Virus record (IMG/VR): IMGVR_UViG_3300013102_000040
Span: 1 to 49,197 of that record
Strand: one strand, 5' to 3'
DNA from: a virus
DNA: 49,197 bases
The notes beneath the pieces are model-generated. The model was not told the origin of the DNA. It searched no databases and saw only the letters and a program-made list of their open reading frames with translations. A program made the position numbers and the translations under genes. Below, piece by piece: positions 1 to 49,197 of the stretch. Position 1 is the first letter of the stretch. Each line of letters starts with the position of its first letter.

Positions 1-17
1 AAGACTATAATTAGACT

Positions 18-440
18 ATGACGACGATAAACCCCATTGAAGAACTTCTCGAGAAAAAGATCGCATCTCGCGACAAACTGATTATTCAGGTGGAGGATGC
101 TGAAGACTCTGTTCGACGAGCTAACAACAAGCTGATCAGTAGAAAAGAGTCTCTTGCTTCTCGTGAGCAGGAGACTGTCAAGCTGAATGACCTCCACAAT
201 CGTGTGGAGAAACTCATTGAACAAGATAATGAGATCAGCGAGAAGTTTCGTCCTATCTGGGGAATCTCACTAATCGAGTGGAGAGCCTTCACTCTCGACG
301 AAAAGATGTCTCCTGAAAATAGAGCTAAATATGACATCATGTCTGCTGAAGTATCTGGTATGCTCAAGGAGACTCAAGTTCTATGGGACCAGATCCGTGA
401 ACTCGAAGCACTAGCAAGAAAGATTTACTACAACCGATGA
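18..440 (+). CDS. Hypothetical coiled-coil protein, 140 aa
   Basis: Not recognised. The protein is highly charged and almost wholly helical in character, with heptad-like spacing over about residues 5-70 (LLEKKIASRDKLIIQVEDAE and onward) and again near the C-terminus, so a coiled coil is likely. It is the first gene of a rightward series; its stop overlaps the start of the next gene by four bases, which implies translational coupling. No clear ribosome-binding site lies in the 17 bases visible upstream, so the start is uncertain. Confidence 0.75.
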   Translation: MTTINPIEELLEKKIASRDKLIIQVEDAEDSVRRANNKLISRKESLASREQETVKLNDLHNRVEKLIEQDNEISEKFRPIWGISLIEWRAFTLDEKMSPENRAKYDIMSAEVSGMLKETQVLWDQIRELEALARKIYYNR

Positions 441-979
441 GCGAAGAGCACGAAGAAGAATTTGACGAGGACGTGTTCCAACCAGGTGAGAGCGTTCTGA
501 TTACGAAGGACGATGAATCGCTTTCGATCGGACTTTACGTTGGTTTGACGGACTTTGGTCTGATCACGAAGAACACCCATCGCATGGAGAAGATTCAAGA
601 TCGGTTGAGTCCTGCATTTCGGAACGACTTTAGAGTTGGTCTGATGAAGAAGACTGTTGCTGAACTTCGTGAGCTTGCTGCTGATGAAGAGATCAGTTTG
701 ACGGGGTTGAAGCGCAAGGACCACATCATTGCGGAGATTTCTGATGTGATGCTCGCTCGAGCTGAAGAAGAGCTTGAGGAACGGACTGAGTTCGTGGTCT
801 TGAAGCGACCTGTTCTGAGCTTTTTGGCTTGGCACAAGGTTGACGAGATTCGGAGACTGAGTGAGTATCTTGAGGAAATGGATCTGCAGGAATTTTCGGA
901 CTCGCTCGACATGTTCGCAGGCATTGACCTCGTAGGACCGGATATGGGCTCGGATGAGGCCAAGGTTGCGGATGAATGA
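437..979 (+). CDS. Acidic protein with SAP/HeH-like helical motif, 180 aa
   Basis: The N-terminus is very acidic (EEHEEEFDEDVF). Residues about 71-103 (KKTVAELRELAADEEISLTG, then LKRKDHIIAEI) have the helix-turn-helix spacing of SAP, Rho-N and HeH/LEM modules, which in other proteins bind nucleic acid. The C-terminal third is acidic with no recognised fold. The gene overlaps the preceding one by ATGA and the following one by eight bases. A nucleic-acid-associated role is inferred from the motif only. Confidence 0.75.
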   Translation: MSEEHEEEFDEDVFQPGESVLITKDDESLSIGLYVGLTDFGLITKNTHRMEKIQDRLSPAFRNDFRVGLMKKTVAELRELAADEEISLTGLKRKDHIIAEISDVMLARAEEELEERTEFVVLKRPVLSFLAWHKVDEIRRLSEYLEEMDLQEFSDSLDMFAGIDLVGPDMGSDEAKVADE

Positions 980-1196
980 TTATGCAATGGGAGCTTTACT
1001 GGAGCCCACAAGAGCACGGGTAAGAATCCAGATTCGGACTGAGGCTGGACTTCGAGATGACATCATCATCGTGCAGAGGTACCAGATCGTCGTGTCCGAT
1101 GGAACTCACGTTTTAGTATATGATGATTCTAACGGAAACCGCGGAAGACGAGTTCTTTCAAGCGGAACGTACTTCGAAACAAAGATAATGGGCTAG
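972..1196 (+). CDS. Hypothetical small beta-rich protein, 74 aa
   Basis: Not recognised. Alternating hydrophobic and charged residues (RVRIQIRTEAGL, DDIIIVQRYQIVVSDG) suggest a small beta barrel. The ATG at 972 is chosen because it overlaps the upstream stop (ATGAATGA), like other junctions in this block; an in-frame ATG at 954 and one at 987 are alternatives. It lies 11 bases before the next gene. Confidence 0.65.
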   Translation: MNDYAMGALLEPTRARVRIQIRTEAGLRDDIIIVQRYQIVVSDGTHVLVYDDSNGNRGRRVLSSGTYFETKIMG

Positions 1197-1207
1197 GAAA
1201 AGAAAAT

Positions 1208-1447
1208 ATGAAACTGATCACGACAATGCCAGCTCCTGTTGCAGGAGACGAAACCATGTACGACATCGATCTGATTGATAATCGGAGTGGAGATGTAATT
1301 GGCTGTGTGACTCGAGCACGACGAGTTGACGGACGACAGGGAAGGCAAGTCACCTACTTGAGCGAAGACGGTCAGTGGATCACGAAACGTATCAAGGTTG
1401 GTCAGAGCTTTAGGTTCTACGTTTGGGAGAAGAGCGACTTTGAGTAG
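1208..1447 (+). CDS. Hypothetical protein, 79 aa
   Basis: Not recognised. A purine-rich ribosome-binding site, AGGAAAAGAAA, precedes the ATG; the same string precedes the gene at 1941. The protein looks like a compact beta structure (YDIDLIDNRSGDVIGCVTRA, KVGQSFRFYVWEKSDFE) and resembles its two neighbours in style, perhaps from duplication and drift. Confidence 0.7.
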   Translation: MKLITTMPAPVAGDETMYDIDLIDNRSGDVIGCVTRARRVDGRQGRQVTYLSEDGQWITKRIKVGQSFRFYVWEKSDFE

Positions 1448-1811
1448 AGACGTTGGTAAGTTTCGTATTGTCGTTCTGAATGCAGAAGGCAAGCGGACTG
1501 GATGGGCCATTGGAATCAACTCGTATTGGCGAGAGGGAGATTCTTTGGTCATGGAATATAATGATGACCGCGAAATGCGGATGAATATTCCTAAAGGCGG
1601 ACGATTCGTTGTTAAGTCGAATGCTGGATGGTACGGCGATACTCGAGACATGGAAGACTGGCTTGACATGTATCCGAGTGCATACGCAAATGGCGGAGTG
1701 ATCACAGCTGAAACAATTCAAACGACTAAGATTCGAGCAGAAGATATTAATGCGAGATGGATTCCTGGACTGAGCGTTGATGTGCAGAAGTTGAGGCTCA
1801 ATGAAGACTAA
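1440..1811 (+). CDS. Hypothetical protein, 123 aa, TTG start
   Basis: Not recognised. The open frame extends back to a TTG at 1398, but TTG at 1440 is preferred: GGGAGAAG at 1425-1432 sits seven bases upstream and the start overlaps the stop of the previous gene by eight bases. Sequence is beta-rich (KFRIVVLNAEGKRTGWAIGI) with aromatic residues in the middle (GWYGDTRDMEDWLDMYP). Confidence 0.65.
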   Translation: MSRDVGKFRIVVLNAEGKRTGWAIGINSYWREGDSLVMEYNDDREMRMNIPKGGRFVVKSNAGWYGDTRDMEDWLDMYPSAYANGGVITAETIQTTKIRAEDINARWIPGLSVDVQKLRLNED

Positions 1812-1878
1812 AGATTTCCTGTGGATGATTGGCATTGGCATTATCATTGCGGCAGCGTTTCTGCTAGTCTTCACGTAA
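1801..1878 (+). CDS. Very small single-pass membrane peptide, 25 aa
   Basis: ATG at 1801 overlaps the end of the preceding gene and encodes a 25-residue peptide: a charged start (MKTKDF) and one uninterrupted hydrophobic segment (LWMIGIGIIIAAAFLLVF) long enough to cross the membrane. No strong ribosome-binding site is visible, so translation may depend on coupling. Similar membrane peptides occur in this block at 2534 and 2728. Confidence 0.45.
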   Translation: MKTKDFLWMIGIGIIIAAAFLLVFT

Positions 1879-1908
1879 ATGTACTTTTGAAGTGGAACGT
1901 GTTAGGAT
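1879..1908 (+). promoter_or_regulatory. Promoter, ATGTAC-N18-TAGGAT
   Basis: ATGTAC at 1879-1884 and TAGGAT at 1903-1908 with an 18-base spacer, followed by a leader containing AACTAACAAC and the AGGAAAAGAAA site of the gene at 1941. It matches the spacing of the window's shared promoter class, but the -10 box is weak. Confidence 0.5.
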
Positions 1909-1940
1909 TGAACTAACAACGTATCAGGTAGGAAAAGAAA

Positions 1941-2219
1941 ATGTCTCAGATTGTCACGCGAATTATTGAACTTGACGCAGAAGATTTCGTCGTTCGAGCC
2001 CCAACATTGAAGCAGCTCCGAGAAAATACGGACAAGTTGATCATTAGCTCTGACGAACCATCCCATTTTGAGGTTATGTATAGTGAAGCTCCTGATGGAG
2101 ACTTCTCGAAAAACGTAGAAGGCTACATTGATCTGTTCAAACAGGCACGCGGAAAGTACCGTGAAGCTCTGAAGACAAAACTCCATAACGGAGTTCCTGG
2201 AGCGAGAGGCACCGCATGA
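1941..2219 (+). CDS. Hypothetical protein, 92 aa
   Basis: Not recognised. Preceded by AGGAAAAGAAA immediately before the ATG. The sequence is mixed alpha/beta; the C-terminal third is basic (KQARGKYREALKTKLHNG). The stop overlaps the next start by ATGA. It opens the second small operon of the left block. Confidence 0.7.
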   Translation: MSQIVTRIIELDAEDFVVRAPTLKQLRENTDKLIISSDEPSHFEVMYSEAPDGDFSKNVEGYIDLFKQARGKYREALKTKLHNGVPGARGTA

Positions 2220-2398
2220 AACAAGCAACTGTAGCTACAGTCGAGCTGAATAAAGAAGTGCTCGTAAAGTTCACTGCTGATTCAATTTTCATTGATGATC
2301 AGACATTGTTCGTTCGAGATGAGAATGGCATTTTGGATGCCGTGTATGTTCTTCCTCCAGGAAGCCTGACTCTCTTTTCAAAAGAGGACGTTGAGTGA
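2216..2398 (+). CDS. Hypothetical protein, 60 aa
   Basis: Not recognised. Short beta-rich protein (VATVELNKEVLVKFTADSIF) ending with an acidic tail. Overlaps its upstream neighbour by ATGA and its downstream neighbour by GTGA, so it is probably translated by coupling. Confidence 0.65.
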   Translation: MKQATVATVELNKEVLVKFTADSIFIDDQTLFVRDENGILDAVYVLPPGSLTLFSKEDVE

Positions 2399-2541
2399 AA
2401 CTCGAGTGGGGAATCCTCTCCGCTTGGAATGACATGGTAGTTCAACCAATGCCTGACGAGGAAACTGCGGATCGACTTTGTGGTGAAGCAGATTGTGTCG
2501 TATTCCGATACGTCGGAGAATGGTTCAAGGCTGATGCGTGA
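2395..2541 (+). CDS. Hypothetical protein, 48 aa, GTG start
   Basis: GTG at 2395 overlaps the upstream stop (GTGA). The product begins MKLEWGILSAWNDMVVQPMP and ends FRYVGEWFKADA, with two cysteines at residues 29 and 34. No family recognised. Its end overlaps the start of the membrane-protein gene at 2534 by eight bases. Confidence 0.6.
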   Translation: MKLEWGILSAWNDMVVQPMPDEETADRLCGEADCVVFRYVGEWFKADA

Positions 2542-2731
2542 CAGAAGAGTTATTCCAATTCTTTTGAGTCTGATTCTGATATTCGCGGTAATGACCATTG
2601 TGGCAAATCTTTCACCGAATGGTGGAACGACAAAGCAAATTGGTCTAATCAATGAATGCAAATCAAAGGGAGGCACGATGCTTCCTACGAATAAATGCGT
2701 TCCAGTAATTGAGCTTGAAGGAGACAAGTGA
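2534..2731 (+). CDS. Membrane-anchored protein with external Cys pair, 65 aa
   Basis: The ATG at 2534, overlapping the previous stop, is preferred over an upstream GTG at 2480. The product has a basic N-terminus (MRDRR), a transmembrane segment (VIPILLSLILIFAVMTIVA) and a short tail with the pattern C-K-S-K-G-G then K-C-V. The tail probably faces outside the cytoplasm, where the cysteines could form a disulphide. The next gene has the same architecture and tail pattern, so the two look like diverged duplicates. Confidence 0.7.
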   Translation: MRDRRVIPILLSLILIFAVMTIVANLSPNGGTTKQIGLINECKSKGGTMLPTNKCVPVIELEGDK

Positions 2732-2904
2732 ATAGCAATTGGATTCCTTGGCTCGTCTTAGGAGCAATCCTGATTCTTGGCTTGGTATTTGTAATGCCGA
2801 GTGTGGCTGATCAGATTATTTACCATGACCAATGCCGAGACAAACACGGAGTGTTTACCTACAATGGCAAATGCGTTTTAGAGATTCCGATTGATAGGAA
2901 CTGA
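2728..2904 (+). CDS. Membrane-anchored protein with external Cys pair, 58 aa, paralogue of 2534 gene
   Basis: GTG start at 2728 overlaps the upstream TGA. One transmembrane segment (IPWLVLGAILILGLVFV) is followed by a tail with Q-C-R-D-K-H-G and G-K-C-V, mirroring the C-x-x-K-G-G...K-C-V pattern of the preceding protein. Function unknown; small phage membrane proteins of this type can act at the host envelope, but nothing here shows that directly. Confidence 0.65.
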   Translation: MNSNWIPWLVLGAILILGLVFVMPSVADQIIYHDQCRDKHGVFTYNGKCVLEIPIDRN

Positions 2905-2905
2905 A

Positions 2906-3049
2906 ATGATTCCAGCGATTGATGAAAACTTGGCATACGATGTAATTTGGGATGTTGTTGCGTATTCTCGAATAGAGATGGAAGACGGTGATTACGACAC
3001 TGTCACTAAGGACATTGTCAAAGCGCTGAAAGAAGCGGCGCATGAATGA
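2906..3049 (+). CDS. Hypothetical acidic helical protein, 47 aa
   Basis: Starts one base after the preceding stop and overlaps the next gene by eight bases (ATGAATGA). Product (MIPAIDENLAYDVIWDVVAY through KALKEAAHE) is acidic and helical. No family recognised. Confidence 0.6.
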   Translation: MIPAIDENLAYDVIWDVVAYSRIEMEDGDYDTVTKDIVKALKEAAHE

Positions 3050-3257
3050 GATTGAATGGGTAGAGTTCTTTCCGAATTTCTATGAAGCTTTGATTCCCGG
3101 AATGCAGAGGATATTTCTTAATTGGAATACGCCAGGTCAGTATTGGGAATTTGCAATTGGTCGAACAATTGAGTTCACTCATGAAGACCGAAGCGAAGTA
3201 GAGGAATACATCAAGCATTGGTATGAAGATTACCTGTGGGTGAATGACCTGTACTGA
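3042..3257 (+). CDS. Hypothetical protein, 71 aa, rich in aromatic residues
   Basis: Not recognised. Contains many Trp, Tyr and Phe residues (WVEFFPNFYEAL, KHWYEDYLWVNDLY) and is acidic. Last gene of the left operon; a 16-base palindrome begins at its last stop-codon base. Confidence 0.65.
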   Translation: MNEIEWVEFFPNFYEALIPGMQRIFLNWNTPGQYWEFAIGRTIEFTHEDRSEVEEYIKHWYEDYLWVNDLY

Positions 3258-3272
3258 TACTACATGTAGTAT
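3257..3272. repeat. 16-base perfect palindrome
   Basis: ATACTACATGTAGTAT directly after the stop of the 3042 gene. It could be an operator or the core of a short terminator; it has no T-tract and no second copy was noticed. Confidence 0.4.
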
Positions 3273-3344
3273 TGAAGTGAGGAATTTCTACTATTCTTCT
3301 AAGTTCCAGGAATGGACGAGTTAGGCGACCACGTCCAAGAGATA

Positions 3345-3376
3345 GTGTACAATAAGTACATCCTGTAAACTATAGC
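3345..3376 (+). promoter_or_regulatory. Weak promoter candidate before the small terminase gene
   Basis: GTGTAC at 3345-3350 and TATAGC at 3371-3376. The spacer is 20 bases rather than the usual 18, so this is a weaker member of the promoter class or a chance match. It stands 14 bases before the start of the probable small terminase subunit. Confidence 0.35.
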
Positions 3377-3390
3377 TCTTGGAAATTAAA

Positions 3391-3912
3391 ATGAGTGATT
3401 TTGCGCCACCACCTCCTCCACTTGATGATAACGATTCAGTAACACTTTATTCCGCGGATCAACAGGACTCCGATATTCCAAAGGGATGGAAGCCCACACC
3501 CGCGAAACCCCTTCCTGCCGTTAGATGCCAATTCATTAAGAAGGATGGCGTTCGCTGTAAGAAATGGGGAGTGCCTGGAACTGGTGGTTGGTGCGTGAAA
3601 CATGGAGCTGGACTTCCTTCAATGCGAGCAGCTGCCGCTAGACGTGTTGAGGAAGCGCGCACGATGCTTATGGGAGCTGCACCAGAAATGTATGAGGTTC
3701 TCTATTCCCTCACGAAACCCGGAGTCCCAGAAGGAATCAGGCTCAAAGCTGCAACCGAAATCATGGACAGAGCCGGACTCAAAGCGGGAATGGAAGTCGC
3801 CGTAACGGTTGAAGTCTCAGGTTCCCCTCTCGAGGATATCCTCACGCAGCTGAAAACAATCGGCGGACACGATGAAGAGGAAGTAATCGAAGACGCGGAG
3901 ATTGTTACCTAA
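3391..3912 (+). CDS. Probable terminase small subunit, zinc-finger type, 173 aa
   Basis: Start at ATG 3391 with GGAAAT upstream; the TTG at 3379 is less likely. A proline-rich N-terminus is followed by a Cys/His cluster at about residues 45-72 (RCQFIKKDGVRCKKWG, GWCVKHGAG), the pattern C-x9-C-x(n)-C-x2-H-G seen in many actinophage small terminase and DNA-binding proteins. The C-terminal half is helical (GIRLKAATEIMDRAGLKAGM), as in small terminase subunits that recognise packaging sites. The large subunit lies 1.4 kb downstream. Alternative: an unrelated zinc-finger DNA-binding protein. Confidence 0.5.
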   Translation: MSDFAPPPPPLDDNDSVTLYSADQQDSDIPKGWKPTPAKPLPAVRCQFIKKDGVRCKKWGVPGTGGWCVKHGAGLPSMRAAAARRVEEARTMLMGAAPEMYEVLYSLTKPGVPEGIRLKAATEIMDRAGLKAGMEVAVTVEVSGSPLEDILTQLKTIGGHDEEEVIEDAEIVT

Positions 3913-3921
3913 GATTAACCC

Positions 3922-3947
3922 ACAAAGGGCGCGTAAGCGCCTTTTGT
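3922..3947. terminator. Bidirectional terminator between convergent genes
   Basis: Stem of about 11 pairs (ACAAAGGGCGC / GCGCCTTTTGT) with a GTAA loop and T-rich flank on both strands. It lies between the rightward gene ending at 3912 and the leftward gene ending at 3951, so it can stop both. Confidence 0.8.
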
Positions 3948-3950
3948 AGT

Positions 3951-4145
3951 TTAAGACTCGCGGAGGATTTTCGCAATGATGATGTCATTGAATCGCTCCA
4001 TGTTGTCGAGAAGGAAGGATTCTCCATCCTCACTCATGAAGCAGACTTTGGCTTTTACGATGGCCTCGAGATACTCATCACTGTCAATTCGCATGTTGAC
4101 GCGAATCTCAGCCTTTGTAGCCGGACGCCATCCTTCCTTATTCAT
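3951..4145 (-). CDS. Hypothetical protein, 64 aa
   Basis: Not recognised. Mixed alpha/beta with a basic N-terminus (MNKEGWRPATKAEIRVNMRI). Last of three overlapping leftward genes driven from 4572-4601; overlaps its upstream neighbour by eight bases. Confidence 0.65.
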   Translation of the reverse strand: MNKEGWRPATKAEIRVNMRIDSDEYLEAIVKAKVCFMSEDGESFLLDNMERFNDIIIAKILRES

Positions 4146-4332
4146 CGGAGTCCTCCACTGCTGGGAACAGCCGCCTCATGATGAAGGCGAACATTTCAAC
4201 GGGGTGATCGATTGCTGGTCCTTCGAATGGGGCGTACGTTACGATGCCAGCCATGTAGAGGTCCCAAAGAACGTCACTGTCGACATCACGGAAGATTTCC
4301 TTGAGTTCCTCAGGTCGGGCTTCTCTTCTCAT
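4138..4332 (-). CDS. Hypothetical protein, 64 aa
   Basis: Not recognised. Helical and acidic (PEELKEIFRDVDSDVLWDLY). Middle gene of a three-gene leftward operon; overlaps both neighbours, by four bases upstream and eight downstream. Confidence 0.65.
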   Translation of the reverse strand: MRREARPEELKEIFRDVDSDVLWDLYMAGIVTYAPFEGPAIDHPVEMFAFIMRRLFPAVEDSDE

Positions 4333-4565
4333 CCTTCTTCTCCTGGTCCTTGGTATGCGATTGGGTTATGATCGTGAGAAACGGTAAGACGGTGAAGTCC
4401 TTCCTTAAACACGGTGTTGTAGTAGTTGATGTCCTGATCGAAGATGAAGTCGTACTCCAGAACGGGTCCTAGAGGGCGAATGACTGAGTCACAATACATC
4501 ATATTCGCTAGGTCATCGAGGTATTCGTAGATTACCTCGAGGTCGAGGTCTTCAGGTTTGCTCAT
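4329..4565 (-). CDS. Hypothetical acidic protein, 78 aa, leaderless
   Basis: Not recognised. The frame is open to 4601, but the ATG at 4565 is chosen because it lies exactly six bases after the -10 box TACAGT of its promoter, so the mRNA should begin at or next to the ATG. Product begins MSKPEDLDLEVIYEYLDDL and is acidic and helical at the N-terminus. Confidence 0.65.
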   Translation of the reverse strand: MSKPEDLDLEVIYEYLDDLANMMYCDSVIRPLGPVLEYDFIFDQDINYYNTVFKEGLHRLTVSHDHNPIAYQGPGEEG

Positions 4566-4571
4566 AGTTAT

Positions 4572-4601
4572 ACTGTACACTGCGGACCTTTGTTTGTACA
4601 C
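4572..4601 (-). promoter_or_regulatory. Leaderless promoter, GTGTAC-N18-TACAGT
   Basis: On the minus strand GTGTAC (4601-4596) and TACAGT (4577-4572) are separated by 18 bases, and the ATG of the 4565 gene follows six bases later. It is arranged divergently with the promoter at 4612-4641; both share a GCGGACCTTT stretch. Confidence 0.7.
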
Positions 4602-4611
4602 ACTGAGTCGA

Positions 4612-4641
4612 TTGTACTTTGCGGACCTTTCTGTGTATAGT
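4612..4641 (+). promoter_or_regulatory. Leaderless promoter, TTGTAC-N18-TATAGT
   Basis: TTGTAC at 4612-4617, TATAGT at 4636-4641, 18-base spacer, ATG at 4648 after six bases. Confidence 0.8.
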
Positions 4642-4647
4642 AGTCAT

Positions 4648-4800
4648 ATGGAAAAAGCAATTGAATACATCAACGAAAAAATCGTCCTCGCAGAAGCACG
4701 TAAGATGAATTGTGAAACTCAGAGCAAAGCATGGTACTTTTACGATGGTCAGATTCAGGGATATAAGGAATCTCTGACAGCCATCGAAGCTTTGGGCTAA
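4648..4800 (+). CDS. Hypothetical small helical protein, 50 aa, leaderless
   Basis: Start chosen from the promoter geometry (ATG six bases after TATAGT); a longer frame back to 4558 would cross the promoter. Product MEKAIEYINEKIVLAEARK... is a short amphipathic helical protein ending YKESLTAIEALG. No family recognised. The next promoter begins on the base after its stop. Confidence 0.65.
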   Translation: MEKAIEYINEKIVLAEARKMNCETQSKAWYFYDGQIQGYKESLTAIEALG

Positions 4801-4830
4801 TTGTACTTTGCCGCTATTTCGCGATATAAT
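4801..4830 (+). promoter_or_regulatory. Promoter, TTGTAC-N18-TATAAT
   Basis: TTGTAC at 4801-4806 and a consensus TATAAT at 4825-4830 with an 18-base spacer. The first ATG after it (4840) opens a three-codon frame that overlaps the start of the gene at 4848. Confidence 0.8.
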
Positions 4831-4839
4831 TGTCATATA

Positions 4840-4851
4840 ATGGAACAATGA
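4840..4851 (+). other. Three-codon upstream frame MEQ-stop
   Basis: ATG GAA CAA TGA, whose ATGA-type end overlaps the ATG of the 4848 gene. It begins nine bases after the -10 box, so it would be at the very 5' end of the mRNA. It could load ribosomes for re-initiation at 4848, or be chance. Confidence 0.35.
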
Positions 4852-5081
4852 ATAAATATGAAAGAAGCATTGTTCTTCTAAGTGAAAAGCCCACGGACTT
4901 CCAGGCAGAAGGGTTCGCCGCAGAGGTGGCCCTTCAGAACTGGGAATCCATTTCCTTCGACTTCGCAGTAACTCACGAACTACCCTCCGATTTGGAGATT
5001 GCAACAACGGACCAACTCCTTGCTTTTAAGCGCGACGCAGGCCCTAACGCGGTTTTCCTCATCATTCACAATAAAGAGTAG
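4848..5081 (+). CDS. Hypothetical protein, 77 aa
   Basis: Not recognised. Begins MNKYERSIVLLSEKPTDFQA and ends AVFLIIHNKE; mixed alpha/beta. ATG at 4848 is preferred over a TTG at 4830 that lies in the -10 box. No strong ribosome-binding site; the short upstream frame overlapping its start may supply ribosomes. One base separates it from the next gene. Confidence 0.65.
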   Translation: MNKYERSIVLLSEKPTDFQAEGFAAEVALQNWESISFDFAVTHELPSDLEIATTDQLLAFKRDAGPNAVFLIIHNKE

Positions 5082-5082
5082 A

Positions 5083-5313
5083 ATGAAACTATATCGCCTC
5101 AGCGGTGTTATCAACCGCGAAAACGTTCCTGAGCCGTCAGCGAAGAGATTGTACGAAATCTTCAAAGAGGACGGTTACGAGATAACCATCACTCTGACGG
5201 GAAATGAGCACGATCGTCCTCTTTACCGCAAACCCACAGAGGATGAGATTTACCAAGGTTTGTACGGTCCTAACGATTATGTACAAACTACTGCTGCAGA
5301 TGGTATAATCTAA
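5083..5313 (+). CDS. Hypothetical protein, 76 aa
   Basis: Not recognised. Starts at ATG 5083 just after the previous stop. Sequence MKLYRLSGVINRENVPEPSA... looks like a small alpha/beta domain (LYEIFKEDGYEITITLTGNE). Its last codons contain the terminase promoter, so the end of the gene doubles as regulatory DNA. Confidence 0.65.
   Translation: MKLYRLSGVINRENVPEPSAKRLYEIFKEDGYEITITLTGNEHDRPLYRKPTEDEIYQGLYGPNDYVQTTAADGII
5279..5309 (+). promoter_or_regulatory. Promoter for the large terminase gene
   Basis: ATGTACA beginning at 5279 and TATAAT at 5304-5309, inside the 3' end of the preceding gene. The -35 lies one base further away than in the standard 18-base class. The leader contains GTGACT...AGTCAC (5326-5351), a six-pair stem that would include part of the CGGAG ribosome-binding site. 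Confidence 0.65.
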
Positions 5314-5353
5314 ATAACGACACAGTGACTTCAATCCTACATCGGAGTCACAA

Positions 5354-6814
5354 ATGTCGAAATTCAACGAAAAGACCGATAATCGGTCAGTTGCGCAAAA
5401 AATCGCAGATTTGCCAAAAGAGAAGCAAATCGAGATTCTGGGCCGTTATACGCCAGAACAGCTCGAAGCGCTCAAGTACGACTGGAACTTCAACGGTCGT
5501 CCAAACCAAATCGTGCCGAAAACCAATTGGCACATTCTACTTGCGTGTGCAGGTCGTGGTTTTGGCAAGACTCGCATGCTGTCGGAATGGGTGCGTGATA
5601 AGGCGCTCTCAGAACCGGGCACGATCATTGGCATTGTAGCTCGTACAGCTGCGGACGCTCGTGACGTCATTGCATTGGGTGAGTCTGGCATTATGAATGT
5701 CCATGCACCACACGAGAGACCCACGTACAAGGGTTCTATTCGTAAGATCGAATGGGAGAATGGCTCTTACGCCCTTCTGTTCTCTGCGGATACTCCTGAC
5801 CAGTTGCGTGGTTTCCAGTGCCACTACCTAGTCGGCGATGAGGTCGCTGCTTGGCCAACAAAGCCTGACTCTTCAGGTGCTACAGCATGGTCAAACGCGG
5901 TTGTCTGTGCCCGTCTTGGTGACAACCCACAAATCCTGCTTGCGACTACGCCTAAGCGTACCGAGTTCATGAAGCAGATGATCGAGGACTCGAAGAACCC
6001 TGACAACAAAATCCTTGTCGTGTCAGGTTCCACTAAAGAGAACCGCAACCTGTCAAAGACCTACATTGAGAACCTTGTGCGTGCGTACGATGGCAATGAG
6101 GACCTTGCTCGTCAGGAAATCGAAGGCGAGATGCTTGACGGTGTTCAAGGAGCCGTGTTCACACAAGAGTCGATTGACGAGTTCCGTATCGAAGACCCTG
6201 AAGACCCGCCTTACACTCACCTCCGAGTAGTGGCGGTTGACCCCACGGTTGCCGCTGAGCCTAGAGACGAGTGCGGCATTGTAGTTATAGGCGCAAACCA
6301 AGTGAAGGACCTGAGTAAGCGTCAGGCATTCGTACTCGAGGATGCTTCACTCAAAGCGTCGCCTGAAGTTTGGGCGCGTAAGGTCGTTGAGATGGCCAAG
6401 AAGTGGGACACGAAGCACGTCCTCGTTGAACGTAACCAAGGCGGAGACCTTGTGCGAATGGTGATTCACAACCTTGACCCCACACTGATCATCCACACTG
6501 TCGTTGCAACGAAGGGTAAAGCTCTTCGCGCCGAGCCTGTTGCTCAGGCCATGGAGCAGGGTCGAATCCACATATGGAACTTCATGGAGAAGCTCGAAGA
6601 GCAGATGGTGTTCTGGGACCCGAACGCTAGCGGCATGAAGTCCCCTGACCGTCTGGATGCTCTCGTATGGGGGATTGTAGGTCTACTCATTGACCCACCC
6701 TACGAGCTCCGAGTGAAGACTGTGAGGACCACAACAGCTGTTGGTCGTAAGCTTGACATCAAGCGCGGTAATGGAAAGTCACGCGGATTCACGCCAAAGA
6801 CGAAACGCTTTTAA
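5354..6814 (+). CDS. terL: Terminase large subunit, ATPase and nuclease, 486 aa
   Basis: Motor protein that packages concatemeric phage DNA into the prohead through the portal and cuts it. Walker A is AGRGFGKT at residues 66-73 and Walker B acidic pair is DE at 162-163 after the hydrophobic strand CHYLVG; a coupling-type segment LLATTPKR follows. The C-terminal RNase H-like nuclease shows its acidic clusters in VVAVDPTVA, HVLVERNQGG and SPDRLDALVWGIVGLL. Length is normal for siphovirus terminases. Unusually, the portal gene lies about 32 kb downstream instead of adjacent. The gene has its own promoter in the end of the preceding gene and a strong terminator directly after its stop. Confidence 0.96.
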   Translation: MSKFNEKTDNRSVAQKIADLPKEKQIEILGRYTPEQLEALKYDWNFNGRPNQIVPKTNWHILLACAGRGFGKTRMLSEWVRDKALSEPGTIIGIVARTAADARDVIALGESGIMNVHAPHERPTYKGSIRKIEWENGSYALLFSADTPDQLRGFQCHYLVGDEVAAWPTKPDSSGATAWSNAVVCARLGDNPQILLATTPKRTEFMKQMIEDSKNPDNKILVVSGSTKENRNLSKTYIENLVRAYDGNEDLARQEIEGEMLDGVQGAVFTQESIDEFRIEDPEDPPYTHLRVVAVDPTVAAEPRDECGIVVIGANQVKDLSKRQAFVLEDASLKASPEVWARKVVEMAKKWDTKHVLVERNQGGDLVRMVIHNLDPTLIIHTVVATKGKALRAEPVAQAMEQGRIHIWNFMEKLEEQMVFWDPNASGMKSPDRLDALVWGIVGLLIDPPYELRVKTVRTTTAVGRKLDIKRGNGKSRGFTPKTKRF

Positions 6815-6852
6815 AACAAAAGAGCTACTCTTTCGAGTAGCTCTTTTTGTTT
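6814..6852. terminator. Strong bidirectional intrinsic terminator
   Basis: Perfect stem AAAGAGCTACTC / GAGTAGCTCTTT with a TTTC loop, T-tract on the plus strand and the mirrored A-tract on the other. It ends terminase transcription and also the leftward transcript ending at 6859. Confidence 0.92.
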
Positions 6853-6858
6853 AAGCTG

Positions 6859-7098
6859 TTAGTCGAACGCGGTCATTCGTTCTGCTGCTCGATCCTCTGC
6901 GACTCGAGCTTCCTTGATTTCGCGGATTGAGACTCCCAAGTCAAGGGCTTCTCGAGCTGCAGCGACCATCTCTGTTTGAGCTTCTTCATTCTCAATTCGA
7001 GATCGGTTCCACGTCCGGTACTTGTCGATGTAATTACGAACGGCTGCAGACCGGGCTTCATCGTTGGTAGTCATCGAAGGCCTGTTCGACGCGGTCAC
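6859..7098 (-). CDS. Hypothetical helical protein, 79 aa
   Basis: Not recognised. Charged and helical (AAVRNYIDKYRTWNRSRIEN, REIKEARVAEDRAAERM). GTG at 7098 has GGAGAAG seven bases upstream; ATG at 7074 is the alternative and would shorten it by eight residues. Last gene of a three-gene leftward operon; overlaps the upstream gene. Confidence 0.65.
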   Translation of the reverse strand: MTASNRPSMTTNDEARSAAVRNYIDKYRTWNRSRIENEEAQTEMVAAAREALDLGVSIREIKEARVAEDRAAERMTAFD

Positions 7099-7294
7099 TC
7101 ACGTACTTCTCCATGAAGTTGTTGAAGTCGTGTTCGCTGATGACGAAGGCTACATAGCCGTCCTCATCCGAGAAGACCATGGTTCCTCCAAGAACCTGGA
7201 CCTTTAGCTCTTCGGTGACCTTGTAAACGTGATCACCCTTGAGATCGTTGAAGGGCGAGTCACTGAGTGAACGGCAGTCTCTGTAGATTTCCAT
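7058..7294 (-). CDS. Hypothetical protein, 78 aa
   Basis: Not recognised. The N-terminal two thirds look like beta strands (VYKVTEELKVQVLGGTMVFS), followed by an acidic helix (DFNNFMEKYVSDRVEQAFDD). Its start overlaps the stop of the 7294-7482 gene by one base. Confidence 0.65.
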   Translation of the reverse strand: MEIYRDCRSLSDSPFNDLKGDHVYKVTEELKVQVLGGTMVFSDEDGYVAFVISEHDFNNFMEKYVSDRVEQAFDDYQR

Positions 7295-7482
7295 TAGATT
7301 TCCACCTGCAACTTCATGCCCGGATCGGTGTATGCGATGCGCTGATCCGTGGTGAGGAGAACCTGGCCGAATGCTCGCTGTGGTTCTGCGGTGATGGTTT
7401 CTGTCCAGCGGCTCTCGTCATCTGCAACGGTGAGCTTGTCTCCGACCTTGAGTTCCATTGGGTATTTGAATCCGACTGACAT
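7294..7482 (-). CDS. Hypothetical small beta protein, 62 aa
   Basis: Not recognised. The sequence MSVGFKYPMELKVGDKLTVA followed by short strands suggests an SH3- or KOW-like barrel. First gene of its operon; the leader carries the GTTGTTGATA complement (TATCAACAGC on the mRNA) and an AAAGGAAAC ribosome-binding site. Confidence 0.7.
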   Translation of the reverse strand: MSVGFKYPMELKVGDKLTVADDESRWTETITAEPQRAFGQVLLTTDQRIAYTDPGMKLQVEI

Positions 7483-7518
7483 TGTGTTTCCTTTGATTGA
7501 GTAGCTGTTGATAAGACT

Positions 7519-7548
7519 ACTATATCAAGTTGCGGACCTAATGTACAC
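7519..7548 (-). promoter_or_regulatory. Promoter, GTGTAC-N18-TATAGT
   Basis: Minus-strand -35 at 7548-7543 and -10 at 7524-7519. The -35 lies inside the 3' end of the upstream gene (7538-7789). Drives the 7482-6859 operon. Confidence 0.8.
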
Positions 7549-7789
7549 TGAGTCGTTTGGTGGTTCGCGGGTCGAGGAAGACCTGCTCGTTGTTGTTACG
7601 AATCCACAGCTCATCGAAGTTGTCATACTTCGCGCGGTAGACTCGTGACTTCCTGCCCTTGTACTTGAGCACGTACGGGGTAGGAATCCTTGCACCCTGG
7701 GACACGTACTTGTTCATGGGTGTAGGAGTCTTAGACACAGACTCTACAAGGTCTGGGTCAGTCACTTGGAGGTTGGTTGTGTTCATCAT
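7538..7789 (-). CDS. Hypothetical basic protein, 83 aa
   Basis: Not recognised. Begins MMNTTNLQVTDPDLVESVSK; the second half is basic and aromatic (VLKYKGRKSRVYRAKYDNFD) and could bind nucleic acid. AAGGA stands five bases before the first of two adjacent ATGs. Overlaps the upstream gene and shares its promoter. Confidence 0.65.
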   Translation of the reverse strand: MMNTTNLQVTDPDLVESVSKTPTPMNKYVSQGARIPTPYVLKYKGRKSRVYRAKYDNFDELWIRNNNEQVFLDPRTTKRLSVH

Positions 7790-7985
7790 GTTGTTCCTTG
7801 CGTCGATTCATATGGAGGCGGGCGATCATCCACTTGTCGAACATCCGACTGAAGTCGTCTTCCGACATGCGGACGCCGTGATGAGTGTTGAGGTCAAAGA
7901 GGTGGACGTAACCATTTGCTACTTCGCACACGATATCTGCATTCACGTAGTCAGCGTATGGTTCGTCAAGAGGGTCCAGTGCCAT
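7758..7985 (-). CDS. Hypothetical protein, 75 aa, leaderless
   Basis: Start at ATG 7985, exactly six bases after the -10 box TATGGT; the longer frame to 8021 would begin in the promoter. The product (MALDPLDEPYADYVNADIVC...) has an alpha/beta look and a basic, Asn/His-rich C-terminus. No family recognised. Confidence 0.65.
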   Translation of the reverse strand: MALDPLDEPYADYVNADIVCEVANGYVHLFDLNTHHGVRMSEDDFSRMFDKWMIARLHMNRRKEQHDEHNQPPSD

Positions 7986-7991
7986 GGAAAT

Positions 7992-8021
7992 ACCATATAA
8001 CACTGGACCCTCAATGTACAA
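7992..8021 (-). promoter_or_regulatory. Leaderless promoter, TTGTAC-N18-TATGGT
   Basis: -35 at 8021-8016 and -10 at 7997-7992 on the minus strand. The -35 directly abuts the stop of the upstream gene (8022). Confidence 0.75.
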
Positions 8022-8183
8022 TCAGTCAGTGAACCATGAGATGTCCTCCGGCTTAGGCGTTGCTTCCGAGTAGACCTGCACATTGATGCACTCGACACGG
8101 TAGCCATCGCCATTCCGGCCATGCACCCATCCCATCAGTTCAGTCCATCGAATTTCTTGGTCACAGTGAAGGCAGCGTATCAT
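8022..8183 (-). CDS. Small protein with N-terminal CxxC, 53 aa
   Basis: Starts MIRCLHCDQEIRWTELMGWV and reaches TGA at 8022. The C-L-H-C knuckle at residues 4-7, followed by H21 and C32, suggests a small zinc ribbon like those in many actinophage genomes. Starts four bases inside the upstream gene's end. Confidence 0.65.
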   Translation of the reverse strand: MIRCLHCDQEIRWTELMGWVHGRNGDGYRVECINVQVYSEATPKPEDISWFTD

Positions 8184-8314
8184 TTGTCCTGCCCCTGGAT
8201 TTCCTTGTGCAGCATGTTGATGGCCTTGTCGAGTCCAAAAGGAATGGGCGCGCTGTCGCTGATTTCTTCTTCAGCCTTTTCCAACAGTTCGAGCAGTTCA
8301 CGAAGGTCGATCAT
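8180..8314 (-). CDS. Hypothetical helical protein, 44 aa
   Basis: Product MIDLRELLELLEKAEEEISD... is a short acidic amphipathic helix pair ending KEIQGQDK. AAGGAGAAC precedes the ATG. First gene of a two-gene unit; overlaps the CxxC gene. Confidence 0.65.
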   Translation of the reverse strand: MIDLRELLELLEKAEEEISDSAPIPFGLDKAINMLHKEIQGQDK

Positions 8315-8347
8315 TGTGTTCTCCTTGTTTGTATTGTTGATAGTAAT

Positions 8348-8377
8348 ATCATACACTGCTTCATTGGAGATGTACAA
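8348..8377 (-). promoter_or_regulatory. Promoter, TTGTAC-N18-TATGAT, with partial palindrome
   Basis: -35 at 8377-8372, -10 at 8353-8348. GCTTCATT and AATGAAGC flank the -35, an early and simple version of the palindromic promoters found further right. Leader contains TATCAACAA. Confidence 0.7.
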
Positions 8378-8397
8378 TGAAGCGGCGTAAGATACGA

Positions 8398-8766
8398 CTA
8401 GGCTCGTTCGAGTTCCTTGGTGGGAATTTTCCAGTAGGAGTTGCGAGCGTTGCCTCCGAGTTCGGTGCACTTGAAGCCGTGCATTCCGTCGAAGCCGATG
8501 ATGACGAAGGTCTTGTCCTTGTCGGCGGCGAACTTCGGATTCCTCCGCATGTTGGCGTCTGCCTTGACCTTGACCATTGCGCCGATGCGGATGAGAGGAT
8601 CGACTTCCTCGATCTTGTCCTCTTCCCATCGAACGTGAGTGAACATAATTGCCCGACCCTGGAGACGCTCTCCATCACTGAGACGCTCTACAACCCAGTT
8701 GACGCGGTTCGCTTTGATGAGCTTGTACTCGTTACCCTGGTGGTCTTTCACGATTTGAGACTGCAT
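8398..8766 (-). CDS. Hypothetical beta-rich protein, 122 aa
   Basis: Not recognised with certainty. Two beta-rich halves: residues about 1-50 (YKLIKANRVNWVVERLSDGE) and 65-120 (IGAMVKVKADANMRRNPKFA, VIIGFDGMHGFKCTELGGNA), the second with the look of a KOW or SH3-like barrel common among small actinophage proteins. Single-gene unit with its own promoter and AAAGGAAAT ribosome-binding site. Confidence 0.7.
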   Translation of the reverse strand: MQSQIVKDHQGNEYKLIKANRVNWVVERLSDGERLQGRAIMFTHVRWEEDKIEEVDPLIRIGAMVKVKADANMRRNPKFAADKDKTFVIIGFDGMHGFKCTELGGNARNSYWKIPTKELERA

Positions 8767-8802
8767 TGTATTTCCTTTGTTTGTGGGGTTGTTGATAAGA
8801 CT

Positions 8803-8832
8803 ACTATATACTGTTTAGGAGAAGTTGTACAC
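8803..8832 (-). promoter_or_regulatory. Promoter, GTGTAC-N18-TATAGT
   Basis: -35 at 8832-8827, -10 at 8808-8803. The -35 overlaps the last base of the upstream gene. Leader TTATCAACAAC. Confidence 0.8.
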
Positions 8833-9206
8833 TAGAGGTCTTTGAACTTTTCCTTTTCCTGCTGTTCGAATTCCTTGAGGATTTCCTGTGCCTTAGCTTC
8901 AATCGCGCGTTGACGAGCGGCTTTGATTTCCTTTGATGCGATTGCATTTGATGCCACATCATGGAGACGTTCAAGTAACCACACGACAGCTCGTAATGGC
9001 CACACCATTCCTGTGAAGAAGCCAGGCCAGAAGCATTGACCTGCAATGTAACGAAGACGTTCCTCTTCAGTGCGACGAGGTGAGCCATCTCCTGCGTACC
9101 AGTTTGCACCTACGTCTTGAAGCTTCTCATGGAAGGTGACTCGTGATTCGTGTATCGCGAATGGGATTCCGATCACGAGGTAGAGGAGGAAGAAGAGACC
9201 GAACAT
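8832..9206 (-). CDS. Membrane-associated protein, 124 aa
   Basis: Hydrophobic N-terminus (MFGLFFLLYLVIGIPFAI) and a second hydrophobic stretch (FWPGFFTGMVWPLRAVVWLL) suggest two membrane segments; the C-terminal 45 residues are a charged helix (KEIKAARQRAIEAKAQEILK). Start overlaps the SprT-like gene's stop (TGATG), so the two are probably co-translated. Function unknown. Confidence 0.7.
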   Translation of the reverse strand: MFGLFFLLYLVIGIPFAIHESRVTFHEKLQDVGANWYAGDGSPRRTEEERLRYIAGQCFWPGFFTGMVWPLRAVVWLLERLHDVASNAIASKEIKAARQRAIEAKAQEILKEFEQQEKEKFKDL

Positions 9207-9799
9207 CAGAAGCCCGCAGCCATTATCTCGGATATCCTGGTGGGCTGCTGGGCCTCTACCTCAGGACGGTTGATGATCCTTACACCCACACGGCCAGCAG
9301 TCTTCAGGTCCTCAGTGAGGTGCCACTCGTACTTGAACCTGATGGACCATTCACCCTCATTGAACTCTTTGCAGCAGCGGCCACAGGCCACGGTCTTTCC
9401 ACGTTCAGTGAGAGCGTGCCGACGAACGTGGTGCGTGGGATCGTTGGGGCAGATACCAGTCCATTTCCACTCAGGACGAGCTTCACCTGCATTGACCTTT
9501 GCATACGGCTTTGCACCAATGCGGACACACATCGCCTGCCAAACAGGACCATGTCCAGCTCCAGGACCACAGAGTGCGTGAGCGATTTCATGGAGGATGG
9601 TGTCAATGATTTCTTCATCACACATGCCGAGGTAATTCTTCGAGAAGAGAATCATTCCACCGCCGTGGTAGTGGTGTTCACAACGACCAACGACCAGCTT
9701 ATGGCGAGTGAGACGAAATCCCCAAGCCGGCCAATCGAGACCGTGTTCAGTCATCAGGTCCTTAGCCTTCTTGGTGACCTGTTCTGCAGTCATTGCCAT
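9206..9799 (-). CDS. SprT-like zinc metallopeptidase, 197 aa
   Basis: HEIAH at residues 70-74 is the zincin active-site motif and H83 in GAGHG fits the third ligand of SprT-like proteins. A zinc-ribbon-type Cys cluster follows (C117, C139, C142). SprT/Spartan relatives cleave DNA-bound proteins; in actinophages such genes are common but their targets are unknown. ATG 9799 has AAAGGAC seven bases upstream. First gene of a two-gene operon. Confidence 0.88.
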   Translation of the reverse strand: MAMTAEQVTKKAKDLMTEHGLDWPAWGFRLTRHKLVVGRCEHHYHGGGMILFSKNYLGMCDEEIIDTILHEIAHALCGPGAGHGPVWQAMCVRIGAKPYAKVNAGEARPEWKWTGICPNDPTHHVRRHALTERGKTVACGRCCKEFNEGEWSIRFKYEWHLTEDLKTAGRVGVRIINRPEVEAQQPTRISEIMAAGF

Positions 9800-9836
9800 T
9801 TGCGTGTCCTTTAGTCTATGAGTTGTTGATAAGACT

Positions 9837-9866
9837 ACTATACACAGTTACTGGACTAAAGTACAA
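9837..9866 (-). promoter_or_regulatory. Promoter, TTGTAC-N18-TATAGT
   Basis: -35 at 9866-9861, -10 at 9842-9837, inside the 3' end of the GIY-YIG gene. Drives the SprT-like operon; leader TTATCAACAAC. Confidence 0.8.
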
Positions 9867-10363
9867 CGAGGACATCCATCACGTGGAGTTGTTTCATGAG
9901 CGCCCTTCTCATGCCAGCGAATGAGCATTGTGGTGCCGATCTTGGCTTTCGTTTCTTCTTCACGCTCAGTACCATACATCCAGTAGCAATCTTCACCAGA
10001 GAAGTGATGCTCACGAGGGCCGCGCATCTTCTCAAGGGTTTCTTCTGTGTGTTGGTAACCGAGGGTTCCTTTGCCACTGGCTGAATGCCAATTCAAAAGA
10101 TGCTCGCGCTTTTCTGCAATCCAAAATTTCTCGCGCTCAAGCATTTGATCTTCATTCTCACACAACTCAATCAGCTCAATGACGATCTGTTCAGGGTCTT
10201 GTTGAGCGAGCCATTGGTGGAATGGTGTTGTAGAACCGTAACGCGCTTGGGTGAAGTGTCTTCTAAGCCTATGCAGAAGAGACTTGATAGTAGCCCCGAT
10301 GTAGCGGTATTCGGTGTCAGTAGATAGTCTAATGCCGTAGACGTGGCATGATAGAATAGACAT
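9848..10363 (-). CDS. GIY-YIG family homing-type endonuclease, 171 aa
   Basis: Nuclease core with VYG at residues 8-10 and YRYIG at 19-23, followed by the conserved Arg region (RLRRHF, 32-37) and a Glu in LEREKFWI (75-82). Residues 102-115 (GYQHTEETLEKMRG) resemble the NUMOD3 DNA-binding motif of homing endonucleases, and a CPRC sequence lies near the end. Likely a free-standing mobile endonuclease. It lacks a promoter of the local type and follows an unusual four-hairpin stretch. ATG 10363 has ACAGGAGCG upstream. Confidence 0.85.
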   Translation of the reverse strand: MSILSCHVYGIRLSTDTEYRYIGATIKSLLHRLRRHFTQARYGSTTPFHQWLAQQDPEQIVIELIELCENEDQMLEREKFWIAEKREHLLNWHSASGKGTLGYQHTEETLEKMRGPREHHFSGEDCYWMYGTEREEETKAKIGTTMLIRWHEKGAHETTPRDGCPRCTLVQ

Positions 10364-10387
10364 ATTCGCTCCTGTAAGCGGATCATG

Positions 10388-10418
10388 CCCTAGGTGATTG
10401 CAGTCACGCTAGGGCGCT
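10388..10418. terminator. Hairpin in front of the GIY-YIG gene
   Basis: CCCTAGGTGA and TCAC-CTAGGG form a stem of about ten pairs; CGCTTTTGT follows on the plus strand. It could stop rightward antisense transcription or structure the leader of the endonuclease mRNA. Confidence 0.5.
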
Positions 10419-10450
10419 TTTGTATGTGGAGCAATCATATCTTAAAAGAA

Positions 10451-10602
10451 GAGAGGCGCTGGGAGTAATCTCAACCAGCGCCTCTCGATTAGCCAACCAA
10501 AAGGTATCAACAACGGGTTGGCTAACCCTTCAGGTGGACCTAGAATATCAACAACGAAATCCACCTGGTCTTGGAGGGCAAAGAGAAAGAAATCCCTCCA
10601 AG
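10451..10602 (-). ncRNA. Four consecutive hairpins with anti-leader loops
   Basis: Four perfect stems in 152 bases: 10451-10462/10475-10486 (12 pairs), 10489-10498/10516-10525 (10), 10531-10538/10560-10567 (8) and 10570-10578/10594-10602 (9). The loops of the second and third hairpins contain TATCAACAAC on the plus strand, so a leftward transcript shows GUUGUUGAUA, the exact complement of the leader at the start of most leftward mRNAs here. The first hairpin has a TTCTTTT tail leftward and may terminate transcription. Likely 3' part of the 10610-10975 transcript, or a separate RNA. Confidence 0.6.
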
Positions 10603-10609
10603 ATCTATT

Positions 10610-10975
10610 CTACCTCTTCGAGAAGAAGCTCCTGCCTATTCTCGTAGTGTAGCAATCCTGTACTGCCTTGTCGCCGAACTTCGCGATCACCTTCTCCTTA
10701 TCGAGTTCGGTCTTGCTCGTCGGTCGGTAGCCGATGATCGGAGTTCCGTCGACGTCGATGAAGTCCTGCATGTCCTGCTCATCGAGGATGCTGGCGATGC
10801 GAGCCTTGATGGTTTCCTGCTCTTTGTCGATCTCGTTCTTCTGGATGGCCAGTGCGTTGTACTGGTTGCGAAGACGCTTGATCTGAGCATTTGCGAGGGC
10901 GTGCTTCTCTGCGCGCTTGGCTTCAAGCTCCGCCTTTGTGAGCTTGGTGATGTTGTCGATTGCTGCGACAGTCAT
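10610..10975 (-). CDS. Hypothetical coiled-coil protein, 121 aa
   Basis: Not recognised. Residues about 10-70 form a strong coiled coil (KAELEAKRAEKHALANAQIK...), followed by a small globular tail (DFIDVDGTPIIGYRPTSKTE, ending IGRSFFSKR). Single-gene unit; its transcript runs into the four-hairpin element. AAAGGAAAT before the ATG. Confidence 0.75.
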   Translation of the reverse strand: MTVAAIDNITKLTKAELEAKRAEKHALANAQIKRLRNQYNALAIQKNEIDKEQETIKARIASILDEQDMQDFIDVDGTPIIGYRPTSKTELDKEKVIAKFGDKAVQDCYTTRIGRSFFSKR

Positions 10976-11011
10976 TGGATTTCCTTTGTTTGAATTGCTG
11001 TTGATGTATTA

Positions 11012-11041
11012 ATAATAAGCTAATTAGCGGAAAAAGTACAA
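11012..11041 (-). promoter_or_regulatory. Promoter, TTGTAC-N18-TATTAT
   Basis: -35 at 11041-11036, -10 at 11017-11012; CTAATT/AATTAG flank the spacer. Leader ACATCAACAGC is a variant of the common one. Confidence 0.75.
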
Positions 11042-11353
11042 TTAGAATTCTTCGTCTACAGTGAAGCGACGACGCGTTCCTCGCTCAGTGGGATTGATGG
11101 CCAAGTTGACGAAGGTGCTGATCGTTTCCGACGGGAGATCAGCGAACTCTTCATAGAGCTGGTCAAGAAGTTCCTCGATGATCTGTGAAGCAAAGTGAGC
11201 TTTGTTTGCTACATCAATGTGGATGCCGTGACGAGGACCGTTCTTGAGACCTGCTTCAACAGAAGACTGAAGAGAAGTGATTGCTCGACGGTAGTTGTCC
11301 GAGTGCTTTGCGATGGAGCCGAGGAGGTAAGCTTGAGTGTGGGTGAGCTTCAT
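11042..11353 (-). CDS. Hypothetical helical protein, 103 aa
   Basis: Not recognised. Almost entirely helical (THTQAYLLGSIAKHSDNYRR, SQIIEELLDQLYEEFADLPS) with a basic stretch near the end (RGTRRRFTVDEEF). Single-gene unit with its own promoter. Confidence 0.7.
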   Translation of the reverse strand: MKLTHTQAYLLGSIAKHSDNYRRAITSLQSSVEAGLKNGPRHGIHIDVANKAHFASQIIEELLDQLYEEFADLPSETISTFVNLAINPTERGTRRRFTVDEEF

Positions 11354-11388
11354 GACGTTTCCTTTGTTGTTTGGTTGTTGATAGTTCT

Positions 11389-11418
11389 ACTATATCTTGC
11401 ATCGATGCAGATGTACAA
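11389..11418 (-). promoter_or_regulatory. Promoter, TTGTAC-N18-TATAGT
   Basis: -35 at 11418-11413, -10 at 11394-11389. The spacer contains the 12-base palindrome TGCATCGATGCA. Leader CTATCAACAACC. Confidence 0.8.
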
Positions 11419-11428
11419 TCCTCTTAAA

Positions 11429-11569
11429 CAGAAGAGTCTCCGTGCTCGCTCATGGGAACGAGATGCGACAGCCTGATGTCTAGCCACACGGAGACTTTCT
11501 GTGCCACTGAAGCCTAGGACTCCAGCGACTGGGATGAGGTCAAACAACAAAAGCCCTCACCCACAATTC
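11429..11569 (-). ncRNA. Candidate structured small RNA
   Basis: Between the promoter of the 11042 gene and the next gene to the right (11694) there are about 340 bases without a credible gene. A promoter at 11570-11599 would start a leftward RNA near 11563. It would fold into a closing stem CAGAA-AGTCTCCGTG (11429-11444) with CACGGAGACTTTCTG (11487-11501) enclosing two small hairpins (11445-11462 and 11467-11480), a three-way junction. It is not a tRNA: no T-loop consensus and too short between arms. Function unknown. Confidence 0.5.
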
Positions 11570-11599
11570 ATAGTAAGCCGGTGAGGCTGAGATGTACAC
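11552..11599 (-). promoter_or_regulatory. Promoter GTGTAC-N18-TACTAT overlapped by a terminator-like hairpin
   Basis: -35 at 11599-11594 and -10 at 11575-11570. AGCCCTCACC (11552-11561) and GGTGAGGCT (11580-11588) form a stem around the -10 region, followed leftward by TTTTGTTGTTT. A transcript arriving from the right would form the terminator; a transcript starting here would not contain the first arm. Confidence 0.6.
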
Positions 11600-11641
11600 T
11601 GGTCTGGCGGGTGTATGGTTCTGCATCCACTTAAAACGAAA

Positions 11642-11675
11642 GGTCCCTACCACGCCCAGATGAGTGGTAGAGACC
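11642..11675 (-). terminator. Terminator of the AT-hook gene
   Basis: GGTCCCTACCAC / GTGGTAGAGACC stem (one mismatch), ten-base loop, followed on the minus strand by TTTCGTTTT. It lies just beyond the stop at 11694. Confidence 0.75.
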
Positions 11676-11693
11676 TATTCGTTTGAGACAGCC

Positions 11694-12074
11694 TTAGGCT
11701 CGAGCTTGGGCTGTTTCGGTTTTCCGCGGCCGACCACGACGCTTCGGAGCGTTGGTGATCTGAGCGACGTTGTTCGTGGAAGCGGGTGCTCCCTTCGGAC
11801 GAGTGGTCCGCGGCTTGCGAGGCTTCGGGTTCTCCTCGAAGACGGTGACGCGGCCGTTGTTGGTGCCCCATGCCCAGTGACCCTTGAAGCGGATGATCTT
11901 CCACTCGGCCTTGCGAGGATCGGCGGTGTCGTGGAAGGTGAGAACTTCCTCGGTGCCGGTACCGGTGCGGTTGATCAGGGTTGCTTCAACGACCCAAGGG
12001 TCGCGGCTTCCAACGGAGTGGAGGTTGAGCTTGACGGATTCGCCGGTGTGAACGGTGCGAAGCTGACGTGCCAT
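11694..12074 (-). CDS. AT-hook protein with conserved small domain, 126 aa
   Basis: The ATG at 12074 with AAAGGAAAAA upstream is preferred to a much longer open frame. Residues about 1-82 form a beta-rich domain whose end, WKIIRFKGHWAWGTNNGRVT, is shared with the proteins at 22504 and 24003. The C-terminal tail is basic, Pro- and Thr-rich with KRRGRPRK, the core of an AT-hook that binds the minor groove of AT-rich DNA. A DNA-binding role, perhaps at the AT-rich promoters, is an inference. Confidence 0.8.
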   Translation of the reverse strand: MARQLRTVHTGESVKLNLHSVGSRDPWVVEATLINRTGTGTEEVLTFHDTADPRKAEWKIIRFKGHWAWGTNNGRVTVFEENPKPRKPRTTRPKGAPASTNNVAQITNAPKRRGRPRKTETAQARA

Positions 12075-12158
12075 GATGGTTTTTCCTTTGCCTTTATGAT
12101 GTGATACGATTGGAGTTGGTTTGTAGAGCTTGCAGCTTTTTGTTTTGCTGTTAGTACT

Positions 12159-12188
12159 AATATATCCAACGATCCAACTCATGTACAT
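12159..12188 (-). promoter_or_regulatory. Promoter, ATGTAC-N18-TATATT
   Basis: -35 at 12188-12183, -10 at 12164-12159. The leader is long (about 75 bases) and unlike the common one. Confidence 0.7.
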
Positions 12189-12216
12189 ACAAAGACCGAA
12201 AGTTTTTAGAAAAACT

Positions 12217-12507
12217 TCACCACTCGTCAGGGCCCCAGAAGGACTGTCCTTTTTCGCTCGGCCGATTGACTCGCTTGTTGGACTGTGCCGTAACAAACTT
12301 ACGAGCGCCAGCTTTGCCAAGTCGGTGCATGTTGCTTACCGAGTAGTAGGTTCGTCCGAGACCCTCAGCAATCGCTTCGAGTGGGATGTTCTGGTCAAAG
12401 AGCTGAAAGAGGAGGTCAACATCTCGCTGGTCCCAGTATTCGCCGTTCTTGTCAGCGTGGTTGAGAGAGCGTTCCTGTGCTGCCTTGGTCCACTGGTTGA
12501 CTGCCAT
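12217..12507 (-). CDS. Putative helix-turn-helix (Myb/SANT-like) protein, 96 aa
   Basis: Residues about 25-64 (YWDQRDVDLLFQLFDQNIPL, then EAIAEGLGRTYYSVSNMHRL) match the spacing of Myb/SANT-type or sigma-4-like helix-turn-helix domains with GRTYYSV as the recognition-helix start. The flanks are basic. Probably a DNA-binding regulator; target unknown. Starts one base after the 12509 gene's stop and is co-transcribed with it. Confidence 0.7.
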   Translation of the reverse strand: MAVNQWTKAAQERSLNHADKNGEYWDQRDVDLLFQLFDQNIPLEAIAEGLGRTYYSVSNMHRLGKAGARKFVTAQSNKRVNRPSEKGQSFWGPDEW

Positions 12508-12508
12508 C

Positions 12509-12715
12509 TTACTTAGCCTCCAGCTCGTACTCGTGGAAGTAGAAGTCTTCGATCGTTCCCTCTTCAGTGAGGAGACGAACGTCGTATCCTACGCCAAGAG
12601 GCCGTGCAGGATCATCATATACCTTGGTGATGGTTCCTGTACTAGTGGGGAGAACGAGAGGCTGGAAGTTGGGGTCGAAGCCGGTGACTTCATCTCCGAT
12701 GGCAAACTTTGTCAA
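12509..12715 (-). CDS. Hypothetical Tudor/KOW-like small protein, 68 aa
   Basis: Begins MTKFAIGDEVTGFDPNFQPL and continues with strands typical of a KOW or Tudor-like barrel (TGTITKVYDDP, GYDVRLLTEEGT). No close family recognised. No promoter of the common class was found upstream; a weak undetected promoter or read-through past 12776-12807 must serve it. Confidence 0.7.
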   Translation of the reverse strand: MTKFAIGDEVTGFDPNFQPLVLPTSTGTITKVYDDPARPLGVGYDVRLLTEEGTIEDFYFHEYELEAK

Positions 12716-12775
12716 TGTGTGATCCTTTGTTGTTTGAAGTATGGTGGTGTAATTACAAGTTTTTCAGGCGAAATG

Positions 12776-12807
12776 AAGGGTGGGCCATCCGAAGACGACC
12801 CACCCTT
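12776..12807 (-). terminator. Hairpin terminator
   Basis: AAGGGTGGG / CCCACCCTT perfect nine-pair stem, 14-base loop, then CATTTC on the minus strand. Located after the stop of the 12831 gene. The T-tract is weak. Confidence 0.6.
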
Positions 12808-12830
12808 AGAATATTGAAAAGTACGTTTAG

Positions 12831-12995
12831 TTAGAGACCGAGCAATTCGTTCTCTCGTACCTCAATAAAGTCGCGCAGTTCGTGAGGTGCCTTCCCAGCG
12901 AAGTCACCAGTCTGGATGCCGTTGCTGTAAGCAATGTCAGCCAGTGCAATCTCTTCACGAATCGCCGTTGCGCTCTTTGAGGGTGCGAGTGTCAT
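12831..12995 (-). CDS. Hypothetical protein, 54 aa
   Basis: ATG at 12995 with AAAGGACAC upstream; product MTLAPSKSATAIREEIALAD... ends RENELLGL. Mostly helical, acidic. No family recognised. Flanked by its own promoter and a terminator, which supports it being a real gene. Confidence 0.65.
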   Translation of the reverse strand: MTLAPSKSATAIREEIALADIAYSNGIQTGDFAGKAPHELRDFIEVRENELLGL

Positions 12996-13051
12996 GTTAT
13001 TTAAGTGTCCTTTGTGATTAGTACATGCTGTTTACTTGAGTGTGCTGAATG

Positions 13052-13081
13052 ATCCTACACAGTTATGGGGTCTGTGTACAA
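13052..13081 (-). promoter_or_regulatory. Promoter, TTGTAC-N18-TAGGAT
   Basis: -35 at 13081-13076, -10 at 13057-13052. About 57 bases of leader, without the TATCAACAAC start. Confidence 0.65.
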
Positions 13082-13141
13082 TCGTACCTGCTGTAACATT
13101 GGTGACACCCTGGGAGGCTCAGGGCAGGTGGGCTTAGTACC

Positions 13142-13309
13142 TTACATACGAGCCATCAGGCTGTCCTCGTAGTCGTCGATGAGTCCCTGGGCTGCTTCAT
13201 AGTCAGTACGCTTACCGACTACTCGAGTGACCTTCTTGCCCGACTTGGTGAAGCTGATTCGCCGGACCGTGAATCCTGAGTTGGTCTGTTCGATCGTGAA
13301 GGTTTCCAT
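13142..13309 (-). CDS. Hypothetical basic protein, 55 aa
   Basis: ATG 13309; product METFTIEQTNSGFTVRRISF... ends EDSLMARM. The middle is basic (SFTKSGKKVTRVVGKRT) and beta-rich, the C-terminus helical. No family recognised. Own promoter. Confidence 0.65.
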   Translation of the reverse strand: METFTIEQTNSGFTVRRISFTKSGKKVTRVVGKRTDYEAAQGLIDDYEDSLMARM

Positions 13310-13345
13310 TTCCTCATCTTCTCTTGTTGTTTGGTTGATATAACT

Positions 13346-13375
13346 ACTTTATCTAATATTAGAGGGTTTGTACAC
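13346..13375 (-). promoter_or_regulatory. Promoter, GTGTAC-N18-TAAAGT
   Basis: -35 at 13375-13370, -10 at 13351-13346. The spacer holds CTAATATTAG; leader TATATCAACCAAACAAC. Confidence 0.7.
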
Positions 13376-13394
13376 TCTTAGAGGAAAAAAGTTT

Positions 13395-13718
13395 TCAAGA
13401 GGCTGGCGTCTCCCTCCATGCGAGATGGTTCTCCTTTATATAGGCATCTGCGAAAACACAAGCGAGCTCTCGTTCGTCGACGCCGAGGTCATTGGCCCAG
13501 CTGCTCTTGATTCCTGCAGCCTGTGCTCGACTAAGACTGAAATCCTCGACTGCTTCCTGCTCTTCGATGTACTTTCGAGGAATGATGTAGGCGTGGGTAC
13601 GCAGGAAGTCTGCGCTGTACGTGTATGGGTACCTCGTGGGTATGACATGGTCACGTGGTTCAGGAGGGTTGATGGCCTCTTCAGCGATCTGACGAATGGA
13701 GTCCAGGTTGTCACTCAT
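13395..13718 (-). CDS. Hypothetical protein, 107 aa
   Basis: Not recognised. Helical C-terminal half (LSRAQAAGIKSSWANDLGVD, ELACVFADAYIKEN) and a Pro/Tyr-rich middle (RDHVIPTRYPYTYSADFLRT). Third gene of a three-gene operon read from 14238; overlaps the upstream stop by one base. Confidence 0.7.
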   Translation of the reverse strand: MSDNLDSIRQIAEEAINPPEPRDHVIPTRYPYTYSADFLRTHAYIIPRKYIEEQEAVEDFSLSRAQAAGIKSSWANDLGVDERELACVFADAYIKENHLAWRETPAS

Positions 13719-13984
13719 TACTTCTTCACCTTTACAAAGAGAACGTCGACTGAGGTATCAGGCATACCGTCAGGAAAAGGTTTTGGGCGAGCAATGATAG
13801 GTGATCGCCATTCATCGAAGCCAGTTTCAGGAGCTGCCTTGAGTCCTTCACGAGCGAGAACTTCGACGACCTCGTCTGAGAAGCGATTGCCATCGAAGAT
13901 GGTGACAACGCACTGTGCGCCATTGGCAATGACCTTCACACCGATGGTGATGGTAAGAGCATGGGAGCCAGCACCCGAGCTCAT
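13718..13984 (-). CDS. Hypothetical protein, 88 aa
   Basis: ATG 13984 overlaps the upstream stop by ATGA and is preferred to the ATG at 14014. Beta-rich (ALTITIGVKVIANGAQCVVT, DVLFVKVKK) with a central helical stretch. No family recognised. Middle gene of the operon. Confidence 0.65.
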   Translation of the reverse strand: MSSGAGSHALTITIGVKVIANGAQCVVTIFDGNRFSDEVVEVLAREGLKAAPETGFDEWRSPIIARPKPFPDGMPDTSVDVLFVKVKK

Positions 13985-14172
13985 GCCTTCACAGCCTTCT
14001 GACGAGGAACCCATTTGGTGCGAGCGCCGAGACCGCGAACCTTGAACTCGACCAACATCTGGTCTTCGTTGAAGTCGACGACTCGGGAGGTGAAGGTTTC
14101 CTTGAGTTCAGGGTCGGTGTTGCAAGCACGCTTGATGGTGTCTACCATTTCAGTGACTGTGGGACGAGGCAT
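13981..14172 (-). CDS. Hypothetical protein, 63 aa
   Basis: ATG 14172 has AAAGGAAAT upstream; the longer frame to 14238 runs into the promoter. The product MPRPTVTEMVDTIKRACNTD... ends with a basic segment (GLGARTKWVPRQKAVKA). First gene of a three-gene operon. Confidence 0.7.
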   Translation of the reverse strand: MPRPTVTEMVDTIKRACNTDPELKETFTSRVVDFNEDQMLVEFKVRGLGARTKWVPRQKAVKA

Positions 14173-14204
14173 TGTATTTCCTTTGCTTGAGTTGTTGTTG
14201 ATAT

Positions 14205-14264
14205 GAATACTATATAACGAAAGGTAGGAGATGTACAATCCTACCCAACGTTACACAGTATTAC
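14205..14264 (-). promoter_or_regulatory. Palindromic promoter between the 14261 and 13981 genes
   Basis: -35 TTGTAC at 14238-14233, -10 TATAGT at 14214-14209. GGTAGGA/TCCTACC arms around the -35 and outer ATACTATATAACG/CGTTACACAGTAT arms. The stop codon of the 14261 gene is in the outer right arm. Confidence 0.8.
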
Positions 14265-14614
14265 TCGTCGATGGACTGGAAGTAGAGGTCGAAGGTCTCA
14301 GACTCGGGACCGCATGCGAGTGCAACCCATTCCTCGACGTTCTTGTACGAGGCGCGACGATCAGTGTCACCGAGCTTCGAGAAGTCGAAGACCGTGTAGG
14401 TCAGTCGAAGCATGCCTTCCAGCTTGCCGTGGTACTTCTGCATTTCGAAGACACGCTGGTGGCTGGGCCCCGTGTAGTTGTAACCCTTATCGAGGTTGGC
14501 GATGTCTGCGAGTGCCTGATCGGAAACCTGCTTGCAAACCTTGCGGTAATCACCTGCAACCGTCTTGAGATCGTTGAGGAAGGATGCCTGGCGAGCAGTG
14601 ATGGGGAGCTTCAT
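14261..14614 (-). CDS. Hypothetical helical protein, 117 aa
   Basis: Not recognised. Starts at ATG 14614 (AAAGGAAAAAC upstream). Long helical segments (ARQASFLNDLKTVAGDYRKV, QRVFEMQKYHGKLEGMLRLT) and an acidic C-terminus. Single-gene unit. Confidence 0.7.
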   Translation of the reverse strand: MKLPITARQASFLNDLKTVAGDYRKVCKQVSDQALADIANLDKGYNYTGPSHQRVFEMQKYHGKLEGMLRLTYTVFDFSKLGDTDRRASYKNVEEWVALACGPESETFDLYFQSIDE

Positions 14615-14650
14615 TGTTTTTCCTTTGTTAGTATTTGTTGTTGATAAGAC

Positions 14651-14700
14651 TACTATATACTGCCTAGCATTGAATGTACAATCCAATGCTAGGCCGTACA
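14651..14700 (-). promoter_or_regulatory. Palindromic promoter with 11-pair perfect arms
   Basis: -35 TTGTAC at 14681-14676, -10 TATAGT at 14657-14652. Arms GCCTAGCATTG (14662-14672) and CAATGCTAGGC (14684-14694). Serves the 14614 gene; can terminate the 14703 gene. Confidence 0.8.
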
Positions 14701-14702
14701 GC

Positions 14703-14939
14703 TTAGTCCTTGATCATTGCGAAAAGGTCCTCGATTTCCTGAGCGTCGTGACCGGCGTAAACTCGGCAGTAGGCTTCAACTCGCTTGCGACGGCCCTCGA
14801 ACTTAATCTCGGGCCATCCACCTGCAGGGCCATGCTCCTTGAGAACGGTGACCTCGAGATCGTAAAGGCTTGCCATGTCGGCGGCGTATTCATGAACGTC
14901 TACGTCGTCTACGATTACGTCGAGGATGATGCTTGCCAT
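14703..14939 (-). CDS. Hypothetical protein, 78 aa
   Basis: Begins MASIILDVIVDDVDVHEYAA; alpha/beta, with a basic middle (EIKFEGRRKRVEAYCRVYAG). ATG 14939 follows AAAGGAAAAG. Not recognised. Single-gene unit. Confidence 0.7.
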   Translation of the reverse strand: MASIILDVIVDDVDVHEYAADMASLYDLEVTVLKEHGPAGGWPEIKFEGRRKRVEAYCRVYAGHDAQEIEDLFAMIKD

Positions 14940-14969
14940 TTTCTTTTCCTTTGTTTGCGGTTGTTGATA

Positions 14970-15018
14970 GTTATATCTTATACAAGAGTGGGAGCTTTGT
15001 ACACTCCCACTCTCATAT
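14970..15018 (-). promoter_or_regulatory. Palindromic promoter
   Basis: -35 GTGTAC at 15004-14999, -10 TAAGAT at 14980-14975. Arms GAGTGGGAG and CTCCCACTC. Serves the 14939 gene. Confidence 0.7.
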
Positions 15019-15019
15019 A

Positions 15020-15268
15020 TTAATCTTCGTAAACGAGGACTCGCACGAAATCGGCGACGCGGTAAATGGTGGTCCAATTCGTCTGCTCATGCGTGACGTT
15101 GAGGACGACGAGTGAGCCTGTCACCTGAGCATTGTTGACTTTGACCCAATCAATGGTCAGGGCCTCGTCTTCAGTGATCTCGTGTACTCCTTCATACTCG
15201 AACTGAAGGTCGTCCAGGAAGGCGATGGTGTCACCAGCGTCGATGTTGGTGATGGATTCAATGTACAT
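15020..15268 (-). CDS. Hypothetical beta-rich protein, 82 aa
   Basis: Not recognised. Strand-rich (GSLVVLNVTHEQTNWTTIYR, DFVRVLVYED) after an acidic N-terminal region. Start overlaps the stop of the upstream gene (TAATG), so the pair is translationally coupled. Confidence 0.7.
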   Translation of the reverse strand: MYIESITNIDAGDTIAFLDDLQFEYEGVHEITEDEALTIDWVKVNNAQVTGSLVVLNVTHEQTNWTTIYRVADFVRVLVYED

Positions 15269-15423
15269 TACTTGCCCATCCTTTCAGCAATTGCGACCGT
15301 CATTGCGTCACCGTCGATGGGAGTTTCGATGGCGTAGGCGAAGAAATTGTCTTCGAGCTGACGAACCGTCCAGTCCCGACCAAATGGCTGGTAGACCGTG
15401 TAATCATTGAATGGCTTGAACAT
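15268..15423 (-). CDS. Hypothetical protein, 51 aa
   Basis: ATG 15423 with AAAGGAGA upstream. Product MFKPFNDYTVYQPFGRDWTV... ends AIAERMGK. No family recognised. First gene of a two-gene operon with its own palindromic promoter. Confidence 0.65.
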   Translation of the reverse strand: MFKPFNDYTVYQPFGRDWTVRQLEDNFFAYAIETPIDGDAMTVAIAERMGK

Positions 15424-15449
15424 TTGAATCTCCTTTGATGTTGTTGATA

Positions 15450-15511
15450 GTTATACTATATAACACCTCTCATAGAATGTACACCCTATGAGAGATGTTA
15501 CAGAGTATTAC
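15450..15511 (-). promoter_or_regulatory. Palindromic promoter
   Basis: -35 GTGTAC at 15484-15479, -10 TATAGT at 15460-15455. Inner arms CTCTCATAG/CTATGAGAG plus outer TAACA/TGTTA. The stop of the 15508 gene lies in the outer arm. Confidence 0.8.
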
Positions 15512-15798
15512 TTCTTCTGTGAAGCGAGCCACGCTGTACGAAGAATGTCCTCGACGATTTGACACTCGTCCGGGTTGTTGTGATCGTGTTCCTTCATCAT
15601 GTGACCGTATTCACGATCAGCTGCGCGATCAAGGTAACCGTCCTCCCACGCCCAGTACAAATCACCGGAGCAAGGGTTACCATCCAGACCCTGATGGTTG
15701 GGAATGTCGAGGTTGTCTGAGTAGTTCCAACCCCGTCGATACGCTCCTTGGAACTTACGACGATCTTCCTTCTTGACTTGCCACAGACGAGTAACCAT
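15508..15798 (-). CDS. Hypothetical protein, 96 aa
   Basis: Not recognised. Rich in Trp, Tyr, Asp and Arg (AYRRGWNYSDNLDIPNHQGL, YWAWEDGYLDRAADREYGHM) with two cysteines (C43, C79) and several His; C-terminal helix. Single-gene unit; AAGGAGAAC before the ATG. Confidence 0.7.
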   Translation of the reverse strand: MVTRLWQVKKEDRRKFQGAYRRGWNYSDNLDIPNHQGLDGNPCSGDLYWAWEDGYLDRAADREYGHMMKEHDHNNPDECQIVEDILRTAWLASQKK

Positions 15799-15824
15799 TT
15801 TGTTCTCCTTGATTGTTGTTGATA

Positions 15825-15886
15825 AGAATACTATATAATGCTTCCTAGGATTTGTACAATCCTAAGAAACATTACACAGTATTACC
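15825..15886 (-). promoter_or_regulatory. Palindromic promoter
   Basis: -35 TTGTAC at 15859-15854, -10 TATAGT at 15835-15830. Arms TTCCTAGGATT/AATCCTAAGAA (one mismatch) and outer ATAATG/CATTAC. Includes the stop of the 15882 gene. Confidence 0.8.
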
Positions 15887-16163
15887 TGTTGACGTACTGC
15901 CAGAACTCTTCGAACTTGACCTTGAAGTCTTCAATGAAGTCATCGATTGGTTCGAGGTCTGAAAAGACCCATTCAGCGAGCAAGTTTTCAGGGTCCATGA
16001 CAACGTTGAGGTACGAACCGTCATAGGATATACTGCCTACAATGAAGGCTTCGTCGCTGTCTCGGAAGAAGACGATCCAAGGACCATCGAACTCAGGCTG
16101 TTCGTAGTTTTCGTTGTACGTAAATCCTGCAGCCTTCAAAGCTGCAATGAGTTCTTCCTTCAT
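15882..16163 (-). CDS. Hypothetical acidic protein, 93 aa
   Basis: Not recognised. Alpha/beta and acidic (WIVFFRDSDEAFIVGSISYD, DDFIEDFKVKFEEFWQYVNR). Rightmost gene of this leftward block, divergent from the 16309 island. AAAGGAGCATC before the ATG. Confidence 0.7.
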   Translation of the reverse strand: MKEELIAALKAAGFTYNENYEQPEFDGPWIVFFRDSDEAFIVGSISYDGSYLNVVMDPENLLAEWVFSDLEPIDDFIEDFKVKFEEFWQYVNR

Positions 16164-16199
16164 GATGCTCCTTTATGTTGTTGTGTTGTTGATAAGACT

Positions 16200-16229
16200 A
16201 CTATATACAACTATCGAGTATAAGTACAT
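16200..16229 (-). promoter_or_regulatory. Promoter, ATGTAC-N18-TATAGT
   Basis: -35 at 16229-16224, -10 at 16205-16200 for the 16163 gene. Divergent from the promoter at 16241; TTCAAAGT (16230-16237) and ACTTTGAA (16244-16251) form an eight-base inverted repeat near the two -35 boxes. Confidence 0.75.
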
Positions 16230-16240
16230 TCAAAGTTTAA

Positions 16241-16270
16241 GTGTACTTTGAAGGTTTTACTGGATATTAT
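16241..16270 (+). promoter_or_regulatory. Promoter, GTGTAC-N18-TATTAT
   Basis: -35 at 16241-16246, -10 at 16265-16270. The leader begins with TATCAACAACAAAACAACAAC, the rightward version of the common leader, then AGGAG. Confidence 0.8.
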
Positions 16271-16308
16271 AGAACTATCAACAACAAAACAACAACTTAG
16301 GAGACATC

Positions 16309-16461
16309 ATGAACGTCAACGCCCGATCCGCAAAGAAATGCTGCAAGATGCACGACGCCGATTACGGCCACTCAAACCGCTCGCGGCCCAAGAAGAGGTT
16401 CGCTCGAGCAGTCAAGCGTCGCGGTGAGCAGCAGTGGAAGCGTGAGCTCCTTGGCTCTTAA
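16309..16461 (+). CDS. Small strongly basic protein, 50 aa
   Basis: ATG 16309 preceded by TTAGGAGACATC. Product MNVNARSAKKCCKMHDADYG... continues with RSRPKKRFARAVKRRGEQQW; about a third Lys or Arg. The charge suggests nucleic-acid binding; C11, C12, H15 and H21 could bind a metal. No family recognised. First gene of the rightward island. Confidence 0.65.
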   Translation: MNVNARSAKKCCKMHDADYGHSNRSRPKKRFARAVKRRGEQQWKRELLGS

Positions 16462-16465
16462 GAAA

Positions 16466-16702
16466 ATGAACAACAGTGGGGAAGTCCCGTTTGGGATGTG
16501 CCTCACTGGAAACCACGATCGTTGTCACCGCTCCTATTGGGATGAACGCGGCAGAGCGGTATATTGCCAGTGCGCTTGCGACAATCATGGAGTCAACTAC
16601 GTAGCACCTGAAGGACCGTCAGCACTCGCTCTCGAGTTGATGGAGAAGTACTACGGTGAACGCAAAGAACAGAAACCTCGTCCACATTTGATGGAAGACT
16701 GA
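16466..16702 (+). CDS. Putative zinc-binding protein, 78 aa
   Basis: ATG 16466 is preferred over the GTG at 16424 inside the preceding gene. A Cys/His cluster (MCLTGNHDRCHRSYW, YCQCACDNHG) has the C-x4-H-x2-C...C-x-C-x-C-x2-H pattern common in short actinophage zinc proteins. The C-terminus is helical and basic. Follows the basic protein by four bases. Confidence 0.7.
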   Translation: MNNSGEVPFGMCLTGNHDRCHRSYWDERGRAVYCQCACDNHGVNYVAPEGPSALALELMEKYYGERKEQKPRPHLMED

Positions 16703-16750
16703 TTGTACAAGTAGCTGTTGATGGTATATAGTAGTATCATCAACAGCTAC
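16703..16750 (+). promoter_or_regulatory. Promoter with 13-base perfect inverted repeat around the -10 box
   Basis: TTGTAC at 16703-16708 and TATAGT at 16727-16732, spacer 18. GTAGCTGTTGATG (16711-16723) and CATCAACAGCTAC (16738-16750) flank the -10 box symmetrically; the right arm is the start of the leader. Confidence 0.8.
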
Positions 16751-16763
16751 TAAGGAGAAAACA

Positions 16764-16943
16764 ATGGAAGTAACCGGAGTCCACAACCCCAAGTCCACTC
16801 CCGAAACTCGTGCAGCAGATCGCAACGTTGCTGAAGCATTGGGAAACATCGAGCGCATCCTCACATCGCAGCCATTCTTGATCGCCTACGCGGTTGCAGC
16901 CCTCATCTTCGCCGGTTGGGTGGAAGGAAATGTTCACTTTTAG
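16764..16943 (+). CDS. Small tail-anchored membrane protein, 59 aa
   Basis: ATG 16764 after AAGGAGAAAACA. A polar N-terminal part (residues 1-36) is followed by a hydrophobic segment FLIAYAVAALIFAGWV and a short end, so it is probably anchored by its C-terminus. Unknown function. Its promoter is in the gap before it. Confidence 0.7.
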   Translation: MEVTGVHNPKSTPETRAADRNVAEALGNIERILTSQPFLIAYAVAALIFAGWVEGNVHF

Positions 16944-16984
16944 CCGAAAGTAGATTACAATAGAGCTAACAGATAAATAAAAGA

Positions 16985-17022
16985 GAATCTAGCAGGTGAG
17001 AGAATCCCTGCTAGATTTTCTC
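16985..17022 (+). terminator. Terminator after the membrane protein
   Basis: GAATCTAGCAGG / CCTGCTAGATT stem (11 pairs) followed by TTTTCTC. The gene at 17035 starts right behind it, so some read-through is likely. Confidence 0.7.
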
Positions 17023-17034
17023 ATTAAGGACGTT

Positions 17035-17358
17035 ATGATTATTTGGACAACAGCAGGTCTGTTCTCAATTGTCGAGGATGAGAATCCTTATTACGTCATC
17101 ATCGAAGCGCGCAACAAAGACGAAGCCGAAATCTTGAAGAGCACACTTCGACTTGTGGACCTCGAGGATGAGATCACCGATGAGTACCAAACTCAGCATG
17201 GCTACGCGCTCAGGCTATTGAAGACTGATGCTCAGGAGTGGCTCAGGTTCGAGTTTGACCATTGGATGAAGGAGCCATTAGCTCGCCAGTTTGGGAAGCT
17301 TGAGGACACACAGAGCGCCATTGCGCTCGAGCAACTACTCATGAATTTGGAGAAATAG
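17035..17358 (+). CDS. Hypothetical protein, 107 aa
   Basis: ATG 17035 has TAAGGACGTT upstream; the GTG at 16996 would place the start in the terminator stem. Alpha/beta with an acidic middle (YYVIIEARNKDEAEILKSTL, VDLEDEITDEYQ) and a helical C-terminus. No family recognised. Ends directly before the next start. Confidence 0.7.
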   Translation: MIIWTTAGLFSIVEDENPYYVIIEARNKDEAEILKSTLRLVDLEDEITDEYQTQHGYALRLLKTDAQEWLRFEFDHWMKEPLARQFGKLEDTQSAIALEQLLMNLEK

Positions 17359-17517
17359 ATGGATTGGAAAAATCTGTCATGGGCTGCAGCAGGTGCATTA
17401 GCATTCCTCGTGCTCATGTTTGTCACCCTGGTCATACCGAATATTCCGGTAATAGTGACATCAGCCTTTGCGTCCGCGAGTGTCACAGCAGCTATCCTGG
17501 CACTTCGAGACCGGTAG
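17359..17517 (+). CDS. Small membrane protein with two transmembrane segments, 52 aa
   Basis: Starts on the base after the preceding stop. Two hydrophobic segments (AAGALAFLVLMFVTLVI and ASASVTAAILAL) joined by PNIPVIVTSAF, ending RDR. The shape recalls small phage holins, but there is no lysin gene beside it in this window, so that reading is only a possibility. Confidence 0.65.
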   Translation: MDWKNLSWAAAGALAFLVLMFVTLVIPNIPVIVTSAFASASVTAAILALRDR

Positions 17518-17532
17518 CTCACCAAACCCCTC

Positions 17533-17567
17533 AAAAGCCCCTCCTTTCGGAAGGGCTTTTGTGGTTT
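17533..17567. terminator. Bidirectional terminator between convergent genes
   Basis: AAAAGCCC...GGGCTTTT stem with inner CTCC/GGAA partly paired and a TTTC loop; T- and A-rich flanks serve both directions. Confidence 0.85.
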
Positions 17568-17573
17568 AAGCTT

Positions 17574-17888
17574 CTAGTAGTTGAAGCCCATGGCTTTGCG
17601 TTCTTCTGCAGCTTCGCGATATTTGCGAGCCGTTTCTTCTCCGTAGAGGGGCTTGTCTTCGTTTCCCTCTGCGATGTTCTTCTTGAGGGAGGAGACTGCG
17701 TGGTATACAGCCTGCGAGTGGATCATGCCGATGAGGTTCGTGAGGGTGTGGGCTTCTCGAACTGCACGGAGCCGGCGTTCCGGGGTGTCGAGCTCTGCGA
17801 GGTAGGGTGCCGAGTTGCGTTCTCCCGGCCAGATGCTCGTCTTCATTGCTTCGATCTTCTCGTCCGAGTAGTTGTCTGCTGCACTCAT
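17574..17888 (-). CDS. Hypothetical helical protein, 104 aa
   Basis: Not recognised. Mostly helical (ERRLRAVREAHTLTNLIGMI, EETARKYREAAEERKAMGFN). First of the long run of leftward single-gene units that fills 17.6-26.1 kb. AAAGGAGCAAG before the ATG. Confidence 0.7.
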   Translation of the reverse strand: MSAADNYSDEKIEAMKTSIWPGERNSAPYLAELDTPERRLRAVREAHTLTNLIGMIHSQAVYHAVSSLKKNIAEGNEDKPLYGEETARKYREAAEERKAMGFNY

Positions 17889-17921
17889 TGTCTTGCTCCT
17901 TTGTGGTTGTTGTTGTTGATA

Positions 17922-17982
17922 AGAATACTATATAACACTCTCTAGGATTTGTACACTTCCTAGAGAATGTTACGCAGTATTA
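17922..17982 (-). promoter_or_regulatory. Palindromic promoter
   Basis: -35 GTGTAC at 17956-17951, -10 TATAGT at 17932-17927. Arms CTCTAGGA/TCCTAGAG, outer AACA/TGTT. Contains the stop of the 17980 gene. Confidence 0.8.
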
Positions 17983-18219
17983 CTTCTCGCGACGATCAAG
18001 CATCGCTTCCTCGAAGAGAGGGTGGGTTTCGAAATCAGGCTCTCCGTTTTCGAGCTGCCAAGGGAGGTCGAAGAGGAGAACGAGTGGCATTCCGCCATAG
18101 TGGAAAGTATCGCAGTCCTCGTCATGAGTCCAGTATCCACCCTTCTCTTCGAGCTCCACGAGGGTGGCGAAGTATTCAGGGTCCATCAGACCTTCGAGAA
18201 CTTTGGTTGAGCTGTGCAT
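17980..18219 (-). CDS. Hypothetical acidic protein, 79 aa
   Basis: Not recognised. Acidic with many His and aromatic residues (GYWTHDEDCDTFHYGGMPLV); ends in a charged helix (FEEAMLDRREK). Single-gene unit; AAGGAGATTC before the ATG. Confidence 0.7.
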   Translation of the reverse strand: MHSSTKVLEGLMDPEYFATLVELEEKGGYWTHDEDCDTFHYGGMPLVLLFDLPWQLENGEPDFETHPLFEEAMLDRREK

Positions 18220-18245
18220 TTGAATCTCCTTAGCGGTTGTTGATA

Positions 18246-18304
18246 AGATAACTATACAACAAAGGGGAGAGTTTGTACACTCTCCCCTCTGCTGTTACCC
18301 TCTA
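18246..18304 (-). promoter_or_regulatory. Palindromic promoter
   Basis: -35 GTGTAC at 18280-18275, -10 TATAGT at 18256-18251. Arms AGGGGAGAG/CTCTCCCCT, outer AACA/TGTT. Confidence 0.75.
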
Positions 18305-18679
18305 ATCGAGGGTCGACCAATTCCCCTCATCGAGGAGACCGATCGACTTGGCGAAAACGCCTTGCGACTGGGCCCAATCGAGCATCGCCTTCTTGAGCTT
18401 CCACTTCGGGGTGAGGTTGCCGAGCGGGTGCTGCACGGGCACGGTCTTCCCGTCCTTCAGCGTGGCGTGGATGTAGGAGACGTCGCAGAAGCGGCCGCCG
18501 AAGGTACGCTCCTCGAGGATGCGAACGCGGGTGATCTTACCGCCGAGGGACTTGATCTCGCCGAGCGAGTAGTTGCGGGAGTAGTCCACCTCGTTGTGGT
18601 ACTCGTGGCCGTTGACGAGACCGTTGGTCTCACGGGCGCCGTAGATGGAGCGGTCGGTGGTTGCGAATGCGTTGGTCAT
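18302..18679 (-). CDS. Hypothetical protein, 125 aa
   Basis: Not recognised. N-terminal region is Asn/Tyr-rich; the middle is beta-rich (SLGGKITRVRILEERTFGGR) and the C-terminus helical (KWKLKKAMLDWAQSQGVFAK). Slightly larger than its neighbours. AAGGAGAAC before the ATG. Confidence 0.7.
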   Translation of the reverse strand: MTNAFATTDRSIYGARETNGLVNGHEYHNEVDYSRNYSLGEIKSLGGKITRVRILEERTFGGRFCDVSYIHATLKDGKTVPVQHPLGNLTPKWKLKKAMLDWAQSQGVFAKSIGLLDEGNWSTLD

Positions 18680-18711
18680 TTTGTTCTCCTTGTTAGTATT
18701 TGTTGTTGATA

Positions 18712-18773
18712 AGAATACTATATAACACCGACTAGAGAATGTACACTCTCTAACCGATGTTACTTAGTATTAC
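18712..18773 (-). promoter_or_regulatory. Palindromic promoter, weaker arms
   Basis: -35 GTGTAC at 18746-18741, -10 TATAGT at 18722-18717. Inner AGAGA/TCTCT and outer AACACCG/CGATGTT arms, with mismatches between. Contains the stop of the 18770 gene. Confidence 0.7.
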
Positions 18774-19018
18774 TGAATGGCTTCGCCGATGTTGGTGTCG
18801 AGCCAACGGATGAGACCCTCGCGGTCATCGGGGTCCGTCGAGAAGAGGTCTTCCGCCTGCGGTTCGTCGTCGTACCAAAGGATGAGGACTCCATCCGAAG
18901 CGGAGAGGGTGAAGGCCACGCCGTTGACGGTGAAGTTGACGATGGCTTCTCCGCCATTGCGGGACTTTGCTTCGTACTCGTCGACGAGGCGGTCGAAAAG
19001 CTGTGCGGACTTCTGCAT
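18770..19018 (-). CDS. Hypothetical acidic protein, 82 aa
   Basis: ATG 19018 with AAAGGAGAAAC upstream; the longer open frame runs through the promoter and is rejected. Alpha/beta (IVNFTVNGVAFTLSASDGVL) with an acidic end. No family recognised. Confidence 0.7.
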   Translation of the reverse strand: MQKSAQLFDRLVDEYEAKSRNGGEAIVNFTVNGVAFTLSASDGVLILWYDDEPQAEDLFSTDPDDREGLIRWLDTNIGEAIQ

Positions 19019-19046
19019 TTGTTTCTCCTTTGTTGTGCTGTTGATA

Positions 19047-19109
19047 GTTATACTATATAACACCACCCACCAAATGTACACTTGATGGGCGATGTTACAG
19101 AGTATTACT
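19047..19109 (-). promoter_or_regulatory. Palindromic promoter
   Basis: -35 GTGTAC at 19081-19076, -10 TATAGT at 19057-19052. Arms CCCACCAA/TTGATGGG (one mismatch), outer AACA/TGTT. Contains the stop of the 19105 gene. Confidence 0.75.
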
Positions 19110-19302
19110 TGCGGTATTCGAAGGAGGCTTCGTCGTTCGTGTTGATTCGTACGAAGTTGAGGCGGCGGTCGGTGGCTGAAACGAAGGTGTAGGGCCACTC
19201 GTCCGTCAAGAGGTCGATGATCAGTTCGTCGACAGTTCCTTCGAAATAATCGACGGTCGAGGTTTCGTTGACGGCATCGTAGAAACGAACTTCGATGGGC
19301 AT
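19105..19302 (-). CDS. Hypothetical acidic protein, 65 aa
   Basis: ATG 19302 after AAAGGAGCTC. Product MPIEVRFYDAVNETSTVDYF... is alpha/beta and acidic. Not recognised. Its promoter region lacks the palindrome; the upstream gene has a separate terminator instead. Confidence 0.7.
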   Translation of the reverse strand: MPIEVRFYDAVNETSTVDYFEGTVDELIIDLLTDEWPYTFVSATDRRLNFVRINTNDEASFEYRK

Positions 19303-19335
19303 TTGAGCTCCTTTGTTGTTGTTGTTGATAAGATA

Positions 19336-19365
19336 ACTATATGTCAGTTTGCAACAAATGTACAC
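19336..19365 (-). promoter_or_regulatory. Non-palindromic promoter, GTGTAC-N18-TATAGT
   Basis: -35 at 19365-19360, -10 at 19341-19336. No matching arms around it. Confidence 0.75.
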
Positions 19366-19433
19366 TGTATATTGTGTGACCTTCTGGGTCACCCACAGCA
19401 GGCCCATGAAGTAGCTATTGCCCATTAAATGGG

Positions 19434-19462
19434 GAGAGGCCCAGCGGTTAGCTGGACCTCTC
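19434..19462 (-). terminator. Terminator of the 19467 gene
   Basis: GAGAGGCCCAGC / GCTGGACCTCTC stem (one mismatch) with a five-base loop, followed on the minus strand by CCCCATTTAAT. Paired with the non-palindromic promoter 70 bases further. Confidence 0.7.
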
Positions 19463-19466
19463 TCGT

Positions 19467-19877
19467 TTAGAGTCCGAGTCGAGCTTCGTACTCGGTCTTG
19501 TCCTCGACGGTGAGGTAGAAGTCGCGGCGGTTCTCGAAGGTTGTACCTTCAACGATGAAGCCTGGAGAGCAGGGGCACATGCGGCATCCGGCTTTCTGGC
19601 TCCAACGAATCTTCGTGTGTTCGATTCCTTCGAGGAAGAGGGCGGCTTCGACGATGGGCTTGAGCTGGTTGTACGGACGGCTGACGCGGTTGTTCAGGTT
19701 GTCGAGGATGGTCTCGCCTTGGAAGGAGATGAAGACTCGAGCGGGATCGGAGGGGCGGTCTCCAGCTTCTGTGCGGCGCCACTTCTTGGAGTAGGAGTCG
19801 TACGAATCGAAGGTGCGTTCGCGGCTGGACTTCTCGAACTTGACGACTGCGATATCGTGGTTTTCGCTCTTAGCCAT
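19467..19877 (-). CDS. Hypothetical protein with Cys cluster, 136 aa
   Basis: Not recognised. Charged N-terminal third (KFEKSSRERTFDSYDSYSKK), a central helix and GCRMCPCSPGF at about residues 97-107, where three cysteines could bind a metal. ATG 19877 after AAGGAGAAAT. Confidence 0.7.
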   Translation of the reverse strand: MAKSENHDIAVVKFEKSSRERTFDSYDSYSKKWRRTEAGDRPSDPARVFISFQGETILDNLNNRVSRPYNQLKPIVEAALFLEGIEHTKIRWSQKAGCRMCPCSPGFIVEGTTFENRRDFYLTVEDKTEYEARLGL

Positions 19878-19911
19878 TTTGATTTCTCCTTAGGTTGTTT
19901 TGTTGTTGATA

Positions 19912-19973
19912 AGAATACTATATAACACTGGGTACCAAATGTACACTTGATACCCAATGTTACTTAGTATTAC
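19912..19973 (-). promoter_or_regulatory. Palindromic promoter
   Basis: -35 GTGTAC at 19946-19941, -10 TATAGT at 19922-19917. Arms TGGGTACCAA/TTGATACCCA (one mismatch), outer AACA/TGTT. Contains the stop of the 19970 gene. Confidence 0.8.
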
Positions 19974-20221
19974 AACTCGAAGTCGCGGGCTTCGTCGAGT
20001 TCCGGAACCGTGAAGACGTTTCCGTCTCCGCGAAGGAAGGCGTAGAAGAGGGTGCCGTCCTCCATCTTGGCCTCGTACCATACGCGGTGGTTGATGAGGA
20101 AGATGTTTTCGGTGAAGCCGAACGGGATGGCGTCTCCCGTATATTCGATGATCTCGGCCTTGATGCCGTCTACGAGGCGGTCCTGCTCTTCGAGGAGGGC
20201 GAGGGTTGCGGGATTTGCCAT
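19970..20221 (-). CDS. Hypothetical protein, 83 aa
   Basis: Not recognised. N-terminal helix (LALLEEQDRLVDGIKAEIIE) then beta strands (ENIFLINHRVWYEAKMEDGT). AAGGAGAAATTC before the ATG. Confidence 0.7.
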   Translation of the reverse strand: MANPATLALLEEQDRLVDGIKAEIIEYTGDAIPFGFTENIFLINHRVWYEAKMEDGTLFYAFLRGDGNVFTVPELDEARDFEL

Positions 20222-20251
20222 TTGAATTTCTCCTTGCGGTTGTTGTTGATA

Positions 20252-20313
20252 AGAATACTATATACTGCCTCTCACCGAATGTACAATCCGGTGAGAAGCC
20301 GTACGTAGTATTA
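20252..20313 (-). promoter_or_regulatory. Palindromic promoter
   Basis: -35 TTGTAC at 20286-20281, -10 TATAGT at 20262-20257. Arms TCTCACCG/CGGTGAGA. The outer arm holds the stop of the 20311 gene. Confidence 0.8.
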
Positions 20314-20532
20314 CCACATTTTGTAATACAGGTTGTCGAAGGAAGGTGCGGTGGAAAAGTCGTCATCTTCGAAGGAGATGTGCATCACGAACATTCCTTG
20401 GGACCAAAGTCCAACTTCATCATGTTCAGAGGACCATTTCCAGGTGGCTCCTTCTTCGAGGAGCATTTCTACAACTTCGATGGTGCGGGAGTCTGAAGCA
20501 TTTTCGAGGAAGTTCTTGATTCGAGTTTCCAT
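20311..20532 (-). CDS. Hypothetical protein, 73 aa
   Basis: Not recognised. Helical start (METRIKNFLENASDSRTIEV) then a short beta-rich part rich in Trp and Asp. AAAGGAGAAAAA before the ATG. Its promoter lies inside the upstream gene. Confidence 0.7.
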   Translation of the reverse strand: METRIKNFLENASDSRTIEVVEMLLEEGATWKWSSEHDEVGLWSQGMFVMHISFEDDDFSTAPSFDNLYYKMW

Positions 20533-20562
20533 TTTTTCTCCTTTAGGGTTGTTGATAGTTCT

Positions 20563-20592
20563 ACTATATCACCTATTCGATGACATGTACAC
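20563..20592 (-). promoter_or_regulatory. Promoter embedded in the upstream gene
   Basis: -35 GTGTAC at 20592-20587 within the last codons of the 20573 gene; -10 TATAGT at 20568-20563. No palindrome and no separate terminator, so read-through is likely. Confidence 0.75.
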
Positions 20593-20890
20593 TACCATTT
20601 TCAAGAGCCTCAGAAGTGTGTGGGAGCTGCGCAATTTTGCGGGCATATGCAACTACATCCGCGGGGGTCTGCCATCCCAGAACGTCACCGTGAAGCACTG
20701 AAACATCAATATACCAATCTTCTTCCGTGCCGCGGATGACCACGCATTCGAAAAGTCCGGACTTGTAGCCGTAGCTACCATAATGACGGATGACAGAGAT
20801 TCCGTAACCGTTCGGGAAAAAGGCCTTCTTCGCAAAGTCACCTTCAGGTACGTCGAAGTCCGTTTCGCGGAGTGCGATTTCATTGGTCAT
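20573..20890 (-). CDS. Hypothetical protein, 105 aa
   Basis: Not recognised. Beta-rich middle with aromatic residues (NGYGISVIRHYGSYGYKSGL, WYIDVSVLHGDVLGWQTPAD) and a helical end. AAAGGAGAAAAC before the ATG. Confidence 0.7.
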   Translation of the reverse strand: MTNEIALRETDFDVPEGDFAKKAFFPNGYGISVIRHYGSYGYKSGLFECVVIRGTEEDWYIDVSVLHGDVLGWQTPADVVAYARKIAQLPHTSEALENGSVHVIE

Positions 20891-20915
20891 TGTTTTCTCC
20901 TTTGCGGTTGTTGAT

Positions 20916-20972
20916 AGTTCTACTATATACTAGGTGGGTGAGAATGTACACTCACCCACCCGTGTCACCCTA
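20916..20972 (-). promoter_or_regulatory. Palindromic promoter with 10-pair perfect arms
   Basis: -35 GTGTAC at 20951-20946, -10 TATAGT at 20927-20922. Arms GGTGGGTGAG/CTCACCCACC. Confidence 0.8.
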
Positions 20973-21392
20973 AAGCTGCGCAACCTGACGGGTGTAGCTC
21001 CATTCAACCTTACCGAAAACGTTGCTCGGAAGGGCATCGTAGACTCTCGAGGGCATTACGGCGATGATCTTGAAGTTGCGTCCGGGGCGCGCAGTTTCCA
21101 TTGCGGCATGATGCATTTCGAGTGCGGAGTCCACTGAGCCGGCCCACTGACTTCCGATGCCGAGCTGCTCACGGTCACCCTCCCACTCGCTCACAATTGT
21201 GAAGGACGTTTTGGTGGGCTGGCCCTTTGCATCATGTACGTAGTTGGCGGGAATGTCCCAAAGGTCAGGCTCAGTACGGCGGCGGACCGTGTAAGTGTCC
21301 GTCTTGTTGTCATAGCTTTCAACGACACAATCGTTGTCGTCCCAGCCGATGAAGTAGTTGATGACGCGGACTGGGTGGCCTTTGCGGAACAT
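20970..21392 (-). CDS. Hypothetical protein, 140 aa
   Basis: Not recognised. N-terminal half suggests a small barrel (KGHPVRVINYFIGWDDNDCV, KTDTYTVRRRTEPDLWDIPA); the C-terminal half is alpha/beta. Largest of the single-gene units here. AAAGGAGAAAC before the ATG. Confidence 0.7.
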   Translation of the reverse strand: MFRKGHPVRVINYFIGWDDNDCVVESYDNKTDTYTVRRRTEPDLWDIPANYVHDAKGQPTKTSFTIVSEWEGDREQLGIGSQWAGSVDSALEMHHAAMETARPGRNFKIIAVMPSRVYDALPSNVFGKVEWSYTRQVAQL

Positions 21393-21419
21393 TTGTTTCT
21401 CCTTTTGTGGTTGTTGATA

Positions 21420-21474
21420 GTTATACTATATACTAGAGGGTGGGCTTTGTACACCCACCCTCTCAAGTATTACA
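21420..21474 (-). promoter_or_regulatory. Palindromic promoter
   Basis: -35 GTGTAC at 21454-21449, -10 TATAGT at 21430-21425. Arms AGAGGGTGGG/CCCACCCTCT, outer ATACT/AGTAT. Contains the stop of the 21470 gene. Confidence 0.8.
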
Positions 21475-21676
21475 AGCGGGCGAAATATTCTCCGTCTTCC
21501 TCTTCGACGATGAGAGTTTCGTACGTCTTCCAACCATCTCCTGTGGTGTAGAAGGAAACTGAGAGGTCGTCTCCTTCTTCCTTGATGTTGGTGATTTCGA
21601 AGTGCCAATCACGGGTGTCCTCGCCTTTGCGGAGGAAGAATTCGCGGAGTGCGACTTCAATGTTTCCGAGGTGCAT
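21470..21676 (-). CDS. Hypothetical protein, 68 aa
   Basis: ATG 21676 after AAAGGAGAGAAA. Helix (IEVALREFFLRKGEDTRDWH) followed by strands (DDLSVSFYTTGDGWKTYETL) and an acidic end. Not recognised. Confidence 0.7.
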   Translation of the reverse strand: MHLGNIEVALREFFLRKGEDTRDWHFEITNIKEEGDDLSVSFYTTGDGWKTYETLIVEEEDGEYFARL

Positions 21677-21701
21677 TTTCTCTCCTTTGTAGCTGTTGAT
21701 A

Positions 21702-21763
21702 GTTCTACTATATACTAGAGAGGGCGGAATGTACACACCCTCTCTAGCATTATCTCATATTAC
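21702..21763 (-). promoter_or_regulatory. Palindromic promoter with 10-pair perfect arms
   Basis: -35 GTGTAC at 21736-21731, -10 TATAGT at 21712-21707. Arms CTAGAGAGGG/CCCTCTCTAG. Confidence 0.8.
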
Positions 21764-21969
21764 TCGTCGTCGAGCTGGCGGTACTTATCCGCGCGGTCCT
21801 CTTCGATCGAGAGTTGAAGGGAGGAAACGACCTCGTACTTGGTGCCGTCTTCCTTACGAGCTTCCCAACGGTTGAGCTCGTCTGCGCGGCCTTGAGCATC
21901 GCGTTCGAACTGGTACGGAATGTTGTGGAAGGGGTTGGTGCGGCCAATTTCGCGGACGTAGAAATGCAT
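21760..21969 (-). CDS. Hypothetical protein, 69 aa
   Basis: ATG 21969 after AAAGGAGAAAACG. Product MHFYVREIGRTNPFHNIPYQ... is charged and helical towards the end (SIEEDRADKYRQLDDE). Not recognised. Confidence 0.7.
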   Translation of the reverse strand: MHFYVREIGRTNPFHNIPYQFERDAQGRADELNRWEARKEDGTKYEVVSSLQLSIEEDRADKYRQLDDE

Positions 21970-22003
21970 TTCGTTTTCTCCTTTAGTAGTTGTTGATAAG
22001 ACT

Positions 22004-22033
22004 ACTATATATTGCGGTTTCCCAAATGTACAC
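22004..22033 (-). promoter_or_regulatory. Non-palindromic promoter, GTGTAC-N18-TATAGT
   Basis: -35 at 22033-22028, -10 at 22009-22004. The upstream gene ends instead at the hairpin at 22101-22129. Confidence 0.75.
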
Positions 22034-22100
22034 TTGAATTTTGGTGACGTTTTGGGAGGCGATGGGTATGCGGGCAATAACTACTTCATCGAGAAAACAA

Positions 22101-22129
22101 GAGAGGCTCTGGGGTTAGCAGAGCCTCTC
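22101..22129 (-). terminator. Terminator of the 22139 gene
   Basis: GAGAGGCTCTG / CAGAGCCTCTC, 11 perfect pairs with a seven-base loop, then TTGTTTTC on the minus strand. Confidence 0.85.
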
Positions 22130-22138
22130 TCGTATTAG

Positions 22139-22417
22139 CTAGAGGTTGAAGTCTTCGGCGTAGCTAAGTGCATCCTTTTCCGAATCGACTCCAACGAGGG
22201 TCTCGTCCCATGCGGCCTTTTCGGGGTATCCGCGGGTTACCCAAAAGGTGGTGTGGTATTCGTCTTCGATTTGGTACCAAACGACTTCGTTGACGGAATC
22301 GACGAGAATCTTTCCCGTGCAGGTATGTGCGTGGGGGAAACCTTCACGCTTTGCAATGCGGGCATTCTCTGCGTCGATGAAGAGGATGTCTGCGGTGATT
22401 GCTTCGAAGGTGTTCAT
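22139..22417 (-). CDS. Hypothetical protein, 92 aa
   Basis: Not recognised. Alpha/beta with a His-rich segment (KREGFPHAHTCTGKILVDSV) and strands (EVVWYQIEDEYHTTFWVTRG). AAGGAGAAACC before the ATG. Confidence 0.7.
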   Translation of the reverse strand: MNTFEAITADILFIDAENARIAKREGFPHAHTCTGKILVDSVNEVVWYQIEDEYHTTFWVTRGYPEKAAWDETLVGVDSEKDALSYAEDFNL

Positions 22418-22445
22418 TTTGGTTTCTCCTTATTGGTTGTTGATA

Positions 22446-22508
22446 GTTATACTATATAACACGAGGAATGGAATGTACAATCCATTCCCCATGTTACTTA
22501 GTATTACT
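22446..22508 (-). promoter_or_regulatory. Palindromic promoter
   Basis: -35 TTGTAC at 22480-22475, -10 TATAGT at 22456-22451. Arms GGAATGGA/TCCATTCC. Contains the stop of the 22504 gene. Confidence 0.8.
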
Positions 22509-22743
22509 TTGAGACGGAAAGTCGATTCGCGGAGGAACCGTAGGCCCAATGTCCGTTGAAACGGTAAGCTTCCCATTCGAAGGTTTCATTGGGCTCGAGG
22601 TCTTGGAAGGTAGCGCGGGCATCGTCACCCTTTCCTTCAACTTTGATGAGGCGGTAGAAATCCCAGCGATCTTGGTTCATTCCTCCGTGGAAGTGAAGTT
22701 CGAAGATTTCTCCAACATTCTTGGTGCTGATGCGCTTTGCCAT
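22504..22743 (-). CDS. Small conserved-domain protein, 79 aa, paralogue of 24003 and 11694 products
   Basis: Begins MAKRISTKNVGEIFELHFHG and ends with EWEAYRFNGHWAYGSSANRL. The 24003 product begins MAKRIAAGNVDKEFVLQIEG, and both share with the 11694 product a pattern of a Trp, then YRF/IRFK, G-H-W and a final strand. This looks like a small beta domain duplicated within the genome. Function unknown. Confidence 0.75.
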   Translation of the reverse strand: MAKRISTKNVGEIFELHFHGGMNQDRWDFYRLIKVEGKGDDARATFQDLEPNETFEWEAYRFNGHWAYGSSANRLSVSK

Positions 22744-22775
22744 TTTGGTTTCTCCTTTAGTATTTGTTGTTGATA

Positions 22776-22831
22776 GTTATACTATATACTAGATGGCGAG
22801 CGATGTACACTCGCCACCTAATATATTAATG
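22776..22831 (-). promoter_or_regulatory. Palindromic promoter
   Basis: -35 GTGTAC at 22810-22805, -10 TATAGT at 22786-22781. Arms TAGATGGCGAG/CTCGCCACCTA (one mismatch). Confidence 0.8.
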
Positions 22832-22836
22832 ATATA

Positions 22837-23061
22837 TCAGTCCTCTTCTTCGAGCTCCATTATCTCGAGGAGCGGGTAGTGCTGAGTGATTCGATCCCAG
22901 TAAACGATGTGGCGGACGGTATCATCCTCGTCGCTGACTTCCACCCAACGTTCTTTGTAGGAAGTGTAGCGGACTTCCCAGCGGCCTTCCAAACCGGTGG
23001 CCTCGATTTCGTCTCCATTGTGGAGGTTGTTGTAATAGTAGATTACCTTTTCGCGATCCAT
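22837..23061 (-). CDS. Hypothetical acidic protein, 74 aa
   Basis: Not recognised. Beta-rich (GDEIEATGLEGRWEVRYTSY, DDTVRHIVYWDRITQHYPLL) with an acidic tail EIMELEEED. AAGGAGAAACG before the ATG. Confidence 0.7.
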   Translation of the reverse strand: MDREKVIYYYNNLHNGDEIEATGLEGRWEVRYTSYKERWVEVSDEDDTVRHIVYWDRITQHYPLLEIMELEEED

Positions 23062-23091
23062 CGTTTCTCCTTAGTAGCTGTTGATAAGACT

Positions 23092-23121
23092 ACTATATAC
23101 TGCTGAAGAGCGGATGTACAA
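23092..23121 (-). promoter_or_regulatory. Non-palindromic promoter, TTGTAC-N18-TATAGT
   Basis: -35 at 23121-23116, -10 at 23097-23092. A separate terminator closes the upstream gene. Confidence 0.75.
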
Positions 23122-23198
23122 TCCAATTTTGGAAGGTTTGGGCGGCTTTTGGGAGGCTGCTGGTATGCGGATGATGGGTGCTTCATCCAAGAAAGGGT

Positions 23199-23225
23199 GG
23201 AGGCCCTGTGGTTAGCAGGGCCTCC
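23199..23225 (-). terminator. Terminator of the 23232 gene
   Basis: GGAGGCCCTG / CAGGGCCTCC, ten perfect pairs, seven-base loop, then ACCCTTTCTTGG on the minus strand. Confidence 0.8.
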
Positions 23226-23231
23226 GAGGGT

Positions 23232-23591
23232 TTAGGCGACGGGCTTCAGCTTGACGTACCCGTAGCGGTCCAAGTGGATGGTGTACTCGGTGCCGGCGAT
23301 TTCGAGCGTGTCGTTCACCGAGACTTCGATTCGCTGCTTGGGCTCCTGACGGTGTGCGGTGATCATCGCGCCGTTCTGGCTCATGAAGGCGACGGGACCC
23401 GACTCGATAGGACCCTGGTCAACGATCCGTCCCTTGCCGTCCTTCGTCCATCCGAAGATCGAGTAGGTGCTGTACTGGCCGTAGCGGTTGGGGTTGTCGA
23501 TGAAGTGGAGCTCGACGTTGCGGGGGCTCTGGAAGTAAGCGGGCTCTTCGGGGAAGGTGGTGGACGGCTGGGTTTCGATGATGTGCTTCAT
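23232..23591 (-). CDS. Hypothetical protein, 119 aa
   Basis: Not recognised. Beta-rich throughout (RNVELHFIDNPNRYGQYSTY, RIEVSVNDTLEIAGTEYTIH) with a Gly/Tyr-containing end (DRYGYVKLKPVA). AAGGAGAAATC before the ATG. Confidence 0.7.
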   Translation of the reverse strand: MKHIIETQPSTTFPEEPAYFQSPRNVELHFIDNPNRYGQYSTYSIFGWTKDGKGRIVDQGPIESGPVAFMSQNGAMITAHRQEPKQRIEVSVNDTLEIAGTEYTIHLDRYGYVKLKPVA

Positions 23592-23619
23592 GATTTCTCC
23601 TTATTGGTTGTTGTTGATA

Positions 23620-23672
23620 GTTATACTATATACTAGGAATGGGGCGGTGTACACCCCATTCCCAGTATTACC
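23620..23672 (-). promoter_or_regulatory. Palindromic promoter
   Basis: -35 GTGTAC at 23654-23649, -10 TATAGT at 23630-23625. Arms GGAATGGGG/CCCCATTCC, outer TACT/AGTA. Confidence 0.8.
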
Positions 23673-23677
23673 GAATG

Positions 23678-23914
23678 TTACTCGGCGAGCTCGTAGTAAT
23701 CCGGGTCGTAGCAGCTACCCTGCGTTTCGGCAACCGACTTGTTGAGGGCGGAGACGAGACCCTTCGCGGTTTTGGGGTTGCGGTTGATCTTGGGGTTCCA
23801 CGAGTTTCCGCATTCGAGGGTGTAGGAGAACGTCTTGACGAGTTCCTCGAGCGTTCCGGTGTAGGGGCTTTCGGAACCGCGGCGGGTCTTGATGATGGTG
23901 ATCTGCTTTGCCAT
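23678..23914 (-). CDS. Hypothetical protein, 78 aa
   Basis: Not recognised. Basic start (MAKQITIIKTRRGSESPYTG), then helical (TLEELVKTFSYTLECGNSWN) with two cysteines, acidic end. AAGGAGAAATTC before the ATG. Confidence 0.7.
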   Translation of the reverse strand: MAKQITIIKTRRGSESPYTGTLEELVKTFSYTLECGNSWNPKINRNPKTAKGLVSALNKSVAETQGSCYDPDYYELAE

Positions 23915-23945
23915 TTGAATTTCTCCTTATTGGTTGTTGTTGATA

Positions 23946-24006
23946 AGAATACTATATAATGCGGATCAGGATTTGTACAATCCTGAGCCACATTACTTAG
24001 TATTAC
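23946..24006 (-). promoter_or_regulatory. Palindromic promoter
   Basis: -35 TTGTAC at 23980-23975, -10 TATAGT at 23956-23951. Arms TCAGGATT/AATCCTGA, outer ATAATG/CATTAC. Contains the stop of the 24003 gene. Confidence 0.8.
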
Positions 24007-24248
24007 TTGAGGACGGTGACTTTCCGCTGCGGCAGGCCGCGGGTGTTCGTGACCCATCCGGACTTGAAGCGGATGACTTTCCACTGTCCCCATCGACCGT
24101 CGGGGAAGTGGGAGTCTGCGAAGGTCGCGGTCGACCAGTCACCATTCTTTTCGAACTTGAGGAGGCGGCAAGTGAGGGTGCGGTCGTTTCCTTCGATCTG
24201 AAGGACGAACTCTTTGTCGACGTTTCCTGCGGCGATTCGCTTTGCCAT
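24003..24248 (-). CDS. Small conserved-domain protein, 81 aa, paralogue of 22504 and 11694 products
   Basis: ATG 24248 after AAAGGAGAAAAG. Begins MAKRIAAGNVDKEFVLQIEG and ends GQWKVIRFKSGWVTNTRGLP plus RKVTVLK. The WKVIRFK strand is nearly the WKIIRFK of the AT-hook protein at 11694, and the start matches the 22504 protein. Confidence 0.75.
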   Translation of the reverse strand: MAKRIAAGNVDKEFVLQIEGNDRTLTCRLLKFEKNGDWSTATFADSHFPDGRWGQWKVIRFKSGWVTNTRGLPQRKVTVLK

Positions 24249-24282
24249 TTTCTTTTCTCCTTTAGTAGTTGTTGATAAGACT

Positions 24283-24312
24283 ACTATATACCACGGTGAA
24301 GCAGATGTACAA
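24283..24312 (-). promoter_or_regulatory. Non-palindromic promoter, TTGTAC-N18-TATAGT
   Basis: -35 at 24312-24307, -10 at 24288-24283. A separate terminator closes the upstream gene. Confidence 0.75.
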
Positions 24313-24383
24313 TCCAAACCGAAACTTTTTGGTGAGGTTTTGGGCGGCTTTGAGAACGCGGATGAAGGGTGATATGCCTAAAA

Positions 24384-24413
24384 CCTCTGAGTGACCCGAA
24401 GGCCACCCAGAGG
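24384..24413 (-). terminator. Terminator of the 24424 gene
   Basis: CCTCTGAGTG / CACCCAGAGG stem (one mismatch), ten-base loop, followed by TTTTAGG on the minus strand. Confidence 0.75.
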
Positions 24414-24423
24414 TCTCGCGGCT

Positions 24424-24663
24424 TTAGCCGAGGATTTCGTCGATCGAGCATCCGTCGAGCAGGGCTCCGTAAGCGTCTTCGACATTTCCGGCGCTGCCGA
24501 CCAGGTGGGCGAGCACTTCGCGGAGAGCGGTCGCGATTTGACCGTAAACTCCGTGCTGACCCGCGATATCGAAGGACGGGCTTTCGTTTGCGAGGAGGCG
24601 GGCTTCGTTGAGCTTGATTGCGAGGGCTTTGTGGGTTTCGAAGCGGTTATCCGAGCGGTTCAT
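24424..24663 (-). CDS. Hypothetical helical protein, 79 aa
   Basis: Not recognised. Helical throughout (FETHKALAIKLNEARLLANE, GQIATALREVLAHLVGSAGN). AAAGGAGAAAC before the ATG. Confidence 0.7.
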   Translation of the reverse strand: MNRSDNRFETHKALAIKLNEARLLANESPSFDIAGQHGVYGQIATALREVLAHLVGSAGNVEDAYGALLDGCSIDEILG

Positions 24664-24690
24664 TTTGTTTCTCCTTTGTTGTTGTTGATA

Positions 24691-24751
24691 GTTATACTAT
24701 ATAACACCTTCTAGGATTTGTACAATCCTAGAAGATGTTACTTAGTATTAC
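24691..24751 (-). promoter_or_regulatory. Palindromic promoter, clearest example
   Basis: -35 TTGTAC at 24725-24720, -10 TATAGT at 24701-24696. A 61-base inverted repeat centred on 24721: 28-base arms with 24 paired positions, including CTTCTAGGATT/AATCCTAGAAG. The TAA stop of the 24748 gene is in one arm and pairs with the -10 side of the other. Confidence 0.85.
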
Positions 24752-24978
24752 TTGGCGGTGAAGGGCTGGGCTGCGGTGTAACCGGTGGGTGCGACCCACA
24801 TCGGTCCCTCGATGACATCGCGGTACGGGCTGGCCTCTTTGGGGGTCCAGATGATGTGGTACTTTACGACGGGTCCGAAGGGGTCCAGAGGACGAGCGGT
24901 GCACTTGTAGATGGCACCTTCTCCACCGAACTTGTTCTCGACGTAAGCGGTCATTTCTTCGAGGTTCTTGAGTTCCAT
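24748..24978 (-). CDS. Hypothetical protein, 76 aa
   Basis: Not recognised. Helix at the start (LEEMTAYVENKFGGEGAIYK) then strands with many Pro (GPVVKYHIIWTPKEASPYRD). AAAGGAGAAGA before the ATG. Confidence 0.7.
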   Translation of the reverse strand: MELKNLEEMTAYVENKFGGEGAIYKCTARPLDPFGPVVKYHIIWTPKEASPYRDVIEGPMWVAPTGYTAAQPFTAK

Positions 24979-25011
24979 TTTCTTCTCCTTTGTTGTGGTG
25001 TTGATAGTTAT

Positions 25012-25041
25012 ACTATATACTGCTTTTCAGCGGATGTACAC
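25012..25041 (-). promoter_or_regulatory. Promoter, GTGTAC-N18-TATAGT
   Basis: -35 at 25041-25036, immediately after the stop of the 25042 gene; -10 at 25017-25012. No palindrome and no separate terminator. Confidence 0.75.
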
Positions 25042-25245
25042 TCAGTTTGCGAGTGACTTTGCGACGGCCATGAACTGGTTGACGGATTCGCGAGGGCCTT
25101 TCACGGAGACACGGGTGGCATCCTCGTTGATGCCGAAGGTGAGATCGTAGAAGGAAGGAGAAGTTGCGAGGCGGGTGATCAGGGTGAGTCCCTGGATGTA
25201 GGTGAAGCCTTCGAGGTTTACGTGGGCTTTCTTGTTCTTGAACAT
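25042..25245 (-). CDS. Hypothetical protein, 67 aa
   Basis: ATG 25245 after AAAGGAGAAAAA. Product MFKNKKAHVNLEGFTYIQGL... is alpha/beta with a basic start. Not recognised. Confidence 0.7.
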   Translation of the reverse strand: MFKNKKAHVNLEGFTYIQGLTLITRLATSPSFYDLTFGINEDATRVSVKGPRESVNQFMAVAKSLAN

Positions 25246-25276
25246 TTTTTCTCCTTTAGAAGTTGTTGATAAGAAT

Positions 25277-25314
25277 ACTATATACTGAAGAGAGGGTGGT
25301 GTACACCCTCTCTC
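25277..25314 (-). promoter_or_regulatory. Palindromic promoter
   Basis: -35 GTGTAC at 25306-25301, -10 TATAGT at 25282-25277. Arms AGAGAGGG/CCCTCTCT. Outer arms are not conserved. Confidence 0.75.
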
Positions 25315-25329
25315 CAATATTTCTTCTTG

Positions 25330-25527
25330 TTACTTCCAGAAGGTGAGGGTGGCTCCGATGAACTCTCGAGCGTTCAGGAGCTGTGCGACGAAGTCGCTGT
25401 CTTCGGAGAGGTTGTAGAAAGCGGTGGAACCGGGGAAGTCTCCAGTGATCATGAGGAGGATGATGGGAGCGGTGAAGATGAAGAGGATGCCGAGTGCGGT
25501 GGTGCTGAGGATCTGGAAGGCTTTCAT
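25330..25527 (-). CDS. Small membrane protein, 65 aa
   Basis: A strongly hydrophobic N-terminal half (LSTTALGILFIFTAPIILLMITG) suggests one or two membrane passes; the rest is polar with helical character. Unknown function. AAAGGAGAAC before the ATG. Confidence 0.7.
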   Translation of the reverse strand: MKAFQILSTTALGILFIFTAPIILLMITGDFPGSTAFYNLSEDSDFVAQLLNAREFIGATLTFWK

Positions 25528-25565
25528 TTTGTTCTCCTTTGTTGCGGTTTGTTGTTGATAAGACT

Positions 25566-25595
25566 ACTATATACAACTATTGATGCGGTGTACAC
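25566..25595 (-). promoter_or_regulatory. Non-palindromic promoter, GTGTAC-N18-TATAGT
   Basis: -35 at 25595-25590, -10 at 25571-25566. A separate terminator closes the upstream gene. Confidence 0.75.
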
Positions 25596-25669
25596 TATGC
25601 GGTGTAACATTTTGCAGGAGTTTGGTAACAAAAGGAGGGTGAGGTTTGGTGACGATCTGAGAGGTTTAC

Positions 25670-25705
25670 CGATGCGGGTGAATAACTTATCATCCACCCG
25701 CACCG
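25670..25705 (-). terminator. Hairpin terminator of the 25735 gene
   Basis: CGATGCGGGTG / CACCCGCACCG (one mismatch), with a second small stem GCCTC/GAGGC at 25707-25723 next to the stop codon. No long T-tract. Confidence 0.6.
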
Positions 25706-25734
25706 AGCCTCAGAGGGTGAGGCGAGGGTAGTGC

Positions 25735-26127
25735 CTAGGCGTTCCAGGCCTGCTCGACGTGGATGATGTGAAGGACGCCTGGGTGGGAAGGAGATTCGAT
25801 GGTGAAGTAGGTAGGATCGAGGTCATCCTGGGTTCCTCCAATGACTGAGCCTGAGTAGACATATGTCATGGGGTTTTCAACCTCAGAGGAAGGAACTGGA
25901 AGCTTCGAGACAATGTCCATGGCTTCCTCCTCCGTGTTGAAGCCGAAGGCTTCGTACATGTCGCTCACGTTCTCAGCTTCGTAGTCCCAGCAGGGTTCCT
26001 CGATGGGGCAACCATCAGCTCCGAGTTCGATCGAGGTGGAGGAGTCGATGTTGGTTTGAGGAGCTTCAGTGGTTTGAGGGGAAAGGGCGATTACGATGGA
26101 GGCGAGGATCGAGAGGAGGAGGTTCAT
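25735..26127 (-). CDS. Predicted secreted protein, 130 aa
   Basis: N-terminus MNLLLSILASIVIALSPQTT is a hydrophobic segment like a signal peptide, with cleavage possible near residue 20-25. The mature part is acidic, with C40 and C46 close together (GCPIEEPCWDYE) and an alpha/beta body (YFTIESPSHPGVLHIIHVEQ). Export from the host by the general secretory route is inferred. Rightmost leftward gene. Confidence 0.75.
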   Translation of the reverse strand: MNLLLSILASIVIALSPQTTEAPQTNIDSSTSIELGADGCPIEEPCWDYEAENVSDMYEAFGFNTEEEAMDIVSKLPVPSSEVENPMTYVYSGSVIGGTQDDLDPTYFTIESPSHPGVLHIIHVEQAWNA

Positions 26128-26173
26128 GATTTGGTTTCCTTTTCTTTAGTGGGTGGTTGTTGTTGATAAGACT

Positions 26174-26203
26174 ACTATATACAGATTTTTTCGCAATGTA
26201 CAC
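26174..26203 (-). promoter_or_regulatory. Promoter, GTGTAC-N18-TATAGT
   Basis: -35 at 26203-26198, -10 at 26179-26174, for the secreted-protein gene. Between here and 26351 lie about 150 bases without a gene, with GC-rich short inverted repeats (GCCTT...AAGGC at 26242-26265, AGGGC...GCCCT near 26275). Confidence 0.75.
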
Positions 26204-26350
26204 TTCATTTTGAGGTTTGTGCCTATATATAAGGTTGCGGGCCTTTTCCGGAAACCCTGGAAGGCTTTTTGGCAGGGCACTGCCCTACTCTCGGAAAATT
26301 CCGGCGAAATAACAGTGTCTATATACAGCGTACACCCATCCCCATCCCAA

Positions 26351-26380
26351 GTGTACAAAATCGAAAATACTGGATAATAT
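26351..26380 (+). promoter_or_regulatory. Leaderless promoter, GTGTAC-N18-TAATAT
   Basis: -35 at 26351-26356, -10 at 26375-26380, ATG of the 26387 gene six bases later. Drives the long rightward block. Confidence 0.75.
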
Positions 26381-26386
26381 CAACCC

Positions 26387-26593
26387 ATGACAACAACACA
26401 ACAAATCGCTGCCTGGTGGAAAAACCTCAATGGCGCAGGCAAATTCGGCTTTGCCTCCATTGTCTTCCTCGTTCTTAACTATCTCGGCCTGTTCATTGCC
26501 TACCCATCGGTGATGTTCGTCGTGACGTTCATCTTGCTCTTAATCGCAGCAGTCATCGGCACTGTCGTCTTCTTCTGCAGGGACAAGGACTAA
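26387..26593 (+). CDS. Small membrane protein, 68 aa, leaderless
   Basis: Two hydrophobic segments (FGFASIVFLVLNYLGLFIA and VMFVVTFILLLIAAVIGTVV) with a polar N-terminus and FFCRDKD end. First gene of the 26.4-34.8 kb block; its stop overlaps the next start by one base. Unknown function. Confidence 0.75.
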   Translation: MTTTQQIAAWWKNLNGAGKFGFASIVFLVLNYLGLFIAYPSVMFVVTFILLLIAAVIGTVVFFCRDKD

Positions 26594-27027
26594 TGAACAA
26601 CGACCTCTACGAAGCACTCATCAACCTCGGACTCCCACGTCTTCCGAAGGGCTACAGCTACAAGTTCAAAATCCGAGACTACGACGAGTCTATCGTGAAC
26701 AAGTGGCAGGACGCTCTCTACTGCTCACTTCGCAAGCACACCTTCGGAATCCCTCACGAAATCCATCGATGTGTTCTCGGCAAGGGAATCCTCGTACGCT
26801 GGAAAGTGAGCGGAGACATGAAGGAATCTCTCGAAAAGGGGATCGTGACGGAGGAAGAGCTCGAACAGGGTAAGTGGCTGCCAGCTCATCTCGTCCACGC
26901 AGGCTCCTATGCCTTTAAAAAGTTCGAAGAAGCTCAAGCGATCAAAGAAGCTGCACGACTTAAAAAGGAATCTGAACGTGACATCACTCGTCAGATTTCT
27001 CAGTTCCTGAACAAGAGGCTCCCATGA
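26593..27027 (+). CDS. LPxGY-family protein, 144 aa
   Basis: Member of a local paralogous family. Begins with LGLPRLPKGYSYKFKIRDYD and contains VTEEELEQGKWLPAHLVHAG at about residues 91-110; the next protein has LGLPEIPAPYSLRFKI and TEEEFDKQEWFPAHLAVAG in the same places. C-terminal helix is charged. Function unknown. Overlaps the next gene by four bases. Confidence 0.8.
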   Translation: MNNDLYEALINLGLPRLPKGYSYKFKIRDYDESIVNKWQDALYCSLRKHTFGIPHEIHRCVLGKGILVRWKVSGDMKESLEKGIVTEEELEQGKWLPAHLVHAGSYAFKKFEEAQAIKEAARLKKESERDITRQISQFLNKRLP

Positions 27028-27482
27028 AAACCTACAGCGACGTCATCGAACTCTACTCTCTGGGCCTGCCAGAAATCCCAGCTCCTTACTCTCTCCGATT
27101 CAAGATCAAGCGAATCGTCACAGGACAGAATGACCGAAAGTACTCGAACGTTCTCTATGTCACCGTCTACAAGACCTTCCTCGGTTTCCCCTTCCCCTGG
27201 AAGAGCGCGTACATGTCTCGAGAAGAGCGTGCAAACCGTTATAGCTCAGACATCTCGTTCCTTCTGAACAACGGCTACCTGACTGAGGAAGAGTTCGACA
27301 AGCAGGAATGGTTCCCTGCTCACCTTGCTGTTGCCGGTAAATACGCTTATGACCAATACATCTACCCAGAAATCTTTCGAAAGAAGCGGAAAGAACTGGA
27401 TAAGCTGAAGAACACCCCTCCTCCTCTCGTCTCTGAAAACCTCGACAACATCAAAGACTTTCTACACAAGGGAATGCCGTAA
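27024..27482 (+). CDS. LPxGY-family protein, 152 aa, paralogue of the 26593 product
   Basis: Same order of blocks as its upstream neighbour: LGLP-x2-P-x2-YS-x2-FKI at the start, a beta segment ending in a basic loop, T-E-E-E-F then W-F-P-A-H-L-x2-A-G-x-Y-A, and a charged helical tail. A tandem duplication is the simplest explanation. Overlaps both neighbours. Confidence 0.8.
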   Translation: MKTYSDVIELYSLGLPEIPAPYSLRFKIKRIVTGQNDRKYSNVLYVTVYKTFLGFPFPWKSAYMSREERANRYSSDISFLLNNGYLTEEEFDKQEWFPAHLAVAGKYAYDQYIYPEIFRKKRKELDKLKNTPPPLVSENLDNIKDFLHKGMP

Positions 27483-27766
27483 TGAAACTCAACCTCGTCT
27501 ACACCTACGCAACACCTCACGAGCAAGTTGTAAATATTGATGAGAATGCTTTCCTTAATTGGTGCTATGAGCATACAGGTGATTCTTCAAACGTTATTCT
27601 TCGTGAGTGTCGTTTGCGTAATATCTCGCCTAATCAATTCTTTCTTGAAAATCACACCTACATCTTCGGATACCTCGACTCTCTAGGTGAAGCCAAGCTC
27701 TCTGAGTTGACTGGATGGGGACACACGGGCATTGTGCTTTCTGAAGTGGAGCTGCTCGATGACTGA
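27482..27766 (+). CDS. Hypothetical protein, 94 aa
   Basis: Not recognised. Alpha/beta (LNLVYTYATPHEQVVNIDEN, HTGIVLSEVELLDD). Starts on the last base of the upstream stop (TAATG) and overlaps the next gene by eight bases. Confidence 0.7.
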   Translation: MKLNLVYTYATPHEQVVNIDENAFLNWCYEHTGDSSNVILRECRLRNISPNQFFLENHTYIFGYLDSLGEAKLSELTGWGHTGIVLSEVELLDD

Positions 27767-27944
27767 CGAACTGATGGAACGTGTACTTTTCCTCGAAAAC
27801 TTGTTAAAGTCGAATGGTGTTCACGAGTTCACTTGTAATGTCGCTAAAGTCGACCGACATAACCGACGCGGACAGACGTACATGTACCCTCAACCCTGCA
27901 ACTGTTGGCTGACAAATGAAATTGGGGAAAGCCACCTTGACTGA
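27759..27944 (+). CDS. Hypothetical protein with Cys residues, 61 aa
   Basis: ATG 27759 overlaps the upstream stop (ATGACTGA). Product MTDELMERVLFLENLLKSNG... has an N-terminal helix and a PQPCNCW segment near the end. C25 with the CxC pair may bind a metal. No family recognised. Confidence 0.65.
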   Translation: MTDELMERVLFLENLLKSNGVHEFTCNVAKVDRHNRRGQTYMYPQPCNCWLTNEIGESHLD

Positions 27945-28065
27945 CGAAATCCAGCTCCACACTCTCTCCTGCCCTCTCACCGAACAGGCTCGACGAAAGT
28001 CTCTCGGTCTCAAGCTCCTCCGTAATCCTAAGTGCACCTGCCCTCCGAAAGAAGAAAATGCCTAA
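27937..28065 (+). CDS. Hypothetical basic protein, 42 aa, TTG start
   Basis: TTG at 27937 has GGGGAAAG five bases upstream and overlaps the preceding stop by eight bases. Product starts MTDEIQLHTLSCPLTEQARR and ends CTCPPKEENA; it contains a Cys and a CxC pair, like its neighbour. It fills the otherwise empty gap between coupled genes. Confidence 0.55.
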   Translation: MTDEIQLHTLSCPLTEQARRKSLGLKLLRNPKCTCPPKEENA

Positions 28066-28312
28066 GAGCGAAGAAACCACTGCAACAGTCAACGTCCGCT
28101 TCTCTCACCTCGTAACTGATGAGGCTGCAGTTGAGATTGACCTTACCGAGTACCGAGCTTGGCTTGGTCTTGAACTGGACGAGTCCTTTGAGTTCACTGA
28201 GTCAGAGGTCCGTGAGTTCCTCGAATCGGGAATGGACCCCTGCTATGAGGTCACCAACCAGTACGGCCTCAACGAGTTCCAGATTGAATGGGTAGATTTT
28301 GACTGTGCCTGA
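28058..28312 (+). CDS. Hypothetical acidic protein, 84 aa
   Basis: Not recognised. Beta start (TATVNVRFSHLVTDEAAVEI) then acidic helices (ESEVREFLESGMDP). Overlaps the upstream gene by eight bases. Confidence 0.7.
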   Translation: MPKSEETTATVNVRFSHLVTDEAAVEIDLTEYRAWLGLELDESFEFTESEVREFLESGMDPCYEVTNQYGLNEFQIEWVDFDCA

Positions 28313-28589
28313 AAACCCCAACCTCTTCTTCGAGGACTCAAACGACTTCATTCAGCACAAGATCAACCAAGCCCGTCAAAGGGCCGAACACGATCTCGCT
28401 GAAAAAGAAGCCTCGCGAGCAGAGAACCGAAAGAAAGCTCGAGACATCGCTGCCTCTATTTTTGAGGAAGCCGCTGACATCGCTCTTGAAGGGATCGAAC
28501 AGCCGAAACTGGACAACGACACATGCTACGCAATTGCTGGCGCTCTCAAACTTCAGGCCGCTCTTATTCGAGGGGACGTCAATGAGTGA
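28305..28589 (+). CDS. Hypothetical helical protein, 94 aa
   Basis: GTG at 28305, overlapping the upstream stop by eight bases, is preferred; TTG at 28299 is the alternative. Strongly helical and charged (KINQARQRAEHDLAEKEASR, ENRKKARDIAASIFEEAADI). Residues 55-90 resemble the next gene's product in style (AIAGALKLQAALI). Confidence 0.65.
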   Translation: MPENPNLFFEDSNDFIQHKINQARQRAEHDLAEKEASRAENRKKARDIAASIFEEAADIALEGIEQPKLDNDTCYAIAGALKLQAALIRGDVNE

Positions 28590-28800
28590 AGCTAAACTCG
28601 TAACAAACGAGCAAATTGCTGCTATTGTCAAGACAACCGCTCTCGGTCTCGCTTCTCACGTTCTTCGGCGTGGAGGCAAGGACGATGTTGACCCTCTGAC
28701 TTGCATCATCCTCGCCGGCGAAATCAATCAGCTCGCTGAGATGTGGGGAAAAGCAGACTTCTTTAACTTCGACGAAAGCACCCTAAACGATGGCAGTTAA
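28582..28800 (+). CDS. Hypothetical helical protein, 72 aa
   Basis: ATG 28582 overlaps the upstream stop (ATGAGTGA). Product MSEAKLVTNEQIAAIVKTTA... contains LTCIILAGEINQLAEMWG. Not recognised. Confidence 0.65.
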   Translation: MSEAKLVTNEQIAAIVKTTALGLASHVLRRGGKDDVDPLTCIILAGEINQLAEMWGKADFFNFDESTLNDGS

Positions 28801-28996
28801 ATACCGCTCATACAAGCCTCACCGTCTCGCAATTCAGACACTTGAACAACAGATTCGTGAGAACAACACCACAAAGTACCGTTGCATTGCGTATGGCGAT
28901 CCACAGGATGAGATCGATATCTACGACATCTGGAACGCTCAGCTTCAGGAAACGATCTCTCTTCTTCTGGATGTGGTGGAAAATGCCCCGTCCTAA
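28790..28996 (+). CDS. Hypothetical protein, 68 aa
   Basis: Not recognised. Basic start (MAVKYRSYKPHRLAIQTLEQ) and an acidic, helical end (NAQLQETISLLLDVVENAPS). Overlaps both neighbours. Confidence 0.65.
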   Translation: MAVKYRSYKPHRLAIQTLEQQIRENNTTKYRCIAYGDPQDEIDIYDIWNAQLQETISLLLDVVENAPS

Positions 28997-29231
28997 CATG
29001 AACGAGCCATGGGCTCTCATCATCTGCACGACAACCTCTCTTAATTCTCAGATCGGACCACAAGCTGATCTTGAACGGTATGTTGACACCGGACACTGGC
29101 GTTTCTACTGCTCATGGCCTTCCTATGAAGACTACAGCAATCTCACCGAAGATGTCCGTGAGACCATCATCCGTCTAGCTCGCGAAGCTGAAATTCGAAG
29201 GAGAAAAGGTGTCACTACTCCAGGCTATTAA
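28983..29231 (+). CDS. Hypothetical protein, 82 aa
   Basis: ATG 28983 lies inside the end of the preceding gene (14-base overlap). Product MPRPNMNEPWALIICTTTSL... has a beta start, aromatic middle (GHWRFYCSWPSYEDYS) and a basic helix. Not recognised. Confidence 0.6.
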   Translation: MPRPNMNEPWALIICTTTSLNSQIGPQADLERYVDTGHWRFYCSWPSYEDYSNLTEDVRETIIRLAREAEIRRRKGVTTPGY

Positions 29232-29457
29232 AGACGCAATCGATTCATTCGATCCAACGAATCCCAAGGGTCATGAATTGTACCAGCACATCGCTTCTAA
29301 GCTCTACGAAGCGGGGCATTCACAACAACCAGCCGTTGAGATCGTTGCTCAAACTATTGACCGTACAACCGTTCTTGCCGAGAACTCTGAAAGTCTGGAA
29401 GAGTTTAAGGAAAAGCTAGATCGTTTCGCTCATCTCCGCAAGGACTTCAAGTTTTAA
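29209..29457 (+). CDS. Hypothetical helical protein, 82 aa, GTG start
   Basis: GTG 29209 preceded by GAAGGAGAAAAG. Helical (SLLQAIKDAIDSFDPTNPKG, ESLEEFKEKLDRFAHLRKDF). Not recognised. The next coding frame continues in the same reading frame after its stop. Confidence 0.7.
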   Translation: MSLLQAIKDAIDSFDPTNPKGHELYQHIASKLYEAGHSQQPAVEIVAQTIDRTTVLAENSESLEEFKEKLDRFAHLRKDFKF

Positions 29458-29466
29458 GGACTTCCC

Positions 29467-29769
29467 ATCAAAATCGTAACCCAGATCGAAACACCCACTC
29501 TCGGTGACACCGTCTTTGAACAGGCAGACCACCGAACCACGACGAACCTTCCAGACCAGCAGGCAATGATTGTCGAGCTGCTCTACGAAATCCTATTTAA
29601 GGTCAAAGCCTCGTATCAAATTCCTGATGAGATGCTCAACCTGAATGGATACATTCCAACGAGGTTCCGTCCGCGACAGGGTTACAACTCTCCCGATCCC
29701 GACTTCCTTGACCGTCCACTTGTACTTTCCCCTCTCGAAGAGATAGAATCAGAACATGCCGAAAATTAA
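29467..29769 (+). CDS. Hypothetical protein, about 100 aa, possible ATC start
   Basis: The frame from 29458 to 29769 is open and reads like protein from the beginning (IKIVTQIETPTLGDTVFEQA), but the first standard start codon is ATG 29566. AAGGAC at 29454-29461 stands five bases before ATC at 29467, so AUC initiation is possible; starting at 29566 would give only 67 residues and leave 108 bases without a gene. The same frame holds the preceding gene, so read-through of its TAA is a third possibility. No family recognised. Confidence 0.5.
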   Translation: MKIVTQIETPTLGDTVFEQADHRTTTNLPDQQAMIVELLYEILFKVKASYQIPDEMLNLNGYIPTRFRPRQGYNSPDPDFLDRPLVLSPLEEIESEHAEN

Positions 29770-29983
29770 AGTCAAAGAGACGAAGACAGTTAAAGCAGAG
29801 GTCGATGAAAACGACCTTGCCCGTTCCATCGCTGAGAATTGGAGCGAGGATGAAGTAGCCAACTTTCTCATCGAACTATTCGAAAACATGCACTATGGGC
29901 AAGAGTTTAAGTTTGTTGAAAAAGCCACTTTATGGGGTTTCCGTGCAAAGTTTGAAGCTTGGGTAAAAGGTGATGCATCATGA
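29756..29983 (+). CDS. Hypothetical protein, 75 aa
   Basis: Not recognised. Charged start (MPKIKVKETKTVKAEVDEND) and a helical body (FLIELFENMHYGQEFKFVEK). Overlaps both neighbours by 14 and four bases. Confidence 0.65.
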   Translation: MPKIKVKETKTVKAEVDENDLARSIAENWSEDEVANFLIELFENMHYGQEFKFVEKATLWGFRAKFEAWVKGDAS

Positions 29984-30471
29984 CTCTTCAAGATGACATG
30001 AAGGCTCGACTGTTTAACGAGCTCAATGGTATGATCGCTCCTGATGGTGGAAACCGAGACAAGCCCTATCTCTCGACTCTCCAGTGCCAGACCCTCTCGA
30101 GCGTCATCACTAATAAGTTCTTCATTCTCGACCGAAACGATCTCGCCACTCCTCGAGTCGCGGATAACACTGGCCGAGCAAACCGATATCTTCATGCTTA
30201 CGATCATCGAGCTGAGGGTGCAAACATTCAGGGAACTGATTCATGGGACCTTGCCGTGGACAAACTCGTTTCTGCTATCCACGACATCGAGGCTCTCGAA
30301 CTAGCTCGCGACTGGAAAGAAAACAAGGATCGGGAAGACCAAGAGCTTCGAGACCTTGCTATGCGTCTCTTCAATCTCTCGAATCCGACCAGCGAGTGGA
30401 GCGTTCTCTCGGACCTTGTCCATGAGAAGTGGATCAACATCGCTCGAAACGCGAAGACTCTTCTGACCTAG
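29980..30471 (+). CDS. Hypothetical protein, 163 aa
   Basis: Not recognised. Mostly helical, with HAYDHRAEGANIQGTDSWDL in the middle and a highly charged helix (LELARDWKENKDREDQELRD) later. Overlaps its upstream neighbour by ATGA; one base separates it from the next start. Confidence 0.75.
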   Translation: MTLQDDMKARLFNELNGMIAPDGGNRDKPYLSTLQCQTLSSVITNKFFILDRNDLATPRVADNTGRANRYLHAYDHRAEGANIQGTDSWDLAVDKLVSAIHDIEALELARDWKENKDREDQELRDLAMRLFNLSNPTSEWSVLSDLVHEKWINIARNAKTLLT

Positions 30472-30472
30472 A

Positions 30473-30892
30473 ATGGAGATTTGGGTACTCGTCGCTCTTT
30501 CGGTGTATGCTGTTTTTGCAGGGCATTGGAATGCCTGGGAAAACGCTAAATCGGTCAAGAAACCTCAACCTTCTCTAAAACCGCCTAAAGCTACCAAATC
30601 GTTGAGTGACTACATTCCCAAGGACCGTTCCATCCAACAAGCTCAGCACCGAGAATGGGACCAACAGAATGCCGCTCTTCGTCGTGCAACCTGTAAAGGC
30701 CACTACGGTAAAGTCGCGTGCAAACATTGCTATGTATCAGATATGAACACCCCATGGAACTGCCATTGCGACGTTGTTGAAGTCCGCAACATGGATGGTT
30801 CAATAGCTCTGTATTACATTAAACCTGAGAAAAACTGCAAATACCACTCAAAGGACCATTACTTTGTCAACCAAGTTTCCACCACTGCCTGA
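30473..30892 (+). CDS. Membrane-anchored Cys/His-rich protein, 139 aa
   Basis: N-terminal hydrophobic segment (MEIWVLVALSVYAVFAGHWN) then a basic linker (KSVKKPQPSLKPPKATKS). Residues about 74-101 hold a Cys/His cluster (CKGHYGKVACKHCYVSD, WNCHCDVV), with another CKYHSKDHY later, suggesting zinc binding. Function unknown. Confidence 0.7.
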   Translation: MEIWVLVALSVYAVFAGHWNAWENAKSVKKPQPSLKPPKATKSLSDYIPKDRSIQQAQHREWDQQNAALRRATCKGHYGKVACKHCYVSDMNTPWNCHCDVVEVRNMDGSIALYYIKPEKNCKYHSKDHYFVNQVSTTA

Positions 30893-31124
30893 CGGTTATT
30901 TCTTCCGTGTAGACGATCTCCTCGGAGCTCCTGTTCTCCGAATCCAGAAAAACGGCTTTCTCGGCTCAAAGACTGCCGAACTCGTTTGGATCGACGAAGA
31001 AGACCAGAATCCTGAGGGACTTGTCCGAGTTGGAGAATATCTCAAGAGTCGTCTACTCGAAAAGCTTGAAACGTCAGACTTCATTGAGAAATTCGCTGGC
31101 GACTACCCACCCAAGGAACTTTAA
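30864..31124 (+). CDS. LPxGY-family protein, 86 aa, TTG start
   Basis: TTG 30864 with AAGGAC seven bases upstream, overlapping the previous gene. Begins MSTKFPPLPDGYFFRVDDLL: the P-L-P-x-G-Y start shared with the proteins at 26593, 31125 and 31363, followed by a strand-loop with KNGFLGSKTAELVWI. Shorter than the founding pair. Function unknown. Confidence 0.7.
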   Translation: MSTKFPPLPDGYFFRVDDLLGAPVLRIQKNGFLGSKTAELVWIDEEDQNPEGLVRVGEYLKSRLLEKLETSDFIEKFAGDYPPKEL

Positions 31125-31379
31125 ATGATCACGCCTCCACCTCTTCCAAAGGGCTACTACTTCAAGCTGACTCCTGGCTACAGCGAGTACGCTGACTTTA
31201 TGCTCGCTCGGTTACAGAACTATGCGGCCAGCGTGAAGCTCTATAAGAAGGGCCTTTGGGGCAATAGCAAACATGTCGTCACAATCAGCATCCCTGAAAC
31301 CGGACCGCATGTCCATCCCACCGAAGAGCAGGTCCTTGAGGCCATGAAGACGGCGATGCTCTATGTCCCGACAAACTAA
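31125..31379 (+). CDS. LPxGY-family protein, 84 aa
   Basis: Starts on the base after the preceding stop; AAGGAAC upstream. MITPPPLPKGYYFKLTPGYS, then KLYKKGLWGNSKHVVTISI, gives the same order of motifs as its upstream neighbour. C-terminal helix. Overlaps the next gene by 17 bases. Confidence 0.75.
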   Translation: MITPPPLPKGYYFKLTPGYSEYADFMLARLQNYAASVKLYKKGLWGNSKHVVTISIPETGPHVHPTEEQVLEAMKTAMLYVPTN

Positions 31380-31614
31380 AATGCCGAGGGGCTACCACCT
31401 CTCGATCCATCACCAGTTCCCGGACCGTCTAGGCCATGGTGGCTTCACTCGGATTGAACTCATCAAGGACCACTGGTGGCATGGCCCAAAGAGTGTCTAC
31501 TCGTACCTCTCATTCTACACGATGATTGAGGGGTCGAAGGAGGCAGAGCTGCGAGAATGGTTCATCGATTACGCCTGGCAATTAAAACGAGGGATTGTAC
31601 TTCCCGAAGAATAA
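31363..31614 (+). CDS. LPxGY-family protein, 83 aa
   Basis: MSRQTKMPRGYHLSIHHQFP with KDHWWHGPKSVYSYLSFY corresponds to the K-x-G-W/F-G-x-K block of its relatives. Third of three adjacent short members. Function unknown. Confidence 0.7.
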   Translation: MSRQTKMPRGYHLSIHHQFPDRLGHGGFTRIELIKDHWWHGPKSVYSYLSFYTMIEGSKEAELREWFIDYAWQLKRGIVLPEE

Positions 31615-31630
31615 AGGATATTATCTACTT

Positions 31631-32092
31631 ATGAATCAAACAACAAGAGAAATCACCTTCAGTGAAATCCGCCAGGGTGACAAGCTCCGTGTAACGGAAA
31701 CTTACCCTTCAGGTCTTGAATCAACCGTCGTCGGAATTGCATCTCAGGCTGACACGGTCGTCACTGAGCATGCTCGATGGCTAGCTCACTCCGACTCGCA
31801 AAACAATGCCGACTTCATTCTTGCCGTCACTAATCCTCCACGAGGCGTCAAGCAGAAGATCGAACTACTTCACCGTGAACGGATTGCCCCGCCAACCGAG
31901 CATGGCACCATCATCCGTATTACCGAGTTCATCCGATACAACAACGTCGTCAAGACGAATGCTCTCGCAATTCTCGACATCGACGATGAGTGGTGCTACT
32001 TTGAGTATCCCAACGAATGCGGCAGTGCATACCTTGCGCCAAGCAGCATCGTCTCCTGGAATCCCGTCGACATCACTGATCTCCCTAACTAA
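31631..32092 (+). CDS. Hypothetical protein, 153 aa
   Basis: ATG 31631 is chosen over a frame back to 31595. Beta-rich (TFSEIRQGDKLRVTETYPSG, VKTNALAILDIDDEWCYFEY), resembling two SH3-like halves. No family recognised. AAAGGATATT lies upstream at a longer than usual distance. Confidence 0.65.
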   Translation: MNQTTREITFSEIRQGDKLRVTETYPSGLESTVVGIASQADTVVTEHARWLAHSDSQNNADFILAVTNPPRGVKQKIELLHRERIAPPTEHGTIIRITEFIRYNNVVKTNALAILDIDDEWCYFEYPNECGSAYLAPSSIVSWNPVDITDLPN

Positions 32093-32105
32093 AGGACTTA
32101 AATAA

Positions 32106-32792
32106 ATGGATATTACCCTCATCGTGATCGCCGTTCTGGTGATCGCCGCAATCATCGCTTTCTTCATCAGCCGCGCATCTCGCAAGAAGAAGGCCGCAAA
32201 GGCCAAGGCCTCTCACCCTGCAGCTCGTCAGTCGTATATCGTTCCGCCAACTTCGACAACTCCCGTTGAAAAGTTCATCGACTCGAAGCCGACAAAGAGC
32301 GTCACTCGCAAGGAGACCTTCGAAAAGAAGGCCGAGTACATTGCACCTACGTTCCGCTCTGAGACTGAGAAGAAGCAGGACGCAGCTCGACTTCGTCCTC
32401 GTTCTAACTCGACAAAGGCCGACGCTTACCGTGACCGCTACGAGGACAACTATTACCCGTCCAATGCGGTAACAGACGCTGTTCTGCTTTCCTCACTGAT
32501 GGCCACTTCGGTCAACACCAACGATGACGCTCGAGTCGACCACACCCCGGCTCCTGAGAAGACCGAAGACTCTTCACCGTCGTACAACTCTGACTACAAC
32601 TCCTCCTCGAGTTACGACTCCAGCCCGTCTTACTCGGACTCGAGCTCCTCGTACACCTCGTCTACGAGCTACGATTCGGGTTCTTCGTACTCGAGTTCCA
32701 GCGATTCCTCGTCAAGCTACAGCTCGAGTAGCTATGACTCTGGTTCTTCTTCCTCGTCCTTCGACTCCGGTTCTTCTGGCTCGTTCGACTAA
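32106..32792 (+). CDS. Membrane-anchored protein with Ser/Tyr-rich low-complexity tail, 228 aa
   Basis: N-terminal transmembrane segment (ITLIVIAVLVIAAIIAFFI) and basic stretch (SRKKKAAKAKA) place residues 30 onward in the cytoplasm. Residues about 160-228 are almost only Ser, Tyr, Asp, Gly and Phe (SYDSGSSYSSSSDSSSSYSS and similar). Such sequences are disordered and can form condensates; the role here is unknown. AAGGACTTAAATA precedes the ATG. Confidence 0.8.
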   Translation: MDITLIVIAVLVIAAIIAFFISRASRKKKAAKAKASHPAARQSYIVPPTSTTPVEKFIDSKPTKSVTRKETFEKKAEYIAPTFRSETEKKQDAARLRPRSNSTKADAYRDRYEDNYYPSNAVTDAVLLSSLMATSVNTNDDARVDHTPAPEKTEDSSPSYNSDYNSSSSYDSSPSYSDSSSSYTSSTSYDSGSSYSSSSDSSSSYSSSSYDSGSSSSSFDSGSSGSFD

Positions 32793-32795
32793 AAA

Positions 32796-32843
32796 TTGTA
32801 CACTTCACGGTACCCGTAATAGAATAAATCTGTTACGGGTACC
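32796..32843 (+). promoter_or_regulatory. Promoter with 11-pair hairpin around its -10 box
   Basis: TTGTAC at 32796-32801 and TAGAAT at 32820-32825, spacer 18. GGTACCCGTAA (32809-32819) and TTACGGGTACC (32833-32843) are perfectly complementary and enclose the -10 box, so the second arm lies in the 5' leader. Also a possible terminator of the Ser/Tyr-rich gene. Confidence 0.75.
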
Positions 32844-32862
32844 ACCCACTTAAAGGATTAAA

Positions 32863-33039
32863 ATGCGAAACAAATTTCTTCGACTCATGACTGCAGGCAC
32901 GCGACGCTTCCATCAGGGTCGAGTCAATGACCTCTCAGCGGAGCTCGATGCAATCGACAATGAAATGGCTGATCTACAGGAACGACGCGAAAAAGTCGTT
33001 GACCAGCTGGAATATCACGAGGAGTGCTTGGGCATTTGA
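32863..33039 (+). CDS. Small coiled-coil protein, 58 aa
   Basis: ATG 32863 after AAAGGATTAAA. Basic N-terminus (MRNKFLRLMTAGTRRFHQGR) and a clear coiled coil (VNDLSAELDAIDNEMADLQE, RREKVVDQLEYHEE). No family recognised. First gene behind the 32796 promoter. Confidence 0.7.
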   Translation: MRNKFLRLMTAGTRRFHQGRVNDLSAELDAIDNEMADLQERREKVVDQLEYHEECLGI

Positions 33040-33218
33040 ACAGAAACCAGGCACTAGCTCTCAGGTATGCCGAGGCTCTTCTAGAAGACCCTGACTTCCT
33101 CGGTATTAGTGAACTGTTTGGCGAGGATTACAACCTCTCAGAAAAGGACGAGCACGAAATCTACGGGTTCGTTTCAAAGATTTCTCTCAACTACCCTCAA
33201 GAATGGGACAAAGAATAG
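33036..33218 (+). CDS. Hypothetical protein, 60 aa, TTG start
   Basis: TTG 33036 overlaps the upstream TGA (TTGA) with GAGGAG eleven bases upstream; GTG 33024 in the same frame is an alternative. Product begins MNRNQALALRYAEALLEDPD and is helical and acidic. Not recognised. Confidence 0.6.
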   Translation: MNRNQALALRYAEALLEDPDFLGISELFGEDYNLSEKDEHEIYGFVSKISLNYPQEWDKE

Positions 33219-33634
33219 TGTCAGTCACAATCGCATCGGTAACTCCTGATCAGTTTGAGGATTTGGTGGTTGAGCGAGCAAACCGAATTAAAAACCTCGA
33301 CATTGAGATTGCAGATATTCCGTTCGAACTTCTCCTCGAATCAGAGCAGTTGAAGTACAAGCACATCGCTCGTCAGCAGCTCCGCTCACAGTTCACGATT
33401 CTTCCGAGCCACGTCGAACCGAAGGTCAAGAAGGTTCTGATTCGGAGTCTTTCTCCATGGAGCTTTCGTCCAGAAGTTTGGGCAGAGCTGAAGGCCATTC
33501 AAATGTTCACTCCTCGGAATCTTCCATCTCGAGAAGTTTATGTGGTTGAGTTTGAAGACGGTCAGAAAGACCTTTGGGCGATCGACGACCCTGACAACCA
33601 CTTCGAATTTAAGGATGCAAGTACGTACGAATGA
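33203..33634 (+). CDS. Hypothetical protein, 143 aa
   Basis: Not recognised. ATG 33203 overlaps the upstream gene; GTG 33218, right at the upstream stop, is an alternative. Alpha/beta with a helical middle (LKYKHIARQQLRSQFTILPS) and a C-terminal strand region (REVYVVEFEDGQKDLWAIDD). Confidence 0.7.
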   Translation: MGQRIVSVTIASVTPDQFEDLVVERANRIKNLDIEIADIPFELLLESEQLKYKHIARQQLRSQFTILPSHVEPKVKKVLIRSLSPWSFRPEVWAELKAIQMFTPRNLPSREVYVVEFEDGQKDLWAIDDPDNHFEFKDASTYE

Positions 33635-33825
33635 AAGAACGTTTAATCCTCACAGGAATTGGAACGCTTTGGGTTTGTTTGGTTCTTGCCGGTTATATTT
33701 GGTTAGGATCGCTGATCCGAGCTGAAGACGCCGCATACTTCTATTACTCAATGGGATTAATTGTTACAGGCGGTTTTGCCAGTGTTCGGTTTATCATCTA
33801 TCATTTTACAAGGAACCATAAATGA
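33631..33825 (+). CDS. Small membrane protein with two transmembrane segments, 64 aa
   Basis: Overlaps the upstream stop by four bases. Segments LILTGIGTLWVCLVLAGYIW and YFYYSMGLIVTGGFASVRFI flank a short loop LGSLIRAEDAA; C-terminus basic (HFTRNHK). The topology resembles class II holins, but there is no lysin beside it here. Confidence 0.7.
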   Translation: MKERLILTGIGTLWVCLVLAGYIWLGSLIRAEDAAYFYYSMGLIVTGGFASVRFIIYHFTRNHK

Positions 33826-34181
33826 ACCACTTCGAGTATCTTAAAAGCCTCATCGGGTATCAGGCTTACTCAAATGCGGGTGCTGGAGAGATTGTCGATG
33901 TGGACTCAGACAACCATCTCCTTGTGCTCTATTCGGGTGGTGGTTATCTGTCACACCCACTGCACGAATTAACAATCATCAATCCGGCTCCTGCGGTTCC
34001 GACTGGACGTGATCCTAACCGAATCCCTATTCTCCTTCAAGAGATTGCTCTGTATTGGCAGAAGCATCCAGACCTCCGTCTGGGACAGCTTCTCGGCAAC
34101 TTTAATGTCTCCTACAATACAGAGGATGACGTGCTCCTGGAGCGTTTACGTGATCCAGGTTACTTTGATCGTCCTTTGTGA
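33822..34181 (+). CDS. Hypothetical protein, 119 aa
   Basis: Not recognised. N-terminal half suggests a Tudor-like barrel (GYQAYSNAGAGEIVDVDSDN, HLLVLYSGGGYLSHPLHELT), as in the C-terminal repeats of the large protein at 40371; the second half is helical (IPILLQEIALYWQKHPDLRL). Overlaps the upstream gene by four bases. Confidence 0.7.
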   Translation: MNHFEYLKSLIGYQAYSNAGAGEIVDVDSDNHLLVLYSGGGYLSHPLHELTIINPAPAVPTGRDPNRIPILLQEIALYWQKHPDLRLGQLLGNFNVSYNTEDDVLLERLRDPGYFDRPL

Positions 34182-34225
34182 TAAGATCATTTCAACAAAC
34201 AGCAAACTAGAGTAAAGGCATTTTA

Positions 34226-34462
34226 ATGGTCGCAGTCGGCATCGCGGGATTGACCGTACTAACCGCCGCTTGTGTCGTCGCTTTCCTCATCTGGAGACGG
34301 AAGAAGCTGAACGAAGCAAGAGAAAAGGTACGGATTCTTAACACTCAACGGGACACTGCTCAGATCGTCGAAGAGTATCGTCGCGCTCAGGTTGAGAAGT
34401 CTTGGGAAGAGTTTGACCGCCAGCAGTGGCAAAAGCGCTTCCAAGAAGGTAGTGTAGAATAG
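34226..34462 (+). CDS. Membrane-anchored coiled-coil protein, 78 aa
   Basis: N-terminal transmembrane segment (VGIAGLTVLTAACVVAFLIW) followed by RRKK and a charged coiled coil (LNEAREKVRILNTQRDTAQI...). Single pass with a cytoplasmic helix is expected. An i-spanin-like topology is possible but unproven. TAAAGGCATTTTA precedes the ATG. Confidence 0.7.
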   Translation: MVAVGIAGLTVLTAACVVAFLIWRRKKLNEAREKVRILNTQRDTAQIVEEYRRAQVEKSWEEFDRQQWQKRFQEGSVE

Positions 34463-34493
34463 AGATAGGTCACCTAAACAGATTGGTCCTATC

Positions 34494-34784
34494 ATGAGTA
34501 AACGAATACCAAGAGCATACGCAAAAGCATGGCGCTGGGCAGCAGCGTCACCGAAAGATCCGTATTATGTCCGCTGGCTTTACCGCCTGGCCATTTTCGG
34601 TTCCCCAATCATGTTCATCGCTTTTGCAACGTCCTTCGCTCTTGTCACAGACGATTGGCTAGCTGCCGTCTTTTTCTATGCGTTCGTCCTACTCTCGCAC
34701 CCCGCTGTCATCACCTTCCTCTATCACGACTATTACTGGTTGATTGAAAGTCGAAGACCTCCCCGCGATGACGAAGAAGGTTAA
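34494..34784 (+). CDS. Membrane protein, 96 aa
   Basis: Basic N-terminus (MSKRIPRAYAKAWRW), two hydrophobic segments (LAIFGSPIMFIAFATSFALV and WLAAVFFYAFVLLSHPAVIT) and an acidic tail. Last gene before a strong terminator, closing the 26.4-34.8 kb block. Unknown function. Confidence 0.7.
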   Translation: MSKRIPRAYAKAWRWAAASPKDPYYVRWLYRLAIFGSPIMFIAFATSFALVTDDWLAAVFFYAFVLLSHPAVITFLYHDYYWLIESRRPPRDDEEG

Positions 34785-34788
34785 GATT

Positions 34789-34821
34789 AATAGCTCCTCC
34801 TCGTGAGGAGCTATTTTTCTT
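34789..34821 (+). terminator. Intrinsic terminator
   Basis: AATAGCTCCTC / GAGGAGCTATT, 11 perfect pairs, small loop, followed by TTTCTTT. The next promoter begins five bases later. Confidence 0.92.
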
Positions 34822-34825
34822 TAAA

Positions 34826-34855
34826 TTGTACAAGACCACTATTTCTAGATATAGT
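34826..34855 (+). promoter_or_regulatory. Leaderless promoter, TTGTAC-N18-TATAGT
   Basis: -35 at 34826-34831, -10 at 34850-34855, ATG of the PRPP synthetase at 34862 after six bases. Confidence 0.85.
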
Positions 34856-34861
34856 CTTTAC

Positions 34862-35740
34862 ATGATCACATTCAAAGCAAAAGCTACTGACGGAGAGATC
34901 ATTAACTCTGCTCTGTCTCCTTTCAACTTCCCTGCGGGTGAAGCTCACACCAAACGTGAAGAGCGTCGTGAACTGGAAAAGGTTGAGATCGCTATCATTC
35001 AGCCGTCTCCCAGTTCGATCCACGACGACCTGTTCCAGCTCGCAATGTGGAGCAACTACATTCTCCGAACGTCAGGTGAAACAAAAATGGTCGTGGTCAT
35101 TCCTTACATGCCGGGTGCTCGCGCAGATAGAGGTCTTCCATTTGGTCTTGAAGTCTATACAGAGTTTATTGGCAATCTACTAGTTGATCAGGTCATTGTT
35201 TTCGATCCTCATTCTGAAGTAACTGTCAGTGAGTTCGCATTTGCCTCAACGCCTCTTACCCCTGTCTACTCATCGCAGCTTTTCACGAAGCCCTATATGG
35301 AGCTTCTGACTCGGGACCACTACTCCGGAATTATTGCTCCTGACAAGGGTGCAACTGACCGAGCCACTCAGGTTGCCGAGGTTCTCGACATTCCTGTGTA
35401 CACTGCCGAAAAGACGCGTGACTTTAAAACGGGCAAGCTCTCTGGTTTCCAGCTCGACGGTCTTCCTCGTGATGGACGCTACCTGATCGTTGATGACATC
35501 TGCGACCGCGGTGGTACCTTTAAAGGTCTGGCAAACGCGATCGATCTTCCGCCTTCTCAGCTGGAATTGTTCGTCTCTCATGGTGTCTTCTCGCATGACG
35601 CGATTGAGGAACTGCCGAACTACTTTGGGCGTATTATCACCACGAACTCGTACTTTCCAGAACGTTTCCTCGGTGATGGAGTTTTCAAGCGGGTTGACGT
35701 AATCCGTCTGCTTCTCGAAAAAATCGAGGATTTTACTTAA
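34862..35740 (+). CDS. prs: Ribose-phosphate pyrophosphokinase (PRPP synthetase), 292 aa
   Basis: Makes phosphoribosyl pyrophosphate (PRPP) from ribose 5-phosphate and ATP. Seen: PYMPGARADRG at residues 81-91, the ATP-site motif of the family; FDPHS at 114-118 with the catalytic-loop His; an APDKGA strand at 159-164; and YLIVDDICDRGGTF at 207-220, the PRPP-binding loop. Length is slightly under the bacterial norm (about 310), as in other phage enzymes. The start follows from the leaderless promoter. The next gene encodes NAMPT, which uses PRPP as co-substrate, so the pair probably forms an NAD-salvage unit. Confidence 0.94.
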   Translation: MITFKAKATDGEIINSALSPFNFPAGEAHTKREERRELEKVEIAIIQPSPSSIHDDLFQLAMWSNYILRTSGETKMVVVIPYMPGARADRGLPFGLEVYTEFIGNLLVDQVIVFDPHSEVTVSEFAFASTPLTPVYSSQLFTKPYMELLTRDHYSGIIAPDKGATDRATQVAEVLDIPVYTAEKTRDFKTGKLSGFQLDGLPRDGRYLIVDDICDRGGTFKGLANAIDLPPSQLELFVSHGVFSHDAIEELPNYFGRIITTNSYFPERFLGDGVFKRVDVIRLLLEKIEDFT

Positions 35741-35800
35741 ACCTCTAAGTTGTGTATAGTTTTATCTGAAACAACAACACCTCATACTAAAGGAAATTAA

Positions 35801-37366
35801 TTGACTAAGTCTCGTTTTGAAGCTTTCATGGAACGCAAGTTCAAGTCCAACCCCACGGAAGCACTGTTCTACACCGATGCCTACAAGTTGGACCACCGTC
35901 GTCAGTACCCGGATGGTACTCAGTTCGTGTACTCCAACTTCACAGCTCGCAAGTCTCGTATGGCTGATATCCACCACACTGTCCAGTTTGGTCTGCAGGC
36001 ATTCCTTCAGGACATCCTCATGGACCGTTTCGAGAAGTTCTTCGCAGCCGATGAAGATGAAGTTGCCGCTGAGTACACTCGAAAGGTCAATGCTCTCCTC
36101 GGTGAGAATGAAGTTGGCAATGCCCACATTCGTGCTCTGCACCGTAAGGGATACCTCCCGCTGAGGTTCTGTGCTGCTCCTGAAGGTTCTTTGGTTCCTA
36201 TTAAGGTTCCATCCTTCACTGTTGAAAACACTGACCCAGAGTTCTTCTGGCTTGTCAACTACATTGAGACTGCAGTTAGCGCAGCTACTTGGCAGCCTGC
36301 AACTTCTGCGACTATTGCTGCCATGTTCCGCAAGTTGCTGGATATGGGCGCTGAAAAGACTTCTTCCGTTCCCGAGTTCGTAGATTGGCAGGGCCATGAC
36401 TTCTCCTTCCGAGGAATGTCCTCTATTGAATCTGCCCAGTCCTCTGGTGCAGGACACCTTCTTTCGTTCACAGGAACCGACAGCCTCACGGCAATCGACT
36501 GGATCGAAGAGTTCTACCCTGGTGACAATGGCTTCATTGGTGGCAGCGTGCCTGCAACCGAACACAGTGTTATGTGCGCTGGCGGAGAAGAAGGAGAAGA
36601 AGCAACCTTTAAGCGTCTCCTTAGGCTCTACCGTTCGGGAATCCTCTCCGTGGTATCGGACACCTGGGACTTCTGGGCCGTTATCCGAAAGGGAGGCATC
36701 CTTGACCGCCTTCGAGAGGATATTCTCAGCCGAGATGGCAAGCTCGTTATCCGACCGGATAGTGGAGACCCTGTTGACATCATTTGCGGAACGTCTCGAC
36801 TCACTGGCATTGACGCTGCCTTTGACACCGACGAAGAAAAGGGAGCTGTTCAGCTTCTTTGGGAGCTCTTCGGTGGAACTGAAAATGACAAGGGATTCAA
36901 AGAACTCGACCCCCACATCGGTCTTATTTACGGTGACTCTATCACCCCCGAACGAGCTGTTGAAATTATGGCTCGACTGGCAGAAAAGGGATTCGCAACC
37001 ACCAACGTAGTCTTTGGTGTTGGCTCCTTCACCTACCAGTACAACACTCGAGACACCTTCGGCTCCGCAATGAAGGCTACATGGGTGAAGTTTGAGTACG
37101 GCATCGAGCGCAACATCTTCAAGAACCCGAAGACTGACGATGGCACCAAGAAGTCTGCCACCGGTCGACTTGCAGTTCTGAACTACATGAATGGCGAGAA
37201 GTACCTCGTGGAGAAGGCAACTCCTGAGCAGGAAGCCGCTTCTGTGTTGCAGCCTGTATGGGAGAATGGTCAGTTCATTGAGGGCAAGAAGCTCTCCTTC
37301 AAGCAGGTCAGAGAGAACCTCAAGCGTGACCTCGGGATTCTCGAACGAGCCGGTATTGACTTCTAG
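35801..37366 (+). CDS. nadV: Nicotinamide phosphoribosyltransferase (NAMPT), 521 aa
   Basis: Joins nicotinamide and PRPP to give nicotinamide mononucleotide, the committed step of one-enzyme NAD salvage. Seen: TDAYKLDHRRQYPDGT near the N-terminus, D200 in HDFSFRG (the residue that in NAMPT favours nicotinamide over nicotinate), H255 in PATEHS (catalytic His position) and RPDSGDP at 318-324 (phosphoribosyl site). Length fits the family (about 490). TTG start at 35801 with AAAGGAAATTAA upstream. It follows prs after 60 bases. An NMN adenylyltransferase, needed to finish NAD, was not seen in the window and could be elsewhere or host-supplied. Confidence 0.95.
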   Translation: MTKSRFEAFMERKFKSNPTEALFYTDAYKLDHRRQYPDGTQFVYSNFTARKSRMADIHHTVQFGLQAFLQDILMDRFEKFFAADEDEVAAEYTRKVNALLGENEVGNAHIRALHRKGYLPLRFCAAPEGSLVPIKVPSFTVENTDPEFFWLVNYIETAVSAATWQPATSATIAAMFRKLLDMGAEKTSSVPEFVDWQGHDFSFRGMSSIESAQSSGAGHLLSFTGTDSLTAIDWIEEFYPGDNGFIGGSVPATEHSVMCAGGEEGEEATFKRLLRLYRSGILSVVSDTWDFWAVIRKGGILDRLREDILSRDGKLVIRPDSGDPVDIICGTSRLTGIDAAFDTDEEKGAVQLLWELFGGTENDKGFKELDPHIGLIYGDSITPERAVEIMARLAEKGFATTNVVFGVGSFTYQYNTRDTFGSAMKATWVKFEYGIERNIFKNPKTDDGTKKSATGRLAVLNYMNGEKYLVEKATPEQEAASVLQPVWENGQFIEGKKLSFKQVRENLKRDLGILERAGIDF

Positions 37367-37395
37367 TGTACACCTCTAAGTGAGTAGTATATAAT
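37366..37395 (+). promoter_or_regulatory. Leaderless promoter, GTGTAC-N18-TATAAT
   Basis: -35 at 37366-37371 beginning on the last base of the NAMPT stop, -10 at 37390-37395, ATG at 37402 after six bases. Confidence 0.85.
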
Positions 37396-37401
37396 CAGAA
37401 T

Positions 37402-37905
37402 ATGAATACACATACCCTACCCCAAGAAACAGTAAATGAATTGGTCGCTCTTCGACAGGAGAACACGGAGGAGTTCCACAATTTCGTGAAGGCGCTCGTC
37501 GACAACAAATGGTCATTGCGATCTGTTGCTGCCGCACTTGGTGTCTCTCACTCCATCGTGAAGGTCTGGAAGGACAGTGCGGAAGGGACCACTAACCGCG
37601 AGGTGCCTGAGGTACCTAAGAAGCTCAAGGCTTCATCCTCAAGGCCTATCAAGCCAGAGGTTGAGATTCCTACATCTGACCAAGAGCGTATCCTAGAACT
37701 CACCCAGCAGGCCTCTATGGTACGTGGCCGCACACCTCAGGACTCACCGTACCGTATCGCTGCTCGAGAGCTCGAGGACATCCTCTTCCACTACAAGGAA
37801 ATGGACGTTTCGTACAAGCGACTGTCCGAGATTGCTCAGGTCTCTCGCCGAGCGATCGCTCAACGTCTAGAAAGCCGAGCCCGCCGTGTTAGCACCGACG
37901 CCTGA
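37402..37905 (+). CDS. DNA-binding protein with two helix-turn-helix motifs, 167 aa, leaderless
   Basis: First motif at about residues 37-57 (WSLRSVAAALGVSHSIVKVW), second at about 137-158 (SYKRLSEIAQVSRRAIAQRL); a basic proline-containing linker joins them. Both have the A-x3-G-V-S or A-x-V-S turn of classic helix-turn-helix proteins. Probably a transcription regulator; with its own leaderless promoter it could be expressed early. Target unknown. Confidence 0.8.
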   Translation: MNTHTLPQETVNELVALRQENTEEFHNFVKALVDNKWSLRSVAAALGVSHSIVKVWKDSAEGTTNREVPEVPKKLKASSSRPIKPEVEIPTSDQERILELTQQASMVRGRTPQDSPYRIAARELEDILFHYKEMDVSYKRLSEIAQVSRRAIAQRLESRARRVSTDA

Positions 37906-38227
37906 CGAAGTTCGATACATCAACTTCGCGCAGTTCCCCGCATCGTACACCATCAACGGTGTCAAGAGTAGCGGTGATCAGCTCAAGATCATCGCCACCA
38001 GTGACCACCTCATCGTCTACAAAGACAAAGACGTGGTCGAGCAGGTATGGGGACTTGCATCCTTCGAGAAGATCGACTACAAGACCTATGTGGTACAGAC
38101 CAAGGAGGGAATCGAGGTCACCGTCAACCGTGAGAACAACTGCGGCTGTGGCAATTCACTTCGAGGATACAACCCTTATGCGTCTAAGCCCCACATCGCG
38201 CATTACCCATCATTGAAAGGAACCTAA
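37886..38227 (+). CDS. Hypothetical protein, 113 aa, GTG start
   Basis: Not recognised. GTG 37886 overlaps the end of the helix-turn-helix gene by 20 bases. Beta-rich (DQLKIIATSDHLIVYKDKDV, YKTYVVQTKEGIEVTVNREN) with NNCGCGNS and a His-containing tail. Confidence 0.7.
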   Translation: MLAPTPDEVRYINFAQFPASYTINGVKSSGDQLKIIATSDHLIVYKDKDVVEQVWGLASFEKIDYKTYVVQTKEGIEVTVNRENNCGCGNSLRGYNPYASKPHIAHYPSLKGT

Positions 38228-38419
38228 ATGGGAGATATTCCAGGCGTTCCACAAATGCTGTGGAAAAGAGACGATGCTCCGACAGTAGAGTCTCAGACAG
38301 GCTGCTCGTACTGTCTCTTTGAAGGAGTCGACGCTCCTCTGAGCCGAGTCTTCTTCTGGGCAGGAGTCTCCTGTTGCGCAAAACACCTTCTAGCTTTAAG
38401 GACACCACCTTCAGAATGA
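38228..38419 (+). CDS. Small Cys-rich protein, 63 aa
   Basis: Starts on the base after the preceding stop (AAAGGAACCTAA upstream). C26-S-Y-C29 and SCCAKH (about residues 48-53) could form a zinc site. Overlaps the next gene by four bases. No family recognised. Confidence 0.7.
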   Translation: MGDIPGVPQMLWKRDDAPTVESQTGCSYCLFEGVDAPLSRVFFWAGVSCCAKHLLALRTPPSE

Positions 38420-38694
38420 ACCTTGGAAAAGTAGCTCTACTCGGTCTCGCAACATACCGAGCCACTAAGCTGATCATGGAGGATGAAATCCTCCGCACAC
38501 CCCGTGAATGGGTAGAAGAGAAGGTTTCCGGTTCTCCGAAGCTTTCGTATTTCATCTACTGCCCTTGGTGCATTTCAATTTGGGTAGGTGGTGCACTAGT
38601 CGTTCTTGACAAGGCCTCACCCGAATTAAGTGACGCAGCTCAGAAAATTCTTGCCTCGAGTGCGATTACAGGTCTTCTCGACACGAATCTTTAG
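38416..38694 (+). CDS. DUF1360-like membrane protein, 92 aa
   Basis: ATG 38416 overlaps the upstream TGA. Residues 1-60 contain ATYRATKLIMEDEILRTPRE and LSYFIYCPWCISIWVGGALV: the R-x-T-x-L-I-x-x-D...C-P-W-C-x-S-I-W-V-G pattern of the DUF1360 family, found in phages and Gram-positive bacteria. The second block is hydrophobic and membrane-inserted. Biochemical function of the family is unknown. Confidence 0.8.
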   Translation: MNLGKVALLGLATYRATKLIMEDEILRTPREWVEEKVSGSPKLSYFIYCPWCISIWVGGALVVLDKASPELSDAAQKILASSAITGLLDTNL

Positions 38695-38699
38695 TGTAG

Positions 38700-38719
38700 T
38701 ATAATTTACTTTTAGTAAA
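38700..38719 (+). promoter_or_regulatory. Possible -10 region before the portal gene
   Basis: TATAAT at 38700-38705 followed by the small stem TTTAC/GTAAA. No TGTAC lies 18 bases upstream, so this would be a different promoter class, fitting a late gene. Confidence 0.35.
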
Positions 38720-38743
38720 TGCATACTATCTCTGAGGTGTCAC

Positions 38744-40384
38744 ATGGGTGTTTTGTTCAACAAGCCGGACGCCGATAACGGAGTTTCTCCCTCACCAGTC
38801 TCATATTCTGCTTACCGTGGAATGACTGCGTCGGCCGTACGAATTGATTTGAAAGACTCACGACAGGTTCAAGCCCTTGCTCGTCGTCTTCAGAATGAAA
38901 CATGGCAAGAAGACGCGTGGGAATACTACGACCTTATCGGCCACATTAAATTCACAGCGAACATGCTCGCTAGCATTCTCTCGCGAATCCGTCTTTACCC
39001 AGCCCTCATTACGGACTCCTCAACGGTACCGTCAAATCTTTCTAGCATCAAAGACTATGATGCACGCATCATCGAGTTGGCTTCGGAGGCCATCGAAATC
39101 CTGTCAACAGGAAACGGTGGTATCTCCGGGCTTCTCCGTGACTTCGCACTCAACCTGTTTATCGCGGGTGAATGTTTCCTAGTCGAGGAACCACCGAAGC
39201 TCTCACAAGGCATCGATTCAAAATGGCAGATTCGTTCTACCAGTGAGATCGTTGTTATTAAGAGTGGTCGCGGTGACCAGACGACCGAGAGAACCTACCT
39301 CAAGCCATTCCGTCAGGCACAGATTCAAGACTACATCGAAATCTACCCTGGTCAGCACTGCAGCCGTATGTGGCGCAACCACCCTCGTTTCTCCGAGGAA
39401 GCTGACTCATCACTGCGCGGTATTCTTGAGGACCTGGAAGAGCTCTTGCTCTCCAACAAGAAGGCCCGTATTGCGGCTCGTTCTGGTCTAGGCAATGGTA
39501 TCCTCGGTATTCCTGATGATTTCGACGCAGCATTCCAGTCTGATGGAGACTACTCCGAAGACGGAAATGAAATGGCTGAACTGTCTGACGACGCTCAGCA
39601 GTCTTTCCAGGAACTCCTGCTCGAAGCTCTTGCAGCTCCAATGAATGACGAGAATGATGCGTCTAGCCTTCTTCCAACGATTCTTCGTGGACCTAAAGAA
39701 GCTATTGCAGCAATCCGTCACATTCAGCTTGCTAAGGGATTTGGAACTGAGGAACAGGCCCGCGCTGATGCAGTTCTCGACCGTGTTCTGGCCAGCCTCG
39801 ACATTCCAAAGGATGTTGCGACTGGTCTAGCGTCAGTTAAATACTCAAACGCTGTGATGATCGAGGAAACGCTCTACAAGGCACACATTGAGCCAATGAT
39901 TCTTATGATCGTTGACCAGCTCACTGAAGTCTTCTACCGTCCGTTCCTCATCGTGAATGGTGTCGATCCAAAGATTGCTCGCAAGAGCACACTTTGGTAT
40001 GATCCATCTGCCATCACCACAAAGCCTTCTAAAGCTGAAGCGGCTTCTGAAGGATTTGATAAGGGCATCATCAGCGAGGAAGCTTGGCGTCGAGCTAATG
40101 GCTTCCCAGAGTCTGATGCGCCAACTCAGAACGAGAAGGCATGGAGACTTGCTCAGTCTCAGGGTCTGATCAGTGAGCCAATCATGGAAGCCTTGATTAA
40201 GTTCAACATTCCAGAGCTTTACGAGATTGCTCGTCAAGCCAGCATGGCGAACTCTGCACCTGAAGATCAAGCAGCTCTCAATGATGCGTTGGAGGGTGGG
40301 GAACAGTCTACCTCCGATGATATAATCGAAACGAACGATAATGAAACTGCTACAGATTTGGTAGAACCAGATGGCATGGAATAA
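38744..40384 (+). CDS. Portal protein, 546 aa
   Basis: Forms the dodecameric ring at the prohead vertex through which DNA is packaged. Recognised by the actinophage portal pattern near the start (WQEDAWEYYDLIGHIKFTAN, MLASILSRIRLYPALI), the central region with FIAGECFLVEEP, and the helical stem-type segment IEPMILMIVDQLTEVFYRPF followed by a strand with DPSAITTKPSKAEAA. Length is in the normal range. The acidic tail (DDIIETNDNETATDLVEPD) overlaps the next start by 14 bases, coupling portal and the large downstream protein. Confidence 0.9.
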   Translation: MGVLFNKPDADNGVSPSPVSYSAYRGMTASAVRIDLKDSRQVQALARRLQNETWQEDAWEYYDLIGHIKFTANMLASILSRIRLYPALITDSSTVPSNLSSIKDYDARIIELASEAIEILSTGNGGISGLLRDFALNLFIAGECFLVEEPPKLSQGIDSKWQIRSTSEIVVIKSGRGDQTTERTYLKPFRQAQIQDYIEIYPGQHCSRMWRNHPRFSEEADSSLRGILEDLEELLLSNKKARIAARSGLGNGILGIPDDFDAAFQSDGDYSEDGNEMAELSDDAQQSFQELLLEALAAPMNDENDASSLLPTILRGPKEAIAAIRHIQLAKGFGTEEQARADAVLDRVLASLDIPKDVATGLASVKYSNAVMIEETLYKAHIEPMILMIVDQLTEVFYRPFLIVNGVDPKIARKSTLWYDPSAITTKPSKAEAASEGFDKGIISEEAWRRANGFPESDAPTQNEKAWRLAQSQGLISEPIMEALIKFNIPELYEIARQASMANSAPEDQAALNDALEGGEQSTSDDIIETNDNETATDLVEPDGME

Positions 40385-43300
40385 AGAGTCAAAGGCATCG
40401 CGTCGCGCACGTGTTGCCAAGCAGCTCCGTGATAAGCACGGAAAATGGATTGAGATGGGTGGTGGTATCAAGTGGTTCAAGGATGGAAAGTGGCACAATG
40501 GTACCGCCACCGCCTTCAAGGGTAACAATGTTGAAGTAACGATGGAAGACGGCTCTAAGCAGTACGTCAACCACCGCGAAGTTGAGCCAATCCGCGCCAA
40601 GGGTTCTCTTGATGCGAAGCCTGCAAAGCCAACAGGTTCTGTTCAGGCGAAGAAGGCAAAGAAGTCCTCAGATAAGTCTTCTATTAAGGTACGCGACAAC
40701 GATCCGTCAAAGCGCCTCACAACAAATGCTGAGGACCTTGAAGAGGGCGATGAAGTCCACCTCGTTGGCAAGGGCTACGGAATCTCTGACTCCGACGCTG
40801 AGAAGATGGAGGACGATGGATTTGATATCGGCCTCGACGACAAGGACGAGCCAATCCGTGCTCGCGTTGTCGACACTTCTGGTGACAAGGTAACTGTCGA
40901 GGATTCCAATGGCAAGCGTCATGAGATCGACAAGAAGGACAACGTTCTTGCCGATGACCAAGAAGTTGACGCTGCAATTCAGAATGCTGATGAAGGAGAA
41001 GCTAAGGCTGATCTTCCGAAGAAGCTCGAGCTCGACGGTCTTGACTTGTCCGAAGAGGACAAGCAGCGCATTAACGATGCCAAGACCGGTGAAGAAGCTC
41101 TCAAGGCTCTTAAAGATTCTGATGCGGGTGACTACCTTCCAATCGCTCGTAAGAACCAGAACAAGGCTTTCGTTGACGCTTACCGCAAGGCTGTAAACGA
41201 CATCAACGACAAGCACCAGGTTGTTGAGAAGAAGGAAGCTGAAAAGCCTGCTGAGAAGAAATCTGAGGGAACTCCGATTGAGTCTCTTCAGAAGACTATC
41301 GAAAACCTAAACGAAGACCTTGGCGACATCGACTCGAAGAGTCTTGAAGGTGACAAGGAAGCTGAAGCTATTGCTGACGCTACTTACGACTTCAAGGCTG
41401 ATTCTGGTGAGGTCTTCAACCTAAACGGTTCTCGTGATGAGAATGGTGACTGGAACATTGCCGTTAGCGACTCAGACGGAAACGTTGTTGCTAACCACAA
41501 TCCAAAGGATTACAAGAGTTCACAGGAGCTCGCCCAGGCTATCAAGAGCAGCACTGAGGATAAGTCTTCATCTGACGGATCGGACGCGCCCTCAGAAGAA
41601 CCTCAGGCTCCTGAGAACAAGCCGGAAGCTGACAAGCCAAAGGAATCTGAGCCAAAGGCTAAAACAGCCGAAAAGGAAGCCGATAAGGATTCTGGCGAAG
41701 CTAAGAAGGATTCTGAGAAGCCTGCTGAAGCTGAGAAGGAAACCGAAAAGGATTCTGAGAAGGAAGATGATTCCGACAAGGCTCCGCTTGATAAGGCTCT
41801 AAAGGACGCTGGCTTCTCTGATGGCGACATCGAGAAGATCAAGAACGCTGAGAACGAAACTGAAGCGGACAAGGAGTTCTTCCAGAGTGAATCTGGAAAG
41901 AAAGCTTCTGACAAGCAGATTGCGGATAAGAAGACTTCACCTGAGTACAAGAAAGCTCAGGAAGCTTACGCTGAGTTCAAGAAGGAGAAGTTCCCAACCG
42001 ACTCTGACGAGAAGGTGAAGAAGAATCAGGAAGAGCGCGCTCGTCGCGAACAGGAAGATTCTCCTGAAGCTCGTGCAGATCGCGCTAAGGATTCTATTGA
42101 CCGTCAGCGCGAGTTCGAGAAGGACAAGCAGGAGAAGAACACTCCTGATGCCAAGCTCGCTGAAATCGACCGTAAGATCGCCGCTGGCGAGAAGATGATT
42201 GATGACGCTAAGAAGAAGGACAATCAGCCACTCGCTGATCGTATCCAGGAGAACGTCGACAATCTGAAGAAGCAGCGCGAAAAGCTCGCACCTTCTGAAG
42301 AGAAGAAGTCAGACGAAGCTCCAGCTTCTGAAGAGTCAGATGGTTCTGGTGTTGGTGAATCTTATGAGGTTCCTGAGAATGGAATTGCTCCGCTCTCTGA
42401 GAAGAAGCTTGGAAAGATTTCTGCAGACCGCATGAATGTTGGTGACAAGTTCATTGCTCAGCGTTACAGCGAAGGCAAGAACAAGGGCAAGCTCGCTCCA
42501 ATTACTGGCGGCGATGTCCGTGTCAAGCCCGATGGTAAGTCTTGGGAAATCAAAGACATCAAGCAGGATGGCGCTAAGAAGACGTGGGAAGTTGAAAGCT
42601 CTGATGGAGAGAAAGACACCATCACGATCTCTCCAAACCCCGAGTCCGGTGAAGTTGCTCGTCGTAAGATGATTGTATCTGACAGCGATAAAAACCGCGA
42701 GATGCTTGGTCTGAACAAGAAGAAGTCTGAAAAGGATTCTGCAAAGGAAGACGACAAGCCAGCTGAAGAGGATTCAGCCAAGTCTGAGAGCAAGAGCGAT
42801 CTTACTCACGATCAGGCCATTGAGGCTTTCGACAAGCTCGAGAGTGACGTTGGCAAGATCAAGGCGAAGTCTGTTGATGAGACTATTGCGAAAGCAAAGC
42901 CTCAGCCTCTCGGTAATGGAATGTCTCTTGAGCTTGCACGAGACGACAAGGGAAACCTTGGCTACTCTATTAAAGATGAAGATGGAAATGAAGCTGGCTT
43001 CGTTCCATTCTCCGCGTCTGACAAGAGCCGTGCCGATGCCGTTCTCGAAGCTGTAAATTCCAAGAAGGATGATTCATCAGATTCCAAGAAGGAAGACGAC
43101 AGCTCGAAGAGTGATGATTCTTCTGGTGATGAACCAGCAAAGGATGAAGCTCCTAAGGCCGAAGAAGCTCCTGCCGAAGAAGACAAGAAGGAAGAAAACG
43201 CACCATCTGAGGATGAGGCTGATTCCGGAAATGAAGCCGAGGAAAAGAAGCTTGCTGACGATGCTGAAAAGGAAATGCCTGCTGAAGAGGAATCTCCAGC

Positions 43301-45908
43301 CGACTCTGAGCCTGCTGAAGGTTCTGCTGACAAGGCAATTCAGAACACTGTCGATGAAGCAGCTTTCTACATCAACGAAGACAACGGTGAATCTTGGGAA
43401 GACAAGAAGGACCGTGCATGGGAAGTTCCCGATTCTGATGGCATGTACATCGCAATTGGTGAACGAAGCACCGAAGACGACAAATTCCTTGGTCTTTACG
43501 ACAAGGACAACAATGAGCTAGAAACCTACAAACTAGAGGACTCCGATGGAAGAGAATCAGGAACTGACGAGGGACGAGCTGACTCCGATGGAGGAAGCCT
43601 GGATCGAGGAAATGGGGATGGAGCTGACGGACCTGGAGACGGAAGCCAGAATGGTGACCGAGCTGGACTAAAGGAAGCCGATCTCAAGGAATACCAGGAT
43701 CGTTCCACAAGCCTGATTGATCAGGTCAAGAATGATGAAGATGGTTCCGTTGACAAGAGCGTTGAGCTTGACGATGAAGGCTACAGCCTTTCTTGGGAAG
43801 ACAATGGTCGTGGACTTCTTCGCTACACCCTTAAAGACCCAGACGGAAACAGCATCATGCGTTTCGGTCGCTCTCTTGAGAACAAGGATTACGCGAGCCG
43901 TCTAAAGTCTGTTCGAGATGCTCATGGACAGTTGACATACGCTTATGCGCATGACAAGGATTCAAACGAGCGTAACGTAACACCGACAGCTGACATGATG
44001 CGAATTGCCGATATTGGAACTCGCTTTACCAAGGATGATACGACTTACACCAAGATTTCACCTGTTTCATGGGGATACGGCAATAGCAAGAACCCAAACA
44101 ATATTCAGAGTGTAACTGATCGCGGAATCTTCCTTGCTGGAAAGGGTGAATGGAAACTCGGACACACATTCGATGACCACAAGTCAGCTGAAGAAATCGA
44201 CAAGATGTCGGATGAAGAGCTGAATGCGGCTATTGCAGATTTGGATGCACGTATCCATGGCGTAATCGCTAAGGATGGTCCAATCGGTGACAAGGGCAAC
44301 ATGGGTCGCAATGTGACTCCTGATGATCTTGAAGCGATGCAGCGTCTCCGCTTTGAAGCTCTTACTCTTCATGACGAGGCAAAGCAGTATTCATCTCGTC
44401 TGTGGAACAAGAAGAAGGGTGACGTTCTTAACGCTGAGCCAATCGACACTGGAGAGTTTAACTCAACAGAGCCGAACGCTATTCGTGACGGTTCAATGAG
44501 TGGTGACACATGGGCTAAGCTTCGTAACGAGTATGTTGGTCTTGACCACCGCACTCTGAAGCACAACTTCGAACTGCGAAACAGTGAGAAGCCAAGCCGT
44601 GGAGCAATTGCTTGGGGAAACAAGATGGACAAGTGGGCAGGGTCAAGTGCTCTTGAAGCAGACTCTACTTTCTACCGTTCAGTTCTTGCATCTCCTGAGA
44701 CAACTTCTCAGTGGAAGCCAGGTTCCGTGTTTACGGATAAGGGTGTAATGTCTGTTGGCAGCGATAAGCAGCTAGCACAGATTTACCTGGAGAACCGTGA
44801 ACCGCGTACAGCCGGTAAGGTTCCAGCAATCTTCACAATTGAAGCTCCTGCCGGAACTAAAATTACTCAAGCTGACCAGACTCCTGATGGCGAATATGTA
44901 GCACCACGCGGTTCAAAGCTCTTCATCTCGAAGGTTGAGGAAGACGAGAACGGTGTTCTACAGATTACAGCTCGCATGAATCCTTCTGATGAAGAGATGT
45001 CCGCATGGACTAATAAGTCTACATCTAAGGATTCTGAGACTCCTACAGAAGCACCGGAGACTCCTGAGAGCAGCTCACCAGAGCCTGAAGCACCAGATAC
45101 GCACGAAACTCCGACTGAAAGCGACGAGCCGTCAACTGCTCCATCTACAGGTTCCGACTTTGCAGCAGGACAGGTTGTTGACCACCCGAAGCATGGACGT
45201 GGAACTATTCAGCGCGTTGAAGGAAATGGTAAGTACGCACGAGTTAACTTCGATAAGTACGATGATCCGAAGAAGACATTTGGTGTAGCACTTACTAAGC
45301 TTGCGCAGACTGGAGAGTCTAAGACAGTCACAGGTCCTGAGGACAAGAAGACTGTTGCCTTCCCAGGTGAAAGCACAGCAGCTGTCGGAGCATGGTCAAT
45401 CGGCGAACGTGTTAACCACGGCAAGCATGGTGTCGGTACTATCCAGCGTCTTGAAGGAAACGGCGAGTTCGCTCGAGTTCACTTCGACAAGGATGGCGAC
45501 AACCCGAAGCGTACCTACGGTGTCAAGCTCACTAAGCTTGGTAAGGGTGAGACTGGAACTCCGAGTTCCATCAAGGACCCATCAACCAAGGTTGGAGACC
45601 AGAAGCCAAAGCAGAAGGTCAACAGCGGAACAACAGCTACACGAAACGCTCTTCAGACGGACAAGGATGGTAAGCCATTCATTCCAGGAAAGGCTGATGC
45701 ACCACTTTACGTCGGTGCTGTAGTTATCCACCCGAAGTTCGGACGTGGACGTGTTGTCAAGCTCGAGAACAACGGTAAGTACGCTCGAATCGTATTCGAC
45801 AACGACCCACTTCAGCAGCCACGAGGAATCGTCGGTTCTAAGCTTGAAGACCTCGGTGTTGAAGAGAAGGTTGACAAGTCGGGATTCGTTCCTTACAAGA
45901 AGAAGTAA
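40371..45908 (+). CDS. Giant charged protein with ADP-ribosyltransferase-like domain and three Tudor-like repeats, 1845 aa
   Basis: Starts inside the portal gene. N-terminus RDKHGKWIEMGGGIKWFKDG resembles actinophage head proteins. Most of residues about 200-1170 is Lys/Glu/Asp/Ser/Ala-rich and disordered, interrupted by short repeated modules. Residues about 1340-1545 look like an ADP-ribosyltransferase: R1436 in FYRSV, the FTDKGVMSVGS strand with S1461, and D1506-G-E1508 in PDGEYVAPRGSKLFISKVE. Three repeats of about 50 residues (from 1600, 1678 and 1782) carry G-x-x-V-x-H-x-K-H/F-G-x-G, as in the UvrD/PcrA C-terminal Tudor-like fold. Position beside the portal suggests a head protein, perhaps ejected with DNA. 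Catalytic activity is unproven: the first acidic residue is Asp where Glu or Gln is usual. Confidence 0.8.
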   Translation: MAWNKESKASRRARVAKQLRDKHGKWIEMGGGIKWFKDGKWHNGTATAFKGNNVEVTMEDGSKQYVNHREVEPIRAKGSLDAKPAKPTGSVQAKKAKKSSDKSSIKVRDNDPSKRLTTNAEDLEEGDEVHLVGKGYGISDSDAEKMEDDGFDIGLDDKDEPIRARVVDTSGDKVTVEDSNGKRHEIDKKDNVLADDQEVDAAIQNADEGEAKADLPKKLELDGLDLSEEDKQRINDAKTGEEALKALKDSDAGDYLPIARKNQNKAFVDAYRKAVNDINDKHQVVEKKEAEKPAEKKSEGTPIESLQKTIENLNEDLGDIDSKSLEGDKEAEAIADATYDFKADSGEVFNLNGSRDENGDWNIAVSDSDGNVVANHNPKDYKSSQELAQAIKSSTEDKSSSDGSDAPSEEPQAPENKPEADKPKESEPKAKTAEKEADKDSGEAKKDSEKPAEAEKETEKDSEKEDDSDKAPLDKALKDAGFSDGDIEKIKNAENETEADKEFFQSESGKKASDKQIADKKTSPEYKKAQEAYAEFKKEKFPTDSDEKVKKNQEERARREQEDSPEARADRAKDSIDRQREFEKDKQEKNTPDAKLAEIDRKIAAGEKMIDDAKKKDNQPLADRIQENVDNLKKQREKLAPSEEKKSDEAPASEESDGSGVGESYEVPENGIAPLSEKKLGKISADRMNVGDKFIAQRYSEGKNKGKLAPITGGDVRVKPDGKSWEIKDIKQDGAKKTWEVESSDGEKDTITISPNPESGEVARRKMIVSDSDKNREMLGLNKKKSEKDSAKEDDKPAEEDSAKSESKSDLTHDQAIEAFDKLESDVGKIKAKSVDETIAKAKPQPLGNGMSLELARDDKGNLGYSIKDEDGNEAGFVPFSASDKSRADAVLEAVNSKKDDSSDSKKEDDSSKSDDSSGDEPAKDEAPKAEEAPAEEDKKEENAPSEDEADSGNEAEEKKLADDAEKEMPAEEESPADSEPAEGSADKAIQNTVDEAAFYINEDNGESWEDKKDRAWEVPDSDGMYIAIGERSTEDDKFLGLYDKDNNELETYKLEDSDGRESGTDEGRADSDGGSLDRGNGDGADGPGDGSQNGDRAGLKEADLKEYQDRSTSLIDQVKNDEDGSVDKSVELDDEGYSLSWEDNGRGLLRYTLKDPDGNSIMRFGRSLENKDYASRLKSVRDAHGQLTYAYAHDKDSNERNVTPTADMMRIADIGTRFTKDDTTYTKISPVSWGYGNSKNPNNIQSVTDRGIFLAGKGEWKLGHTFDDHKSAEEIDKMSDEELNAAIADLDARIHGVIAKDGPIGDKGNMGRNVTPDDLEAMQRLRFEALTLHDEAKQYSSRLWNKKKGDVLNAEPIDTGEFNSTEPNAIRDGSMSGDTWAKLRNEYVGLDHRTLKHNFELRNSEKPSRGAIAWGNKMDKWAGSSALEADSTFYRSVLASPETTSQWKPGSVFTDKGVMSVGSDKQLAQIYLENREPRTAGKVPAIFTIEAPAGTKITQADQTPDGEYVAPRGSKLFISKVEEDENGVLQITARMNPSDEEMSAWTNKSTSKDSETPTEAPETPESSSPEPEAPDTHETPTESDEPSTAPSTGSDFAAGQVVDHPKHGRGTIQRVEGNGKYARVNFDKYDDPKKTFGVALTKLAQTGESKTVTGPEDKKTVAFPGESTAAVGAWSIGERVNHGKHGVGTIQRLEGNGEFARVHFDKDGDNPKRTYGVKLTKLGKGETGTPSSIKDPSTKVGDQKPKQKVNSGTTATRNALQTDKDGKPFIPGKADAPLYVGAVVIHPKFGRGRVVKLENNGKYARIVFDNDPLQQPRGIVGSKLEDLGVEEKVDKSGFVPYKKK

Positions 45909-45923
45909 TTAGTAACAAATAAT

Positions 45924-45960
45924 TAAGCTGGTGGCATTCGACAAGAGTGCCACCAGCTTA
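45924..45960 (+). terminator. Strong hairpin after the giant gene
   Basis: TAAGCTGGTGGCA / TGCCACCAGCTTA, 13 perfect pairs, 11-base loop. No T-tract follows, so it may act as an attenuator or as a stabilising 3' end more than a full terminator. Confidence 0.65.
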
Positions 45961-45978
45961 CACTCTAAAGGATTTAGC

Positions 45979-46230
45979 ATGGCTCTTGTATTTACTATTG
46001 ATGAAGATGACAACGTTCTGGAACTGCTCGAAGAGCAGGAAGACGGACTAAAGGTCCGCGAGAACGGCGACTGGGTTCCAGTTGCAACTGATGAAGAACA
46101 GCCTACCATTTTTGACATCGAATGGGTCGACGTAACTGATGACGCTCTCGAGTTCTGGGATGGTGCTGCAACAAAGGATGGGGCAGTTACCCGTTCAGAT
46201 ATTTCGCAATTCATTAGCGACTCTGAGTAA
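45979..46230 (+). CDS. Hypothetical acidic protein, 83 aa
   Basis: ATG 45979 after AAAGGATTTAGC. Product MALVFTIDEDDNVLELLEEQ... is acidic and beta-rich at the start. Not recognised. Lies between two head-gene products, so a small head accessory role is possible. Confidence 0.7.
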   Translation: MALVFTIDEDDNVLELLEEQEDGLKVRENGDWVPVATDEEQPTIFDIEWVDVTDDALEFWDGAATKDGAVTRSDISQFISDSE

Positions 46231-46280
46231 AGATATAATAGAATAAGTTTTTTGTAACATTAAAATGTGGAAGAGTGAAA

Positions 46281-48194
46281 ATGGTTTCTATATCTAGAGT
46301 TTCCCGAGATGGTAATTCAGTCATTTTGAAATCTTCTACAGGATACGAAGTCCTTTCTCTTAATTCTTCAGAGACCGCTACTGGTTCTTTTGAAGCTCTT
46401 GTCGCATCAGGGTCTTGGCGTCGTCCTACTAAGGATGATGCCAAGACCTTTGCAAGTCTAGTTGAAATCGCTGATGGAGCCATTGTGGCTTCAGCTCCTG
46501 AGACTCCGAAAAAGCCACGACTCTACAGAGCTCCAAAGAATGTAAGAGAAGAGATTTCGGCAGCGCTCAAGGAATTTTCAGCGCTCATTTCGGATACAGA
46601 CCGTGACGTAGCAAAGAGAATCTCTCAAGGTCCTGTAGCCAAAGAAGACATTGAATGGATGTATACGTTCTTCAGCCAGATCGATAAGGCTGAAAAACTT
46701 CGTGGCGGAAAGTATGGCCGTCGTTGGGCAGAGAAGGTTTGTTCTGTACAAGACCCTCTGACAGCCTCTGTGGCGCCTTTTGACGAGGATGACTTATACT
46801 ACTACGGCATTAGCGATACTGAGGACTCAGACTACTTCCAGGCACTCCTGGCAGTTGATCCTCGTACTGAGGAGCTCTACGACTGGGTAAATGGGAAATG
46901 GGAGCTTTCTGTTGGCGAGTCTATCGCAGACGTTGACGAGCCATACATTCTTCCTCTTGACGGTGAAACAGCTGCACAGCTTGCTACCTGGATCAACCAA
47001 AACCCAACAGACTCTCCTCTCGGCTTTGACGTTTATGGTGCAAACCACGTAGAGCGTAATCTATACGAGCTCGCAGCTTCTGAAATTGATTTTGAGGAAC
47101 TCGACCGAATCTCTGCAGTTCTTGCAGATGGTACAGGTTACTCAACACCAGAGCGCAGCATCAACGCTAAGCGTCAGAACCGTGGACCTGGTGGAAAGTT
47201 TGGTGGAGGTGGAGCAGGCGGTGGAGCTAATCCTCCGAGCAAGACTCTAACAGCTTTCAACAAAGCGCGTCTACCTCAGGAACTTCCTCTCGTTGAGAAT
47301 GTTGCTGAGCGTATTAACGAATGGCTCGGAGAAGAAGTCATCAACACCACAGTCACTGCTGCAGGTGAAGAGACTGAAGAGCCAGCCATCTATTTCGCGA
47401 TTGTCGATGAAGTTGATAAGACTGCTGTAATGGACGCGGTTGCAATTCGCAAGACTGCTGAGAATGTTCCTGAGGCCTACACTCGTAAGGGTGGAGAATG
47501 GGTCAAGGATGAAACAATGCTCGCCGATCTTCGTGGAGCAACTCCTCCTCCAGTTGTAGAGCTTGATGACACCGAGACTGTGAAGACTGTTCTTAACCAG
47601 ATTGATGAGCATGACGGTGAATCTCAGGAAACTCCTGATGATATTTCATCATCCAAGCAGATTCAGAACCTCTCTGTAGGATTTGAACTTGCCGACGGTT
47701 CGTTCTCAATCAAGACTGTTGAAGACCTACAAGAGAGCCTAACTGTTCTCAGCTTTGTAGAACCAACAGCCGAGGAAAAGGCACATGTCCGTAAGCGTGC
47801 ATTTGCGCTTAATCGTGCAGACCTTCTTCCAGCAGATTGGCGAAACGTATCGACTGTAGAACGCGGAATGACAGCTGCTGCTGTTTCTCCTTTGATGGGC
47901 GAGTTTGGTGAAATCCTTGCAGCTGGTGCTCCTGGAATCGCTGATACTCCTGGAGATTATGCCGCAGTCCGTCGACTAAAGAACTATTGGATGCACGGCG
48001 CAGGTGCTGCTAAGATTCGTTGGGGAACACCCGGAGATTTGACTCGCGCTTACCGTCATCTTGTTAAGTACCTCAAGGTGCCTGGTCGCGCTTGGGGAAT
48101 GGCTCAGAACATGCATAAGGAGTTGTTTGGCGTTCCAAACATCACTCATGACAAAGCGACTGGGCAGTATAAACCACGCAAGAGAAAGCGCTGA
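46281..48194 (+). CDS. Head-associated protein with C-terminal WGTPGD block, 637 aa
   Basis: ATG 46281 has GGAAG seven bases upstream; GTG 46275 would overlap it. A structured N-terminal region is followed by a Gly-rich linker (GPGGKFGGGGAGGG, about 303-316), mixed domains, and a conserved C-terminal block at about 565-610 (LKNYWMHGAGAAKIRWGTPG, DLTRAYRHLVKYLKVPG). That block recurs at the end of actinophage capsid-associated proteins, often next to or fused to the maturation protease. Two bases separate it from the protease gene. Exact role unknown. Confidence 0.75.
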   Translation: MVSISRVSRDGNSVILKSSTGYEVLSLNSSETATGSFEALVASGSWRRPTKDDAKTFASLVEIADGAIVASAPETPKKPRLYRAPKNVREEISAALKEFSALISDTDRDVAKRISQGPVAKEDIEWMYTFFSQIDKAEKLRGGKYGRRWAEKVCSVQDPLTASVAPFDEDDLYYYGISDTEDSDYFQALLAVDPRTEELYDWVNGKWELSVGESIADVDEPYILPLDGETAAQLATWINQNPTDSPLGFDVYGANHVERNLYELAASEIDFEELDRISAVLADGTGYSTPERSINAKRQNRGPGGKFGGGGAGGGANPPSKTLTAFNKARLPQELPLVENVAERINEWLGEEVINTTVTAAGEETEEPAIYFAIVDEVDKTAVMDAVAIRKTAENVPEAYTRKGGEWVKDETMLADLRGATPPPVVELDDTETVKTVLNQIDEHDGESQETPDDISSSKQIQNLSVGFELADGSFSIKTVEDLQESLTVLSFVEPTAEEKAHVRKRAFALNRADLLPADWRNVSTVERGMTAAAVSPLMGEFGEILAAGAPGIADTPGDYAAVRRLKNYWMHGAGAAKIRWGTPGDLTRAYRHLVKYLKVPGRAWGMAQNMHKELFGVPNITHDKATGQYKPRKRKR

Positions 48195-48196
48195 GT

Positions 48197-49197
48197 ATGA
48201 AAATTCCAGCTAACATTAACGAAGCATTCTTTAGCAGCAACGAATTTTCTGAAAAGGTAATTCGTCGTGCTAATGATGCAGCAAATGAAGCGGCAAAGAC
48301 AGAACCTGTTGTCGCATCTGTAGCAGACATTGAAGTGGGAGCGTCCTTCACCATTCCTCTTCTCATTCCTGAGGGTCTTGAGTCTGGTGATGGTCGTCAG
48401 TTTGATGAAGATTCTTTATCATCTCGCAACCTTCCACTTCCACTTATGTGGCAGATTCTTACAGACGACGGTCATGATGGCTCAGCCATTGTTGGTCGTA
48501 TCGATTACGTTGAACGAGTAGAGGGCGGGTACGGAAATGCGACAGGTGTTTTTGACGTGGGAGTCTACGGTCGAGAAGCTGAACGCCTTGTGCGTGGAGG
48601 TTTTCTTCGCGGAATATCTGCAGACCTTGACAAGTTCGAAGGATCAGCCCAAGCAGAAGTAGAAGAACCTCCAGTTGAATTGGCTGAGGGCGAGGAAGCT
48701 CCTCCTGAGACCGAGAAGATCGAGTCTAAGAAGATCAATGTGAGCAAGGCTCGCATTATGGGTGCAACACTCGTAGCAAAACCGGCATTCCAAGAATGCT
48801 CGATTATCCTTGATGAAGCTCCAAACTTCTACGAGGAATCCGACTATGTTGTACCTGATGGGGTATACGAAGAAGAGTTTGATGATATGGATTCACAACT
48901 TTCAGCCCTAGCGGCTTCCGCGGCTCCTGTTGTTCCACCTCGCGATTGGTTTGAAAACCCTCGTCTAAATGGTCCAACACCACTAACTATTGAAGATGAT
49001 GGACGTGTATACGGCCACATTGCCGCTTGGCACACCGATCATATTGGTTTGCCAAACGCTACAAAGCCACCACGCTCAAAGAGTAAGTATGCACACTTCC
49101 GCACAGGAGTTGTTCGCACTGACGATGGTACAGACGTTCCTGTAGGCCAAATTACTCTTGCGGGAGGCCACGCGCCTCTGCAGGCATCGGCTAAGGA
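48197..49197 (+). CDS. Capsid maturation protease (prohead protease), partial at the window end
   Basis: Frame open from ATG 48197 to the end (333 codons visible). The first part (residues about 37-105: IPLLIPEGLESGDGRQFDED, LPLPLMWQILTDDGHDGSAI, VGRIDYVERVEGG) is the fold of actinophage prohead proteases, with MWQ...H as the likely start of the catalytic site; ARIMGATLVAKPAFQECSII follows. The later region GRVYGHIAAWHTDHIG and AHFRTGVVRTDDGTDVPVGQ through GGHAPLQ is the second conserved block. It cleaves scaffold and capsid protein during head maturation. The major capsid gene is expected downstream. Confidence 0.88.
   Translation, partial: MKIPANINEAFFSSNEFSEKVIRRANDAANEAAKTEPVVASVADIEVGASFTIPLLIPEGLESGDGRQFDEDSLSSRNLPLPLMWQILTDDGHDGSAIVGRIDYVERVEGGYGNATGVFDVGVYGREAERLVRGGFLRGISADLDKFEGSAQAEVEEPPVELAEGEEAPPETEKIESKKINVSKARIMGATLVAKPAFQECSIILDEAPNFYEESDYVVPDGVYEEEFDDMDSQLSALAASAAPVVPPRDWFENPRLNGPTPLTIEDDGRVYGHIAAWHTDHIGLPNATKPPRSKSKYAHFRTGVVRTDDGTDVPVGQITLAGGHAPLQASAK

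Follow-up and report, generated by a model that had tools for sequence, protein, structure and literature searches.

Promoters nested in covarying hairpins between small phage genes appear to form one compact element with two jobs

Introduction

Among a family of large phages of soil bacteria, dozens of tiny genes are separated by short gaps that hold promoters lying within long inverted repeats. The arms of these repeats differ from copy to copy, which raises the question of what is being conserved and on which molecule. We investigated this question in the IMG/VR virus record IMGVR_UViG_3300013102_000040, positions 1 to 49,197 (49,197 nucleotides, hereafter the window), for which an original prediction had described twenty palindromic promoters selected for symmetry.

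Results

Anatomy of the elements

All 20 palindromic promoters predicted between 14205 and 25314 were found on the minus strand, together with a 21st outside this range (Table 1). The array region contained 27 strong inverted repeats compared with 0-1 in shuffled sequences. On the minus strand, the core of each element consists of a -35 TGTACA, 17 nt and a -10 TATAGT, and this fixed core is enclosed by an inverted repeat of 17-28 bp whose start coincides with the upstream gene's stop codon. In the folded form, the -35 makes up the apical loop, the 3' arm lies in the 17-nt spacer and the -10 forms the foot of the hairpin. The best copy (24691-24751) agreed with the predicted 24 of 28 paired positions when Watson-Crick pairs were counted and had two additional G.U pairs (dG -31.8 kcal/mol; z -9.6). 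The predicted centring on the GTAC of the -35 was correct as to the neighbourhood, but the centre did not always fall exactly there, as the register of the 5' arm moves by several nt between copies while the -35/-10 spacing stays at 17.

The repeated TGTACA-17-TATAGT with its constant spacing, located ahead of genes with ribosome sites, has the properties of a sigma-70/sigma-A promoter. The same promoter occurs in 15 more copies in the window without a palindrome, so the palindrome is dispensable for promoter identity. We also considered a bidirectional promoter, in which symmetric -10s flanking a shared -35 would yield antisense RNA, because some copies show TTAGTATTAC on the other strand of the outer arm facing the -10. 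No conservation of this hexamer is seen (ttAGTAT, agAGTAT, acAGTAT, gcAGTAT), and no antisense promoter overlapped the hairpin in any of the seven phages scanned (Mimi and six others). We therefore rejected this explanation as highly unlikely.

Table 1. Coordinates of nested elements, separate stem-loops and a terminator-like stem-loop in the window.
Feature	Coordinates	Strand	-35	Remarks
Nested hairpin-promoter	14205..14264	-	14237-14232	weakest copy, internal loop
Nested hairpin-promoter	14646..14710	-	14680-14675	dG -34.1
Nested hairpin-promoter	14979..15019	-	15003-14998	-10 variant
Nested hairpin-promoter	15449..15512	-	15483-15478	
Nested hairpin-promoter	15824..15887	-	15858-15853	
Nested hairpin-promoter	17921..17985	-	17955-17950	
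Nested hairpin-promoter	18256..18295	-	18279-18274	flanking genes orthologous in relative; arms changed, pairing kept
Nested hairpin-promoter	18712..18774	-	18745-18740	
Nested hairpin-promoter	19046..19109	-	19080-19075	
Nested hairpin-promoter	19914..19971	-	19945-19940	
Nested hairpin-promoter	20252..20315	-	20285-20280	
Nested hairpin-promoter	20933..20960	-	20950-20945	
Nested hairpin-promoter	21430..21470	-	21453-21448	
Nested hairpin-promoter	21701..21764	-	21735-21730	
Nested hairpin-promoter	22445..22508	-	22479-22474	
Nested hairpin-promoter	22784..22826	-	22809-22804	
Nested hairpin-promoter	23631..23668	-	23653-23648	orthologous gap in relative: arms wholly different, pairing kept
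Nested hairpin-promoter	23945..24008	-	23979-23974	
Nested hairpin-promoter, best copy	24690..24752	-	24724-24719	24/28 Watson-Crick pairs
Nested hairpin-promoter	25271..25328	-	25305-25300	
21st palindromic element	8341..8400	-		outside 14205-25314; relative has similar stem at 1712
Separate stem-loop	19434..19462	-		3' of stop, gene 19877-19467; next promoter 19364 non-palindromic
Separate stem-loop, U-rich tail	22094..22136	-		3' of stop, gene 22417-22139; next promoter 22032 non-palindromic
Separate stem-loop	23199..23225	-		3' of stop, gene 23591-23232; next promoter 23120 non-palindromic
Separate stem-loop, UUUU end	24380..24417	-		3' of stop, gene 24663-24424; next promoter 24311 non-palindromic
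Separate stem-loop	25669..25706	-		3' of stop, gene 26127-25735; next promoter 25594 non-palindromic
Terminator-like stem-loop	17533..17560	unassigned		convergent gene junction; T runs on both strands; no promoter there

Pairing is conserved and constrained on the RNA strand

Selection on symmetry and not on sequence, as originally proposed, was borne out by the arms, whose letters vary freely while pairing is kept. When arms were swapped between elements, none of 20,000 permutations reached the observed score of own-arm pairing, either in the window or in the close relative used for comparison, IMGVR_UViG_3300013308_000031, and the own-arm scores were bimodally distributed. Among 28 base-anchored elements, eight of the ten pair columns covaried (MI p=0.0005), being 93-100% paired as opposed to 40-72% after permutation, with 2-5 pair types per column. 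The compensatory change in relatives that had been named as supporting evidence was also observed: in orthologous gaps, the arms had changed and the pairing was kept. Some of the matched changes are not independent compensatory mutations but arose by the copying of a whole stem from one gap to another, as in Talia, where the stem at 12228 equals that at 9726.

Read as the mRNA of the upstream gene, the non-Watson-Crick pairs comprised 29 G.U and no A.C pairs (16:0 in the window, 13:0 in the relative), the count being limited to the variable arms and leaving out the fixed T.G pair that adjoins the -10. The sense RNA was more stable than the antisense RNA in 20 of 21 elements of the window and in 24 of 24 of the relative, with mean dG values in the window of -28.8 and -20.7 kcal/mol, respectively. 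The occurrence of G.U as the only mismatch on the mRNA strand indicates that the constraint acts on RNA, and it is well supported that the fold is selected as an RNA element on the transcript of the upstream gene.

Two explanations without an RNA function are to be judged against this strand test. The palindromic -35 TGTACA at the centre could suggest a DNA-level palindrome, that is, the operator of a repressor or activator, or a cruciform at the -35. No half-site consensus is shared among the arms, and the 29:0 ratio would be unexpected if pairing mattered in DNA alone; we rejected this scenario, which we regard as very improbable. The copying of whole stems as cassettes reveals that mutational processes act in the arrays, and replication template switching might perfect imperfect inverted repeats without any selection. 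Such a process predicts equal numbers of G.U and A.C pairs, no tie to stop codons and no either/or relation to the separate hairpins. Strand-biased C-to-T mutation could create some asymmetry but hardly 29:0. Neutral palindrome formation was thus also rejected, with hardly any probability left to it.

Nested and separate hairpins hold the same position after stop codons

In 40 of 44 palindromic promoters, the -35 was located 16-27 nt past the stop codon. Non-palindromic promoters mostly overlap the upstream ORF or sit about 100 nt or more away, and in 13 cases they were accompanied by a separate hairpin 3' of the stop codon. Since Fisher's test on this either/or pattern is partly forced by geometry, as short gaps are too small for a second hairpin, we placed the weight on the distance pattern and the separate hairpins. 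A few junctions are exceptions to the rule, namely 12187, G001 6700 and some distant promoters for which no hairpin was detected. The dual element originally proposed, a 3'-end element combined with the next promoter, fits both the anatomy and these natural controls, the terminating or stabilising role being putative.

The hairpins might also be RNase III processing sites at which polycistronic readthrough RNA would be cut into single-gene mRNAs. Stems in the window measure about 17-27 bp, a length compatible with double-stranded RNase III substrates. However, the median arm in Mimi stems is 14, nearly all array genes already have their own promoter, and separate hairpins with a U-tail are found at the same position; we consider processing improbable.

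Terminator features and the 3'-end stabiliser alternative

Like the hairpin of an intrinsic terminator, the element places a stable stem in the transcript at the stop codon, and as a stem-loop that lacks a U-tail and lies no more than 50 nt past the stop, it corresponds in position to I-shaped (U-less) terminators. A U-tract right after the stem was not found, with 15 terminator-like sites compared with 12.6 expected. After most stems, the tail is the A/U-mixed -10, and U-rich tails occur solely in a few relatives and after some of the separate hairpins. A search of Rfam with 13600-26400 gave nothing above the gathering score (sub-threshold mir-875 match, 28 versus 84 bits).

The missing U-tract is compatible with a stabiliser of mRNA 3' ends, in which transcripts would end further downstream, by Rho or readthrough, and be trimmed 3'-5' back to a nuclease-blocking hairpin. 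RNA-level selection fits this alternative equally well, and Rho-dependent termination is dominant and canonical terminators are rare in mycobacteria according to a review (PMC12288462). The same review presents U-less termination by actinobacterial RNA polymerase as disputed, with Ahmad 2020 cited in its favor and Czyz 2014 in opposition. The U-rich tails of the separate hairpins at 22094-22136 and 24380-24417 point to termination, as do those of the nested form in several relatives: a few elements of related Microbacterium phages carry U-rich terminator tails, and such tails lie within the spacer, before the -10, at Pumpernickel 9281, Cece 9085 and Big4 15381. We consider a purely stabilising role possible but rather unlikely.

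Distribution among phages

At the nucleotide level, the array matched nothing among phage records, and relatives were therefore sought via the portal protein. The left arms of Mimi, Racecar, Talia1610 and Atuin, all Arthrobacter phages, are filled with the same architecture built from unrelated sequence; a gap comparison between Mimi and Atuin gave zero orthologous gap pairs. A promoter-pattern scan of viral contigs produced scattered single matches only. For the array protein at 20970-21392 no relatives were found, a search with a second array protein gave one short contig, and nine array proteins had no Pfam match.

Discussion

The anatomy, the covariation, the constraint on the RNA strand and the either/or relation to separate hairpins are observed. 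Beyond these, the reading we favor, with moderate confidence, is a hairpin at the mRNA 3' end that is nested with the next gene's promoter and is probably a terminator lacking a U-tract. It appears that one compact element does two jobs. As RNA, it is a hairpin at the 3' end of the upstream gene's transcript, starting from the stop codon or just past it; as DNA, the identical bases carry the sigma-70-type promoter of the next gene. We infer that the hairpin terminates the upstream transcript without a U-tract, the A/U-rich -10 presumably providing a weak RNA-DNA hybrid, and that it may also shield the RNA end. RNA polymerase would then restart at the nested promoter, so that every gene would have a small transcript of its own. 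The arms could drift freely because neither job would read their letters: the promoter spacer is unspecific and the stem needs pairing only, with stems at times being copied between gaps as cassettes.

A further, unlikely scenario is a transcription relay, in which the polymerase lets go of its RNA at the hairpin, remains DNA-bound and begins a new transcript from the promoter in that same sequence, no more than a few tens of bases away. Hairpin and promoter would then be coupled by design, beyond an overlap that saves space, and through such reinitiation a small pool of polymerase would serve dozens of genes in a row.

In these arrays the same bases are read twice, as RNA hairpin and as DNA promoter, in dozens of repeats per genome that are conserved by pairing and not by sequence. 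They constitute a natural library for asking if hairpins that lack a U-tract can stop actinobacterial RNA polymerase, and the element is directly testable in the cultured laboratory phages Mimi, Racecar and Talia1610. The element is missed by standard terminator finders requiring a U-tract as well as by motif finders requiring sequence, and it may be of use as a very compact insulator-promoter part.

Comparison with known systems

The early region of the Streptomyces phage phiC31 reportedly contains Rho-independent terminators without poly-U tails (Ingham et al. 1995) and would resemble our arrays as an actinophage early region of small genes with intergenic stem-loops devoid of poly-U. The elements resemble intrinsic terminators, among them the contested I-shaped mycobacterial type that lacks a U-tail (PMC12288462), in having a stable RNA hairpin no more than 50 nt past the stop codon, greater stability of the sense strand and several U-tailed examples in relatives. 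They differ in that most copies lack a U-tract and the loop and 3' arm double as promoter; termination here is a prediction.

The SAS/ESAS of cluster K mycobacteriophages (PMC3203893) are similar in that they, too, are imperfect inverted repeats and precede small phage genes in many short gaps. ESAS, however, have 17-bp half-sites with a shared consensus, adjoining the 13-bp SAS GGGATAGGAGCCC, and their departures, according to the authors, do not support RNA pairing (PMC3203893), whereas the arms described here lack a consensus and show the covariation of RNA pairs, pairing being the conserved feature. The repeated dyad motifs, 17-18 bp long, of Cluster O mycobacteriophages and Cluster EG Microbacterium phages (PMC4351075, PMC7302621) are likewise numerous and symmetric in short gaps, but their sequence is fixed (e.g. 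GATCAACCNNGGTTGATC), as expected of protein-binding sites, while our arms vary. Finally, the recycling of RNA polymerase, with reinitiation after termination, was demonstrated in a single-molecule in vitro system (PMC6978380), and similar behaviour would let a released polymerase restart at the nearby promoter.

Exchange of arms between promoters destroys pairing

A search of the window for TGTACA-N14/18-TATATAGTA returned 26 copies where none were expected, one on the plus strand and 25 on the minus strand; read as a sigma-70-type promoter, the motif is TGTACA-17-TATAGT. A looser pattern gave 36 minus-strand copies with bimodal own-arm pairing scores, 20 at 8.5 or higher and the remainder mostly at 2-5. 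These 20 include a copy at 8376, beyond the range originally given, and leave out that at 14237, which has an internal loop yet folds well. All 20 palindromic promoters originally predicted between 14205 and 25314 were present, 21 with the copy at 8376, and the 24 of 28 pairs per arm claimed for the best copy were all Watson-Crick (-31.8 kcal/mol, z -9.6).

Swapping 3' arms between promoters destroyed the pairing: the own-arm total was 339.6, as against 224.6 for the best of 20,000 permutations. A close relative, IMGVR_UViG_3300013308_000031, reached via the portal (71% identity) and containing 42 promoter matches, independently repeated this result, with 24 of 41 promoters palindromic and an own-arm total of 407.8 (best permutation 265.4). 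In a column comparison of 28 elements from both genomes, anchored at conserved flanks, eight of ten pair columns covaried at the permutation limit (p=0.0005; the relatedness of the copies is uncorrected, so p values serve as guides). These eight were 93-100% paired (permuted arms: 40-72%) and showed two to five pair types apiece; the outermost column was an invariant T.G.

The pairing constraint acts on RNA

Every Watson-Crick pair is a single transition away from G.T and a single transition away from A.C. DNA-only symmetry or neutral palindrome repair should leave the two equally often. In a hairpin of the upstream mRNA, G.U is acceptable and A.C is not. With the fixed T.G pair excluded, the variable arms held 16 G.U and no A.C in the window, and 13 G.U and no A.C in the relative; both DNA-level explanations were rejected. 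Over all array inverted repeats of Arthrobacter phages, the G.U:A.C counts leaned likewise, at 24:2 (Mimi), 21:3 (Racecar) and 24:1 (Talia1610), three near-identical genomes that count as one case, and 11:1 (Atuin). Base composition does not explain the excess, since the null G.U share from arm-swapped controls was 0.58. When sense RNA and complement were compared, the sense strand gave the more stable fold in 20 of 21 elements in the window and in 24/24 in the relative. The pairing constraint acts on RNA, with strand-biased C-to-T mutation as a small caveat.

The compensatory change sought in relatives was found in orthologous gaps. At 23653 (window)/16870 (relative), flanked by orthologs 84% and 64% identical, both arms were replaced with the promoter core retained and pairing still high; at 18279/15133 the arms likewise changed with pairing kept. 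Among Mimi, Racecar and Talia1610, where most gap-flanking proteins are 94-100% identical, we found a G-C to C-G exchange (Mimi 8241, Racecar 8323), matched insertions at 10952/11540 and a matched change at 12576. A large change at Mimi 12206/Talia1610 12220 is of another kind: the Talia1610 stem at this site is letter-identical to its own 9726 stem, and whole stems can therefore move between gaps by copying. Apparently, one stem replaced a different one by cassette conversion within a genome (Talia1610 9726 and 12228, Mimi 9724 and 12213), probably via the conserved boxes flanking the stems. Since copying keeps pairing without compensatory mutation, covariation counts must allow for it.

Genomic setting and spread

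The window is an IMG/VR virus record of 49,197 bases, and its terminase and portal matched phage families. By portal, the closest named relatives (46-47% identity) are Atuin, Mimi, Racecar and Talia1610, Arthrobacter phages of ~190 kb, followed by Microbacterium phages; the window is therefore a fragment of a large actinophage. Its small-gene array (~13.7-26.2 kb) lies mostly on the minus strand, except for a short plus-strand stretch at ~16.3-17.5 kb, and none of nine array proteins tested matched a Pfam family.

Features of the window outside the palindromic promoters
Feature	Position	Strand	Remark
Terminase	5354-6814		
Homing endonuclease-like gene	9848-10363	-	phrog_314; relative's copy about 49% identical across part of its length
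Divergent junction	16163-16309		minus-strand promoter 16228; plus-strand promoter-like stretch (TGTACTTTGAAGG...TATTATAGAACTATCAACAAC); extra inverted repeat between the two
Terminator-like stem-loop	17533-17560		T runs; convergent gene junction, no promoter needed
Separate hairpin	22094-22136		U-rich tail
Separate hairpin	24380-24417		U-rich tail
Ribose-phosphate pyrophosphokinase and nicotinamide phosphoribosyltransferase genes	34826-37366	+	side by side; could rebuild NAD+; homologues annotated in Mimi and Atuin, plus an ADP-ribosyltransferase
Portal	38744-40384		
ORF of 1845 aa	40371-45908	+	directly behind portal; Mimi/Atuin gene at this position much longer, annotated DNA helicase

In both Mimi and Atuin, the left arm of the genome is filled with the same design in different letters. 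A conserved box (TTACAAAAMTTGAATA or AACAAAAACTTCGGTA) follows the stop codon; then come the 5' arm, a loop containing TTGACA, the 3' arm, which lies in the 17-nt spacer, and the -10. The box is lineage-specific, reading TTACAAAAMTTGAATA in Mimi and AACAAAAACTTCGGTA in Atuin (window: TAATACTAAGTAACAT), and pairs in part with the -10 region. Among gaps of at least 40 nt, a sense promoter overlapped a hairpin in 15/26 in Mimi and 6/18 in Atuin, while Big4, Pumpernickel, Cece, Zooman and A3Wally had one to four such gaps each; antisense overlaps were zero in all seven. Several Microbacterium copies carry a U-rich tail between stem and -10 (Pumpernickel 9281, Cece 9085, Big4 15381). A stricter scan yielded nine copies each in Mimi, Racecar and Talia1610 and five in Atuin, with zero in controls and two at most in the remaining loci scanned.

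A 3'-end hairpin nested with the next promoter

The -35 of palindromic promoters lies 16-27 nt past the upstream stop codon in 40 of 44 cases, mostly 23-24. Non-palindromic copies, which serve as natural controls, fall mainly into two classes, overlapping the upstream gene end (-28 to +1) with no hairpin, or lying ~100 nt or more downstream of the stop; in 13 cases a separate stem-loop sits between stop and promoter. From these distances and separate hairpins, the nested hairpin fills the slot where other array genes carry an ordinary 3' stem-loop. A few junctions depart from the pattern (e.g., window 12187, relative 6700).

Because transcripts start downstream of the stem, it can fold only in the upstream gene's RNA, and its identity as that gene's 3'-end element, nested with the next promoter, is well supported. 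To this extent the dual element originally proposed fits both the anatomy and the natural controls; as to its terminator-or-stabiliser role, we infer that the hairpin most likely would stop upstream transcription without a U-tract, assisted by the A/U-rich -10, and would also shield the RNA's end. The U-tailed relatives and U-tailed separate hairpins favor termination; against it, the U-tract is missing and U-less termination in actinobacteria is disputed (PMC12288462). The hairpin may instead stabilize the RNA with no termination, or be processed by RNase III. If termination does occur, a tempting extension is that polymerase freed at the hairpin may restart at the nested promoter, by analogy with post-termination polymerase, which can restart in vitro (PMC6978380).

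Comparison with known systems

We found no published description of such hairpin-promoter arrays in the open-access literature, the scope of our search. Work on phage phiC31 reportedly describes U-less terminators. Cluster K ESAS are inverted repeats with a common half-site consensus, departures from which, according to their authors, do not support RNA pairing (PMC3203893); the nested elements differ on both counts. The repeated motifs of Microbacterium phages, in a paper where the word "terminator" is absent, are conserved in sequence (PMC7302621), unlike the variable arms of the nested elements.
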